This document shows, piece after piece, positions 1 through 64,000 of a stretch of DNA of 64,000 bases. The notes beneath the pieces were generated by a model that was given only the letters and a program-made list of their open reading frames with translations, was not told where the DNA came from and made no database searches. How positions within the stretch are numbered: the stretch's first letter is position 1; each line of letters starts with the position of its first letter. Made by a program: the position numbers and the translations under genes. The stretch is from Sphaerolaimus hirsutus (taxonomy: Eukaryota; Nematoda; Chromadorea; Monhysterida; Sphaerolaimidae): positions 27,904,997-27,968,996 of the forward strand of contig OZ038453.1 in the NCBI GenBank assembly GCA_964036195.1, read 5' to 3'.

Positions 1-1079
1 ATGGATGCAAAACTGCAGCAAAAAAAATAAATGCCACATTTCCATATATGCATTGCCATATGCTGTTCATGCTTAGAATGTTTCTTGCTGCACACAGAGC
101 TCAGCGATGCAGGCAAGCAGTTGCCATGGTAAAAGATTTGTCAAAAATGAACATAGGAATTGGATATGGACTTTAAAGTGAGATACTGGGTGGCTACTGC
201 CCGAAACAAGAAAAGTCTCAACTATTCTGAAACATGAACAAACTGAGTTAATATGTTTGTGCACTAGGAATATACGCAGATGTGAACTCGGGGGGTGGTC
301 ATCCCGGGCATGTGTAGTCAACCTAACAGGGTACCCATGTATAGTATCCAAATGTTTTGCATATCAACCATTTCAAAATTCTGGCAACATTAATCATGCA
401 GCGAAAAAGTCTCAACTATTCTGCACGGTAGTGTACTTTGGGCAGCTTTAGGAGCTGACAAAATGTGACAACCTGGACAAGTGACAAAATCTCACACCTA
501 TACTCACACTTTTTATGTCTACCCATACCAGCAGTGCATCCAGAATATATATATGTATATATATGTGTGTGTGTTTCATTTCATATGCTTCATTTTTCAC
601 AACATAATAGGAGTTACCATATTTTCTCAATAAGTGCCATCAAACTGGGCATACAGCAGAAATTTGTAGAACACATGGCTAATGACCATTAAGCAAAAGC
701 ATTGGTGCTCTAAATTCGAGAGAAAATAAAGGTAAAACATGTATTGCAAATGCATGATTGTTCACAATAAAATAGGAATTACTTTGAACTCATTCATCAC
801 AAGATTATAATCATCACTCAAAATATTATACGGTCCAGTCTTTTATTATACCAAGCCCTTTCTGACAATGATGCTTGTAGTACATCATTGCATCAACCAG
901 TGATTCGCCAGCCTTTTGAGTTGATTCACAAACACTATGAGAATGGTTATTGATTTTAATTTTAAACTTCCTTTTCAGTAATCAAAAATATTGAAACATG
1001 ATTATTCTGCACAAACACTATGTTACCATATTTTTATGATTAAGTTTTACCATATTATTATGTTCACATTCTGTGACAG
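1..1079. other. No gene recognised; AT-rich intergenic or intronic DNA
   Basis: No exon-like frame with splice sites and no recognised repeat end was found here. A short TA/TG microsatellite lies near 545-575. Confidence 0.4.
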
Positions 1080-1189
1080 TGGAAGCAATGCATTGTGCAA
1101 AGAAGTTTCCAGGAGAATTGGCACATGTGTGAAATTAGTCACTTTTATGTTGTATGCAATGAGAATGTTCAAAAGCAGTTTGTCAAGTG
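1080..1189 (+). CDS. Candidate internal exon, unrecognised protein
   Basis: The frame is open from the acceptor ...CTGTGACAG|T to the donor AGTG|GTAAGC. It encodes a basic, partly hydrophobic peptide containing CKEVSRRIGTCVKLVTFMLY, which could be a membrane-proximal helix. Entry phase would be 2 and exit phase 1. No partner exon was joined with confidence. Family unknown; the call rests on both splice signals and coding-like composition only. Confidence 0.4.
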
Positions 1190-1287
1190 GTAAGCAAAGT
1201 TAAATGAAACAAGTATTGCAAGTATTAAGAAATATGCCTATTTTTCACCTGCTTTTAGCGATTTTCTCTCTTTTTTCCCAGTCAGAA

Positions 1288-2496
1288 TAAATTCCAACGC
1301 AGAACACATTTCTATTGCACAGTTTTAAAAATGCGTACTGCACAACACACATTTTGTTGCAAGGATTTTGATTGGTTTTAGTGGATTGGACGTGGACGTG
1401 GAACGTGTTCCAATGCACAAGAAACTTGTGTTGCGCAGTTTTTGCATGAAACAAGTTTGTAGCACAGGTAGTGATGGAATGGTGGCATAGTGCTGGCACC
1501 ATTTGGGGCAATTGTGGCATTCCATCACCAGCATTGTCGCCTGCACAACAAACTTTACTCGCAAAAAACTGCGCAACAAAAAGTATGTTGTGCACAAGTG
1601 GTGCCATGGCACAACACCCTTTGGCGCCCTTAATGCTGCAATTACAGCTGGGGCATAAAATTGACCGGGCATAAAATTGATTTTGGGCGCAAAATTAATT
1701 ACAGATGAATGGATAAAGATATGACATTGTCATTTCAGTCAAAGAAAGCTTAGATGCAGATGTTTATTGTGAAAGCTCATGCATTTATTTTAATCATACT
1801 GGGAGTTATGAATTTTAGCACAATTTTTCCAATTATGTGCTGTAACTTGCGTAAAATTAGTGTGTAAAATAATAAAAAATTGCGCCAAAATGCAGAACTT
1901 CTAGTACATTTAGAATAAACTGATGAGCTTTGAACACAAGCAACATCTGCATGTGCGCTTTCTCTGGCTGAAATTACAACGCCATATCTTTATGCATTCA
2001 CCTGTAACTAATTTTATACCCAAAAATAAATTTTACACTGGTCAATTTTACGCCAGAGCTGTAATTGCAGCATAAATGGTGCCAGTTCCATGGTGCCTTT
2101 TGTATTGTATGTGTTGTACGTGTCTTGTATTGTGCGTGGCACTGGCATCATTTAAGGGCGCCAAAGGGCATTGTGCCATGGCACCACTTGTGCACAACAT
2201 ACTTTTTGTCGCGCAGTTTTTTTGCAAGTAAAGTTTGTTGTGCAGGCGACAATGCTGGTGATGGAATGCCACAATTGCCCCAAATGGTGGCAGCACTATG
2301 CCACCATTCCATCACTACCTGTGCTACAAACTTGTTTCATGCAAAAACAGCGCAACACAAGTTTCTTGTGCATTGGAACACGTTCCGACCACGTCCAATC
2401 CACTAAAACCAATCAAAATCTTTGCGACAAAATGTGTGTTGTGCAGTACGCGTTTTTAAAACTGCGCAACAGAAATGTTTTCTGCGTTGGAATTTA
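1288..2496. repeat. Large palindromic (foldback) element E
   Basis: The left arm (about 1288-1630) and right arm (about 2150-2496) are reverse complements with scattered mismatches. Shared blocks include AAATTCCAACGCAGAA / TTCTGCGTTGGAATTT and GGCGCC-containing inner ends. The spacer was later invaded by element F. Overlapping ORFs on both strands are a by-product of the palindrome, not genes. Confidence 0.75.
1631..2075. mobile_element. Palindromic MITE, family F (nested in E)
   Basis: Ends are TAATGCTGCAATTACAGCT and AGCTGTAATTGCAGCATAA, with inverted subterminal blocks such as ATTAATTACAGATGAATGGA. A second copy at 60381-60828 defines the boundaries. TAA/TTA at the ends would fit a PIF/Harbinger-like 3-bp target, but an independent target duplication cannot be separated from the TIR. 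Confidence 0.7.
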
Positions 2497-2518
2497 CCCT
2501 GAGCCCTTTTTTGCTTTC

Positions 2519-2660
2519 TATACCTTAAAAAAGCCTATATAATGAACCCCAGCGAACCCCCCTCGCAAACCCCCTCCCCACCCCCCTCCCAAAATTTTTT
2601 TCCAGCTATTTATCCCTCTGGAGGAGCGATTTGCTATCTATCCAACCCCCAGAGAGTGAT
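2519..2660. repeat. Repeat fragment G
   Basis: The tract beginning ACCTTAAAAAAGCCTATA, followed by CCCC-rich sequence and GGAGGAGC, matches the interior of the hAT-like insertion at about 47127-47245. It is probably a fragment of the same element family. Confidence 0.4.
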
Positions 2661-2831
2661 AATACTGGAGACCCCTGATAAGGATGCAATTATTAGTTGA
2701 CAGAAATTATCAGTCCATGAACTACTGTTAAGGGAGATTGACAAGATTTCAGTTGAGTTTTCAAATTGGAACCATGAAAATAGTTTGTGTGGCACCATTG
2801 ATGCTAATTGGTAAAATGTCTTGTATACAGT

Positions 2832-3217
2832 CTGTATGCTTCATAGTCTCTATCACAAGCACTTTTACATTACTGTCATGGTCACAGATATCACTGATTG
2901 CCCCATGCATAAGCAAACAATTACTGCTGGTAGAACCATTGATATGCGGGGAGGGGGGTTTTTCAGGGGAAAGTAGCCAAAAAAATTGCCCCAGGGATAG
3001 ATAGATCGCTGAGCGGTTTCGGGTGGGTTTACCGGCCCCCGTTGACATGGATGACACAAAATAATATGGATTTTGGTTTAGATGTGGGATGGGTTTAGAT
3101 GTTGGATGGCACGGGCTCGTCTCTTTCACAAGCACTTTGTAGGTTACTGTAATGATCACAGATGTCACTGATTGTCCCATACATAAGCAAACAATTACTG
3201 CTGATATAACCATAAAG
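2832..3217 (+). pseudogene. Two tandem copies of an exon-like block
   Basis: About 95 bp around 2851-2945 recurs at about 3119-3215. Both can be read as an ITVMVTDITDCP-like / VTVMITDVTDCP-like peptide followed by HKQTITA. The first copy has an acceptor (TATACAG|) and donor (CTG|GTAGAA). The second copy is shifted upstream of its core and is truncated by transposon H1. It looks like a duplicated exon, at least one copy decaying. Family unknown. Confidence 0.35.
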
Positions 3218-4139
3218 CAGAGTTGTTAGAATTACTAAACTTTTCTTAAAAGTATATGTAAATGTAAGTATTTTTATTTTACTCACCACAAAGTATAGAC
3301 AATGTAAAATACTTTTTGTTTACTCGTACTCATGTGTAAATCTGAGTAAAATACTTTTTACCCAGGAGAGTGTAAAAGCGAGTGCTTTTCCCTCTGGGAA
3401 ATGTAAAAGCTACTGCTTTTTACACGTGAGAGTGGGTTTTGCAAGTGGAGACATAATATATGTCGTTTTTTTGAGGATTTTTGGTATTTTTTAGAAGAAA
3501 TATATATGATTTTTACAAAAAATTTTATTTTGCAACTCAAAATTGCGATTTTAGATACAAAAATACATTTTCTCTGTACGCGTGTACTTCTAAAATGTAC
3601 GCGTAAAAGTGAATACATTACTTTTTTTCAAAAGTATATGTACCGTATTACCTCGAAATACCCCCAGGGGGTTTATTATTTCGCCAGCAAAATTTGAGGG
3701 GGGGATAATTCGAGGGGGGGGGGTTTATTCGAGGGGGGGTCTATTATTTTGCCAGAAATTTTCGGAAATTCCCCGTACGCGGACGTAGAAAAATCGAACA
3801 ATTACATTGATGTATATGTGTTTATATGCATTTATAACTGTATATACACAAAAACCCTTCCCTAACGTCACTTAATCATCAGTTTTAACGTGTGTTCTGC
3901 AATGTACAGATCACAAACTGCGGTATTTGTCATGTACATTCACGTTACACTCAATCTTAGGGGGGTATTTCGAGGGGGGGTTTATTATTTCCTCAGCCGA
4001 AATTTAGGGGGGTATTTCGAGGGGGGGGTTAATTCAAGGGGGGGGGGGGGTTAATTCGAGGTAATACGGTAAATGTAATTACCGCATACTCGCGTACGCG
4101 TATTTTTCAAGTAAATGTACGTACATTTTAACAACTGTG
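3218..4139. mobile_element. hAT-like MITE, family H
   Basis: Ends are CAGAGTTGTTAGAATTAC and TTTTAACAACTGTG. It is flanked by a perfect 8-bp target duplication CCATAAAG (3210-3217 and 4140-4147). Interior is rich in TTTAC/GTAAA repeats. No transposase ORF. The TIR type and 8-bp duplication are typical of hAT non-autonomous elements. Carries a nested TA-flanked element. Confidence 0.85.
3641..4071. mobile_element. MITE, family A (TACCGTATTACCTCGAA ends), nested in H
   Basis: Starts TA|CCGTATTACCTCGAAATA and ends TTCGAGGTAATACGG|TA, so the target is TA. The subterminal regions are arrays of TTATTCGAGGGGG-type repeats. The interior shares TTTCGCCAGAAATTTTCGGA and a ~200-bp core with other full-length copies. 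Confidence 0.85.
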
Positions 4140-4228
4140 CCATAAAGATGTGATATCCAGATTTAAAGAATCCCACAGATATAAAATTTTTTGGCTATTT
4201 ACAGAGGAGCCGGCAAAACAATAAACAG

Positions 4229-4335
4229 CCAAAAAATGCCAGTGTGAATATCAATGTCAAAATATCACAAAAATTGGAGAAAGACATACCTGATGTCACC
4301 CCATTTTGGTTCTGCAAGATTTTTATTAGCACTGG
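4229..4335 (+). CDS. Candidate internal exon, unrecognised protein
   Basis: An acceptor ATAAACAG| is followed by 107 nt of open frame: PKNASVNINVKISQ, then DIPDVTPFWFCKIFISTG. The exon ends exactly at the GT of the introner-type element (ACTGG|GTGCCA). Phase in 0, out 2. The FWFCKIFIS stretch vaguely recalls membrane-associated PLAT-type sequence but is too short to assign. Confidence 0.5.
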
Positions 4336-4540
4336 GTGCCACCAGAGGGCAGTTCCAAGCCCTGTAAAGTGTAAAGTAAAGTGTCAAATTTAAAGTCAAA
4401 TGCAAAGTAAACTGTCAATCAAAACAAAAAAGAAAAGATTTTATCACTCAACTTTGCATGACAATTGACAGTTTACTTTGCAGTTGGCTTTACATTTGAC
4501 ACTTTACTTTACACTTCACAGGGCTCGGGACTGCCGCCAG
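4336..4540 (+). mobile_element. Introner-type palindromic element L1
   Basis: A family L palindrome: left GGCAGTTCCAAGCCCTGTAA, right mirror CAGGGCTCGGGACTGCC GCCAG. The interior pairs GTAAAGTGTCAAAT with ATTTGACACTTTAC. It begins GTGCCA at an exon end and finishes CCGCCAG at the next exon start, so it acts as the whole intron in the proposed model. Confidence 0.6.
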
Positions 4541-4576
4541 GCAGCGACACTTCAATCCAACAATGTCTTGTGGTCG
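4541..4576 (+). CDS. Candidate 36-nt exon
   Basis: Follows the element's CCGCCAG acceptor and ends at CG|GTAACC. Joined in phase 2 it reads QRHFNPTMSCG. Short, so supported mainly by phase continuity with its neighbours. Confidence 0.4.
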
Positions 4577-4643
4577 GTAACCCCCGTTGACACAAGTTGC
4601 ATCCACAATTTGTATTTTTCTCATCTTCTTGTAATGGTCACAG

Positions 4644-4692
4644 CCTGCTGTCTTTTGACACTGCATCGTGCAGAACTGCCTGCACCAAATGA
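4644..4692 (+). CDS. Candidate terminal exon with TGA stop
   Basis: The acceptor TGGTCACAG| is followed, in the phase left by the previous exon, by LLSFDTASCRTACTK and TGA. The last two bases of the stop are the first two bases of transposon I1. The duplicated target AAAT plus GA beyond the element would give the same stop without the insertion. Confidence 0.35.
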
Positions 4693-5357
4693 AGGGTGTG
4701 CTTCTTAAAGTACCGCTCTACAAAAAATCGATTTTAAGATAATCGCAATTGAAAGTTTGGAGTATGCAATACCCATACATGGGTATTGGGTATGGGAATT
4801 TTGGGTATGGGTATTTCGGCTATATTGTTGGGTATCCACATGCATGGGTATAATCATTGATTATACACATAACACTAGCTATACAAAATTTAGTGAATTG
4901 TATTTTTGTAGTACAGTACATTTTAAAGGAACAAATTGGTAATAGCATGTAGATCAGTATTTTTTAAAGCACAAAATCAGAAAGCTGTAGATCGGTACTT
5001 TTACCCATAATAAAAAAGCACAAAATGAGTTCTGACATCTGACACGGTACTTTTAGAAGCACACAAAATAATGTGCAGATCGGTACATTTAAAAGAAGAA
5101 TTTTGAAAAAAGTGTGTAGATCGGTACTTTTAAAGACACAAAAGCTGAAAAAGCTTGTAGATCGGTACTTTTAAAATTTCAAAAACTGTATTTTGCATTT
5201 TTTTTGCTTTTTTCGACCCCCCATATCTCAAAATTGAATTTCGCACCCCTAACATAATATATATTATTTTGAAGCGCATTTTTATGGGGACCACAAAAAT
5301 GGACCTAACTCAAATTTGAAAAATTTGTAGATCGGTACTTTTAGAAGCACACCCTTC
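4691..5357. mobile_element. TIR element, family I (4-bp target)
   Basis: Ends are GAAGGGTGTGCTTCT and AGAAGCACACCCTTC, flanked by AAAT on both sides (4687-4690, 5358-5361). The interior carries many GTAGATCGGTACTTTTA repeats and a block of ATGGGTATTGGGTATGG. No ORF of transposase size. A second copy lies at 10080-10682. Confidence 0.8.
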
Positions 5358-5364
5358 AAATGAA

Positions 5365-5783
5365 TACCGTATTTCCTTGAAATATTCACAGGGGGTTGAT
5401 ATTTTCAGAGTGGAAATTTTGACGGGGGTATTTCGACAGGGGGCTTATTCGAGGGGGAGGGGTCTATTATTTCACCAGAAATTTTAACAAAATTCATAGT
5501 TAAGAGTACGCTTTTGTATACCCAAAACCAGTAATCAACCTGTCCAACAAGTAGGGCATATTTGGACATATCAATGTCGATCGCTACACAAACTAGTATG
5601 TGTAGCTGCGATGCAAACTACATCATGCACATTGCAACCATGATGCACATCATTCCAAGCAGGGGTATTTTGAGGGGGGAGTTATTTTGTCCCCAGCTCA
5701 AAAACACCTGGCATGGCAGTATTTCGAGGGGGGAGGGGGGGGGTCAATTCAAGGGGTTGGGGGTATTTTGAGGAAATACGGTA
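5365..5783. mobile_element. MITE, family A (TTTCC subtype)
   Basis: TA|CCGTATTTCCTTGAAATA ... TTTTGAGGAAATACGG|TA. G-rich TTCGAGGGGG repeats flank a core with CACAAACTAGTATGTGTAGC. Typical family A layout. Confidence 0.8.
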
Positions 5784-6957
5784 TGTGTTTGTAAGCTGTG
5801 AAATCTTATAAGCTGTTTATCTTTCAAGCCACCTAATTAAAATTCGTTTTTTTAATAATTGTGTATGTTTCAACTACGGATAGCTGAAAAAAAGTTTTTT
5901 TATCAATGACAGGGTTTAAAAATAAAAATAACCGTTTTTTTGCAAAAAAACAGGGTTCTATTTTTAAATAAAACTGTTTGTTTTTTCAAAAGTTCCCAGA
6001 TATGGTCATGATCAGAAAAAGTAGTATCACACTTTGCTATTCTAAATATAAATGCTTCTGTGATGATATATTTACACTCTGAAATAGTGAATTTTATTGC
6101 TGGCGCCATTTTGGTGCCTGGCGCCATTGTTTCTGGCACCCTTTGGCGCCTGGCGCCAATTTTTTGAATGGCCCCATGGCCCCACATATATTGGCTTTTG
6201 TAGAATGTTTGTGACTTCAAGTGTATTTGGCCATGGAAAAGTGCTTAAATAAAGTTATAAGAGCAGGCTAACACATTCAGGCTTTCACACTGTAAATACA
6301 AGTATACTGCAGTTACTTTCCACCCTGCACGCGTGGTTCCCGCTGGAAGCGTGCCAACGATTTTTTACGCATGCGATTTTCGTACAAACTTTAAGAATAG
6401 TCATCTCTGTCATAACGCTATACGTTAACTTATTCACAACAATGATTTTCCATCTTTTACACAAAAATCGCATGCTTTATCAACATTGGCACGCTTCCAA
6501 CGTGAGACATAAATGAGCGCGAGGGCAGGGTATCATGTACGCCGAGTATATGTGGGGGCACATTGGCTGTATATTATGTATTAGGTTGCTAACTAAATAA
6601 GTTTAATTTTTTTGCGACCTCACATACACATACATTCATGCGTCCCATTCAAACTAACAGCTTTTTATATAGAATGTTATTCAGTGTGCTGTTGTGTGAA
6701 TTTGAATGCGAACTAAATGTGAGTGCATTGACACTATTTTGTTATGACAACACACAAGAACTTTGTATATTTCTCCCAATGGTTCTCATCACCAATTTTA
6801 CAGTTTATTATCAAAATTTGCGACTTTATGATGATGAGAACCATTTCTGGCAGATATTTAGAAACAAAAAAATGTAAATTTGTTGAAGTCTGGTTCCTGC
6901 AGTTGTCAGATGCAGAGGCCTTAAATGTTGAAGTGGGTAGAATAACAGACAAATATC
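5784..6957. other. No gene recognised; two minor repeat tracts
   Basis: A GGCGCC-rich tract at 6100-6170 resembles the Q-family arms found further right. An imperfect inverted repeat at about 6330-6515 is bounded by GGAAGCGTGCCAACG and TTGGCACGCTTCCAACG. The latter motif recurs near 27065, 44520 and 62625. Confidence 0.4.
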
Positions 6958-7217
6958 TCAAAGGAAATATAAAAAAACCACATACAAGATAAAATCATGA
7001 GGTTGATAAGGTCCCTGTACATGTGCAAGGCCTCGCAGTTTTCCAGCATATTTATCACGAGTCGCGTTATACTTATGTTCTCCTGTTCTATATGATTTCT
7101 GTACCTGGTAGTAGCATTTATGACCGATAGTTCCCTGATTTACATCTTCTACAGCTTTTTTGTAAGCAGCACCTGGCACATTGGTTTTGATGGATTTAGC
7201 AGGGTGAAAATAATTGT
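6958..7217 (-). CDS. Candidate exon of an unrecognised gene
   Basis: The - strand frame is open for about 85 codons, with a coding-like composition rich in K, Y, Q and G (AAYKKAVEDVNQGTIGHKCY, then KYNATRDKYAGKLRGLAHVQ), and ends at a stop at 6958. The last residues (LYVVFLYFL) lie in A/T-rich sequence, so a donor before them (for example after HDFI) is possible. No family recognised. Confidence 0.4.
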
Positions 7218-7291
7218 GTGAAAATGTGAAACATTGAGATAGGTAGATGTGTCAAAAACTTTTAAGAAGTGGTATGATACATAAATACATA

Positions 7292-7698
7292 TACCTTATT
7301 TCCTTGAAATACCCCCCTCAAAATAACCACTATGAAATAATTACCCACCCCCTCAAAATACCCCCCTAATTGTATGTAAGGGAACATACTGACTAAAGCT
7401 GCAGTTTGTGTTGCCAGCAATGCAGAATATACTGTGAAAGCAATGACTGTGTTATATTAGAACAGGTTTTTCTACCATCTACACACTTTAATAAGTCTAT
7501 AGACTCTTATACATGGTGCTTAATGTTACATTTTTCTATGTCTGCGTACGTTGCAAGCAACAAGTTGGTACTGGGAGTTCATTAAAAATTTGTACCGAAA
7601 TGATAAGCCATCCCCGTCGAAATACCCCCCTCATTAAACCCCCTCAATATTCTCAAACTGAAACAATCACCCTCAGGGTGTATTTCAAGGAAATACTA
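7292..7698. mobile_element. Diverged MITE, family A
   Basis: TACCTTATTTCCTTGAAATA on the left and TATTTCAAGGAAATACTATA on the right, with CCCCCTC-type subterminal repeats and the GTTATATTAGAACA core. Older copy with mismatched ends. Confidence 0.65.
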
Positions 7699-7959
7699 TA
7701 GATAAATATTTTATGTATATATATATATATTGATGTATAGATATTCAAGCTAGATTACCATTTACATATATAATTGAGTGTGTGATTGTGAGTGATCACT
7801 TCCAGTGAGTGACATCCCATTTTAGGATTGTATGAGCAGCATAACATAGGCCAGTACAAGAATAACAAGTGAACAGTCCACAATGAATACTGAATAAACA
7901 CAACAACACCAGCTGGCTGCAACATGGGGCTGAGGGACCCCAAAATAATTCCCTTAACT

Positions 7960-8568
7960 ATATAGAATATTTCTTCAAAATATCCCCTGGGGTTATTATT
8001 TCACCATGTTGAAGTGTGGGGGGGAGGGGGTAATTCAATTTGGGGGTAACACGCTGAGTGGCACAAAAAATTGACAATGACTGAGATGTAACATGTATTT
8101 ATAGAAATAATCATGCAACTAAATATATAGACACTGTCATACCTATTCTTGTATGATTTGGCAGACTTTGAAAAATCAACTTATAATCTTTACCCAATAC
8201 CTGATTTGATTACCTCCCATTATTTCATTGCATTGATTCTTTGTTTTGCGCACATGTGCTTATCATGTATTTTTAGATTTCTGTTAGTTTTCTTGTAATG
8301 CCCTTGACGGCTGATGCTCAATGCGACATTGGTAGTTAAATGAAATAGAATGAAAAATGAACCTGTCTTAGTAAAACTGATTCATTGTTTTTAACAATTG
8401 CTCCACCTTACTTGGATCACAAACAGTTTTGTCACCTATATTATCTTGACACTCAATTTGGGTGGTGGTATTTCAAAGGTGGGGGTCCATCAATTTCCCA
8501 GCTCACTCAGACCTGGGCTATCTTGATGAATTTTTAATTAAAGTTTGGTTATTTGGGGAATTATGGTA
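7960..8568. mobile_element. Degenerate family A element
   Basis: Remnant ends (ATTTCTTCAAAATATCCCCT on the left, GGGGAATTATGGTA on the right) and TTATTATTTCACC / TTTGGGTGGTGGTATTTC blocks. The interior is too decayed to align by eye. Confidence 0.4.
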
Positions 8569-8579
8569 ATCTATTCAAG

Positions 8580-8726
8580 CTTATGGAAAAAGGCACATTT
8601 AACCAACTTCTAAACCATGGACAGAGACCACTGGATATCGCTGCAACATATGACACCAGTGATGCAAAAATCAGTACCACAACACACGCAGACAGGGTGC
8701 TTGATGACATTTTGCAAGGCAATTGA
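8580..8726 (+). CDS. Candidate 3'-terminal exon, ankyrin-like
   Basis: After TATTCAAG| the frame reads LMEKGTFNQLLNHGQRPLDI, then AATYDTSDAKIS, ending VLDDILQGN and TGA. GQRPLDIAA resembles the second half of an ankyrin repeat (G.TPLDIAA). An AATAAA at 9157-9162 lies about 430 bp downstream and could serve as its poly(A) signal. Upstream exons were not identified; the region just before is a transposon remnant. Confidence 0.5.
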   Translation, partial: LMEKGTFNQLLNHGQRPLDIAATYDTSDAKISTTTHADRVLDDILQGN

Positions 8727-9571
8727 ATTGACTAGTTTTGTATTTATTTTCAGTTTGTGGCATCTTATATATGTTGTGAAAATCAATCTAATTATGCTTC
8801 AGCTCATGGTTTTATGAGAATATTGTAATGTTATTGCCCTTCAAATGATCCATTTCTATGCAAATCAGCTGTGATTCACAGTCACCCATGTAAAGGTGGA
8901 TTTACAGCATAACAACATAAAAAGGTGAAACATGAATCTTACATCAAAATTTCACAATTTGTTGACATCATTTTTTCCTTGGAATTGTCAAGAAATTGAA
9001 ATCTTGATGTAAAGTTCATGTCAAGAGACTACTGAAGTTTGTTAGATAATTTTTGGACACTGTTATATATGTAATCTGGAATCTTATAGATGTAATAGAT
9101 GTAAAATGTAATCTTTTTCTTCTATTTCTGGCCAGGTGCAATATTATCTGATCAGAAATAAACTAGTTTGTATTGTTTTACTTTGAATCTGGTGTTGTAA
9201 ATGAGTACCTGAAAAGAAGCTCATTGAAATGATGAATGCTGGATAGTACCATAATACTAAAATATCTGCCATAGGATGTTTATTGTTTTATGGATTGCTC
9301 ACAAGAGTTGAATTTTATAAGATATCGTCTAAACTATGCTGGTTCTTTGAATTGATTTTAAATTCCACCCTTTTTAAATTTTTAAAATTTGTAGAAAAGG
9401 TGGCAGCACCTTTGAAATAGATTAAACAAATTGAATTGGCAGTGCTGCATATTTAGCAGAGAGGAACAATTTGAAATGAACATAAAATATGGCAAAATAG
9501 GTAGACATATTTAGAAAATGACAAACAAATCAATCTACTTAAACTACTTTATTTTGCCTTTTGATACTACT
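8727..9571. other. Probable 3' UTR and AT-rich intergenic DNA
   Basis: No coding frame. Contains AATAAA at 9157-9162. Nothing else recognised. Confidence 0.3.
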
Positions 9572-9982
9572 TACCGTATTACCTCGAAATACCCCCGGGG
9601 GGTTTATTATTTCGCCAGCAAAATTTGAGGGGGGGATAATTCGAGGGGGGGGTCTATTTTTTTGCCAGAAATTTTCGGAAATTCCCCATACTCAGAGGTA
9701 CGAAAATCAAACAATTACATCGATGTAGATGTGTTTATAAGCATATATAACTGTTTATATACATAAACCCTTCCCTAACATCACTCAATCATCGGTTTTA
9801 ACGTGTGTTCTGCATTGTACAGATCACAAACTGCGGTATTTGTCACGCACGTTCTCTTTACACTCAATCTTAGGGGGGGTATTTCGAGGGGGGGGGTTAT
9901 TATTTCCTCAGCCGAATTTTAGGGGGGGTATTTCGAGGGGGGGGTTAATTCAAGGGGGGGGTTAATTCGAGGTAATACGGTA
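9572..9982. mobile_element. MITE, family A, near-intact copy
   Basis: TA|CCGTATTACCTCGAAATA ... AATTCGAGGTAATACGG|TA. Closely matches the copy at 3641-4071 through the core (ACCCTTCCCTAACATCACT, CAGATCACAAACTGCGG), indicating recent spread of this subfamily. Confidence 0.85.
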
Positions 9983-10079
9983 ATTTTGCCTTATGGCAGC
10001 ACATTTTTTCCTCACTTGGAAGACACATTTTCAAAAGAAGGAGTTATTCAAGGCGGACTTTTTAAGTGATTGTCAATAT

Positions 10080-10682
10080 GAAGGGTGTGCTTCTAAAAGT
10101 ACCAATCTACAAATTTTTCAAATTTAAGTTAGGACCATTTTCGGGGTCCCCTTAAAGACGCGCTTCAAAAAATGTACAATATGTGGGTGGTGCAAAATTT
10201 AAATTCATGTATGTACGCATGTACGTCCAATTTCCATTGGTAATGCACATTCCATTGCATCTTTGCACACCGGATGTGCTGCATTTGTATTTGATGAATC
10301 AGTCCAGGCACAGCTTTGTTGCTTGGTTTCATTTCATTGATTGTTTTTTTAAATGTATGTGCATTATCTATTCTCTCATTGGGGGGGGGGGATTTTTCAA
10401 GTGGGGGAATTATTGTTTCCTCACTCGTCTAACAGGGGGGAATTATTTGAGGGGGGATTATTCAAGTGGGGGAATTATTCGAGTAAACATGATAGCTAGT
10501 TACAGGAGTATCACCCAAAGACTATACCATGCATATCAATACCTAACAATATACCCCAAATAACCTACTCAAAATACCCATACCCAATACTCATGTGTGG
10601 GTATTGCATACTTCAAACTTTGGATTGTAATTATCTCAGAATCGATTTTTTGTAGATTGGTACTTTTAGAAGCACACCCTTC
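10080..10682. mobile_element. TIR element, family I, second copy
   Basis: GAAGGGTGTGCTTCTAAAAG at the left and its complement at the right, flanked by ATAT on both sides (10076-10079, 10683-10686). It shares the CCCATACCCAATACTCATG block with the first copy. A degenerate C/A-family remnant (G-rich, 10379-10497) sits inside. Confidence 0.8.
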
Positions 10683-10985
10683 ATATATTGTATGCAAAAA
10701 AACTCATTCTGATTCAAATCAGTATTTCTGAATATGATAATTTTATTCAAAATGAATAAAGGTGTAATAATGAATAAATGTATCACTCGCAATGCATAGA
10801 AATTTCCCATTTGAATATGATTGAGCAGACAACCAGCTTTTGCTTTTAGTATAAAATGATAGCTTTCTTTCAGACCACCCTATCTCATGTCGGGAGAGTC
10901 AGTTAAAGATGATCTTCATGTTCCATTGAACATGAAACTGCATGAAATTAGAGCAGTTTTTATCCTATAAAGAATGCTCTAGTTA

Positions 10986-13311
10986 TAAACACCTTCCCAA
11001 TCAAGTCCGGCTGCCTAATTTTTTTTCACTTCGCAGGCCATATCTCCAGTTGTGGGAGGGGTGGAAAACTAAAACTTGGGTGGTATATAGGCGCAACCCC
11101 CCACTACCCGGCATGAATAAATCGGGCAGTGGAGACTCACTATCAGAGTTGGAAAAACGTATTTACGTTTACCCGAAATACCCGGTTATTCGGGTATTTA
11201 TACTTACGTTTACGTTTACGTTTTCCAAAAATACCATTACGTTTTGTTACGTTTTCCTGGCACAATTACCCGGGTACCAGAGAAAACGTAAAAATCCAGC
11301 TACACGAAACAACATGTCTATGAAATGTGCTCTATTACTGCAGTCACATATTGATTTTGTGTAAATAGTTACACCAGTGGACGTAAATAATGCCAATTAT
11401 GTTGTGTAATTGTCTTTTTGACAGTGAAAATATTGTAAATAAATGTAATAAATCAATTGTAACTGTAATCAATGTGTCAATTTTGGAATATGAACTGTGT
11501 AGGAATGTGTTACCTATAAATACAGGCAGAAAAGTGGAATGTGTGTTTGTGTTGTAGATAATACAATCATTCACTGTTTGGTTTTAATCATATCCTGCTG
11601 AAGTTTTGAAGTAACGTAATTGTAAAGTGAAGCGTTCTAATCCATGCGTTTGCTAAACTGCGAGGCCATCAGCACCAACATTCGTAAACAAATAGACAAA
11701 AATTTAAATAAGATTTTTTTGCTATGAAATGTAAGTGAAAAATGTGGATGGAAATTATGTATACATTGTTGAAAATGTCACAACAATGGTCTTCGACAAC
11801 AACAACAGAAGCTCTGCTCATATGGGGCACTCCTTGGGCAAGTTTTACGTTTACGTTTTTTTTTTACGTATTCCTTGGTATTTTAAAAATACCTTACGTT
11901 TTAGTATTTATACTTTAGATCTGGAAAAGGTATTTACGTTTACGTTTACGTTTTCCAAAAATACCAGTATTTGAACAACTCTGCTCACTATAGAGGGGGT
12001 CGCCATATATGTGACAAAAATTTGCAGCGTTTTCACTGTCCTGCACAGGTCCGGCCCCCGGTTGATTTCTTACACTGCGGGTCCCGTATCTCCTGCTGTG
12101 GGAGGGGTATAGATCTAAAATTTTAGGGGATGTGTTGCCAACAGCCCTCCCCTACTATACACTGGCCAGGCAGTTTTTGGCAACTCACCACAGTGTGGGG
12201 TGCAAAGTTTTAAATTTATTAAAATGTTACTGCCCCACACAAGTCCAGCATCCAATTGAATTTCAAAAAATGGACACTTTTGTGTTGTTTTAACACTAAT
12301 GTGGTAGACAATGTGAAATAAGCATGAAATATCCTCTGAAAAATATCTTATGCAACCTAAAACTGGCCACCATGAACCCCTTCCCCCAAGTGGGTGACAA
12401 AAAATCACTTTTTACAACTTTTTTTATAAGACACTTGAATGGCTGGTTTACAATAATTCATAGGGGAGGGTTAAAGGTCTCAAGTTGTGTAAAAAATCTT
12501 ACATCAAAAATGCCTTCATAAGAAAATTTGCTGGGGGTGAATTTTAAATTGTAAAAATGACATCATTGCAGGAACAAAAATAGGCAAAATTTACAATTTT
12601 AAATTTACCCCCAGCAAATTTTCTTATGAAGGCATTTTTGAGGTAAGGTGTTTTACACAATTTGATACCTTTAACCCTCCTCTATAAATCATTGTAAACC
12701 AGCAGTTCAAGTGTCTAATGAAAAAGTTGTAAAAAGTGATTTTTTTGTCACCCACTTGGGGGGAGGGGTTCATGTGGTGGGCAGTTTCAGGTCGGATAAG
12801 ATATTTTTCAGAGGATATTTCATGCTTATTTCACATTGTCAACCACATTAGTGTTAAAACAACACAAAAGTGTTAATTTTTTGAAATCCAATTGGATGCT
12901 GGACTTGTGTGGGACAGTAACATTTTAATAAATTTTAAACTTTGCACCCCACACTGTGGTGAGTTGCCAAAGACTGCCTGGCCAGTGTATAGTAGGGGAG
13001 GGGTGTTGGCGACACATCCCCAAAATTGTAGATTTATACCCCTCACACAGGTGGAGGTACGGCATCCGCAGTGAAAGAAATCAGTGGGGGCCGGACCTGT
13101 GTGGGACACTAAAAAAGCTGCAAATTTTTTTTGCACTCGGCGACCCACCCTGTAGGGGGTTGCCGCGACCCCTTCAATTCATGCGAAGTAGAGGGGGGTT
13201 GCGCCAATATCTACCCCAAGTTTTAGCTTCTGGCGCGTCCTGGAACTGTAGATAGGACGCCAGAAGTAAAATAAAAAATTGGGGGCCGGACTTGATCGGG
13301 AAGGTGTTTAT
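10986..13311. repeat. Giant palindrome W (foldback element) with nested hAT
   Basis: The ends AAACACCTTCCCAATCAAGT and ACTTGATCGGGAAGGTGTTT are inverted. Arms remain alignable nearly to a centre near 12575 (e.g. CACTTGGGGGAAGGGGTTCA-type blocks at 12380 and 12760; TTGCACCCCACACTGTGG at 12200 and 12945). The arms are about 0.7 kb each once the nested H element is removed. ORFs in it occur in mirrored pairs. A related end fragment lies near 19910 and 37330. Confidence 0.8.
11144..11983. mobile_element. hAT-like MITE, family H, intact
   Basis: CAGAGTTGGAAAAACGTATT ... TATTTGAACAACTCTG, flanked by a perfect 8-bp duplication CTCACTAT. Subterminal arrays of TTTACGTTTACG. No transposase ORF. Confidence 0.88.
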
Positions 13312-14159
13312 TTTATTGCATGCTTACTGGCTGCCCCCCCCCCCCTCTAAAATGAACTTGAGTTTGATGAACCTATTGTCTGGAGTGAGCCAAGAATATC
13401 TTATCTTTACTCAAGATCAGATGTGTTACCTCTGTGGTGCCTTTGATATTTTCTAATGTTTTCACACATGCATATTTTAACAGCTCAGTAAGATATTGAA
13501 CTTGAGGTAGCCACAAAAACTTGTAGCAATGAATTTGCTAGTTTCAACCCATTTTGCTAGACTAGCATATCTGAGCTGGGTCATCATCAATGGCAACTCA
13601 GAAAAAGCTTAACCCCACCAAAATTAATGGCAGAGGATAGCAGAGTTGAGAAAACATATTTATGCTTACCCAAAATACCGGGGTAAATGGGCATTTTTAC
13701 TTATGCGTACGCTTTCATAAAATACCCATATGCTTTATTATGCTTTCCCAGATAAAACACTTGGGTACTAAAAGTGTAAAAAAGCTTTTCACACAGTTTG
13801 GTTTTATGCTTTTGAAAGAGTGTAAAACCACAGAAAAGAAAGTGAATGAAGCTGCATTCCAAAAAAAAGTGACTGTGTGTGTGCAGTGATGCACTGGAAA
13901 TAGCGGTACTACACTACACTACGCTACACCACTACAAATGGACTCGATACAGTGCTCATTACCATAGTTTAAGGTTAATACACATGCATATATGGTAGGC
14001 AGTGGTGTGAATGACAATGCCAGCAGCCCAAGTGCAGTGTCTAAATAAATCTATAGCATTGTTTTGGATGCCAATTTAATCCAATGTTTCAGGCATCCAT
14101 TGTTTTTGGTGTTTTGAGTCATTTTGTAAACTATCAGGAAAAAACCCTGAAAACCAATT
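13312..14159. other. Family H fragment and undetermined sequence
   Basis: 13643-13790 begins GCAGAGTTGAGAAAACAT and carries the family H subterminal pattern without a right end. A short open stretch near 13352-13440 (ELEFDEPIVWSEPRISYLYS) looks coding-like but has no clear splice sites. The rest is unassigned. Confidence 0.4.
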
Positions 14160-14302
14160 TTTTAGGCCAAAATCCTGATCCCAATCCCGAAATCTTAAAA
14201 AACCAATCCCAATCCCGAAAGGCTCATCCTGATCTTGATCCCGAAATGTCAAAAAAACAATCCCGATCACGATCCCAAAACGTCAATCCCGTTTGAACCA
14301 TA
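14160..14302. mobile_element. Fragment of family P element
   Basis: Arrays of AATCCCGATC-type units ending CCGTTTGAACCATA, matching the right half of the complete P copies at 23194-23606. Confidence 0.5.
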
Positions 14303-14867
14303 CCCGTAACATGAACAAAAACGTGACATTCCCAAACACACAGACAGTTCCCATCTATTGGGTATGAAAGATCTCCGAAAAATTAACGGTTTTCAATATT
14401 GGCTCAGCAAGCAAGTGCACAAAGTCCCCGCAAAAAGTGAACGGCAAGAACTCGCTGCGCATGTAAACCCGGTGCACTTGATCCCGATGATCGGGGGCTG
14501 TGGACATATACAGTATTTTTGAGTGGGGGCTGTTTGCTTACTGAGCCCGGTCAACTTGGGAGGGGTTGGCTCAACCCCCCTCAAATTTTACCTACATGGT
14601 GACGGATGGCGTCATAGCGCTGGGACCATTGGCATTGGAGCCAATAATCGCCGATATGTATGTAAATATACCTAAGTACATAATATTCGAGCAACGAGCA
14701 CGCTATTCGGTGTATTTTGTAGAGAATTGACAATACGAGGACCTATTTATTTATAATACATCAGTGTGATGGAAAAATATGGGAAACTTAGTTTACATGT
14801 GCACCGGGTTTAGATGCGCAGAGGCACAGACCCAAAGAGAACACAAAGGCAACGTCTCCATATTTAG

Positions 14868-15698
14868 GTGAGTTGTACAAATACTGGTATTTTTGGAAAA
14901 CGTAAACATAAACGTAAATACCTTTTTCAAATCAAAAGTATAAATACTAAAACGTAAGGTATTTTTAAAATACTGGGGAAAACGTAAAATAAAACATAAA
15001 CATAAAAATTATATTAAGTGCTTCCGCTATCAGAGAATACAAAAAAAACACAATGTTTTTTTACAACATTATGGATGTTCATATGATCTCCATCGACATT
15101 TTCTGCTTACCTGTATTTTATATATATATTTAGAATGATGGGATCGAGATATTGAATTGGGATTGGAGTTGACATTTTGCGTCGTTGTCAACTAGTGGGT
15201 GTAGGGCATAAAGGTGCTAATTCCGTAACAGGAGAACTAAAAAAAATTTATAAGTGAGAAGTAATGGCAGGTTGAAAGGCAAGTAAAAATTGAAAGAAAA
15301 GTAAATTTGTAAGTGAAATGACAAGTTAAAAGACAAATGGCCAGTCATGAGAAAACACTCAAAATGACTTTTTATTTGCATTTCAGTTCTCCCTCACAAA
15401 AATAATTTCCTCCAACTTTTTACTTTTCACTTACAAATTGGTGTTTGAGTTCTCCAATTGCGGAATTAGAACTTCTCAACATTCAAACATGTTGAACTAA
15501 TCATAATAAACTACATTTGTCAAACAATACGGTTCCGTGTAGCATATTTTTTACGTTTTCTCTGGTACCCGGGTACTTGTGCCAGGAAAACGTAACAAAG
15601 CGTAACGGTATTTTTGGAAAGCGTAAACATAAACGTAAGTATAAATACCCGAATAACCGGGTATTTCGGGTAAACGTAAATACGTTTTCGCAACTCTG
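14868..15698. mobile_element. hAT-like MITE, family H, inverted copy
   Basis: Bounded by GAGTTGTACAAATACTGG and CGTTTTCGCAACTCTG, with perfect 8-bp duplication ATATTTAG (14860-14867, 15699-15706). Reverse orientation relative to 11144-11983. Contains a nested N-type palindrome. Confidence 0.85.
15211..15474. mobile_element. Palindromic element, family N, outside any recognised exon
   Basis: GGTGCTAATTCCGTAACAGG...AGTTCTCC at the left mirrors GGAGAACT...TTGCGGAATTAGAAC at the right. The interior is made of AAGTGAGAAGTAA-type units. It resembles the intron-forming N element at 63471 but sits inside a transposon, showing that the family also inserts outside genes. Confidence 0.55.
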
Positions 15699-15780
15699 AT
15701 ATTTAGCAAGGTTTGCTTTTAACATTGGGGTTTGTGCCTGTGCGCATGTAAACCCAGCACACATCTAGACCCGGTGCACA

Positions 15781-16664
15781 GCAATTTAAAACCCGGTATT
15801 TAAAAGGTGAAAATGTGCAAAATGGTGCAAATATCAGTGATTTAAAGTGAATGTGGGGTAAAATTGCCAAAAAAAATTCTCCACAAATAGATAAAAAGCT
15901 GCCTCATGTTTTGTTGTTGTTTTTTGGTGGATGGATCCCCCCCCCCCCCCCACCGTTACGGTTTGCAAAATGGATTTTGCATATGCAAATGAATTCTCAA
16001 TGACACATTTGCGCGCAGGAACTTTCCGAGCAGTGGAAGTTGTTGCCATAATCGAAACATGAGAAATATGAAGCGAGGGCTAGAACAAAAGCTGACAAAT
16101 GTAGCCAGAACTTGGCAAAAATTGGCATTTGATGACAGTAAAAATTTGACTATAGATGAAAGTGAGCGAAAATCGGCGAAGCGACAACAAACAAAAACTG
16201 GCAAAATTGGCATAAGAATTAAAAAAATGGCCGATTTTGAGAAAATATAATTAAATATTATCTCAGAAAATCTCTCAATAAAAAAATATAATTAAATCTC
16301 TCTGGTCATTTTCGAAAATATAACTAAATCTCTGAGAAAATCTCTTGCAGTTCAAAAAAATTTAAGAAAATCTCTAAACTCAACTCAAATCATGTTATAA
16401 TCGATATCATGTTTGAACCACTACAGAGTATATATTAAGCACCCTATGTGTTGTTTAAGCTTTTCATTTACAATATCAAATGATAACAACTTCACTGACA
16501 GCACACTTTGTGCTACCATGTACTATCTGAATGATCAACACAAATGCATATACTCGAGTACTGAGTAAATGCAATTAACATTTTCTACAAAAATATGTGT
16601 GAACTCGTTTTCTACGTGTACTTTTTTCAAATTTCTTGAGTACAGAATACGTATTTTAGATGCT
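15781..16664. other. No gene established
   Basis: Contains an ATG-initiated 63-codon frame at 16059-16250 rich in K, T and Q, with no splice or family evidence. Otherwise AT-rich repeats of AAAATCTCT type near 16255-16380. Confidence 0.3.
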
Positions 16665-17030
16665 GTATACCTCGAATTATCCCCCCTCAAAATGGGCTGG
16701 GGAAATAACAACCCCCCCCCCTCGAAATCCCCCCCCCTTTTGAATGATGTACATCATGTACGTAATAGATATGTCATGTATACAATGCACATGATGTATA
16801 TTACTGCTAATTTGCATTGCAGCTACACATAGACTAGTTTGTGTAGCTATATATGTCTAAATATACCCCGTTTGGACACATTTATTACCTGTTTAGGGTA
16901 CGAAAATGCCAACTTTTTACCACGATCCTTACGAAAATTTCTGACGAAATAAAAAAAACCTCGAATTAAAACCCCCTAAAATTTTGCTGCTGGATAAACC
17001 CCCATGGGGGTATTTCGAGGTAATATGGTA
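16665..17030. mobile_element. MITE, family A, left end eroded
   Basis: CTCGAATTATCCCCCC on the left, TTTCGAGGTAATATGGTA on the right, with the ATGATGTACATCATGTACGT core of the second A subfamily. Confidence 0.7.
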
Positions 17031-17038
17031 GGTTTAGT

Positions 17039-17385
17039 TACCGTATTACCTCGAATTATCCCCCCCTTGAATTAACCCCCCCCCCTCGAAATACCCCCTA
17101 AAATTCGGCTGAGGAAATAATAAACCCCCCTCGAAATACCCCCCTAAAATTGAGTGTAAAGAGAACAAATACCGTAGTTTGTGATCTGTACAATGCAGAA
17201 CACACGTTAACGTGATGGCTAAGTGACGTTAGGGAAGGGTTTAGTGTATATACAGTTATATATGCCTATAAACACATGTACATCTACGTAATTGTTCGAT
17301 TTTTCTACGTCTGCATATGGGGAATTTCCGAAATTTTGCTGGCGAAATAATAAACCCCCTGGGGGTATTTCGAGGTAATACGGTA
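17039..17385. mobile_element. MITE, family A
   Basis: TA|CCGTATTACCTCGAATTA ... TTTCGAGGTAATACGG|TA; same core as 3641-4071 in the opposite orientation. Confidence 0.85.
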
Positions 17386-18121
17386 TGTTTGCTCTGAAAA
17401 AGTACCAGTACCTAGGGTTCAAATGGGATCCCGATTTTGATTCCCGAGGATTTTCAGGACTTTTGTTGTCCTGATCCCGATCCTGAAACCTCAATCCCAA
17501 TCCCGAAATCTAAAAAAATAAATTCCAATCCTGATTCTGATCCCAAAATTTTGGTAATCTCAATCCCCATCATGACATTTTTACCTCTAATCCTGATCCC
17601 ATGCAGGAAAAATTTGTTAACATTGTTAAATAATGTCTATGCACTTAGAAATGTGAACATAAACCTCCAATGTCCAACTCCAATGTCAGTTCACTGACTC
17701 AGCCAACTCGATCAGAAAAGGTGACTCGAACTCGAGTTAAAAAAAATCGAGTTTCGAGCCCTACATAGAAGGGAAAAAGAGATAAAAAACCCGTAAAATA
17801 GCCTATGGAAATATAGCTAAAAATGGGCATAATAGCACATATATAGTTAAAAAATAGCTGAAAATAGGCAAAAAAGCACATGAACTAGTGAATTTGAAGG
17901 TGAAAATGGGCTTAAGTTATAATACGAATCGGTATTATAGAGAAAATTGGGTTTTGAAATACAATACAATACAAAATACAATAGAAAATACAATAGAGGA
18001 GAGAAAATACAATAGAAAATTTTGAGTGACAAAATGCATATCATAAAAACGTTTTACAACATTATTTTAAGTATTTACTTGCCTCTATCATGTTTATTTG
18101 GTATTTCAGAGAATTTTTCTC
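17386..18121. other. P-family fragment and AT-rich DNA
   Basis: 17414-17608 starts TA|GGGTTCAAATGGGAT, followed by CCTGATCCCGATCC-type arrays (family P). 17940-18020 is an AATACAATAGAAA simple repeat. No exon seen. Confidence 0.45.
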
Positions 18122-18367
18122 TAGCATTTGCCATTAGGAACATATGCAACTACAGAACATGGCAGCCAGTGGGGGTAGTCCCACACGCTGTAAAGTGTAA
18201 AAAAGTATCAAATGTCATGCAAAATGAAGAAAAAAACAATTTTTTCACTTCACTTTTGACACTTCATGTTTGTGACAAATTTTTATGACATAAATACTAC
18301 ATGATTCTTGACACTTTACTTTACACTTTACAGGGTGTTGTACCAGAGCACATGTTAATGACTGCAT
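18122..18367 (-). pseudogene. Secreted-peptide paralogue split by an introner-type element
   Basis: On the - strand, 18367-18344 reads MQSLTCAL and 18166-18122 resumes AAMFCSCICS, then a stop. This aligns residue for residue with the signal peptide of the intact gene at 22975-23172 (MHPITFVL|VATFCSCMLS), which has no interruption there. The stop after ICS, a shifted frame in the following GGCAAATGCT and a lost AG at the element's end (CCCCCACTG) make this copy non-functional. Confidence 0.6.
18167..18343 (-). mobile_element. Introner-type palindromic element L2
   Basis: Family L: GTACAACACCCTGTAAAGTG on the - strand left, mirror CACGCTGTAAAG... with TTTGACACTTC-type inner repeats. It splits the signal-peptide codons of the paralogue between CTG and GCT. 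Confidence 0.65.
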
Positions 18368-18745
18368 TTTTGATAGATTCACTGCAGTAGACTGGGGTTG
18401 ATTTGATGTTTGTATTGGTGTCTGAATGTTATACAGTCTGTCTATGATCCAGCATGATTGTTTGCAAATGTGATGGGAACAAACCCATCTGATATTCAAA
18501 TTATCCAAAAAGTTGATGTTTACATAGATATCAATATAAAGATTTCTCTGTTAATAACCTTTAGGGTAAATTAGAAGCTGCAAAAAGTCCGTGTTTACTG
18601 TATCTGCTTGAAAAATAAATCCACAGGTGTGTTTTTTCATCAGATAAATATTTGAGAAATAGCTGGCCGATTTTGGGGGTCACGTAATTGTAGCCAAAGA
18701 TTATTACCATTCCAGTTTGATGGCACTGGAACTGGATAACGCATA

Positions 18746-19089
18746 CACAGTGAAACGCAACTCTCCTGACAACTTGCTTCCAACTGGCTTACAAAGCTTT
18801 GTTTACTGTTGGCAGCGAGTTGGAACATAGTTGTCAGCAGGTGGCAGAGAGTTGCAGAAAGTTGGGGTACATTTCTCCAGCAGCTGCACAGCTGGCAGCG
18901 AGTTGTCAGCAAGCTGCACACATGTGAACAGCATGTTTTACATGGGTTGTCAGCGAGCTGAAACCAGCCCATTGCTTACTGTCAGCGAGTTGGCAGCAAG
19001 CTGTAATTTATTGTCAGCGAGCTGGCACCATTTTTGTTGTTTGGCAAGCAAGCTGGCAGCGAGCTGTCAGATAGTTGCGTTTCACTGTG
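18746..19089. mobile_element. TIR element X, present only in copy 1
   Basis: CACAGTGAAACGCAACT ... AGTTGCGTTTCACTGTG, with internal imperfect repeats of GTCAGCGAGTTGGCAGCAAG. Copy 2 has the empty site near 36440 (GATAACGCATATGCATATG). The flanks fit a 3-bp ATA duplication. Confidence 0.8.
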
Positions 19090-19369
19090 ATATGCATATG
19101 AAAAAGCACACACACACACACACACAAAGACACTGGGTGTGTCTGAAGCAGCACACTTCCACATTCTACCACCAGCATCATGTGAGCTTCCTTCACACGC
19201 TTCACCAACATAAATCATATTTCTTCTGATTGAAGGGTGCCCTTCTATTTTTTCCATTAACTATTTTAATTTATCACCATCATTTCAACCATAGCGTTTT
19301 TCCCAACACCATCATTTATCGCCAATGACACCAAAAAGCCAGAATTACCATTAGGCCCTGTTTTTTGTG

Positions 19370-19747
19370 ACGACTCAACAACAATAAAACGTTCAATAAG
19401 TTGAGTAAAAAGGTTCCATATTCATTAGAAAAAGTGGTCAAGTATACCTTCTACCTAAGCAAATAAATATGCAGGCCAAATTGCAGACTCGTGCTTGTAG
19501 CTCAAGATTTATAACGTTTGAAAAAAGATTGCTATTGTCGCTGGCTGTCGGAGACAGTCCGACAACTGTCCGACAACTGAAAAAGTTTTCAAACACCTTT
19601 AACTCATGAGCTACAAGCATGATTGTGCAATTTGACATGCAGATTCGCCTAGGTAAGATGTATAATTGACCACTTTTTCTCATAAATATGGAACATTTTT
19701 ACTCAACTTATTGAATGTTTTATTTTTGTTGAGTCATCACAAAAAAT
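19370..19747. repeat. Palindromic element V
   Basis: TTTTTTGTGACGACTCAACA and TGTTGAGTCATCACAAAAAA form the ends. The arms pair GTTCCATATTCATTAGAAAA with its complement. The centre has GGCTGTCGGAGACAGTCCGA. Also in copy 2 at 36785-37167. Confidence 0.75.
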
Positions 19748-20401
19748 CCGTGTAATTGGGGGCTTATGATTTTTGTTTTGGTGCTGGTGCCAAGCCCCAG
19801 CATCAAGCATTTTCTTCCTGGCACCATACAAAAAATAGCAGATAATGGGTTTAGAAAGCTTTTTTCGTGGGTGGTAGTCTAAATGTACATTTTTGTTTCC
19901 ATGAAGTTATGTAAACACCTTCCTGGACAAGTTAGCCACCCATTTTTTATTTCACATCAGAAGCTATATCTTCGGCTATGGGCTATTGTTTTTTATCTTT
20001 TTGATATTTATGATGTTCTCATAAGTTATTTCTATGATTTGTTATTTATAACAAGTTGCACAAAAAGTACAAGTTTACAATCAATGAAAGGGTAAATCAA
20101 TTTGGAGTAATTAAGAATGCACAATAAGTAATCACTCAAACCTGCATTGAAATGTTTAAACAGATTTAAACTTTTGTGGAAGCATTATAACCTGATATTT
20201 ATAACATACATAGTCACCACAGTCAAAATTATTAACCAAAGTTTATCACTTTACACTTAGTGTGATCACAATAGATATGAAGCCTCTTCTTCTGAAAGTT
20301 GATAACTCCAAAAAAATCGATTTTGAGAAAATGTCATTTTAATGTTTTATTTCCAATTGTATGTCGGTGATGCATGTGCAATGATGCTCACTGATTATAA
20401 T

Positions 20402-20945
20402 CATAGTTGTTAAAACGTATCTACTTGTTCTTGATAAATACGTATACTCGAGTACACAGTGATTACGTTTACGTTTTCTCTGAAAAAAGTTCCTATACTC
20501 AGTTTTACCTATACTTTTTGAAAGTACTCGAGTACAGAAAAACGTATTTCTGATAGATTTTTTTATAGTTTTTTCAAGGCATGAAGGGAGAAAATGGTGA
20601 AAAAGGCTGAAAATAGAGAAAGTTTTTAAAAAATGGGTGTATGAGATCATATAAAATCAAAAAATCTGAAAATAGGCAAATTTAAATGTGAAAATGGGCA
20701 AACGTATGAAAATTAGTGATTTTGAGTGTACATTTGGTGCATAATTTTTGAAAAATATACACTTTCACGTTTTCTGGGGGAAAAGTATTTTACTCATGTT
20801 TACTCATTAGTAAAAGTAAAAAATATTTACTTTACGTTTTCTGTACTCAATGATAGAGTAAAAATTAAATACTTTACATTTACATATACTTTACATTTAC
20901 ATGTACTTTACATATAGGAAAAGTTCCGTAGATTTAACAACTCTG
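20402..20945. mobile_element. hAT-like MITE, family H (copy 1)
   Basis: CATAGTTGTTAAAACGTATC ... AGATTTAACAACTCTG. In copy 2 the flanks are ATTATCAT / ATTATCAC, an 8-bp target duplication with one mismatch. Confidence 0.75.
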
Positions 20946-21278
20946 GTTATCATCAAGTTCCAAATGTTAAATACAAAGTGAACAATTTTCCGCCACTGCT
21001 CTCAACAAATACGCGAGCAGTGACCTTTCCACAAATGTACTTTTGGCTAGGAACAAAAAAGGGCCCAGGAACTTAGGCTTAGGCTACTAAGCAGGGATCG
21101 TTGTCATCTTCTTGCCAATCAGAATTGTTCTAAATTGTTCCAAAAGTGTCAAAATGTGATACTTTAAAAGGGCAAACTGACGTTGAACAAATTCAGAAAA
21201 TGGTGAAAAATGTGTGGGACCACCTATCAATGCCATTTATGTGTTAACTCGATTTTTTAAAGTTTGGAATATTGACTT

Positions 21279-21388
21279 TTAGAAGTGAAGACCATTTGGC
21301 CTCGGTCCAAACATTTGTCTCATTTTTGCTTCATACTTGTCTTGCCCACGATAATCTCCATAACCTGCCCCGGTTCCATCAAATCTGT
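21279..21388 (-). CDS. Small secreted-peptide-like gene, last exon
   Basis: Read after an introner's CCCCCAG acceptor: RFDGTGAGYGDYRGQDKYEA, then KMRQMFGPRPNGLHF and TAA. GYG-x-YRGQ and KMRQMFGP match the intact peptide gene at 22975-23172 (GYEGYSGQ, KMMQMFGP), so this is a paralogue. Function unknown; a small secreted peptide is inferred from the paralogue. Confidence 0.6.
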
Positions 21389-21574
21389 CTGGGGGCAGTC
21401 CCAGACCCTGTAAAATTCCCTGTAAACTGTCAAATGTCATGCAAAGTGTCAAAAGTCATGTAAAATGCCCGGTAAAATGGCCATTTAACTGGGCATTTTA
21501 CATGACTTTTGACACTTTGCATGACATTTGACTTGACAGTTTACAGGGCATTTTACAGGGTCTGGGATTGACAC
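21389..21574 (-). mobile_element. Introner-type palindromic element L3
   Basis: Family L, near-perfect palindrome (GACCCTGTAAAATTCCCTGT mirrored by ACAGGGCATTTTACAGGGTC). On the - strand it starts CCAG|GTGTCA and ends CTGCCCCCAG|, exactly between two in-frame exons of the peptide gene (phase 1). Confidence 0.7.
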
Positions 21575-21619
21575 CTGGTGTTATTCTCCATTGCCACGGT
21601 CCAAGAGTCACTGCATTCC
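21575..21619 (-). CDS. Small secreted-peptide-like gene, upstream exon
   Basis: From acceptor TTATTCCAG| the frame NAVTLGPWQWRITP runs to the introner donor and joins the next exon in phase 1. A first exon with signal peptide was not found; the adjacent DNA upstream is a palindromic transposon. Confidence 0.45.
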
Positions 21620-21676
21620 CTGGAATAAGTATTCTAAAATTGATTTTCTCTCCACCAGTATTGTGTTAAAGCACAG

Positions 21677-22889
21677 TAAGTGATATAAAAGCGCCAGGAT
21701 ATTTGTGCCTAGCGCCAAAATAACTATGGCACTACTCCAAACCCAAGAGCCAGCAGCCAATGGCATCGAGACAAAATGGTGCCACTGCCAGGTGCCAGAG
21801 TGCCATGGCGCTTTTTCCTTTGGCACTAGCGCCGAGCGCCAGCACCAGGCGTTTTGTTCCTGGCGCCACGCAAAAATAGCGCCGTGGCGCTTTTCATGGG
21901 TGTGGTGCCAAGCGCCAAGGCTATTTACACTGGCCTTGGCTGGGGACCAGTCCCCAGCAAAAAATTAAAATTGTCAAAAGTCAGTAATTGGTGTGTATGG
22001 GTTGATTGCATGTAAATTAGGTTAATTAACACAAAATTTGCATGCACCAAATTTCTGCAACACGGTTACACACACCCATGCATTGTTTTGGGGGGTGTGT
22101 GTAAATTTATTTTGATTTGGCTCAAATTTGGCATGTGTGTACTCCTTCGCTTAGTGAGTTTGCATGCCAAATTTCAGCTCAGGGCGATTAGTGAATCCTA
22201 TATTATTTAGACTTTAATTTTCATCAATCACTGTATTTTTGTATAGTGATCAAAATCCTGCCGGGGACCGGTCCCTGGCAATGTCAAAATGGCCCCGACT
22301 GGGGATGAACGTCCCCGGTCGGGGACGAATGTCCCCTGTTGGGGACCAAATTTCTTTGTTTACTGAAAAAAAATTTTCTCACTGGGGACGTTTGACCCCG
22401 GTCGGGGCCATTTCGACATTGCCGGGGACTGGTCCCCGGCAGGATTTCAATCACTATACAAAAATACAGTGATCGATGAAAATTAAAGTCTAAATAAAAT
22501 AGGATTCACTAATCGCCCTGAGCTGACATTTGGCATGCAAACTCATTAAGTGAAGGAGTACATGCATGCCAAAATTCAGACAAATCCAAAAAAAATTATA
22601 CACTCCCCCAAAGAAAATGCATCAGCGCATGTAACCGTCTTGCAAAAATTCTGTGCATGCTAATTTGGTGATAATTCACCAAATTAACATGCAAACAACC
22701 CATACACGCCAATTATAGACTTTTGAAAAAAAAATTTTTTGCCAGGGACCGGTCCCCGGCCGGGACCTGTGTAAATAGCCAAGCGCCAATGGCGCCACAA
22801 CAATATAGCGCCAAGCGCCAAGCGCTATGGCGCTTTTTGCTTTGGTGTTAGTGCCAGGCACCAGCGTCATGGCGTTTTTCCATCCACTA
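21677..22889. mobile_element. Nested palindromic element S with GGCGCC arms
   Basis: Outer arms (21677-21940 and about 22770-22889) carry GGCGCCAAGCGCC-type units ending TTTTTCCATCCACTA. Inner arms pair GTGTGTATGGGTTGATTGCA with its complement. The centre has GGGGACCGGTCCC units. Also at 39558-40769. Related to Q. Confidence 0.7.
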
Positions 22890-22974
22890 GCTTTCCACTA
22901 GTCCTCACATTATTCAAAAAACACTTAACCTTAATCTTTGTTGTTAAAATAGAAAATGGTATAAAATAAAAACG

Positions 22975-23172
22975 TCAGTCATAAGTTCTTCCTCCACAAG
23001 GCACAGTGTTCTTTACAGGCCACTTACTATTAGGTCCAAACATTTGCATCATCTTTGAAAGATGCCTATTTTGTCCACTGTATCCTTCATAACCCCTACC
23101 GTATCCAGCGTTTGCCATTGAGAGCATGCAACTACAGAATGTGGCAACCAGAACAAAAGTGATTGGATGCAT
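22975..23172 (-). CDS. Small secreted peptide, 65 aa, intact
   Basis: ATG at 23172, stop at 22975. Residues 1-22 (MHPITFVLVATFCSCMLSMA) form a typical signal peptide. The mature part is Gly/Tyr-rich (GYGRGYEGYSGQ), followed by KMMQMFGP and a C-terminal CGGRTYD. No recognised family. A TA-flanked family P transposon begins only about 20 bp upstream of the ATG and may supply or disturb the promoter. Paralogues lie at 18122-18367 and 21279-21619; the copy-2 version differs at four residues. Its place beside the REJ-type receptor gene may be coincidental. Confidence 0.65.
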   Translation of the reverse strand: MHPITFVLVATFCSCMLSMANAGYGRGYEGYSGQNRHLSKMMQMFGPNSKWPVKNTVPCGGRTYD

Positions 23173-23193
23173 TTTAGGATACCTTTACTGAAT

Positions 23194-23606
23194 AGGGTTC
23201 AAACTGGATCTGGATGCTCATCATTTTTGTCATTTAGTGATCCTGATGCTAATCCTGATCATAATCCTAATCCTGATCCTGAAATTTGAAAATCCAAATC
23301 CTGATCCGAAAATTGTTCAATTTCCATTTACAATCCCGGAAATAACCTGATTCAAAAGTGAAAAATGACTTGTTTGTGCTGAGAAATACAAATGGAAGCC
23401 TCAATGGTGCATTGTATCAAATTGCATCTAAAAACTTTGTGGAAAATTAGAGTAAGCCCAAACTTTTTGGCCAAAATCCTGACACTGATCCTTGTCCCAG
23501 AATTTCTAAATGCAAATCCCAATCCTGAGACTCAAATCCCAATCCCAAAAAAAACAAAAAACAATCCTTATTGTGAACTCAAAAAGTCAATCCAAATTGA
23601 ACCCTA
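23194..23606. mobile_element. TIR element, family P
   Basis: TA|GGGTTCAAACTGGAT ... ATCCAAATTGAACCC|TA. The interior consists of AATCCTGATCC-type units in inverted orientation. TA target. Confidence 0.75.
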
Positions 23607-24842
23607 ACCCGCACTTCAGTGTAGTGAATTTCAGAAGGAACTTTGTTTGCTATTAAGGTTTTGAAAACACATCAAAAATGTCTGTATAATTCAGCATTGT
23701 GTGGTTTTGACTTTTGTACTGATGTAACTAGGGATGGTTATGGATTTTTAAAGAATTTTTTGTAAAGTATCTGATTTTCAGTTAGCATCTAACAGCAGAA
23801 AAATGCCAAAGCATTATATTTAGCAGAGATTCAGATAATTTACAATGTTTATCAGCATGAAACTTAGACATATGTATAAATTTTTCATTGGTTCCATTGC
23901 TACCACATAAGTATGCCACAATTATTCATAAAAATAGTCCAAATTTGGCATGACAGTAGATAAATGTACCCTATTTAGTATGTTGAGCACACACATAAAT
24001 ATCACTTAATTTTCACATTTATCACATTGTATGCAAAACAAGTCACTCCACAGGACCATTTACAATGGGACACATTCAAAAATGTAAAAATTAAACTCTT
24101 TCACGTTCTGACACGAAATCTTGCGACATGAAACCGTGCACTTAACACAACAAATGTGATACATTTATTCACCCCCATACCAAATTCGAGCGGTTTTCAT
24201 TCAAAATTGCTGTGTTGGGGGCCAATCAAAGCCGTGCGCCTGACGTGGGCCACCCGGTACTATCCCATGGTACCACCACAGTCATTACACACACCGAAAC
24301 AAGACTGTAGATTATGTGCCACTTCATATCTGATAATTTTTCTTTATATAATAATGCAATTTAGAACTATTTAAAAATCTTGTTGTAATTTAAAATTGAT
24401 AGATTTAAATTGAAGTGTCTAGAAAAAGTTTTTCCATCCCTAGATGCAATTGCAAACTACCGTGTGATATGCAAATGACCAAATGTGCTTTTTTCACACT
24501 ACCTTGCTCTGATCTGCTCAACTTTTTTGAATAAATTAAATGTTCAAAAGAAGAGGTGAGAAAAATGTTAAACAATAGCATAACATCAGAGAGAAGGAAG
24601 TTTGTTCCACGGGGGAGTTTTTGAATGGAGAATTTATTTGAGGGGGACTTATTCAAGGATATACAGTATATGCATAAATGTGGTGTAATGCAGTGTTTTG
24701 ACAAACATAAAAAAATATTTCTCAGATTAAACAGGGTAAATTTCAGTGTGACGCATACAGTAGACTACAATATTTGCACGAAAAACGCTGTATAAATACC
24801 TCCCCCCAACGCTTCAAAACACCCCCAGGTTATGAAATATAG
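23607..24842. other. No gene seen; repeat remnants
   Basis: 24060-24260 matches in inverted orientation the copy-2-only block at about 41840-42050 (GGGTGGCCCACGTCAGGCGC), so it is one arm of a dispersed element. 24600-24670 is a family A remnant (GAATTTATTTGAGGGGG). No exon found. Confidence 0.35.
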
Positions 24843-25204
24843 ATATCGTATATCCTCGAAATACCCCTCTGGAAATACCCTCCTCGTTTAACCGCCTCCC
24901 TCAAAATTTGCACTCTGAAAAATAAACCCCCGGGGGGTAATTCGAGCAAATACGGTAGATATAGCTTATGAAAAAATGACCTTTCGAAATATAGTACCAG
25001 AACACACGTGTATAGACGCTTATACATATTGGTTTTTGGTGCATTTTTTATACGTCTACGTGCGTTACATAAACAACGAATGAATTTAAGCGGGAGTTTA
25101 AAAAAATTCTGGCCAAATAATAAACCCCTCGAAATACCCCCTCAATATACACTCTGAAAAAGTAAACCCCTTGGCCCTGGGGCTATTTTGAGGAAATATG
25201 GTAT
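24843..25204. mobile_element. Rearranged family A element
   Basis: TATCGTATATCCTCGAAATA to GGGGCTATTTTGAGGAAATATGG, with internal A-type ends (TTCGAGCAAATACGGTA) at 24943-24956, suggesting a composite or rearranged copy. Confidence 0.5.
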
Positions 25205-25326
25205 ACTAAACTCAGGGCAACAAGCTTAGATAGTTGAGCGAAAAACCGTATTTCCTCGAAATACCCCCCCCCCCCCCCCTCAAAATGGGCACTATGAATA
25301 TGTGGTCCGGGAAATGCATAACAGAC

Positions 25327-26589
25327 TAGTGATGGAAAAAGCGCCAGGACTTTGGCGCCAAGCGCCAAAAGCGCCATGGCGCTTTTCCGAACCCCAGCGC
25401 CAAGCGCCAATGGCGCTAGAGCAAAATGGCGCCAAGCGCCAAAAGCGCCATGGCGCTTTTCTAGACCACGGCGCCAAGCGCCAATGGCGCCAGAGGATAT
25501 TGGCGCCAAGCGCCAAAAATTTTTTGCTTCTCATATATGCGGCCATGCTGCTGCACTGCTATTAATTTGTTTTTGACGCAAGATACATGTCAACTGCAGT
25601 CACTATTGTTCTTGTTGTCTTGATATTTTGCAGCTGGGTGTTTGGGCTAAGCTAAGTATAGCACACCATCTGTAAAAAGTGCTAAAAATTTTTAAGTGTT
25701 TTTTAAAATTACTTTTGGAATTTAGTTGTTTTTCCCCAAAAATAATTTGCAAATTTTCAAATGAAGTTTTAATTTTTTTAAATACTTTCTATTTTTCTAC
25801 TATGATATTGCAGTTTCAAGTTTTGCTAGTCACTTTTGAACACAGGATTTTGAGGTTTCAAATTTTGGATTGCCATTGTTGGAATGGCTTCAGAAAGTGA
25901 TTCCACACCCTGTCAAATCAAGTGTCAAATGTCAAGAAGTAAATGTGATGTAAAATTTCAATCAAAATAAAAAAGAAAATTTTTTGATTCAACTTTTGAC
26001 ATTTCTCATGACACTTAACAAAGTTGTATTTATGAAATATTGGATGATGTTTATTACTCAACTTTACACTTTACAGGGTCCTTTGACCCTGCTCAAACAA
26101 AACTGCAAGGAACGAGCTCAGTATAGTGATTGAGCTAAAACCTATGTGAAGAGTGTTACCAGTCCGATGAATAGTCACATAAAGCCTTACATAATTAGGA
26201 TTAGATGGGACAAATGTTGAATACCCATGCAATCACAAAGAAATTGTTTAAAAAGTAAACAAGAATAGGGTATGTTGATCTGGGAATACACTGACAGTAG
26301 CAAATACTTATGTAAATTATACTTAACAGGTCTTTCTGCATAAAATAATGATGAATTTTGAGTACTTCTTGGCGCTTTTTTGGCGCTTATTAAAACACCA
26401 GCGCCAAGCGCCAATGGCGCCACGGCGTCATAGCGCCAAGCGCCAAAAGCGCCACGGCGCTTTTCCATACCCCAGCGCCAAGCGCCAATGGCGCCACAGC
26501 AAAAAGGCGCCAAGCGCCAAAAGCGCCATGGCGCTTTTTGCTTTGGCGCTAGCGCCAGGCGCCAGCGCCATGGCGCTTTTCCATCACTA
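25327..26589. mobile_element. hAT-like element, family Q (1.26 kb)
   Basis: TAGTGATGGAAAAAGCGCCA ... GCGCTTTTCCATCACTA, with a perfect 8-bp duplication TAACAGAC (25319-25326, 26590-26597). The arms are arrays of GGCGCCAAGCGCC. The ~0.8-kb centre has no transposase frame and contains an L-type palindrome (about 25899-26092). Confidence 0.85.
25899..26092. mobile_element. Family L palindrome (L4) inside Q
   Basis: CCACACCCTGTCAAATCAAG...TTTACACTTTACAGGGTCC with the family's AAGTGTCAAATGTCA inner repeats. Not flanked by recognised exons. Confidence 0.5.
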
Positions 26590-27202
26590 TAACAGACGTT
26601 CATAACACTTACTGTGTTACGTTAGAACATCGTTTATACCATCTACATCCTTATATAAGGCTGTAAAAACTTATAAATGGTAGTTATTGTTACATTTCTC
26701 ACGTTTTTCTCTCAAAATTTTCACTCTGAAACAATAAACCCCCGGGGGGTAATTCGACGAAATACGGTAGACACATGCATAACGACATGCCCAAATACCT
26801 AACTCTACGCTTACGTTGCCTTGGAAACACTTGGCAGTGCATGTGCACTGAAAAAGACAACACTCTTTACTCGATGACTTGGTACTATACACTCGCACAG
26901 ATTTATGTCACATGTTGGATATGTGCCAATGATAATCAAAGCATGGGTTTTTTTTGTAAAGAGATGTAAGAATTCATTGCCGTGAATACGGTAATCTATA
27001 ATGTTGGAAATGAATGAATTTTTTTTATTTTTTAAAATAAATGTGGCATATGTTATATGCTGTTGGCACGCTTCCAACGATAACCGCGCGTGTAAAATGT
27101 AAAGTTATATACTGTACAATGCACACTCAACACATTCACCCTTATTGTGTTCAGCATTTAAATATCAAAACATTTTGAAAGCAAAGCAACTGTGTCAAAA
27201 AG

Positions 27203-27328
27203 ATGGTAAATGAAGTTTGCTCAATGAAAATCGTCATTTTTATATTTTATGTGATAAAAATCATTGGCGCGTCAAATGTTGAGCAACTCAGGACGTTCAA
27301 GCTAAAAGACGAAAAATGCGACCATCCC
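27203..27328 (+). CDS. Candidate first exon with signal peptide (copy 1)
   Basis: ATG at 27203 (or in-frame ATG at 27224) is followed by a hydrophobic core (MKIVIFIFYVIKIIGA), then SNVEQLRTFKLKDEKCDHP up to donor CCC|GTGAGA. It fits a secreted or membrane protein N-terminus. Its exit phase 0 does not match the next recognised exon (which needs phase 1), so a small exon is missing from the model or this belongs to another transcript. Confidence 0.55.
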
Positions 27329-30300
27329 GTGAGAATTTAAAACTTTTTTTTTTGTATTCTGCAATTGAACATTGAAAAATGGGCAATATCGAGAGAATAA
27401 AATTTTATATACCGAAATTATATATATTGAAATACCCCCTACAATACTACGAATTCCACGAGATTTTCTGGCGAAATAATAAAACCCCCCTCGAATAACC
27501 CCCCCTCGAATAAACCCCCCTCAAATTTTGCTGGCGAAATAATAAACCCCCATGGGGGTATTTCGAGGTAATACGGTAGGTATCTTAGAAAACCTTTCAA
27601 AATGAATATAACGATATCTCAGTGGAAAAACATTATGTAGTAAAACATGTAGTAAGTTCAATCAACTACTACAATTAGAAAAGTATAAATAAATATAAGA
27701 GTGACATTTTATAAATATTTTCTGATATTTATCTAAATTATGATTATAGGAGGAGTCCGTCTAGAAGTAGGGGTATGTAATTCCGTTAGAAAATAAATCA
27801 CTAAAATGACTACGCCGTGTTAACATCCCTAAGGTAAAATGTTTACTTGGGAACCTGTAAAATAAATGAGAAAAAACTTTTCACAAATGAAAAAATGCTT
27901 AGAAACTATTTTCATAAGGTGAATGGTTAAAGTGTAGCCATTAGCTTAAAACCATGTACCGTATTTCCTCGAAATACCCCCAGGGGGTGTATTTTTTCAG
28001 AGTGAGAATTTTGAGGGGGGGGTTAAACGAGGGGGGTATTTCGAGGGGGGGGGGGTCATTATTTCGCCAGAATTTTTTTGAAATCCCAGTACTAAATTGT
28101 TGTTTGTAACGAGCACAGACGTCCAAAAATGCAACAAAAACGGCAATCTATAAGACTCTATAGACTTCTAGAAGTACGTAGACGGTAAAAACCCTGTTCT
28201 AACATAACACAGTCATTGTTTACACGTGTATTCTGCGGTTCCCGGATCAAACCGTAGCTTTTGTCATTTACATCCTCTATACACTATATTTGGGGGGGGG
28301 GGGGTATTTCGAGGGGGCAGACCTGATACGCACATCTGCCCGTTACGCACATTTGCCCATTTTTTTCACTTGACACATTTTCAAGTGATTTTCAGATATG
28401 AGTAAAGTGAAAAAAGTTGCGCAATGACATTAGTGAACTTTTTCACTTCACTCATATCTGAAAATCACTTGGAAAAGTGTCAAGTGAAAAAAACGGGCAG
28501 ATGTGCGTATCAGTGCACCCCCATTTCTCGGGGGGGGGGGGGGGGGTTATCAGTTCATAGTGTCTACTTTGAGGGGGGGGGGGTTTCAAGGGGGGGTTGG
28601 TATTTCGAGGAAATACGGTAGAAGGTTCTGTCCTATTATACTCAACCAATTATTCAAATAATTCCCACCGTGATTTTGCCATTGCAAAATATTTAAAATA
28701 CGATGTCAACAGCAAAAAAAACCTCGCAGGGTTGCTTCGTGAAATCCAAGAATGACAAAGGTGTGGTAACATTGAATCTGGAAGCTAAAATCGATGCTCC
28801 AGGTGCCACTCCCAGACCTTGTAGAATGCCCTGTAAAATGTCAAACTGTCTAAAGTTGTGGGAAATGTCATTGAAGTTTGATTGACAATTGACATTTTAC
28901 TGGGCGTTTCACATGACGCTGTACACTCAGCATTTAAAAAACCGATTTTTTGGAAAATATATATAAATATATCACTCCAAATTTATAAAAAAAAAATATA
29001 TATATATATAAATCATGGGTTATTTATATTTATTGTGATTTTCAAAAATATAAATCACGGGTTATTTTTCAAATGCTATGTACACTTTACATGACAATTT
29101 GCACGTCATTTTACATGTCTTTTGACACTTTGCATGACATTTGACATTTTAACGAGCATTTTACAGGGTCTGGGACTGCCCCCAGAAGATCTCATTCAAT
29201 CTGAAAATGCGACCAAAGATGAGAAATCGCCAAAATCTGACATTGAAAATTATTTGAGGCAAACATGTTGGAAAGAGAAATTATTGGTTGGCCCCTGTTT
29301 TGGTTGCAGAGAGGCGGGAACAGAAAATTTGAGTGAAAATTGCACATTGAAACCAGCATTGGTTAACCATTTGGGTGAATATTATGCAATTCAGGTAATT
29401 TTGGAAATTAATAACTTTCCAATGTGTGCCATATGTTGGATTTTTTTTGCAATATCTAGAAAAATTGATTTTGAACTTTGAATAATTTGAAATTAGGTAT
29501 GTTTCACATAATGTATTTGCGAAACAACCATGTTTTTAGTCAAACTCCTGTGAAAAACATTGATGATTTAATGATCTTCGTATCTTTGAGATCGGTGAAA
29601 TGACACGCAATGCAATGCAACTAGTACAAGTAGATAATTGGAGAGTGGATAATGTGTACCTGTTACCGTATTTCTTCTAATAGAACGGCATAACTCCAAT
29701 AGAACGGCACCTCCAATATAACGGCACCTCCAATATAACGGCAGGTTTTGACACTTTTTTCCACCGACGAAATAAATAGAATGGCAGCCTCCAACAGAAC
29801 GGCACCTCCAATATAACAGCAGGTTTTGACACTTTTTTCCACCGACGAAATAAATAGAAGGGCAGCCTCCAATAGAACGGCACCTCGAATAGAACGGTGG
29901 GTAGAAATTACATTGGGAGGGTGCCAAAACACCAACAAATGACAGATGGGTGGTGAGAACATCAAGGTGTTCAGAACTATAATTTAAGGGTTGTTTTCAT
30001 ATTTGGTTTTGTTTGAATACATGTTCTGATATTAACATGCTGCTCGTGTTTCATACAAAATACTGTGTTCAAATGAAAAATGTGTGAAAAAATTGGTGAG
30101 CAAATAGAATGGCACCTGCAATAGAACGACAGGTAAAAAAAGTTGACAAATAAAATAGAACGGCGCTCTTCTATCATAGAAGAAATACAGTATCATCATA
30201 ACACGTTACTTTTCTTTAAAAGATGTTGCTATAATACAACTTTTTTTCAGATTCAACTACCACAGAAGCCCATAATATTATATGCAACTTACAAAATCAG

Positions 30301-33300
30301 CTGTAGTTTTATTAGCCAGACAACTTCTAACAATTGGCAGCAACAGAAAATAGAAAATGATTTGTCAAAGAACAATCAATTATCAGGCAAAAATTCAAAT
30401 CTTCAAGCTTCACTCAGCTTTACACAAGGCAAAAAATTGGCTGCAATCACAATAACGCCAAAAGCAAAATATTTGGATCCAGCTGAAAATTACATCTTAC
30501 AATGTGACACAAGATCTGGCACTTTGGCGTCAATAAATATTGTTCTAAATGATATAATTGATCAGATGTCCATGGAAAATCAAACAAATTCACAGACAAC
30601 TACTATGTATCCAAATCTTGATCCAGAAATTGACCAAAATTCAGATAAAAAATTCACAGTGCAGAGAGCAGAATTTGATGAAACTCTGACAAAATTGGTG
30701 ATAAAATTTGATAGGAGAGTACTTGGGGATTTTGGCTGCGATGTGTTTCACAATGACACAAGAAAATTGTTTGGTGGTTTGTTCATTGCAAACCTGCATG
30801 TGACATATTTCCTCGAAATAACCCCTTCCCTTGAGTTGACCCCCCTTGATAAAATTTTGTGTAAAATTGAGTTTTGAACGTGATATTTGAACAAAAACAA
30901 ACAAAAATAACATGAAAAAATCAATTTTTCGGTCACTCTGTATTCAAGGCCTGTAGCTGTAGGTACCCCGTATTTCCTCGAAATACCCCCCCCCCCTCAA
31001 AATCGGCACTATGAATTTGTGGTCCGAGAAATGCATAACAGATGTTCAAAACACTTACTGTGTTACGTTAGAACATAGTTTATACCATCTACATCCTTAT
31101 ATAAAGCTGTAAAAACTTATAAATGGTGGTTATTGTTGCATGTTTCACGTTTTTCTCTCAAAATTATCACTCTGAAACAATCACCCCCCGGGGGGTATTT
31201 CGAGGAAATACGGTAATTTACAGCTGTAAACGCCTGCCAAAGTTTCACCATAATAAAATATAGTGCTGAAATTTTTGATTTAGCACTTTTTGTAATGCTG
31301 TAAATAGCTGATTTTTCCTCAATTAGTTTTATATCATACCTGTTTCACAGACCCCCAAAAAGTGCTGTGCAATTGGCACGGCCAGAAATTGATCGTTTCC
31401 CTGGCGCCAAATGCAAATATTACGCTAAAATCGCCACTGCAAATGTTTGAAAATCGAGTTTGGCCCCAGGCGGAGTACAAGCCGAACAGGTGCCAGTCCC
31501 AGGCCCTGTAAAATGCCATGTAAAATGTCAAATGTCATGCAAAGTGTCAAAAGTCATGGAAAATGCTTTGAAAAATGGCAACTGAGTTGCCATGTTGCAG
31601 GGCATCTTTCATTACTTTTTACAGTTTGCATCACATTTGACATTTTACAGGGTCTGGGACTGCCACCAGACTGCCTGAACCGGATTTGGATCCAGGGATC
31701 AAATTCAAATAGCTGGGTACTTGTTTTTTTGACAACCAGGGATCAATGATCAAAAGTAAAACAGAACATTTTAGAAGTGAGAAGAGAAAGGTATAGTTCT
31801 CTCTTCTAAAAGTTTTTGTCCTCACTCACTCGCGGAATTTGTACTAGAGTTGATGCCTGCACAAGCTCGATCTGTAAACTGAATATTTGGGAAAGTGTTT
31901 TTTTGCAACATTTGTAGACATTTAAAGAAATCCTTATTTGTGTGAACTTGCTCTTGACAAAAAAATTGGCGTTTGAAAAATCTTTTTTCTTTGGATGTAA
32001 GGTATTATGGAATTGATGGAATTATTATTAGGTATATAATAAAAAATATCATTAAAAAGTGACTGCCCAAAAAACAATCATACAAGCTAAATGAATTTGA
32101 TCCTGGTCAAAGTGGTAGGCCTGGAGGTCATCAGAATATTGGCCACATAAATGATGATCAAAATACAATGGCCCTACCCCTGCACACACCTATTGGCAGT
32201 GTTATTGAGGTGAATTATTTTTAATTTTTTACTTTTGCGTAGGGTGACAAATTTCCATTTTCCGTTTTCTGTTTTCATTTTCCGCAGGCAATTTTTTCCT
32301 CTTTTCCGTTCTGTTTTCCGGCCATAGAATTTTTTTTTGTTTTCCATTCCGTTTTCCGGCTACTACATTTTTTCCCATTCTGTTTCCGTTTGTTCCAGCT
32401 CATTTCCGTTTTCCAGCTAAATTTTCAGTTTTTCTGGCTTTTTCCCCATTTTCTGGCTCAATTTTCTGTTTTTCCACCTTTTTTCCATTTTCTGGCTCAA
32501 TTTTCTGTTTTTCCACCTTCTTTTCTCTTTTTCCGGCTCAACTGGTTGTTTTCTGTATCAGCCAAACTGGTAAACATGCATGCAGGTTTTCAATTATGTG
32601 ATTTTTTTCCTTTTCCAGCAAATTTCAGCAATTTTTTCCATTTTCCGGTAAAATTTCAGCAATTTTTTTCCGTTTCCCGTTTTACAGCTTTGTTTCCCGT
32701 TTTCCGCCCGCTGAAAATTTTTTTCCATTTCCGTTTTCCGCAAAGTGCACAATTCTGTCTGTTTCCGTTTCCGTTTTCCGGCAGGTGCAAAAAAAATTCC
32801 GTTTCCGTTTTCCGTAAACATATTTTTTGGCACCCGCCTACTTTTGCGGCTCTACCTCCCCCCTTCTACCTCTACCAAATTATATTCCATACTTATTCCA
32901 TACATCATTTCAAATCTGGGTATTTTGAGAGGGTGGGAGTAATTCAACCGGGGGGGGGGGGGAGATTCGAGGGAATCGATCGTGTAACAAATCCCCAAAT
33001 TACACATTTCAGCCTCAAATGCGCATAATGCACTCAAAACAGTCCCTCCTACCAGACTGTGACAAAGATGGCATTTTACTGACCGCTCAAACTTTGGCTG
33101 GGGCTGGTTTCAAAGCACTCAGTTATACCTGGAAGTGGATCTGTTCCCGTGGGGATAGAAGGGAGGAAATTGGTGGGTATACTGAATACTCGACGGACCG
33201 CAAAGCGTGCGCCCAAATAACTTATGTCTTAGTCGATGATTAGTAAGTAGGATACTTATGCTGCACTTTCAGACAAAAATATTTTTTAAAGAAAAGGCGG

Positions 33301-36300
33301 AGTCGCGTACAAGATATAACCGTATTTTTATCGAACCATTTTTCCCTGCTTTTTTAACAATTTTTTATTTTATTTCCCTTTAAAACAATGCTTAACGTGC
33401 GGTTCGCGGAATATAGGTAGTTTGTATGTTACTTTTTGTTGAAAAAGTTTGATGTATTGTTGGGAGGTTTACAGCTCTGTTGGGATGTTTACTTTTTGAG
33501 TTATTACATTTACATTACCGTATTACCTCGAATTATCCCCCCCCCTTGAATTGATCCCCCCCTCGAATAAACCCCCCCTCAAAATGGGCTGGGGAAATAA
33601 TAAACCCCCCCCCCTCGAAATACCCCCCCCCTTCGGAATGATGTACATCACGTACATAATAAATACGTCATGTATGCAATGTACATGATGTATATTACTG
33701 TTAATTTACATTGCAGCTACACATACTAGTTTGTGTAGCTATCTACGTTTTTATGTCCAAATATATCCTGTTTGGACACATTTTTTACCTGTTTTGGGTA
33801 TGAAAATGCCTACTATTTACTACGGTAATACGGTATTTGAGGAATTTATTTCATTCATTATGTTTCATTTTTTACCTACAGAATGCACTGCTACAGGACA
33901 GAAATTGGTCATAACTGCTGACAATGTAAGTGACAACAATAACATGCATAACTAAATTGAAATTTTGAATGAGCATTTCCTCTTTTTTATATACCCACTC
34001 AAATTTTTGATTTTTCATTTTGCGAGAATTTGGCTGCCAGGAATTTAATACAAGAATATTCACAACACCTACCACAAATCGGCTTACGTACCCTATCCCC
34101 CCATGGACTTCTTACCCCCTGGGTTGATATAGCCCTCGAGGACTACTTCACCCGGAGGACTACTTCGACCCGACTTTTATAACGTGGGATGATGTAGTCC
34201 TCCATACAAAATATATAATTACACTATTGGGGCATCTGTTTGGCCATGGGAATGTGTTTGATATTTCCTTTTATTTATTGCGATGCAAGAACACTGCTTG
34301 CAACAGATCAAAAATATTTATTGACGCGTGGCATGCCACAATTATGCACGCGTCTGTTTGGCCTATTGGCATTGATTATCGATTGCGTAGGTAAATGAAG
34401 AACAATGCATGCAACTTCAAAACTCAATTTCTCGGCCATTTCTCAGCCGATTTTCACCAATGAACACTTAAAATGATCAGAATCACATGGAGATTGCATT
34501 TTTATGTTCAGATTATTAAGAATTCGGTAAACTCATGGTAATCATGACAGACAAATCGCCAATATACTACAGACAAAACGCAAATGCAACACAGACAAAA
34601 AGCGAATGCAACACAGAAAAAACACCAATGGATCACAGACAAAATGCTTTGGCATTTTGCTGTGTTGCATTGGTGTTTTGTCTCTGTTGCATTCGCGTTT
34701 TGTCTGTGTTGCATTGATGTTTTGTCTGTGATCCATTGGGGTTTTGTCTGTGTTGCATTGGCGTTTTGTCTGTAGTAAATTGGCGATTTGTCTGTCATGA
34801 TTACCATGAGTTTACCAAATTCATAATAATCTGAACATAAAAATGCAATCTCCATGTGATTCTGATCATTTTAAGTGTTCATCGGCTGAGAAATGACCAA
34901 GAAATTAAGTTTTGAAGTTGCATGCATTGTTATTTGTTTACCCACACAATCGATAATCGATGCAATAGGCCTAACAGATGCGTGCATAACTGTGGCGTGC
35001 CACGCGTCAATAAATATTTTTGATCTGATGCAAGCAGGTCGCGGGCAGCGGGTCAATCCGGGAATAAGTCCAGTTATGGGACTTTTGCCATATTGGATTT
35101 TAGCAGGGGTCAATGGCGTGTGCGGGAAAATAGGTCCGCCGCTTGAATGATGTAATACGCGTGCAGACTGCAGATGTATATTTAAAAAATATCCTAACTT
35201 CACCACAATTTATTTTTACTATTATTTTTTACTTTTACTATATTTATATTAGTAACTATTCACTTTATCATGCCGTTGATCATAATTTTTCATAGTAATC
35301 TCCAATGCTACATAAGTGCCTAAAATGTATGTTGTCCTGCTGGTTTCATGTCAGATAGTAGACCCTGAAACCTGTACCAGCCCCAATTTTATACCAAAAA
35401 TGCTAATTTTTTGAGTTAAATCTTTCAGCTGATCTCAGTTTCTTTCTCTTATTCCGGATTATAAATACGTCTGCACGCGAATTACATAATTCGGGCGGCG
35501 GACGTATTTATCCGCACACGCAGGTCAATGTAACACACAGTAGGTAATATATATAAAATGGGTTGATATACCGTATTTCCTCGAAATACCCCCCGGGGGG
35601 TGATTGTTTCATAGTGGTCCCGAGAGGGGGGGGGGGTTAAACGAGGGGGGGTATTTCGAGGGGGGGGGTTGTATTATTTCACNNNNNNNNNNNNNNNNNN
35701 NNNNNNNNNNNNNNNNNNNNNNNNNNNNNNNNNNNNNNNNNNNNNNNNNNNNNNNNNNNNNNNNNNNNNNNNNNNNNNNNNNNNNNNNNNNNNNNNNNNN
35801 NNNNNNNNNNNNNNNNNNNNNNNNNNNNNNNNNNNNNNNNNNNNNNNNNNNNNNNNNNNNNNNNNNNNNNNNNNNNNNNNNNATGTTTTTGGGTGAAAAC
35901 CAATAAGTATAGAGATTGGACGCCTCAATTTTATAGATTATGCAATAATGCACAACAGATAATGTATTTTTCATGTTGTCATAGCTTTGTCGGAGGGTTT
36001 GTTCTACGCGGCCTCGCTAGCGAGGCCGCGTAGAACAAACCCTCCGACAAAGCTACGACAACATGAAAAAAGTGTGATCTAGTGTGGCGTGATTAGGGAA
36101 CATTATGGAATTTGATGTTTGCCCCAGGCAGTGAAGCTGGCACAATCACGATCAATTGAGGTATCACACATGTAATATATTTCACGTTGATTGCACAAGA
36201 AAAGTTATAAAAATTTCGTTTTTTGTCGTCACAGCAAATCCGTGTAAACGCCGCCTTAGGGTAAATTAGAAGCTGCAAAAATGCCATGTTTACTGTATCT

Positions 36301-39300
36301 GCTTGAAAAGAAAAATAAATCCACAGGTGTGTTATTTCATCAGATAAATATTTGAGAAATAGCTGGCCAATTTTGGGGTTCACGTAATTGTAGCCAAAGA
36401 TTATTACCATTCCAGTTTGATGGCACTGGAACCGGATAACGCATATGCATATGAAAAAGCACACACACACACACACAGACACTGGGTGTGTCTGAAGCAG
36501 CACACTTCCACATTCTACCACCAGCATCATGTGAACTTCCTTCACACGCTTCACATAGCTTCACCACTACTTCAGGGCTCCCAAAAGTGTGCCAGACACT
36601 TCACGGTGCTGGTGCTTCCTCACGCTTCACCAACATAAATCATATTTCTTCTGATTGAAGGGTGCCCTTCTATTTTTTCATTAACTATTTTAATTTATCA
36701 CCATCATTTCAACCATAGCGTTTTTCCCAACACCATCATTTATCGCCAATGACACGAAAAAGCCAGAATTACCATTAGGCCCTGTTTTTTGTGACGACTC
36801 AACAACAATAAAACGTTCAATAAGTTGAGTAAAAAGGTTCCATATTCATTAAAAAAAGTGGTCAAGTATACCTTCTACCTAAGCAAATATGCAGGCCAAA
36901 TTGCAGACTCGTGCTTGTAGCTCAAGATTTATAATGTCTGAAAAAAGTTTGCTATTGTTGCTGGCTGTCGGAGACAGTCCGACAACTGTCCAACAACTGC
37001 AAAAGTTTTCAAACACCTTTAACTCATGAGCTACAAGCACAATTGTGCAATTTGACATGCATATTTGCCTAGGTAAGATGTATAATTGACCACTTTTTCT
37101 CATAAATATGGAACATTTTTACTCAACTTATTGCATGTTTTATTTTTGTCGAGTCGTCACAAAAAAATCCGTGTAAACGGGGTCGTATGATTTTTGTTTT
37201 GGTGCCGGTGCCAAGCCCCAGCAGCAAGCATTTTCTTCCTGGCACCATACAAAAAATAGCAGAGAATGGGTTTAGAAAGCATTTTTCATGGGTGGTAGTC
37301 TAAATGTACGTTTTTGTTTCCATTGAAAATATGTAAACACCTTCCTGGACAAGTTAGCCACCCATTTTTTTCACATCAGAAGCTATATCTGCGGCTATGG
37401 GCTATTGTTTTTTATCTATTTGATATTTATGATGTTCTCATAAGTTATTTCTATGATTTGTTATTTATAACAAGTTGTACAAAAAATACAAGTTTACAAT
37501 CAATGAAAGGGTAAATCAATTTGGAGTAATTAAGAATGCACAATAAGTAATCACTCAAACCTGCATTGAAATGTTTAAACAGATTTACCGTATTTCCTCG
37601 AAATACCCCCCGGGGGGGTGATTGTTTCATAGTGGTCCCGAGAGGGGGGGGGGTTAAACGAGGGGGGGGTATTTCGAGGGGGGGGGGTTATTATTTCACA
37701 AGAAAATTTTTGAAAACCAAGTACGAAATTGTCGTCTGAAACGTACGCAGACGTCGAAAAATGCAACAAAAACCGCCATTTATAAGGTTCTGTAGACTAA
37801 TATTAGTACGTAGATGGTATAAACACTGTTCTAACATGATTCCGACATTGTTTTAACGTGTGTTCTGCACTACGCAGAACACAAACTGCAGTATTTGTCA
37901 TGTACGTTCTCTTTACACTCAATTTGGGGGGGGGGGGTGGTATTTCGAGGGGGGGGGTGATTGTTTCATAGTGGTCTCGAGAGGGGGGGGGTCAAACGAG
38001 GGGGGGGTATTTCGAGGGGGGGGGTATTTCGAGGAAATACGGTAAACTCTTGTGGAAGCATTATAACCTGATATTTATAACATACATAGTCACCACAGTC
38101 AAAATTATTAACCAAAAGTTTATCACTTTACACTTAGTGTGATCACAATAAATATGAAGCCTTTTCTTCTGAAAGTTGATAACTCCAAAAAAAATCGATT
38201 TTGAGAAAATGTCACTTTAATGTTTTATTTCCAATTGTATGTCGGTGGTGCATGTGCAATGATGCTCACTGATTATCATCATAGTTGTTAAAACGTATCT
38301 ACTTGTACTTGATAAATACGTATACTCGAGTACCCAGTGATTACGTTTACGTTTTCTCTGAAACAAGTTCCTATACTCAGTTTTACCTATACTTTTTGAA
38401 AGTACTCGAGTACAGAAAAACGTATTTCTGATAGATTTTTTTATAGTTTTTTCTAGGCATGAAGGGAGAAAATGGTGAAAAAGGCTGAAAAATAGAGAAA
38501 GTTTTTAAAAATGGGTGTATGAGATCATATAAAATCAAAAAATCTGAAAATAGGCAAATTTAAATGTGAAAATGGGCAAACGTATGAAAATTAGTGATTT
38601 TGAGTGTACATTTGGTGCATAATTTTTGAAAAATATACACTTTCACGTTTTCTGGGGGAAAAGTATTTTACTCATGTTTACTCATTAGTAAAAGTAAAAA
38701 ATATTTACTTTACGTTTTCTGTACTCAATGATAGAGTAAAAATTAAATACTTTACATTTACATATACTTTACATATACTTTACATTTACATGTACTTTAC
38801 ATATAGGAAAAGTTCCGTAGATTTAACAACTCTGATTATCACTAAGTTCCAAATGTTAAATACAAAGTGAACAATTTTCCGCCACTGCTCTCAACAAATA
38901 CGCGAGCAGTGACCTTTCCACAAAATACTTTTGGCTCGGAACAAAAAAGGGCCCAGGAAGAAGGCTACTAAGCAGGGATCTTTGTTATCTTCTTGCCAAT
39001 CAGAATTGTTCTTAATTGTTCCAAAAGTGTCAAAATGTGATACTTTAAAAGGGCAAACTGACATTGAACAAATTCAGAAAATGGTGAAAAATGTGTGGGA
39101 CCACCTATCAATGCCATTTAAGTGTTAACTCGATTTTTTAAAGTTTGGAATATTGACTTTTAGAAGTGAAGACCATTTGGCCTCGGTCCAAACATTTGTC
39201 TCATTTTTGCTTCATACTCGTCTTGCCCACGATAATCTCCATAACCTGCCCCGGTTCCATCAGATCTGTCTGGGGGCAGTCCCAGACACTGTAAAATTCC

Positions 39301-42300
39301 CTGTAAACTGTCAAATGTCATGCAAAGTGTCAAAAGTCATGTAAAATGCCCGGTAAAATGGCCATTTAACCGGGCATTTTACATGACTTTTGAAACTTTG
39401 CATGACATTTGACTTGACAGTTTACAGGGCATTTTACAGGGTCTGGGATTGACACCTGGTGTTATTCTCCATTGCCACGGTCCAAGAGTTACTGCATTCC
39501 CTGGAATAAGTATTCTAAAATTGATTTTCTCTCCACCAGTATTGTGTCTAAGCACAGTAAGTGATATAAAAGCGCCAGGATATTTGTGCCTAGCGCCAAA
39601 ATAACTATGGCACTACTCCAAACCCAAGAGCCAGGAGCCAATGGCATCGAGACAAAATGGTGCCACTGCCTAATGCCAGAGTGCCATGGGGCTTTTTCCT
39701 TTGGCACAAGCGCCAAGCGCCAGCACCAGGCTTTTTGTTCCTGGCGCCATGCAAAAATAGCGCCGTGGCACTTTTCATGGGTGTGGTGCCAAGTGCCAAG
39801 GCTATTTACACAGGCCTTGGCTGGGGACCAGTCCCCACCAAAAAATTAAGATTGTCAAAAGTCAGTAATTGGTGTGTATGGGTTGATTGCATGTAAATTA
39901 GGTTAATTAACACAAAATTTGCATGCACCAAATTTCTGCAACACGGTTACACACACCCATGCATTGTTTTGGGGGGTGTGTGTAAATTTATTTTGATTTG
40001 GCTCAAATTTGGCATGTGTGTACTCCTTCGCTTAGTGAGTTTGCATGCCAAATTTCAGCTCAGGGCGATTAGTGAATCCTATTTTATTTAGACTTTAATT
40101 TTCTTCAATCACTGTATTTTTGTATAGTGATCAAAATCCTGCCGGGGACCGGTCCCTGGCAATGTCAAAATGGCCCCGACTGGGGATGAACGCCCCCGGT
40201 CGGGGACGAATGTCCCCTGTTGGGGACCAAAATTTGTTGTTTACTGAAAAAAAAATTCTCACTGGGGACGTTTGACCCTGGTCGGGGCCATTTCGACTTT
40301 GCCGGGGACTGGTCCCCGGCAGGATTTCAATCACTATACAAAAATACAGTGATCGATGAAAATTAAAGTCTAAATAAAATAGGATTCACTAATCGCCCTG
40401 AGCTGACATTTGGCATGCTAACTCATTAAGTGAAGGAGTACATGCATGCCAAAATTCTGACAAATCCAAAAAAAATTATACACTCCCCCAAAGAAAATGC
40501 ATCAGCGCATGTAACTGTCTTGCAAAAATTCTGTGCATGCTAATTTGGTGATAATTCACCAAATTAACATGCAAACAACCCATACACGCCAATTATAGAC
40601 TTTTGAAGAAAAATTTTTTTGCCAGGGACCGGTCCCCGGCCGGGACCTGTGTAAAGAGCCAAGCGCCAATGGCGCAACAACAATATAGCGCCAAGCGCCA
40701 AGCGCTATGGCGCTTTTTGCTTTGGTGTTAGTGCCAGGCACCAGTGTCATGGCGTTTTTCCATCCACTAGCTTTCCACTAGTCCTCACATTATTCAAAAA
40801 ACACTTCACCTTAATCTTTGTTGTTAAAATAGAAAATGGTATAAAATAAGAACGTCAGTCATAAGTTCTTCCTCCACAAGGCACAGTGTTCTTTACAGGC
40901 CACTTACTATTAGGTCCAAAGATTTGCCTCATCTTTGAAAGATGCCTATTTTGTCCACTGTATCCTTCATAACCCCTACCGTATCCAGCGTTTGTCATTG
41001 AGAGCATGCAACTACAGAATGTGGCAACCAGAACAAAAGTGAGTGGATGCATTTTAGGATACCTTTACTGAATAGGGTTCAAACTGGATCTGAATGCTTA
41101 TCATTTTTGTCATTTAGCGATCCTGATGCTAATCCTGATTCTAATCCTAATCCTGATCCTGAAATTTGAAAATCCAAATCCTGATCCCAAAAATTGTTCA
41201 ATTTCCATTTACAATCCGGGAAATTACCTGATTCAAAAGTGAAAAATGACTTGTTTGTGCTGAGAAATACGAATGGAAGCCTCAAGGGTGCATTGTATCA
41301 AATTGCATATAAAAACTTTGTGGAAAATTAGGAGAACTCCAAACTTTTTGGCCAAAATCCTGACACTGATCCTGGTCCCAGAATTTCTAAATGCAAATCC
41401 CAATCCTGAGACTCAAATCCCAATCCCAAAAATTCAAAAAAACAATCCTTATTGTGATCTCAAAAAGTCAATCCAAATTGAACCCTAACCCGCACTTCAG
41501 TGTAGTGAATTTCAGAAGGAACTTTGTTTGCTATTTAGGTTTTGAAAACACATCAAAAATGTCTGTATAATTCAGCATTGTGTGGTTTTGACTTTTGTAC
41601 TGATGTAACTAGGGATGGTTATGGATTTTAAAAGAATTTTTTTGTAAAGTATCTGATTTTCAGACAGCATCTAACAGCAGAAAAAATGCCAAAACATTAT
41701 ATTTAGCAGTGATTCTTCAGATAATTTACAATGTTTATCAGCATGAAACTTAGACATATAAACTATTCAATGGTTCCATTGCTACCACATAAGTATGCCA
41801 CATGCATAATTTCTATCAATAATCATTCCTGATAATATAGGGTGGCCCACGTCAGGCGCATGGTTTCAATTGGCTCCCAACACGTCAATTTTGAATGAAA
41901 ACTGCTCAAATTTGGTATGGGGGTAGATAAATGTACCCCATTTGTAGTGTTTAGTGCACGGTTCCACATCGCAAAAATTCATGTCGGAACATGAAGAAAA
42001 GTTTAATGCGTGTTTGAGCGTGGCGCATGTCAGGCAATCATCTACCAAAGCACCAATTATTCATAAAAATAGTCCAAATTTGGCATGACAGTAGATAAAT
42101 GTAAACTCGGCAGACATGAAACGAATCAGCTTTCCTTCGTTTATGTACGAGTAAGATATGTCTCAAATTCGAATTCGAACGGACGGATTCCGTTCGATTC
42201 ACAGTTTATTTAAACCGATTGAACTTTCAAATGTAAAAAATAAATGGATTGAGCACGGATATAAAAATACACAGTCGGAAAGGTAGATATCTCGCTCAAA

Positions 42301-45300
42301 CAGTGCTAACGAATTCCTAAAAAGCACGAATGTGATAGATATCCGGTATGTTAATTTGGCACACTTCGGGTTACGTATTATACGAATGAGATGAAAGACG
42401 CAGGATTTACGGTTGCGTTACTCATTACGTCTGTGGAATCCAATTAAGCGACTGGAAATGATCGCAAATGTGTCAGCTAGTGTACGGGCTGCCATTTGTG
42501 ATCATTTCCGGTCGATTTACAGCGATAATCAGTGACGCGAACCTGCGTTTTTCGCTCTCATTTGTCTGAAACGCAGAGCGACTTGGACGTGGGCCAAATT
42601 CACATGTGACCCTATCGTTAGTTTATACCGCACTCGTACAAAAATTCCTTAGACCATTGACTTCTATAATGTCCGCCGAGTTTACCCTATTAAGTATGTT
42701 GAGCACACACATAAATATCACTTAGTTTTCACATTTATCACATTGTATGCAAAACAAGTCACTCCACAGGACCATCTACAATGGGACACATTCAAAAATG
42801 TAAAAATTAAACTCTTTCACGTTCTGACACAAAATCTTGCGACATGAAACCGTGCACTTAACACAACAAATGTGGTACATTTATTCACCCCCACACCAAA
42901 TTCGAGCGGTTTTCATTCAAAATTGCTGTGTTGGGGGCCAATCAAAACCGTGCGCCTGACGTGGGCCACCCGGTACTATCCCATGGTACCACCACAGTCA
43001 TTACACACACCGAAACAAGACTGTAGATTATGTTCCACTTCATATCTGATAATTTTTCTTTTTTTAAATAATGCAATTTAGAACTATTTAAAAAATCTTG
43101 TTGTAATTTAAATTTGATAGATTTAAATTGAAGTGTGTAGAAAAAGTTTTTCCATCCCTAGATGCAATTGCAAACTACCGTGTGATATGCAAATGACCAA
43201 ATGTGCTTTTTTCACACTACCTTGCTCTGATCTGCTCAACTTTTTTGAATAAATTAAATGTTCAAAAGAAGAGGTGAGAAAAATGTTAAACAATAGCATA
43301 AGATCAGAGAGAAGGAAGTTTGTTCCACGGGGGAGTTTTTGAAGGGAGAATTTTTTTGAGGGGACTTATTCAAGGATATACAGTATATGCATAAATGTGG
43401 TGTAAAAAAACATTACATTACATTGGTGTACATTAAAAAAATATTTCTCAGATTTAACAGGGTAAATTTCAGTGTGACGCATACAGTAGACTACCGTATT
43501 ACCTCGAATTATCCCCCCTTGAATTAACCCCCCCCCCTTGAAATACCCCCCCTAAAATTCGGCTGAGGAAATAATAAACCCCCCTCGAAATACCAGAGTT
43601 GTACAAATACTGGTATTTATGGAAAACGTAAACGTAAACGTAAATACCTTTTCCAAATCAAAAGTATAAATACTAAAACGTATGGTATTTTTTAAATACC
43701 GGGGAAAACGTAAACACAGTAAACGTTAATACCCCCTTAATATACACTCAGAAAAAGTAAACCCCTTGCCCCTGGGGCTATTTTGAGGAAATATGGTATA
43801 CTAAACTCAGGGCAACAAGCTTACCGTATTACCTCGAATTATCCCCCCCCCCTTGAATTACCCCCCCCCCCCCCCTCGAAATACACCCCCTAAAATTGAG
43901 TGTAAAGAGAACGTACATGACAAATACCGCAGTTTGTGATCTGTACAATGCAGAACACACGTTAAAACTGCTGATTAAGTGACGTTAGGGAAGGGTTTTT
44001 GTGTATATACAGTAATATATGCCTACAAACACATATAAATATATGTGATTGTTCAATTTTTCTACGTCTGCGTATGGGAAATTTCCGTAATTTCTGGCGA
44101 AATAATAGACCCCGCCCCCCTCGAATAACCCCCCCCCCCTCGAATTTTCCCCCCCTCAAATTTTGCTGGCGAAATAATAAACCCCCTTGGGGTATTTCGA
44201 GGTAATACGGTAGATTATTGAGCGAAATAGACACATGCATAAAGACATACCCAAATACCTAACTCTACGCTTACGTTGCCTTGGAAACACTTGGCAGTGC
44301 ATGTGCACTGAAAAAGACAACACTCTTTACTCCATGACTTGGTACTATACACTCGCACAGATTTATGTCACATGTTGGATATGTGCCAATGATAATCAAA
44401 GCATGGTTTTTTTTAAAAAGAGATGTAAGAATTCATTGCTGTGAATACGGTAATCTATAATGTTGGAACATGAATGAATTTTTTTAAACTTTTATAAATG
44501 TGGCATATGTTATATGATGTTGGCACGCTTCCAACGATAACCGCGAGTGTAAAATGTAAAGTTATATACAGTACAATGCACACTCAACACATTCACCCTT
44601 ATTGTGTTCAGCATTTAAATATCAAAACATTTTGAAAGTAAAGCAACTGTGTCAAAAAGATGGTAAATGAAGTTTGCTCAATGAAAATCGTCATTTTTAT
44701 ATTTTATGTGATAAAAATCATTGGCGCGTCAAATGTTGAGCAACTCAGGACGTTCAAGCTAAAAGACGAAAAATGCGACCATCCCGTGAGAATTTAAAAC
44801 ATTTTTTTTTTGTATTCTGCAATTGAACATTAAAAACTGGGCAATATCGAGAAAATGAAAATAGGTATCTCAGAAAACCTTTCAAAATGAATACCGTATT
44901 ACCTCGAAACACCCCCATGGGGGTTTATTATTTCGCCAGCTAAATTTGAGGGGGGGGGTTAATTCGAGAGGGGGGGGGGGTTAATTCGAGGGGGGGGATT
45001 ATTCGAGGGGGGGGGTTATTATTTCGCCAGAAATTTTCATGAAATCCATAGTAAAGAATACGCCTTTTCTTACACAAAAACAGTAATGAACGTAAGAAAA
45101 TAGGTTGTTATTTGGGCTATAGATGTAGGTACATCTGTACACAAATGAGCGTATAAGTGTAGCTGCGATGCAAATAAGTAGTGATAAATACATCATGTAC
45201 AGTGCATACATGATGTACACCATTCCGGAGGGGGGGGGGTATTTCGAAGGGGGGGTTCATTATTTCCGCAGCCCATTTTGAGGGGGGTTTATTCGAGGGG

Positions 45301-48300
45301 GGGTTAATTCAAGGGGGGATAATTCGAGGTAATACGGTATAATGATATCTCAGTGGAAAAACATTATGTAGTAAAACATGTAGTAAGTTCAATCAACCAC
45401 TACAATGAGAAAAGTATAAATAAATAAAAGAGTGACATTTTATAAATATTTTCTGATATTTATATAAATTATGATTATAGGAGGAGTCCGTCTAGAAGTA
45501 GAGGTATGTAATTCCGTTAGAAAATAAATCACTAAAATGACTACACCGTGTAAATATCCCTAAGGTAAAATTTTTACTTGGGAACCTGTAAAATAAATGA
45601 GAAAAAACTTTTCACAAATGAAAAAATGCTTAGAAACTATTTTCATAAGGTGAATGTCTAAAGTGTAGCCATTAGCTTAAAACCATGTACCGTATTTCCT
45701 CGAAATACACCCAGGGGGTGTATTTTTCCAGAGTGAGAATTTATAGGGGAGGGGGTTAAACGAGGGGGGTATTTCGAGGGGGTTATTATCTCGCCAGAAA
45801 TTTTTTGAAAGCCCAGTACTAAATTGTTGTTTGTAACGTGCACAGACGTCCAAAAATGCAACAAAAACGGCAATCTATAAGACTCTATAGACTTCTAGAA
45901 GTACGTAGACGGTATAAACCCTGTTCTAACATAACACAGTCATTGTTTTTAACGTGTATTCTGCGGTTCCCGGATCAAACCGTAGCTTTTGTCATTTACA
46001 TCCTCTGTACACTATATTTGGGGGGGGGGGTATTTCGAGGGGGGTTATCAGTTCATAGTGTCTATTTTGAGGGGGGTATTTCAAGGGGGGGAGGGTATTT
46101 CTAGGAAATACGGTAGAAGGTTCTGTCCTATTATACTCAACCAATTATTCAAATAACTCCCACCGTGATTTTGCCATTGCAAAATATTCAAAATACAATG
46201 ACAACAGCAAATACAAACCTCGCAGGGTTGCTTCGTGAAATCCAAGAATGACAAAGGTGTGGTAACATTGAATCTGGAAGCTAAAATCGATGCTCCAGGT
46301 GCCACTCCCAGACCCTGTAAAATGTCAAACTGTCTGGGAAATGTCATTAAAGTTTGATTGACAATTGACATTTTACTGGGCGTTTCACATGACGCTGTAC
46401 ACACAGCATTTAAAAAATCACCGATTTTTTTGGAAAATATATATAAATATATCACTCCAAATAAATATAAATAAATATATATATATATAAATCATGGGTT
46501 ATTTATATTTATTGTGATTTTCGAAAATATAAATCACGGGTTATTTTTCAAACGCTATGTACACTTTACATGACATTTTGCACTTCATTTTACATCTTTT
46601 GACACTTTGCATGACATTTTACATCTTAAAGAGCATTTTACAGGGAGTCTGGGAGTGCCCCCAGAAGATCTCATTCAATCTGAAAATGCGACCAAAGATG
46701 AGAAATCGCCAAGATCAGGGTTGGCAAAATCTCAGAAAAAAATAAAAATAAAATAAAAATAAAATGGAAAATTGGAGAATAAAATAAAATGAAATAAAAT
46801 GGAAAATTAATAAAATAAAAATACAATTTTACTAAAATTCGAATTTTTGTAAAATTTTAGTAAAATTGTACAATAATTTGAATTTTTGTAAAATTTTAGT
46901 AAAATTTTACAAAAACTCAAGTGTTTGTTCAATTCTATAGAAAGTTTTCTATCGTGTTGCTTAAGTTTCTTGCTGCCAATTTGCAGAACTAGTGCCTTGT
47001 TGTATCTTTCATTGTTGTGATTGAGAAATATTGTTGCTCAAAATTGCCAATTTTCACATTTTTTATAATATTTTCACCTTAAAAATCACTAATTTGTGAT
47101 TTTTTTCTTATTTTCTTCGTTCCATACCTTGAAAAAGCCTATAAATATATTGAATCCCGCAAGCCCCCCCCCCCCACCCAAAAAACAACAACCCACTTTT
47201 AGCTGTCTTCCCTTGGGAGGAGCAATTAGCTCCCCCTGAGGGTCAAAATACAAAATACCTACCTCGCAACCCGTGTCACAAGTTTACAAAAAAATTTTTT
47301 TGTATTCATCCGCATGCTTCTAGCGTGCACATTGTTTTATGTCCTTGCATCCAAGATTTCCGATTTTTTGTAAAATTTTTGTAAAATATTTGTAAAATTT
47401 TTGTAAAATGGTTTCATTTTATTTTATTTATGACATTTCAGAATAAAATAAAATAAAATAAACTGAAACATGAATAAAATAAAAATAAAATACAATTTTA
47501 ATAAAAATAAAATACAATTTTAGTAAAAAGAATTTTACTAAAACCAACCATGGCCAAGATCTGATATTGAAAATTATTTGAGGCAAACATGTTGGAAAGA
47601 GAAATTATTGGTTGGCCCCTGTTTTGGTTGCAGAGAGGCGGGAACAGAAAATTTGAGTGAAAATTGCACATTGAAACCAGCATTGGTTAACCATTTGGGT
47701 GAATATTATGCAATTCAGGTAATTTTGAAAATTTATAACTTTCCAATGTGTGCCATATGTTGGATTTTTTTTGCAATATCTAGAAAAATTGATTTTGAAC
47801 TTTGAATAATTTAAAATTAGGTATGTTTCACATAATGTATTTGCGAAACAACCATGTTTTTAGTCAAACTCCTGTGAAAAACATTGATGATTTAATGATC
47901 TTCGTATCTTTGAGATCGGTGAAATGACACACGCAATGCAATGCAACTAGTACAAGTAGATAATTGGAGAGTGGATAATGTGTACCTGTTACCGTATTTC
48001 TTCTAATAGAACGGCATAACTCCAATAGAACGGCACCTCCAATCTAACGGCACCTCCAATATAACGGCAGGTTTTGACACTTTTTTCCACCGACGAAATA
48101 AATAGAATGGCAGCCTCCAACAGAACGGCACCTCCAATATAACAGCAGGTTTTGACACTTTTTTCCACCGACGAAATAAATAGAAGGGCAGCCTCCAATA
48201 GAACGGCACCTCGAATAGAACGGTGGGTAGAAATTACATTGGGAGGGTGCCAAAACACCAACAAATGACAGATGGGTGGTGAGAACATCAAGGTGTTCAG

Positions 48301-51300
48301 AACTATTATTTAAGGGTTGTTTTCATATTTGGTTTTGTTTGAATTCATGTTCTGATATTAACATGCTGCTCGTGTTTCATACAAAATACTGTGTTCAAAT
48401 GAAAAATGTGTGAAAAAATTGGTGAACAAATAGAACGACACCTCCAATAGAACGGCAGGTAAAAAAGTTGACGAATAAAATAGAACGGCGCTCTTCTATT
48501 ATAGAAGAAATACAGTATCATCATAACACGTTACTTTTCTTTTAAAATTGTTGCTATAATACAACTTTTTTTCAGATTCAACTACCACAGAAGCCCATAA
48601 TATTATATGCAACTTACACAATCAGCTGTAGTTTTATTAGCCAGACAACTTCTAACAATTGGCAGCAACAGAAAATAGAAAATGATTTGTCAAAGAACAA
48701 TCAATTATCAGGCAAAAATTCAAATCTTCAAGCTTCACTCAGCTTTACACAAGGCAAAAAATTGGCTGCAATCACAATAACGCCAAAAGCAAAATTTTTG
48801 GATCCAACTGAAAATTACATCTTACAATGTGACACAAAATCTGGCACTTTGGCGTCAATAAATATTGTTCTAAATGATATAATTGATCAGATGTCCATGG
48901 AAAATCAAACAAATTCACAGACAACTACTATGTATCCAAATCTTGATCCAAAAATTGACCAAAATTCAGATAAAAAATTCACAGTGCAGAGAGCAGAATT
49001 TGATGAAACTCTGACAAAATTGGTGATAAAATTTGATAGGAGAGTACTTGGGGATTTTGGCTGCGATGTGTTTCACAATGACACAAGAAAATTGTTTGGT
49101 GGTTTGTTCATTGCAAACCTGCATGTGACATATTTCCTCGAAATAACCGCTTCCCTTGAGTTGACCCCCTTGATAAAATTTTGTGTAAAATTGAGTTTTG
49201 AACGTGATATTTGAACAAAAACAAACAAAAATAACATGAAAAAATCCCCCGTATTTCTTCGAAATACCCCCCCCCCCTCGAAATACCCCCCCTCAAAATC
49301 GGCACTATGAATTTGTGGTCTGAGAAATGCATAACAGATGTTCAAAACACTTACTGAGTTACGTTAGAACATCGTTTATACCATCTACATCCTTATATAA
49401 AGCTGTAAAAACTTATAAATGGTGGTTATTGTTGCATGTTTCACGTTTTTCTCTCAAAATTATCACTCTGAAACAATCACCCCCCGGGGGGTATTTCGAG
49501 GAAATACGGTAATTTACAGCTGTAAACGCCTGCCAAAGTTTCACCATAATAAAATATAGTGCTGAATTTTTTGATTTAGCACTTTTTGTAATGCTGTAAA
49601 TAGCTGATTTTTCCTCAATTATTTTTGTATCATACCTGTTTCACAGAACCCCAAAAAGTGTTGTGCAATTGGCACGGCCAGAAATTGATCGTTTCCCTGG
49701 CGCCAAATGCAAATATTACGCTAAAATCGCCACTGCAAATGTTTGAAAATCGAGTTTGGCCCCAGGCGGAGTACAAGCCGAACAGGTGCCAGTCCCAGGC
49801 CCTGTAAAATGTCAAATGTCATAAAAAGTGTCAAAAGTCATAGAAAATGCCTTGTAAAATGGCAACCGTGTTGCCATTTTGCAGGGCATCTTCCATGACT
49901 TTTTACAGTTTGCATCACATTTGACATTTTACAGGGTCTGGAACTGCCACCAGAGTGCCTGAACCGGATTGGGATCCAGGAATCAAATTCAAATAGCTGG
50001 GTACTTGTTTTTTTTGACAGCCAAGAATCAATGATCAAAATCAATGTAAAACAGAACATTTTAGAAGTGAGAAGAAAAAAGTATAGTTCTCACTTCTAAA
50101 ATTTTTATAACACTCACTTGCGGAATTTGTACTAGAGTTGATGCCTGCACAAGCTCGATCTGTAAACTGAATATTTGGGAAAGTGTTTTTTGCAACATTT
50201 GTAGACATTTAAAGAAAACCTTATTTGTGTGAACTTCCTCTTGACAAAAAAATTGGTATTTGTAAAATCTTTTTTTCTTTGGATGTAATGTATTATGGAA
50301 TTGATGGAATGATTATTAGGTATATAATAAAAAATATCATTAAAAAGTGACTGCCCAAAAAACAATCATACAAGCTAAATGAATTTGATCCTGGTCAAAG
50401 TGGTAGGCCTGGAGGTAATCAGAATATTGGCCACATAAATGATGATCAAAATACAATGGCCCTACCCCTGCACACACCAATTGGCAGTGTTATTGAGGTG
50501 AATTAGTTTTATTTTTTACTTTTGTGTAGGGTGTCAAATTTCCATTTTCCGTTGTCTGTTTCCATTTTCCGCAGGCAATTTTGTCCTGTTTTCCATTCTG
50601 TTTTCCGGCCATTGAATTTTTTTCCGTTTTCCATTCCGTTTTCCGGCTACTACATTTTTTTCCGTTCTGTTCCCGTTTTTCCAGCTCATTTCCGTTTTCC
50701 AGCTAAATTTTCAGTTTTTCTGGCTTTTTTTCCATGTTCTGGCTCAATTTTCTGTTTTTCCACTTTTTTCCCATTTTATGGCTCAATTTTTTGTTTTTCC
50801 ACCTACTATTCCCTTTTTCCGGCTCAACTGGTTGTTTTCTGTATCAGCCAAACTGGTAAACATGCATGCAGGTTTTCAATAATGTGATTTTTTCCATTTT
50901 CCAGCTAATTTCAGCAATTTTTTCCATTTTCCGGTAAAATTTCAGCAATTTTTTTCCCGTTTCCGGTTTTCCAGCTTTGTTTCCAATTTTCCGCCCGCTG
51001 AAATTTTTTTTCTGTTTCCGTTTTGCGCCAAGTGCACAATTCTGTCAGTTTCCGTTTCCGGTTTCCGATAGGTGCAAAAAAAATTCCGTTTCCGCTTTCC
51101 GTAAACATTTTTTTTGGCACCCGCCTACTTTTGCGGCTCTACCTCCCCCCTCTACCTCTACCAAATTATATTCCATACATGATGGGTACATTCCATACAT
51201 ATTCCATACATCGTTTCAAATCTGGGTATTTTGAGGGGGTGGGTAGTGATGTAAAGGCACCGGGGCACCGGTGCCCCGGTGCTGGGCACCGAAAAGCACC

Positions 51301-54300
51301 AGCACCGGTGCTGGTGCGGTGCCCATGCAATTTTTAGAGGTGCCCTGCCGGTGCCGGTGCCATTTTTTGCAGAATAGCACCGGTGCCGGTGCGGTGCGGT
51401 GCCATTCTTTGGCCGGTGCCCCAGGGTGCCAGGTGTTCTTTCCATGCGTTGGCAAAGGTGCCGGTGCGGTGCGGTGCCATTTTTCCCGGTGCCTTTAACA
51501 TCACTAGGGGTGGGAGTAGTTCAACCGGGGGGGGGGGGGGATTCAAGGAAATCGATCGTGTAAAAAATCCCCAAATTACACATTTCAGCCTCAAGTGCGC
51601 ATAATGCACTCAAAACAGTCCCTCCTACCAAACTGTGACAAAGATGGCATTTTACTGACCGCTCAAACTTTGGCTGGGGCTGGTTTCAAAGCACTCAGTT
51701 ATACCTGGAAGTGGATCTGTTCCCGTGGGGATAGAAGGGAGGAAAATGGTTGGTATACTGAATACTCGACGGACCGCAAAGCGTGCGCCCAAAAACACTT
51801 ATGTCTTAGTCGATGATGAGCGAGTAGGATACTTATGCTGCACTTTCAGACAAAAATATTTTTTAAAGAAAAGGCGGAGTCGCGTACAAGATATAACCGT
51901 ATTTTTATCGAACCATTTTTTTCCTGCTTTAAAAAAAAATTTTTTTTCCCTAAACAATGCATAACGTGCGGTCCGCGGAATATACCGTATTTGCTTGAAT
52001 AGTTCCCCCCCTTGAAAAATTCCCCCCTCGAATAATCCCCCCCCGTGTAAGACAAGTGAGGAAATAATAATTCCCCCCCTCGAATAATTCCCCCCTTAAA
52101 ATATTTGATCAATTGTTTGTGCCCAATATTAACAAAAATGGCACGTTCTTGTGTAAATTAAGCATATTTCATTAAATGTGTTGATAGAAACATGCTTTAA
52201 AATTTTCACGAAACAATAATTCCCCTCCTCGAATAATTCCCCCCCTTGAATAGTTCCCCCCTCAAAATAGTCTGACGAAATAATAATCCCCCAGGGGGAT
52301 TATTCAAGCAAATACGGTAGGTAGTTTGTATGTTATTTTTTGTTGAAAAAGTTTGATGTATTGTTGGGAGGTTTACAGCTCTGTTGGGAGGTTTACTTTT
52401 TGAGTTATTACATTTACATTATTTGAGGAATTTATTTCATTCATTATGTTTCATTTTTTACCTACAGAATGCACTGCTACAGGACAGAAATTGGTCATAA
52501 CTGCTGACAATGTAAGTGACAACAATAATATGCATAACTAAATTGAAATTTTGAATGAGCATTTCCTCTTTTTTATATACCCACTCAAATTTTTACTTTT
52601 TCATTTTGCGAGAATTTGGCTGCCAGGAATTTAATACAACGAATATTCACAACACCTACCACAAATCTACCTATAACAATAATAATAATAAAGTGGGACA
52701 GAGCGGATTAATGCACACCTAAATAAATACATACTTTACAGTTCCCCAGCACAAACCAAGTATCACTATCAGCATGCAATTTCGCCCAAATCTGCACCAG
52801 ACAACCAGTTATGTCAGCTGAGCTGCAGTTGGCAAATGCACCATTGGCAAATGCACACGTATTCACAGTGAAACTGGAGGGGCTCATTGCACAAGCTGTG
52901 CATTTTACATCCAGAGCACTTGGGGTCACTGCCAATGTGGAGTTTAGACATTGCGATGGAAATGCACTTGGAAGTGGATTTGATTGGCAGGGGGATGTTT
53001 TGGTCTGTGTTACAATGTGTTTTTTGTTTGTCTTTTTTTTTTTTTGGGGGGGGGGGGTCAAAACCATATTTTTTTGTTGAACACTAGGCATAGATGAACA
53101 TTTTTGTGTAAAAAAGTTTTTCGGGAAATATTTCTAAAAATTATATTCTACCGTACTTTTTCACAATTATGAAAATTCACTTCTGTAAATATCAATGTGT
53201 TCCAGTTTGTGTGGCACATAAATGGCGTCAAACAACAAGATTTGGATATGCATGCAAGCAGTCTACACATTCCAGTTGGTACACTGATGGAAATGGCCAT
53301 AAAAGATGAGCTTTTCCTGGAGAAAATACCTGTCAATGAAATTCAAGTTGATGGTTGGAATGAGTTTTTTTTGTTGTTTTTTTTCAAATGGGTTGTTGTG
53401 TGGGTTTTCGTAATGGATAAATATGCTGTCAGGGGGTATTCCCAAACAGGGTTGGGAATTTCAAAATTTTTGGGTTTGGCATTCGTGTTTTAGGCCGGGT
53501 ATAGGATTTCGGTTCCAAACAAGATTCGGGTATCGGCATCTGGTCGGATCGGGTTTGCTTTCAGACCCTGTAAAATGTAAAATTTGTCAAAGATTTTTTT
53601 GCCCAACTCAGTGGTAAGCTTTCCATGTGAGGCTAAGCGCGTTACAAATTGTCAGAATCCATTTTGCGTATTTGTAACATTCTGAATATTTGCACCTATT
53701 TTATTTGCAGCAACATTAACACTGGACACGGGCAGACAGTTATCCGCCACTGATCGCATAAATTTTGGATTGTTGCCAGAAAAAATTACCATGCAATTGT
53801 CACCAAAATCACAGCAGACACCTGTGAATGAAGATGTAATAATTGATGGCAGAAATTCTTACGACAGCAATTTTGTGCCGCACAGAGAATTGCAATTGAA
53901 ATGGGAATGTTTCAAGGTTTTTAAATATGGCAATTTGCAGGAGTGTTCTCTTATTATGAATGGTGATAAAGGAGTTATGTTCAGAGAAAGTTCTTATGTC
54001 AAAGGAACGATGTTGAATGTTCCTGCTGGATATTTGGGCATGGGAAGGTTGCTTTTCAGTTACCGTATTACCTCGAATAATCCCCCCTTGAATTAACCCC
54101 CCCCCCCTCGAATTACCCCCCCTTGAATTAACCAACCCCCCCTCGAAGTAACCCCCCCTCAAAATTGGCTAGGGAAATAATACATCCCCCCTCGAAATAC
54201 CCCCCTCTGGAATGATGTACATCATGTATGCAATGTACATGATGTATTTATTACTGCTAATTTCCATTGCAGTTACACATAGGTAGACTATTTTGTGTAA

Positions 54301-57300
54301 CTATCCAAGTCCTTACGTCCAAATATATCCTGTTTGGACTCTTTTCTTACCTGTTTTGAGTACGAAAATGCCTACTGTTTACTATGATTCTTATGAAATT
54401 TCTGACGAAATAATGAAACCCCCCTCGAATAAAACCCCCCTCGAATAAACCCCCCCTCGAATTAACCCCCCCCCCCTCAAATTTTGCTGGCGAAATAATA
54501 AACCCCCATGGGGGTATTTCGAGGTAATACGGTATATTAGAACCTATGGATTTTTTTGAAGGAAACACTCCAATTATGATTTCATCATTTATAAAATCTA
54601 AATTGTTCCAAAAAGAAGATTAAAACCTTTCAGGAAAAAAACATTAATCGCTTGTATCTGCCTCCAACTTTTTTTATATTTTACATGTTTTGTGAAAGAA
54701 CATGCATAAGTATCCTACTCGGAATTCCTGATCAAGACATAAGTAACCTTGGACGCATACTTTTCAGTCCACTGAGTACTTTCCAACAAGGTTTTACTTT
54801 CACAGATACAAGATCATCGCCACTGCAATTCTACCATATGAAGCTCAACTAAAGAAACTTGGCTCCAATATAGAAACTTTGGTGGCACAAAGCCAAGTTT
54901 CGGCAGAAGTAGAAATAACAAACCCAACTGATTTCACTGTACAAATTGCGCCATTAACAAGAACATACAATGTGCATGAATTCATCCCACTAAATGTTTT
55001 GGTGAAAACTAGAAGAGATACCAAAGTGTACTGGCATTTTGTTCAGGATTTGGAAGGTTTGAACAGTATATAAAAAGCATATGACCTTATAACATGATAC
55101 CTACAATAGCCCAGAAACTTTTGTGGACACATTCTGCCCAAGAAATCCCACTTTTATGGACACATTCTGCAGGACATAAGTTCCACTCACAAACTTAATG
55201 CACATGGTCATCCATCACTTGTACCATAAACTCCCTAAAAGCCAGAGCCTGGAATGTGTCCACAAAAAGAGACATAATTTTCTGGCTTATAAGTAACTTT
55301 TTATGAGGTCATGAGCTCTTGTATACTGCTGGTTTGTCATGTCAAAATTGGCACGCTGGAGAAATATAACATTTTCTTTTTTGAACAACACTTTCTCAGA
55401 TTATGGATATACCACCATGCTGAAGAAAAATGGTGTACATTTTTTGAATGTGTCTGAAGATGGAAAAATAACACATTTTCCTTTGGAAATTGGAATACCA
55501 ACATCAAACAAGTTTGAAAATTTTCTGATTCAATTTCAGCCCATTTTTCAAAATACAGTCATGACTTTCAATTTGCAGTCAAACAGCAGGTTTGCTGCCA
55601 GATGTACCATATTTGCTCAAAATTGAAGCTAAAACAGAGGATTCTGATGAGTTAAAGCAGGATTTCAACAATATGAGGTTAATAGCCGCTGATGAAAGTG
55701 TTTCAAATCAAAAAGGAAAATTGACAAAATTTGGAGTTAACATGGCTGCCCAAATATCTGTCAATGCACCACCAACCATTGGAAAAATTGACAGATTCCC
55801 AAATTCAAAGGTTCATTCACTGTTTTGTAGTTTCACTACCTCTTGCGGACACAATTAATTTATCAGTTGTGCAAATGGAAGGAATACCAAACTATCTTTT
55901 ACAACCCACAAATACTTTTATACCCACAACCCACAGACAGTCCCAGCTCTCAGCCCAGTTACTCTGGCAGTAGGTTCAGGTTGGGTAGACAAAAAACTGG
56001 ACTACCCATTGATGTATGAATTTGGACTTCTGTTCCACTCAAATGCTGTGGATGGTGACAGGCAATTGTGGTTTGGACTGTCATCTGCTACAAGTTTTGT
56101 AGTCTATTTGCCAACTGGTGTGTAATAATTGTCATATTTCATTTTTTTAAATTTATGATTTTTATTGATTTTTTTCTTATTGAATTTAAAAAAACTAAGT
56201 CAATAAATAAAAAATGAAACATGCATAGCTGAGCACACCTCCACACACTTTATAGATTAAAAAAATTTCAGGGTGTCTCCCTCACTATTCAATTATTGAT
56301 GACAAGCAAATTTGTAAAGCATCTGATACTGTATTTATGTACACTGAGGTTTCTTCACAGCAAACATGTTGGTGTAATCATAGTTCACAACATTTCACAT
56401 CAGAGTACATCACACATCATTTTTTTGCTGTTTCTCTACTTAGTGCCATTAAATCTTCAAATTATGGTTTTTATATTTCGTAATGTGAGATGAAAAGTAT
56501 AAACATTTTACACTCCCCCCCCTGCAGCTTGGCCGGGTACTCACGCGGCTTGCAAATGGCGTACAGGTGCCACTCCCAGACCCTGTAAAATGCCATGTAA
56601 AATGTCAAATGTCATGCAATATTTCAAAAGTCATGGAAAATGTAAAATGTACATTTGCCATATTCCAGGACAAAAGTGTCAACACGTGCCCCCAACCAGA
56701 TTACAGGACACTTTACACGACTTCTGATACTTTACATGTCATTTCAAATTTCACAAAAAGGCATTTTACATGCTCTGAGAGTGCCCCCAGGCATCAGCCC
56801 CCTGCTGCGAGTGTGCGACAGACATCTGGCCTGCTCAACAGCGATTGGCAATGCGCCAATTCTGGTCACACCTCCATTGCTGGCACCAGCACCAGAGTTT
56901 GGCACCAAGGTGCCTGGTGCTGGTTTTGATGGATGGAGTGGGGAGGCTCTGCGGCTGGGACAGATGTTTTTTGACGATGTGAAACATGGTAAGTTTGTGG
57001 TGGTTGAATGTTTCTATTTCCTTCTGTTTCCGTTTTCCAAAGGACACATTTTTATCTTTCTGTTTTCTGGCTGCCAAAATTTATTTTGGGAATCTGAATG
57101 AAACGTAAAAAATAGGTAAAAATTTTTTAGATTTTTTTTTTCTTGAGATTTTTTCAATGCTAATCACCAACTTTGAATCTTGCAATCAGGAATATAAATA
57201 AAAGAATATGAAATGTGAAAAAATCCACACAACACAGGTCAATTAATAAATGCCTATCAAAAATTGGAAGCACTTAAAGCAGAGTTTTGTGGAGATCAGC

Positions 57301-60300
57301 AAAAAGTGATGACACTTACTGAGGCACTTTTGGATGCAATAACTGATCAAAGTTACATGGAGAGGTAATATAATGCAGTTTTTTAGTGTTGAAAAAAATT
57401 GAAAGGTGCATTTTTATTTAATGTATAATAATCTCTGGATACAGGACAACAGACGACTTATGTACGTGGTCTGTTCCAAAAGTAATGCTCTAGCTGCAAA
57501 AAGTGTTTGTCGAATGTTGTGATAAACTTTTCTGATTGTTATGTATTAAGGTTGACAGCATAACAACAAATAAAAGGTGAAACCACAAATTCAGTCTCAA
57601 CTAATTACAAATACGCAAGAATGTTTAGAGATATCAATCCCTAAATTGACATGTTGAAAGCACTATTCAATATCTATTATATTGTGCCCAAAAAATTATC
57701 AAAAGGGTCTGTTTGAAGGATAGTATTCATGGGGCACATTTTTCAAGCAGGAGGTTTATTTGTTTTCAAAACATTTCAAGCTGTTTTATAAACAAAATTA
57801 CATGTCATGTTCAAATTGGACACATCTAATTGATCATTGAGGTTAATTTTAAGGAGGGATCATTTTTTCTGCAGTTTACTAACATGGGGATTAGTCAAAA
57901 TTTGATTTTTACAAATTATTCAAGCAAATAAAATACTCTGTTTCATAAAACTCACTGTTTCATACTGTTTCATAAAACAACATGCTTCACCATAAAAGAA
58001 AAATAAAAGCATTGAATTTTTTTTCAAATGTAGAAAACTTTTCAACAACTTTTAACAGTCACTTTTTGGATAGTATCCATTACTTTTCAAAGAGACCAGG
58101 TACCACATTGAAGCAGCTGGTGCCAATACCAGACCGTGAAAAAATCCTGTAAAATTGAAATGTCATGCAAAGTGTCAAAAGTCATAGAAAAAGCCCTGCA
58201 AGATGGCAACTCTGCAGGGCATTTTCATGACTTTTGACACTCTGCACAACATTTGACATTTTACAGGGCATTTTACAGGGTTTGGGAGTGCCGCCAGGGC
58301 GACACTGCCAAAAATTCAAATGGAACAATCAGCAAAAAAACAATGCATTTCTATGAAAACTCTCTTTTTGAGCTATCATCCAGAATTGTTGGATGGATGC
58401 CAAAAGTTAATGTTGAAAAGGCTGACCGGGTAAAGAGACAAACAACAAAATTGGAGGGTGGGGATGTTTTGGTTGTGTCAAGTTGCACTCAGCGGGTAGC
58501 AAAATGCAATGATATTGAAAATGATCAAGCTTTTGACAATGCTGTAGGTTTTTTCTGAAATATTTTTTAAGGCAGTGTTTACAGTCAATGACAGTGTGAC
58601 TACAATTTTTTTATATTTTTTGAACATTTCTGGGCTGAGAATGAAACATCTGATATGCTTGATCAATAGTGATTTGATCAACCCACAACCTAATAAATAC
58701 ATAAAACACCACATATTTCACAATCATGCACACTAGATCATACCTTTTTCCTGTCGTCACAGGCTGTCACAGAAATTTGTTCTAGGAGCCTCGTGAACAA
58801 GGCTGCATAAGACAGTGTTTACACTGCATTTTTGTGATGACTCTGACAACACTTGAAAAAGTTCCATAAGTTGAGTGAAAAGTTCCATATTCATGAGTGA
58901 AGCCTCTATAGATCATGACTTGATCATCAGCCCCACTTCCTAAGACAAACATCAAATTATATACATTGCATGTTCATGCACACTAGATCAGACTTTTTTG
59001 TTGTCAGAGGCTGTCGCTGTACCGTAAATGCTCTATTAGGACGACACCCCTCCAATAAAGCGACCTCTCCAATAGTACGACCCCCTTTGGCACGTTGTGT
59101 AAGTATAAAGCAACCCTCTCCAATAATCCAACCCCCTCCAATAATCCGACCCCCAAAGAAAAAGAAAAAAAAAGAAAAACGATGTTGCAATCTTCTGACA
59201 CCGCTAATTGATATTGTTGAACCCAAATATTAAGTATTCTGAGAATTTTGTGGCTTTGATGTGATTACCTATTGCTTTACGGAGCCATGCTCATACGCGT
59301 TAAATGAAAAGTTAAGTTGTTGATATTTTGAAAAATACAATACGACCCTCTCCAATAAAGCGACCTCTCCAATAATGCGACCCCCAAAAATGTGCTGAAA
59401 ACAATAAACCGACCGTCGCCTTATTGGAGCATTTACGGTATTTGTTCCAGGGGCGTTGTCGGCGGCCTCGTCTAAGGCGCTGGCGACAACAAATACAGCG
59501 ATATCCTCCGACAACAAGAAAAAAGTGTGATCTAGTGTGCATGAACATGCAATGTAAATAATTTTATGTTTGTCTTAGGCAGTGGGGCTGATCAAGTCAT
59601 GATCAATTGAGGCTTCACACACACAGCAAATAATGTGCCCGTGAAGTGCACTGAAGTGGTCTGCAGTGCTCCTTGTGATCACACTTCAGGGCCTGATCAC
59701 GCCTGATAACCAGGCATATCACTTCCCGTGATCACACTTCAGAGTCTGATCACGCCTGATCACCACCGACACTTCACACATTTTATTACTAAATTGTTCA
59801 AACGCCATCACACATGTCAAACATTTCATTCTCATCCCAAAAAATTGTTTAAAAATCAAACCATGGTCATCACACAGTCATTGACTGTAAAAACCGCATA
59901 ACATTTTTCTCGAAAATTACTCGAAAAAATGCACTTTTTCACACAGATCTCAGACATGTTCACGCATTTCATGCAAGTGATGCGCTACGGGGATGGGGAA
60001 CACTTTTTCGATTATATGCACTGCGTTTTGCACTGTCTAGCTGAGAAAATTGTCGGGTGAGATTGGGATTTCCTTTTTTTATTTTTTAAAGAAAAATCTT
60101 GTTTGAAAAAAAGTTTTTAAAAATGCAGACAACATGTTAAAGTGCTGCAATCTGACAATGGTGCGATAAAAATGCGAGTTCTCTCGATGATTCGATCAAT
60201 GCATCTGAACGCTCCAGATTTTCCTATCGGTCATCATGATACTCCAGACGCTTCTAGGGTATGTTTGTGTGTCATACTCTGCACTTGCGCTCTGTATATA

Positions 60301-63300
60301 CTCGAATAATTCCCCCTCTTAAATAATTCCCCCGGTTAGACGAGTGAAAAAAAATCATTCCCCCTCGAAGAAATCCCCCTAATGCTGTGATTACAGCTTG
60401 GGCGTAAAATTGACCTGGCGTAAAATTGATTTTGGGCGTAAAATTAATTACAGATGAATGGATAGAGATATGACATTGTTATTTCAGTGAAAGAAAGCTT
60501 AGATGCAGATGTTTCTTGGGTCCAAAGCTCTTGAGTTTATTTTAATCGTACTGGGCGTTATGAATCTTAGCACAATTTTTCCAATTATGCGCTGTAAGTT
60601 GCGTAAAATTAGGCCGTAAAATTAAAAAAATTTGTGCCAAAATTCATAACTTCTGGCACGACTAAAATAAACTGATGAGCTTTCGACACACTCAACATCT
60701 GCATATGCGCTTTCTTTGACTAAAATTACAACGCCATATCTTTATCCATTCACCTGTAATTAATTTTACGCCCAAAAATCAATTTTATGCCGGTTAATTT
60801 TTTCGCCCGAGCTGTAATCGCAGCATTAAGGCCAATAACAACTCTGATGTCCAGCATTAAGGGGCACTTGAGCTCAATACGAGAAGAGTAGGTTCAATTC
60901 CTACTAGCCGCATTGCAAATTTTGCACTCTTTCTTATTGTGAAAGTAAATATCTACCGTATTTCCTCGAATTACGCCCCGGGGGGTTTATTTTTTCAGAT
61001 TGGAAATTTTGAAGGAGGGGGGGTTAAACGAGGGGAGAGGGGGTTATTATTTCACTGCGAACTTAAGGCGGGAACTAATATACACGTACGTAGACGGTAT
61101 AAACCCTGTTCCAACATCACACACTCATTGTTTTTTACGAGTGTTCGGCGTTTCCCGGAGCTTTTGTCATTTTCGTGTTCTCTATACACAGAATTTGGGG
61201 GGCGGTATTTCGATGGGGGGGGGGGGGTTTATAAACTCATAGTGTCCATTTTGAGGGGGGTATTTCGAGTGGAATTTTTTTCCGAGGAAATACGGTATAT
61301 CAACATTCAGGTTACACTGCACCAAATGAAATCGGTGGATTTATTCATGCGGGATTCTTGTGTCCCAGAAATGGATTGTAGCCAGGCACCAGTTTTCGTA
61401 GCCACTGCACTATTGGCACCGTTCCAAGTGCATAGAGAGTCCTTTGAGCAACATGTGAGTTTGACAGGTTACACAGATATTACACTGGGTGTTGGCGTAG
61501 TTTGTTTGATGAATGTTAAATAAAACAAGTAAATTTATTGAGATATTTTTTGTGTGAATTTAACCCACATTCAATCTCTCAAAAAATCTGCAGATAAAAT
61601 TTTTTTTTAAGTTTTTGGCATCTTTTGGCACTGTAAACAGAGATAAAAACAGCAAATTCAATAAAATAAATGCAACCAGAAGATATACACTTTCCAGGTT
61701 TACAGCAAGCAGACAGCAGGTGCCACACCCAGACCATATAAAAGCCCTGTAAAATGTCAAATGTCATGCAAAGTGTCAAAAGTCATGGAATATGCCCTGC
61801 AAAATGGCAACAGAGTTTCACTTTGCATGACATTTTCCATGACTTTTGACACTTTGCATGACATTTGACACTCTACAGGCTTTTTTACAGGGTCTGGGAG
61901 TGCCCCCAGATGGGTCAAAACTGGGCAAGGCAAAATCGCCACTTTTTTATGTACACATCATGAATAAGTATGGCATGAAGCCTCACCCAGTCAGTGTGAA
62001 CATGGAATATAGAGTCAAGTTATTTTTCCATCCTGAACATAAGTATAGTGTATTGGAAGAGTATGAGGTGTGTTTTGTGAAACTTTGAACTAGTTACAGC
62101 ATTTTCTACAAAAATTTCCCCACTTGAAAAATCCCCCCTGTTAGACAAGTGAGGGAAAAAAATTCTGACAATCAAATAATCCACTCTTTTAGGCATATTC
62201 GGTATACTTTTTGTGTCCAAGTTGAACAAAACTAGCGTGTTTTTTTGTAAATAAAGCATATTTCATGAAATTAGTTAATGGAAGTTCACCTGAAAGTTTT
62301 GATAAAATAATAATGCCCCTCTTAAATAATAATTCTCAATTTGAGCAAATATGGTGTACTCAAGTGCCCTGATACTCTGCAGTCCACATGCACAGTTGAA
62401 TGCCCTACATTGGCAGTGTGCCAACATTTACTATAACTAGCGATGGAAAGGCACCGGGGCACCGGTGCCAGTGCGGTGCGGTGCCAATTTTTTCAGGTGT
62501 CTTTTCCACCACTAACTATACCACGTGCAACCAAAAATATGAATTTTTTTGCTGCTGTTAAAAAACATCAATTTTTCAGCAGCAAGCAATGAATTCGTCC
62601 ACTGTTTTGCATAATATTGGTTATCGTTGGCACGCTGCCAACGGTAACTGCACATTGTCAAGTTTCAAGAGAAAACACAATAATGTATAAAACTCAATTT
62701 TCATCTCTTTTGTCGCAGTGCCGCGTTTTTACCATAGAGTCTAGCGAAATCGGTGGAAAATGGTTGCACCCTGGTGCGTGCACATTTGAACATGGTTCAT
62801 TATTCGATAACTTTGTTGTCTGCCGATGCAATGTCACTGGATTTGTCAGGTCTGTAAAATATGTAGCTACCGTATTTCTTCGAAATACCCCCAGGGGGTT
62901 TATTATTTCGCCAGCAAATTTATAGGGGGGGTTATTCGGGGGGGGGGGGGTTATTCGGGGGGATGGGTCTATTATTTCGCCAGAAATTTTGTGAAATTCC
63001 ACATACCGAGACATAGAAAAATCAAGCATTTACATAGACCTATATGTGTTTATAGAAATACTTATATGTGACTGTATACATGCATAAACCATGCCCTAAA
63101 GTTACTCAGTCATTGGTTTCAACGTGTGTTCTGCAATCTGCATCATACAGATCACAAAATGCGGTTTTTCGTGTACATTCTCTTTACACTAAACTTGGGT
63201 GGGAGTATTTCGAGGGGGGGGGGGTTATTAGCGAGATTTTAGGGTGGTATTTCGAGCGGGGGGTTAATTAAATGGGGGGGGGGGTAATACGGTACAGGCG

Positions 63301-64000
63301 ATATTTCAGTCATTTATTGTGGACATGATAAAAAAACAACCAAATAAAATCTCGCAGCATTTTTGCCAAGAGCTATGAAATGACAGACAATGATTTTGCC
63401 TTACCACAACATCAAGAAATGAGAATAACTATGCCACTGATGTCGGTGGAACATGCGGCTTCGAATCCAGGTGCCAGTTCTGCGAATGTAGAAGTAAAAA
63501 GAAACATTTCAGAAGTGTGAAGTGTGAAGTGTGAAGTGTGAAGTGATATGAGAAGTAAAAAGTGAAATGAGAAGTGAAAAGAGACGTAAAAAGTGAAATG
63601 AGAAGTAAAAAGTGAAATGAGAAGTGAAATGAGAAGTAAAAAGTGAAATGAGAAGTGAGAAGTGAAATGAGAAGTGAGAAGTGAAATGAGAATTGAGAAA
63701 TGAAGTGAGAAGTAAAAAAGTCAAAAGCAAAGTAAAGTGAGAAGTGAAGTATGAAATGGCGAAGTAAAAAGTCAAAACCTCAACTTCTCATTTTACATCT
63801 CATTTCACTCAAAAGAAGTTAATTTAGAGGTCAAAAATCAAAAGAGAAGTTAGAAGTTCACTTCTCATTTTACTTAACTTTTCACTTTAAAAGTTCACAC
63901 TTCTCAGTTCTCAAATCGTTTTACTTTTCCACTTGCAGAATCGGTACCAGATGAAACTGATTCTTTTGAAAATTTGGCCAGTTCTATCAGTCAAATTCTC
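27203..64000 (+). CDS. REJ/GPS-domain receptor gene (multi-exon locus, 3' end outside window)
   Basis: Exons from 27750 to 63950+ join in one frame with GT-AG introns. REJ-like features: SYTWKWICS (33013 exon), NEDVIIDGRNSYDSN with LKWECF (53711 exon), NAPPTIGKIDRFPNS joined to VPALSPVTLAVGSGW and YPLMYEFG (55579 and 55937 exons), and LLRVCDRHLACSTAIG (56791 exon). A GPS motif follows at 62719-62849. REJ plus GPS in this order is the architecture of polycystin-1-like and sea-urchin REJ proteins, which are membrane receptors or channel partners; the transmembrane part would lie beyond 64000. The 5' exons exist twice because of the segment duplication; exons after 52742 exist once. Several introns are transposon palindromes. 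The family call is by motif reading only. Confidence 0.7.
27420..27578. mobile_element. Truncated MITE, family A; copy 1 only
   Basis: 5'-truncated; the right end TTTCGAGGTAATACGGTA is intact. Copy 2 lacks it at the equivalent point near 44863. Confidence 0.65.
27750..27772 (+). CDS. Receptor micro-exon, 23 nt (copy 1)
   Basis: TTATAG|GAGGAGTCC ... GTAGGG|GTATGT. In phase it gives GVRLEVG, running straight into the next exon's GCFVKSKNDKG. Donor and length are conserved in copy 2. Confidence 0.5.
27957..28620. mobile_element. MITE family A in an intron, with nested palindrome
   Basis: TA|CCGTATTTCCTCGAAATA ... TTTCGAGGAAATACGG|TA; shared with copy 2 (45688-46114). The extra length in copy 1 comes from the insertion at 28319-28520. 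Confidence 0.8.
28319..28520. mobile_element. Palindromic insertion U, copy 1 only
   Basis: GATACGCACATCTGCCCG ... CGGGCAGATGTGCGTATC with long complementary arms (CACTTGACAC / GTGTCAAGTG; ATATCTGAAAATCACTT and its complement). Absent from copy 2. Confidence 0.75.
28730..28802 (+). CDS. Receptor exon (copy 1), before introner L5
   Basis: CTCGCAG| to CCAG|GTGCCA; reads GCFVKSKNDKGVVTLNLEAK, then IDAP. Phase in 0, out 1. Confidence 0.7.
28803..29185 (+). mobile_element. Introner L5 forming a complete intron (copy 1)
   Basis: Begins GTGCCACTCCCAGACCTTGT and ends GTCTGGGACTGCCCCCAG; the two ends are TIRs. Removing GT..AG joins IDAP to EDLIQSENATKDEK in frame (codon G|AA). The interior has a second inverted repeat pair around AAATCATGGGTTATTTATAT. 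Confidence 0.8.
29186..29394 (+). CDS. Receptor exon (copy 1), intact version
   Basis: Reads EDLIQSENATKDEKSPKSDI, then a Cys-rich stretch (LLVGPCFGCREAGTENLSEN, CTLKPALVNHLGEYYAIQ), donor CAG|GTAATT. In copy 2 this exon is broken by a transposon. Confidence 0.75.
29664..30192. mobile_element. MITE, family T, in an intron (copy 1)
   Basis: TA|CCGTATTTCTTCTAATAGAA ... GAAGAAATACAG|TA. Inside are two ~75-bp tandem units containing AACGGCAGGTTTTGACACTT. The first bases match family A ends. Confidence 0.75.
30251..30776 (+). CDS. Receptor exon, 526 nt (copy 1)
   Basis: TTTTTTTCAG| to GGTG|GTTTGT. Reads IQLPQKPIILYATYKISCSF ... VQRAEFDETLTKLVIKFDRR ... FGCDVFHNDTRKLFG. Contains several N-x-T/S sequons. 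The FDETLTKLVIKFDRRV and CDVFHND stretch resembles the start of a REJ module. Translation running past the donor enters a family A fragment and is artefactual. Confidence 0.75.
30964..31215. mobile_element. MITE, family A (short subtype), copy 1
   Basis: CCCGTATTTCCTCGAAATAC ... GTATTTCGAGGAAATACGG|TA, about 250 bp, with AGATGTTCAAAACACTTACT core; shared with copy 2. Confidence 0.8.
31351..31489 (+). CDS. Receptor exon (copy 1), before introner L6
   Basis: TGTTTCACAG| then PQKVLCNWHGQKLIVSLAPN, ANITLKSPLQM, ending AACAG|GTGCCA. Phase in 1, out 2. The substitution CTG/TTG between copies is silent in this frame. Confidence 0.65.
31490..31695 (+). mobile_element. Intron containing introner L6 (copy 1)
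   Basis: The palindrome itself ends at 31669 (CTGCCACCAG). Frame continuity is only obtained with the next AG, at GGATCCAG|G (31695). So here the element supplies the donor, but the acceptor appears to lie 26 bp beyond it. Confidence 0.55.
31696..31716 (+). CDS. Receptor micro-exon, 21 nt (copy 1)
   Basis: GATCCAG|GGATC to GCTGG|GTACTT, reading DQIQIAG across its junctions. Chosen because it is the only option keeping both neighbours in frame. Confidence 0.4.
31717..31847 (+). mobile_element. N-type palindrome acting as an intron (copy 1)
   Basis: GTACTTGTTTTTTTGACAAC to CGCGGAATTTGTACTAG; interior AGAAGTGAGAAGAGAAAGG and its complement. The right end matches family N (GCGGAATT); the left is more diverged. 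Confidence 0.5.
31848..31896 (+). CDS. Receptor exon (copy 1)
   Basis: ACTAG|AGTTGATGCC to GAAAGT|GTTTTT, reading VDACTSSICKLNIWES. Phase in 2, out 0. Confidence 0.5.
32087..32209 (+). CDS. Receptor exon (copy 1)
   Basis: LNEFDPGQSGRPGGHQNIGH, then INDDQNTMALPLHTPIGSVI E; donor GAG|GTGAAT. The acceptor CATACAAG| has a weak pyrimidine tract, so the 5' limit is less sure. Confidence 0.6.
32240..32840. mobile_element. hAT-like element AA (TTTTCCG-rich), copy 1
   Basis: TAGGGTGACAAATTTCC ... GGCACCCGCCTA, flanked by 8-bp CTTTTGCG on both sides. The interior is a TTTCCGTTTTCC-type array. The long Phe/Ser-rich ORF through it is an artefact. Confidence 0.8.
33013..33172 (+). CDS. Receptor exon with REJ-type WxC core (copy 1)
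   Basis: CATTTCAG|CCTCAAATG to ATTG|GTGGGT. Reads SLLPDCDKDGILLTAQTLAG, then AGFKALSYTWKWICSRGDRR. SYTWKWICS is a typical REJ core. Phase in 0, out 1. Confidence 0.7.
33516..33835. mobile_element. MITE family A, copy 1 only, empty site in copy 2
   Basis: TA|CCGTATTACCTCGAATTA ... ACGGTAATACGG|TA. Copy 2 reads TTTACATTATTTGAGGAA without it (TA at 52420-52421), proving TA-targeted insertion. Confidence 0.9.
33882..33925 (+). CDS. Receptor exon, 44 nt (copy 1)
   Basis: CCTACAG|AATGCACTG to GACAAT|GTAAGT; reads ECTATGQKLVITADN. The next exon in frame is at 52742, after copy 2. Confidence 0.7.
34081..34294. other. Sequence following the copy-1 break; nothing recognised
   Basis: Diverges from copy 2 exactly after CACCTACCACAAATC. 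Contains short repeats of GAGGACTACTTC. No exon. Confidence 0.35.
34295..35038. repeat. Foldback element with minisatellite core
   Basis: Outer ends CTGCTTGCAACAGATCAAAA and TTTTGATCTGATGCAAGCAG are inverted and the arms pair nearly throughout. The core holds ~22-bp units of ACAGACAAAACGCAAATGCA type in both orientations around 34560-34780. Confidence 0.8.
35107..35534. repeat. Second palindromic element next to the gap
   Basis: GGTCAATGGCGTGTGCGGG...CGCCGCTTGAATGATGTAAT at the left mirrors ATTACATAATTCGGGCGGCG...CCGCACACG at the right (about 65-bp arms). Confidence 0.65.
35569..35682. mobile_element. MITE family A running into the assembly gap
   Basis: TA|CCGTATTTCCTCGAAATA followed by the same C/G-rich order as the copy at 37586; cut off by the N run. 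Confidence 0.7.
35683..35882. other. Assembly gap (200 N)
   Basis: Exactly 200 unknown bases, a placeholder-like size, lying between the two segment copies. Frames shown across it are meaningless. Confidence 0.99.
35973..36067. repeat. Near-perfect long hairpin within a D-type element
   Basis: Arms of about 46 nt (CATGTTGTCATAGCTTTGTC .. GGCCTCGC / GCGAGGCC ..) with one mismatch and almost no loop. Flanks (AAAAAAGTGTGATCTAGTGT) match the D palindrome at 58897-59618. Confidence 0.8.
36785..37167. repeat. Palindromic element V (copy 2)
   Basis: Same ends as 19370-19747, with a few substitutions. Confidence 0.7.
37586..38044. mobile_element. MITE family A, copy 2 only, empty site in copy 1
   Basis: TA|CCGTATTTCCTCGAAATA ... 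TTCGAGGAAATACGG|TA. Copy 1 reads ACAGATTTAAACTTTTGTGG near 20160-20180 with a single TA. Confidence 0.9.
38280..38834. mobile_element. hAT-like MITE family H (copy 2)
   Basis: Same element as 20402-20945; flanks ATTATCAT / ATTATCAC. Confidence 0.75.
39160..39269 (-). CDS. Secreted-peptide-like gene, last exon (copy 2)
   Basis: RSDGTGAGYGDYRGQDEYEA then KMRQMFGPRPNGLHF; two amino-acid changes from copy 1. Confidence 0.55.
39270..39455 (-). mobile_element. Introner-type element L3 (copy 2)
   Basis: Same position and splice-like ends as 21389-21574; a handful of substitutions. Confidence 0.65.
39456..39500 (-). CDS. Secreted-peptide-like gene, upstream exon (copy 2)
   Basis: NAVTLGPWQWRITP again, with a silent GTG/GTA difference from copy 1. 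Confidence 0.4.
39558..40769. mobile_element. Nested palindromic element S (copy 2)
   Basis: Counterpart of 21677-22889, same outer GGCGCC arms and GGGGACCGG core. Confidence 0.7.
40855..41052 (-). CDS. Small secreted peptide, 65 aa (copy 2)
   Basis: Same length and start as 22975-23172. Four amino-acid differences (I4L, A20T, a Met to Arg and a Met to Ile in KMMQMFGP, here KMRQIFGP), each from a single base change. Signal peptide intact. Confidence 0.65.
   Translation of the reverse strand: MHPLTFVLVATFCSCMLSMTNAGYGRGYEGYSGQNRHLSKMRQIFGPNSKWPVKNTVPCGGRTYD
41074..41485. mobile_element. TIR element family P (copy 2)
   Basis: Counterpart of 23194-23606, with TA flanks. Confidence 0.7.
41802..42060. 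mobile_element. Extra block in copy 2 (family Y arm)
   Basis: Starts near AGGGTGGCCCACGTCAGGCG and is the reverse complement of the block at about 42790-42975 (and 24060-24250 in copy 1). Absent from copy 1 at this point. Confidence 0.55.
42104..42682. mobile_element. TIR element Z, copy 2 only (TA target)
   Basis: TA|AACTCGGCAGACAT ... ATGTCCGCCGAGTT|TA. Copy 1 has the uninterrupted GATAAATGTACCCTAT. Imperfect palindrome through most of its 579 bp, no ORF. Confidence 0.85.
43496..43803. mobile_element. Composite of family A and truncated family H (copy 2)
   Basis: ACCGTATTACCTCGAATTAT at 43496, then CAGAGTTGTACAAATACTGG at 43602 without a matching right H end, then TTTTGAGGAAATATGGTA. Confidence 0.55.
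43822..44212. mobile_element. MITE family A, copy 2 only
   Basis: TA|CCGTATTACCTCGAATTA ... TTTCGAGGTAATACGG|TA; empty site CAAGCTTAGATAGTTGAG in copy 1 (TA at 25227-25228). Confidence 0.88.
44660..44785 (+). CDS. Candidate signal-peptide exon (copy 2)
   Basis: Same frame and donor as 27203-27328. Confidence 0.5.
44892..45339. mobile_element. MITE family A, copy 2 only
   Basis: TA|CCGTATTACCTCGAAACA ... AATTCGAGGTAATACGG|TA; copy 1 reads AAAATGAATATAACGATATC uninterrupted near 27600. Confidence 0.88.
45481..45503 (+). CDS. Receptor micro-exon, 23 nt (copy 2)
   Basis: GVRLEVE, donor GAG|GTATGT. Confidence 0.5.
45688..46114. mobile_element. MITE family A (copy 2)
   Basis: Counterpart of 27957-28620 without the nested palindrome U. 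Confidence 0.8.
46226..46298 (+). CDS. Receptor exon before introner L5 (copy 2)
   Basis: Same 73-nt exon as 28730-28802 (GCFVKSKNDKG...IDAP). Confidence 0.65.
46299..46664 (+). mobile_element. Introner L5 (copy 2)
   Basis: GTGCCACTCCCAGACCCTGT to GGAGTGCCCCCAG; same insertion site and phase as copy 1. Confidence 0.75.
46665..47718 (+). pseudogene. Receptor exon interrupted by a transposon (copy 2)
   Basis: Coding parts 46665-46716 and 47562-47718 correspond to the intact copy-1 exon 29186-29394. An 837-bp hAT-like element plus its target duplication splits the exon after EKSPRS. Read through, the frame enters the element and stops within about 15 codons. This copy or allele is broken unless the element is spliced out. 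Confidence 0.8.
46717..47553. mobile_element. hAT-like insertion inside a coding exon
   Basis: AGGGTTGGCAAAATCTCAG ... AAAACCAACCATGG with perfect 8-bp duplication CCAAGATC (46709-46716, 47554-47561). The interior is dominated by AAATAAAATAAAA and AAAATTTTAGTAAAATT repeats. No transposase. Confidence 0.88.
47990..48517. mobile_element. MITE family T (copy 2)
   Basis: Counterpart of 29664-30192. Confidence 0.75.
48576..49101 (+). CDS. Receptor exon, 526 nt (copy 2)
   Basis: Same length and splice sites as 30251-30776. Five base differences were seen by eye, all changing an amino acid (K/T, Y/F, A/T, R/K, E/K). Confidence 0.7.
49247..49511. mobile_element. MITE family A short subtype (copy 2)
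   Basis: Counterpart of 30964-31215. Confidence 0.75.
49647..49785 (+). CDS. Receptor exon before introner L6 (copy 2)
   Basis: PQKVLCNWHGQKLIVSLAPN...; same as 31351-31489. Confidence 0.6.
49786..49979 (+). mobile_element. Intron containing introner L6 (copy 2)
   Basis: Palindrome to 49953 (CTGCCACCAG), acceptor GGATCCAG at 49979. Confidence 0.5.
49980..50000 (+). CDS. Receptor micro-exon, 21 nt (copy 2)
   Basis: NQIQIAG version of 31696-31716. Confidence 0.35.
50136..50184 (+). CDS. Receptor exon (copy 2)
   Basis: VDACTSSICKLNIWES; preceded by the N-type intron 50001-50135. Confidence 0.45.
50375..50497 (+). CDS. Receptor exon (copy 2)
   Basis: Counterpart of 32087-32209, His to Asn change in GGHQ/GGNQ. 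Confidence 0.55.
50527..51127. mobile_element. hAT-like element AA (copy 2)
   Basis: TAGGGTGTCAAATTTCC ... GGCACCCGCCTA, flanks CTTTTGTG / CTTTTGCG. Confidence 0.75.
51244..51506. mobile_element. hAT-like MITE family R, copy 2 only
   Basis: TAGTGATGTAAAGGCACC ... GGTGCCTTTAACATCACTA, perfect 8-bp duplication GGGGTGGG (51236-51243, 51507-51514). Copy 1 has the single site near 32930. The interior is GGTGCCGGTGC repeats. Confidence 0.9.
51589..51748 (+). CDS. Receptor exon with REJ-type core (copy 2)
   Basis: Counterpart of 33013-33172; donor AATG|GTTGGT. Reading past the donor gives different frames in the two copies, which supports this exon end. Confidence 0.65.
51983..52319. mobile_element. 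MITE family C, copy 2 only, empty site in copy 1
   Basis: TA|CCGTATTTGCTTGAATAG ... TTATTCAAGCAAATACGG|TA. Copy 1 reads GCGGAATATAGGTAGTTTG (about 33407-33425). Confidence 0.9.
52468..52511 (+). CDS. Receptor exon, 44 nt (copy 2)
   Basis: ECTATGQKLVITADN, donor GTAAGT; leads in phase 0 to the next exon at 52742. Confidence 0.7.
52742..52996 (+). CDS. Receptor exon
   Basis: CTTTACAG|TTCCCC; reads FPSTNQVSLSACNFAQICTR, LQLANAPLANAHVFTVKLEG ... DGNALGSGFDWQGD. Donor GAT|GTTTTG, or TTG|GTCTGT six bases later; both keep frame. First exon beyond the duplicated segment. Confidence 0.7.
53206..53353 (+). CDS. Receptor exon
   Basis: GTTCCAG|TTTGTG to GATG|GTTGGA. Reads FVWHINGVKQQDLDMHASSL ... LFLEKIPVNEIQVD. 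Phase out 1. Confidence 0.7.
53354..53710 (+). other. Intron with repeat fragments
   Basis: Contains a short family L remnant (CAGACCCTGTAAAATGTAAA at about 53561) next to a GGGTATCGGCATC-type tract; not a complete element. Confidence 0.4.
53711..54047 (+). CDS. Receptor exon with REJ DGxxSYD motif
   Basis: TATTTGCAG|CAACATTA to GGAAG|GTTGCT. Reads TLTLDTGRQLSATDRINFGL ... VNEDVIIDGRNSYDSN ... LQLKWECFKVF ... VPAGYLGMG. NEDVIIDGRNSYDSN plus WEC is the conserved REJ pattern. Phase in 1, out 2. Confidence 0.78.
54061..54534. mobile_element. MITE family A just after a donor site
   Basis: TA|CCGTATTACCTCGAATAA ... TTTCGAGGTAATACGG|TA, only 13 bp downstream of the exon end. Confidence 0.85.
54806..55056 (+). 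CDS. Receptor exon
   Basis: CTTTCACAG|ATACAAG to GAAG|GTTTGA. Reads YKIIATAILPYEAQLKKLGS ... VEITNPTDFTVQIAPLTRTY ... TKVYWHFVQDLE. Phase in 2, out 1. Confidence 0.75.
55400..55511 (+). CDS. Receptor exon
   Basis: CTTTCTCAG|ATTATGG to CAAACAA|GTTTGA. Reads DYGYTTMLKKNGVHFLNVSE ... ITHFPLEIGIPTSN. The 67-bp intron that follows is the shortest in the model. Confidence 0.65.
55579..55810 (+). CDS. Receptor exon, REJ module
   Basis: CAATTTGCAG|TCAAACAG to TCAAAG|GTTCAT. Reads QTAGLLPDVPYLLKIEAKTE ... AAQISVNAPPTIGKIDRFPN. NxPPxxGxxxxxP is typical of REJ. Confidence 0.7.
55937..56117 (+). CDS. Receptor exon, REJ module
   Basis: ACCCACAG|ACAGTCCC to ACTG|GTGTGT. Reads TVPALSPVTLAVGSGWVDKK, LDYPLMYEFGLLFHS ... 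FGLSSATSFVVYLPT. GW-D...PLMYEFG matches the REJ signature. Phase out 1. Confidence 0.75.
56528..56566 (+). CDS. Receptor exon, 39 nt, before introner L7
   Basis: CCCTGCAG|CTTGGCC to TACAG|GTGCCA; in phase it reads AWPGTHAACKWRT. Confidence 0.55.
56567..56790 (+). mobile_element. Introner L7 forming a complete intron
   Basis: GTGCCACTCCCAGACCCTGT ... GCTCTGAGAGTGCCCCCAG; the TIRs are the splice sites. Inner repeats AATGTCAAATGTCATGC and GTCATTTCAAATTTC. Frame is restored by its removal (phase 1). Confidence 0.78.
56791..56988 (+). CDS. Receptor exon
   Basis: Reads ISPLLRVCDRHLACSTAIGN, APILVTPPLLAPAPEFGTKV ... SGEALRLGQMFFDDVKH; donor CATG|GTAAGT. RVCDR.LACS fits the end of the REJ region. 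Confidence 0.72.
57238..57364 (+). CDS. Receptor exon
   Basis: AACACAG|GTCAATT to GAGAG|GTAATA. Reads QLINAYQKLEALKAEFCGDQ, QKVMTLTEALLDAITDQSYM. Helical, as expected for the REJ-GPS linker (GAIN-like). Confidence 0.7.
57365..58073 (+). other. Intron, no repeat element recognised
   Basis: AT-rich, no exon needed (phases 2 to 2 match across it). Confidence 0.4.
58074..58119 (+). CDS. Receptor exon, 46 nt, before introner L8
   Basis: TTTGGATAG|TATCC to CAGCTG|GTGCCA. Reads SIHYFSKRPGTTLKQL; phase in 2, out 0. Confidence 0.55.
58120..58297 (+). mobile_element. Introner L8 forming a complete intron
   Basis: GTGCCAATACCAGACCGTGA ... GGGTTTGGGAGTGCCGCCAG. Near-perfect palindrome (TCATGCAAAGTGTCAAAAGT / ACTTTTGACACTCTGCA). 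Phase 0, the only introner here not in phase 1 or 2. Confidence 0.78.
58298..58543 (+). CDS. Receptor exon
   Basis: Reads GDTAKNSNGTISKKTMHFYE ... ELSSRIVGWMPKVNVEKADR ... VVSSCTQRVAKCNDIENDQA; donor GCT|GTAGGT. Confidence 0.72.
58544..58896 (+). other. Start of intron; D-type remnant
   Basis: 58730-58880 resembles half of the D palindrome (CACACTAGATCATACCTTTT). Confidence 0.4.
58897..59618. repeat. Palindromic element D split by a T-type MITE
   Basis: GTGAAGCCTCTATAGATCAT...GCCCCACTTCCTAAGACAAA mirrored by TTTGTCTTAGGCAGTGGGGC...GAGGCTTCAC. Confidence 0.75.
59020..59440. mobile_element. MITE, family T2
   Basis: TA|CCGTAAATGCTCTATTAG ... TTGGAGCATTTACGG|TA. The interior has CCAATAAAGCGACCTCTCCA repeats. 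Family T-like internal pattern with a different terminal word. Confidence 0.82.
59947..60056 (+). CDS. Receptor exon
   Basis: TTTTTCACACAG|ATCTCAG to GTCGG|GTGAGA. Reads ISDMFTHFMQVMRYGDGEHF, FDYMHCVLHCLAEKIV. Phase in 0, out 2. Confidence 0.65.
60129..60258 (+). CDS. Receptor exon
   Basis: AAAATGCAG|ACAACATG to TCTAGG|GTATGT. Reads QHVKVLQSDNGAIKMRVLSM, IRSMHLNAPDFPIGHHDTPD. The preceding intron is 72 bp. Confidence 0.62.
60296..60380. mobile_element. Fragment of family C, cut by F
   Basis: ACTCGAATAATTCCCCCTCT ... with GTTAGACGAGTGAAAAA as in 51983-52319; ends abruptly at the F element. Confidence 0.5.
60381..60828. mobile_element. Palindromic MITE, family F, second copy
   Basis: TAATGCTGTGATTACAGCTT ... 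GAGCTGTAATCGCAGCATTA; same interior as 1631-2075 (AGATATGACATTGTTATTTC, AAGCTTAGATGCAGATGTTT). Confidence 0.8.
60870..60912 (+). other. tRNA 3'-half-like fragment
   Basis: GTAGGTTCAATTCCTAC has the form of a T-arm and is followed by TAGCCGCA as a possible acceptor strand. No matching 5' acceptor half was found just upstream, so this is a fragment or tRNA-derived repeat, not a gene. Confidence 0.35.
60954..61297. mobile_element. MITE family A ending 13 bp before an exon
   Basis: TA|CCGTATTTCCTCGAATTA ... TTTCCGAGGAAATACGG|TA. The next exon's acceptor (ATCAACATTCAG|) lies immediately after, so the element may provide part of the branch region. Confidence 0.82.
61311..61454 (+). CDS. Receptor exon
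   Basis: Reads VTLHQMKSVDLFMRDSCVPE ... VATALLAPFQVHRESFEQH; donor CAT|GTGAGT. Phase 0 to 0. The long frame entering from upstream is the transposon. Confidence 0.72.
61698..61719 (+). CDS. Receptor micro-exon, 22 nt, before introner L9
   Basis: TTTCCAG|GTTTACAGC to GCAG|GTGCCA; reads VYSKQTA. Confidence 0.55.
61720..61909 (+). mobile_element. Introner L9 forming a complete intron
   Basis: GTGCCACACCCAGACCATAT ... GGGTCTGGGAGTGCCCCCAG. Palindromic core TCATGCAAAGTGTCAAAAGT and its complement. Removal joins KQTA to DGSKLGKAKSP (phase 1). Confidence 0.8.
61910..62067 (+). CDS. Receptor exon, pre-GPS
   Basis: Reads DGSKLGKAKSPLFYVHIMNK, YGMKPHPVSVNMEYRVKLFF ... YSVLEEYE; donor GAG|GTGTGT. Confidence 0.72.
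62108..62357. mobile_element. Degenerate family C element
   Basis: AATTTCCCCACTTGAAAAAT...GTTAGACAAGTGAGGGAAA...TTGAGCAAATATGGTGTA; same order as 51983-52319. Confidence 0.5.
62438..62514. mobile_element. Very short hAT-like MITE, family R (77 bp)
   Basis: TAGCGATGGAAAGGCACC ... CTTTTCCACCACTA with 8-bp flanks ACTATAAC / ACTATACC (one mismatch). Confidence 0.75.
62719..62849 (+). CDS. Receptor exon carrying the GPS motif
   Basis: TTTGTCGCAG|TGCCGC to GTCAG|GTCTGT. Reads CRVFTIESSEIGGKWLHPGA, CTFEHGSLFDNFVVCRCNVT, GFV. The W...GAC...VVCRCN.T.F spacing is that of a GPCR-proteolysis-site motif. The usual HL/T cleavage triplet is NVT here, so autoproteolysis may be altered or absent. Phase in 0, out 2. 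Confidence 0.72.
62868..63294. mobile_element. MITE family A in the post-GPS intron
   Basis: TA|CCGTATTTCTTCGAAATA ... GGGGGTAATACGG|TA. Confidence 0.8.
63358..63470 (+). CDS. Receptor exon, post-GPS
   Basis: CTCGCAG|CATTTTTGCC to CCAG|GTGCCA. Reads SIFAKSYEMTDNDFALPQHQ, EMRITMPLMSVEHAASNP. Phase in 2, out 1. Confidence 0.68.
63471..63950 (+). mobile_element. Introner of family N forming a complete intron
   Basis: GTGCCAGTTCTGCGAATG on the left; TTGCAGAATCGGTACCAG on the right. The left half is AGAAGTGAAATGAGAAGTAA-type tandem units, the right half their complement. Two in-frame acceptors 12 nt apart (CTTGCAG at 63938, CCAG at 63950) both keep the frame. Confidence 0.75.
63951..64000 (+). 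CDS. Receptor exon, truncated by window end
   Basis: Reads DETDSFENLASSISQIL to the last base. The transmembrane portion expected after a GPS motif is not in the window. Confidence 0.65.
   Translation, partial: MKLILLKIWPVLSVKF

Follow-up and report, generated by a model that had tools for sequence, protein, structure and literature searches.

In the nematode Sphaerolaimus hirsutus, a family of short palindromic DNA elements, here termed L, is very likely a MITE-type introner family, as judged from sequence. The origin of introns is a long-standing question, and only a few animals are reported to have gained introns en masse; the L family makes intron gain testable at scale. With good confidence, we propose that new introns would form when L inserts at a CWG trinucleotide, the element providing the donor GT and the duplicated target the acceptor AG; copies that end in TG are considered separately below. 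The window (the whole stretch of 64,000 nucleotides that was analysed) contains the features in Table 1.

Table 1. Positions of L elements, host gene model and tandem duplication in the window.
Feature	Position	Strand	Description
L element I1, 383 bp	28803..29185	+	GT..AG, CAG/CAG flanks; candidate intron between open exons
Duplicate of I1	46299..46664	+	
L element J, 180 bp	31490..31669	+	GT..AG, CAG/CAG
Duplicate of J	49786..49953	+	
L element K, 186 bp	21389..21574	-	CAG/CAG; coding-like minus-strand sequence either side
Duplicate of K	39270..39455	-	
L element I2, 224 bp	56567..56790	+	CAG/CAG; phase-1 intron of polycystin-like model
L element I3, 178 bp	58120..58297	+	CTG/CAG; phase-0 intron of polycystin-like model
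L element I4, 190 bp	61720..61909	+	CAG/CAG; phase-1 intron of polycystin-like model
L-related palindrome	4349..4540	.	CAG at 4346-4348, ends CAG; no GT at either end
Tandem duplication, first copy	18561..34080	+	Second copy 36256-52667; I1, J and K in both
Gene model	52742..62067	+	Polycystin-like; 17 exons encoding 907 aa with an REJ domain; host of I2-I4
Exons 1-6 of model	52742-53002, 53206-53353, 53711-54047, 54806-55056, 55400-55511, 55579-55810		
Exons 7-12 of model	55937-56117, 56528-56566, 56791-56988, 57238-57364, 58095-58119, 58298-58543		
Exons 13-17 of model	59947-60056, 60129-60258, 61311-61454, 61698-61719, 61910-62067		

L elements in the window

The earlier note described I1-I4 as palindromic elements running from a GT to an AG, and coordinates, shuffles and family profile all agree with this. 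Each of the four begins with GTGCCA and ends with CAG at exactly the bases given, and all are palindromic, with self-complement scores of 69-116 against shuffle maxima of 26-52 (50 shuffles each). In J, I2, I3, I4 and K, an L profile built from seven family sequences starts and stops exactly on the splice dinucleotides, and I1 matches the family through its two ends. Similarity from copy to copy reaches both splice boundaries at five window loci, and likewise among genome copies. Assigning the introns to one gene was too narrow: J has the same structure, K lies on the minus strand, I1 and J belong to a tandem duplication, and I2-I4 to the 907-aa model. As for further copies, those noted at 21389 and 31490 are K and J, and the one at 4336 is the palindrome at 4349-4540; those at 18167 and 25899 are decayed, and three at 39270, 46299 and 49786 had been missed.

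The polycystin-like model was built by hand. It is stop-free, has GT-AG boundaries in 16/16 introns and contains an REJ domain (E 8.1e-10). A homologue search with the model found none; sequence searches of the PDB returned nothing for the REJ exon or the model, no match for the K flank, and only chance-level matches for the exon at 4349. The claim that excision joins the flanking exons in frame stands for I2-I4 within this model, and I1 joins two open exons, but as evidence it fails: the shorter open side measures 18-48 aa at six L loci, and random CAG|GT..CAG intervals of the window, with a median of 18 aa, do equally well. We therefore rejected an in-frame join as proof of an intron; taken alone, open joins are weak evidence. 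At J, the coding-looking frame reaches a TAG 14 codons beyond the join. Codon scores of the flanks were usable for I1, I2, I3, I4 and J but not for K, whose best frame held stops.

I1, J and K are older than the tandem duplication, whose two copies have themselves diverged by several percent. The suggestion that the family is active or recently active finds no support in this, nor in the divergences among 64 sampled copies, which lie at a median of 10% from the consensus (lowest 1.1%), the closest pair with different flanks being 4.0% apart. The duplicates differ less in exons than in non-coding sequence (11/1,067 vs 111/2,759; p 3e-7). Of the changed exon codons, 7 are replacements and 3 are silent, where replacements would be expected to make up 0.79 of the total; exon e4 was taken in the wrong frame in this count. 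The changes show no bias toward silent ones, and exon conservation is therefore no demonstration of selection at the protein level; as an argument for purifying selection between the duplicates it was rejected.

Target duplication and intron formation

Genome-wide, CWG precedes 1,385/1,733 exact L left ends (80%), and a reversed control gave 0. In a census of 71 copies at 70 loci, a right end was found in 59, with flanks CAG/CAG in 28, CTG/CTG in 12, CTG/CAG in 6, CAG/CTG in 1 and other 3-mers in 12. W was identical at both ends in 40 of the 47 copies with CWG on both sides (p 3.9e-6). The same CWG before and after the element indicates target-site duplication, and hence that L copies arrived by insertion. 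CTG/CAG copies outnumber CAG/CTG copies 6:1, a non-significant excess (p 0.125). The called right end was neither CAG nor CTG in 12/59 copies; one of them, L039, lies inside a receptor domain and ends in CCG, which is compatible with neither GT-AG nor GT-TG splicing.

The elements follow a simple plan. Most are 119-203 bp long (47/59 measured), the left arm beginning GTGCCA straight after the first CWG and the right arm, read inward, beginning G[GTC]GGCA (mostly GGGGCA). A sense insertion into CAG thus reads exon-CAG|GTGCC...CCC-CAG|exon, and the exon resumes after the element with G or A in 47/64. The earlier note placed the donor in the terminal inverted repeat and the acceptor in its partner end. 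The donor does lie within the element, but the acceptor AG comes from the target triplet as duplicated behind it, outside the inverted repeat. L is short and non-coding, with terminal inverted repeats, target duplication and many copies, all features of a MITE. Searches for L in other collections gave 0 matches in genome_contigs and a single 22-base match to a viral contig, which is a chance match within an open gene.

We suggest that a short non-autonomous DNA transposon, palindromic nearly from end to end, inserts at CWG and duplicates 3 bp, one of its arms having gained a GT. The spliceosome would use this GT as donor and find its acceptor AG in the second target copy, the hairpin perhaps bringing both sites together. 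Splicing would then remove the element and one target copy, restoring the exon to the base in a CAG|R proto-splice context. The target triplet alone would supply both this context and the acceptor, and later mutation would be unneeded.

Together with the CWG duplication, conserved domains that span the junctions support the proposal of an introner-type family. Among 20 sense joins chosen by eye, a Pfam domain spans the junction in 11 (9 over the Pfam cut-off), whereas 0/20 antisense frames, used as a control, reached E 0.01. The junctions crossed represent 11 sites at 10 loci, in several unrelated genes, and the sequence evidence would make these sites introns. One OSCP1 gene appears to carry two L introns, its segments matching profile positions 1-47 and 48-89. 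A composition-based strand test was too weak by itself: 35 GC-rich copies scored 14 sense, 4 antisense and 17 undecided, and 9 CTG/CTG copies gave 3 sense and 2 antisense. The counts for a 3′ CAG at GC-rich flanks were 26:7 vs 7:6, a non-significant enrichment (p 0.14).

Could L copies instead be ordinary MITEs, never spliced, that disrupt genes or lie in pseudogenes, so that an open join reveals only the empty site? The parity of open joins with random controls is what one would then expect, the palindrome at 4349-4540 splits an open minus-strand stretch with no matching splice sites, and CTG/CTG copies lack a terminal AG. Yet pure insertion gives no reason why each of the 20 tested sense joins should have its GT on the left, two or more copies with open flanks occur in several genes (the 907-aa window model; OSCP1), and domains flanking copies as old as a median 10% from consensus still score well. 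We consider this explanation improbable.

Reverse splicing of excised introns, a route of RNA-level spread proposed for fungal introners, would account for copies that coincide with an intron end to end. Against it stand the marks of DNA transposition: the arms are inverted, a 3-bp CWG is duplicated, and 17/54 unique copies lie in AT-rich flanks. The palindrome at 4349-4540, which is no intron-like unit, also speaks against it, and we regard reverse splicing as very unlikely. Insertion of a DNA element that is then spliced out is the reading we prefer.

Copies flanked by CTG

The A/T coin-toss at the target amounts to a built-in experiment on the requirements of a 3′ splice site, run on many hundreds of otherwise matched hairpins. 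CTG stands at 1,121/2,800 exact right ends (four sequence variants), and where it stands at both ends the terminal AG is absent. Some CTG/CTG copies nevertheless split conserved domains (OSCP1, bestrophin), and their divergence is similar to that of CAG/CAG copies (8.4% vs 9.9%, p 0.46). An AG lies within 28 nt of the end in 18/18 CTG/CTG copies examined, and at -19 in 16/18, where a conserved TTTTACAG looks stronger as an acceptor than the terminal CAG; its use would shift the frame. At least some CTG copies inside conserved domains might be excised exactly as GT-TG introns, with TTTTACAG as the first-step AG and the hairpin presenting the TG for the second step, a reading that we hold tentatively, at rather less than even chances. 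If it held for CTG copies wherever they lie in exons, the genome would contain hundreds of constitutive TG-acceptor introns next to otherwise matched AG introns, and introns at proto-splice sites would arise directly from transposition into CWG.

Splicing might instead be canonical throughout, with CAG copies excised exactly and CTG copies using an AG 9 or 19 nt upstream, or an exonic one, at the cost of gaining or losing a few codons; we put this close to an even chance. An AG at -9 is present in 9/18 CTG/CTG copies; in L099 (the bestrophin copy), L071, L052 and L044 its use keeps the frame and adds three residues, and codon-adding introners are described from Aureococcus (PMC9860276). L015, L018, L028 (OSCP1) and L050, however, have no AG at -9; L015 lies in a Patched-like gene, L018 in a C2H2 gene, and the OSCP1 gene is at about 3.592 Mb of C1. 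Their nearest in-frame alternatives would cost L018 two zinc-finger residues and alter some others more; L028 has 28 alternatives, the nearest of which removes six residues of a conserved OSCP1 stretch. As a general rescue of CTG copies, the -9 AG was rejected, for CTG occurs at 389/1,079 right ends with it vs 732/1,721 without, which is the opposite direction.

Relation to known introners and splice sites

MITE-type introners, intron-making transposons with inverted ends and target duplication, have been described by Gozashti et al. (2022, PMC9860276), whose text reports introners from only two animal groups and whose Fig. 2C legend includes a type that carries its donor and takes its acceptor from the duplicated target. 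L resembles these in its inverted ends and target duplication and in its proposed use of an own donor and a target-derived acceptor, and differs in its CWG duplication and candidate TG acceptor, neither of which was seen in that text, although the supplementary tables may include the species or the family (PMC9860276).

By its CWG duplication, L may be allied to the PHIS/NuwaI transposons. The NuwaI group of PHIS is described as having a CWG target-site duplication, ends that usually begin with GGG, and reports from animals only (PMC4482050). L shares the CWG duplication, and its right arm, G[GTC]GGCA, can be compared with the GGG ends; NuwaI families were discovered through their transposase, whereas L copies are short and palindromic with a left arm GTG (PMC4482050). 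Among 163 DDE_Tnp_4 matches in the genome, with surroundings examined at L102, we found no transposase with L ends, and this family was set aside as mobilising partner because L ends were lacking at that one place.

For the candidate GT-TG introns, the description of Micromonas, a green alga, offers a precedent in the introner elements IE-B and IE-D, which have GT-TG splice sites and 25 and 6 members (PMC3879977). Both systems would be introner classes in which a 3′ TG replaces AG, L as candidates only; in L, unlike IE-B and IE-D, the TG would result from insertion at a target triplet with T in the middle, and right ends of this kind number in the hundreds (PMC3879977). In human U2 introns, a TG 3′ splice site is reported only as an alternative beside an AG, the AG lying within 28 nt (PMC2374985). 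The CTG/CTG copies of L match this spacing in 18/18 examined, but here the TG, unlike that of the human sites, would be the exact site that restores the frame (PMC2374985).

L elements in the window and their host gene

I1 to I4, the four intervals proposed as introns in the earlier note, keep the boundaries given there: each starts with GTGCCA, ends with CAG and folds upon itself from end to end, and all are members of one family of short palindromic elements, L. In I2, I3, I4 and two further elements, J and K, the splice dinucleotides coincide exactly with the ends of a seven-sequence family profile; I1 matches the profile at both its ends only. Among the additional copies proposed earlier, J and K are bounded by the profile, while two are decayed and a third shares arms with the family but lacks GT at both ends. 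This last palindrome breaks an open minus-strand stretch after ..VGLKCRC; once the element and a single CTG are taken out, the frame continues to a candidate GTATGT donor. I1, J and K each have one twin in the tandem duplication of the window.

Positions of the features in the window
Feature	Positions	Strand	Remark
I1	28803-29185		L element
I2	56567-56790		L element
I3	58120-58297		L element
I4	61720-61909		L element
J	31490-31669	+	L element
K	21389-21574	-	L element
L-like palindrome	4349-4540		no GT at ends
Decayed L copies	~18170, ~25900
Tandem duplication	18561-34080, 36256-52667
Host gene model	52742-62067	+	17 exons
TAG past J	31670-31716, 49954-50000		in frame, both duplicates
Insertion with hAT-like ends	46708-47552		845 bp
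TACCGTATT-ended repeats	37586-38042, 54061-54534, 60955-61292		examples among many places
N run	35630-35900		assembly gap between the duplicates

The hand-built host gene model, in which 16 of 16 introns are GT-AG, gives a single stop-free frame of 907 aa with a REJ domain (E 8.1e-10), a feature of polycystin-1-like proteins. I2, I3 and I4 are introns of this model, in phases 1, 0 and 1, as the earlier claim of in-frame introns held, and I1 joins open sequence. Because the exons directly upstream of I2, I3 and I4 measure 39, 25 and 22 nt, their joins depend on the gene model. Removal of I1 or J joins open sequence within the duplicated region, and removal of K does so on the minus strand; in the coding-looking frame, a TAG follows 14 codons past the J junction in both duplicates. 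It occupies a position at which a REJ-like tryptophan could be expected; part of the duplicated segment may be pseudogenic. The duplicates diverge less in exons (11/1,067) than in non-coding sequence (111/2,759), and silent changes are not in excess among the exon differences.

An open frame alone is a weak argument for intron status: the shorter open side measures 18-48 aa at the six loci, against a median of 18 aa in CAG^GT..CAG intervals drawn at random from the window (^, element boundary). None of 1,000 background stretches had a codon score as high as the I3 flanks, and the I1 flanks also exceeded background (1.9%); I2 (10.5%), I4 (10.8%) and J (21%) were not clearly above it. In predicted RNA hairpins the arms of L pair with each other, and the pairing probability of the terminal AG, not consistently unpaired, ranged from 0.06 to 0.87 across nine window copies; that the hairpin might present the splice sites is a guess.

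The 845-bp insertion, missing from the first duplicate, breaks the second copy of the exon after I1 and has a GCCAAGATC-like repeat at each end; its ends (CAGGGTTGG/CATGGTTGG) are hAT-like. Copies of a second frequent repeat family resemble TACCGTATT..CGAAATA at one end and carry the inverted form at the opposite one; some of them are missing from one of the two duplicates.

Genome-wide copies, target site and age

The exact L left end, GTGCCACTCCCAGACC, occurs 1,733 times in the 348-Mb assembly containing the window (reversed control, 0) and is preceded by CWG in 1,385 cases (80%; an even share would be 2 of 64 triplets, ~3%). We inspected the copies at the first 71 of 100 places listed in coordinate order on one contig, C1; these 71 fall at 70 loci (L032-L101). 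A right end was recognisable in 59 and in none of the other 12; written as the triplet before the element/the triplet at its right end, these were 28 CAG/CAG, 12 CTG/CTG, 6 CTG/CAG, 1 CAG/CTG and 12 with another 3-mer. Among the 47 copies with CWG on both sides, W was identical in 40 (p 3.9e-6), the mark of a target-site duplication. The sample contains segmental duplicates; 54 unique copies have both ends, and in 37 of these the flanks reach at least 46% GC. Counts for the four most frequent exact right ends are 989, 732, 690 and 389; an element with two right-type arms may enter them twice.

Divergence from the consensus had a median of 10% and a minimum of 1.1% in 64 copies, and the closest pair with different flanks was 4.0% apart. 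The family had been called active or recently active; in a sample small relative to the family, these values fit a past burst better than present activity.

Conserved domains and candidate TG acceptors

Genome-wide, the CWG duplication and the domains that span predicted junctions support an introner-type family. Of 191 joined reading frames from 70 copies, on both strands, 20 were chosen by eye. All 20 had GT on the left, and a Pfam domain spanned the junction in 11, nine of them above the Pfam cut-off: receptor ligand-binding domain (L039), lipase region (L079), bestrophin (L099), OSCP1 (L028, two junctions), carnitine acyltransferase (L076), chondroitin GalNAc-transferase (L053), C2H2 finger (L018) and COMM (L092). 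PAN (L058) and ZP-N (L017) spanned it below the cut-off, a glutamate-receptor domain (L009) stopped at it, and C2 (L083, E 0.024) and L071 (E 0.083) gave a weak and a chance-level match, respectively; the joined sense frames of L015, L019, L040, L050, L056 and L086 had no Pfam match. Genes of this kind suggest an animal genome. In the antisense control (one frame per GC-rich copy, six of the 20 copies also belonging to the sense set), 0/20 frames matched at E 0.01 or better (best single match, 0.06). A codon-composition strand test on 35 GC-rich copies outside its training set called 14 sense, 4 antisense and 17 undecided.

Two adjacent lipase-type genes (L078 and L079; C1, ~12.06 Mb) carry L at the identical codon. 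Both copies have a CAG right end but differ in the 5' triplet (CAG or CTG); thus, a silent exon change can yield a CTG/CAG copy.

Although CTG/CTG copies terminate in TG, those of L028, L099 and L018 lie within conserved domains; the OSCP1 locus also appears to hold one CAG/CAG L intron and, by eye, more open stretches resembling later OSCP1 exons. Divergence from the consensus is similar in CTG/CTG copies (8.4%, n=16) and CAG/CAG copies (9.9%, n=28; p 0.46), and the former are thus unlike merely young harmful insertions. Canonical alternative acceptors do exist for CTG copies, and in L099, L071, L052 and L044 an AG at -9 would insert three codons. However, the nearest canonical choice would cost L018 two finger residues and L028 six residues of its conserved stretch, L015 and L050 would demand bigger changes, and CTG is not enriched among right ends with the -9 AG (389/1,079 vs. 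732/1,721 without it). In each of the 18 CTG/CTG copies inspected, an AG lies no more than 28 nt from the end, at -19 in 16; in CAG copies the AG at -19 is likewise part of the element (29/32). Human TG acceptors always have an AG within 28 nt (PMC2374985), and GT-TG introners have been described in Micromonas (PMC3879977). GT-TG splicing is thus plausible here, and the CTG/CTG copies inside conserved domains are candidate GT-TG introns. L039, with a CCG end inside its receptor domain, fits neither the GT-AG nor the GT-TG rule.

Proposed route from insertion to intron

The left arm reads CAG^GTGCCA and the right arm, read inward, CTG^GGGGCA-like, with GT in the left arm and mostly absent from the right. 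A sense insertion at CAG would give exon-CAG^GT...CAG^exon, and taking the element out would restore the exon exactly, in a CAG^R context. CAG^R is the proto-splice site. Among 64 copies, the exon resumes behind the element with G in 34 and with A in 13. Donor and acceptor had both been placed in the element's ends; this stands for the donor, in the left arm, and not for the acceptor, whose AG would be the second target copy.

The genome has 163 DDE_Tnp_4 matches, and L ends were absent at the one place inspected. Dozens of these Harbinger-type matches are near-equal in score, and most run through roughly four TGA codons, which may mark an intron; they are probably a transposon family of their own, recently spread.

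Neither an animal GT-TG introner family nor a CWG-duplicating introner is reported in the literature searched, which omits most subscription journals and all preprints. In its CWG duplication L agrees with NuwaI, a group within the PHIS superfamily reported from animals only (PMC4482050), and the proposed mechanism agrees with an introner type that carries its own donor and draws its acceptor from the target duplication (PMC9860276).
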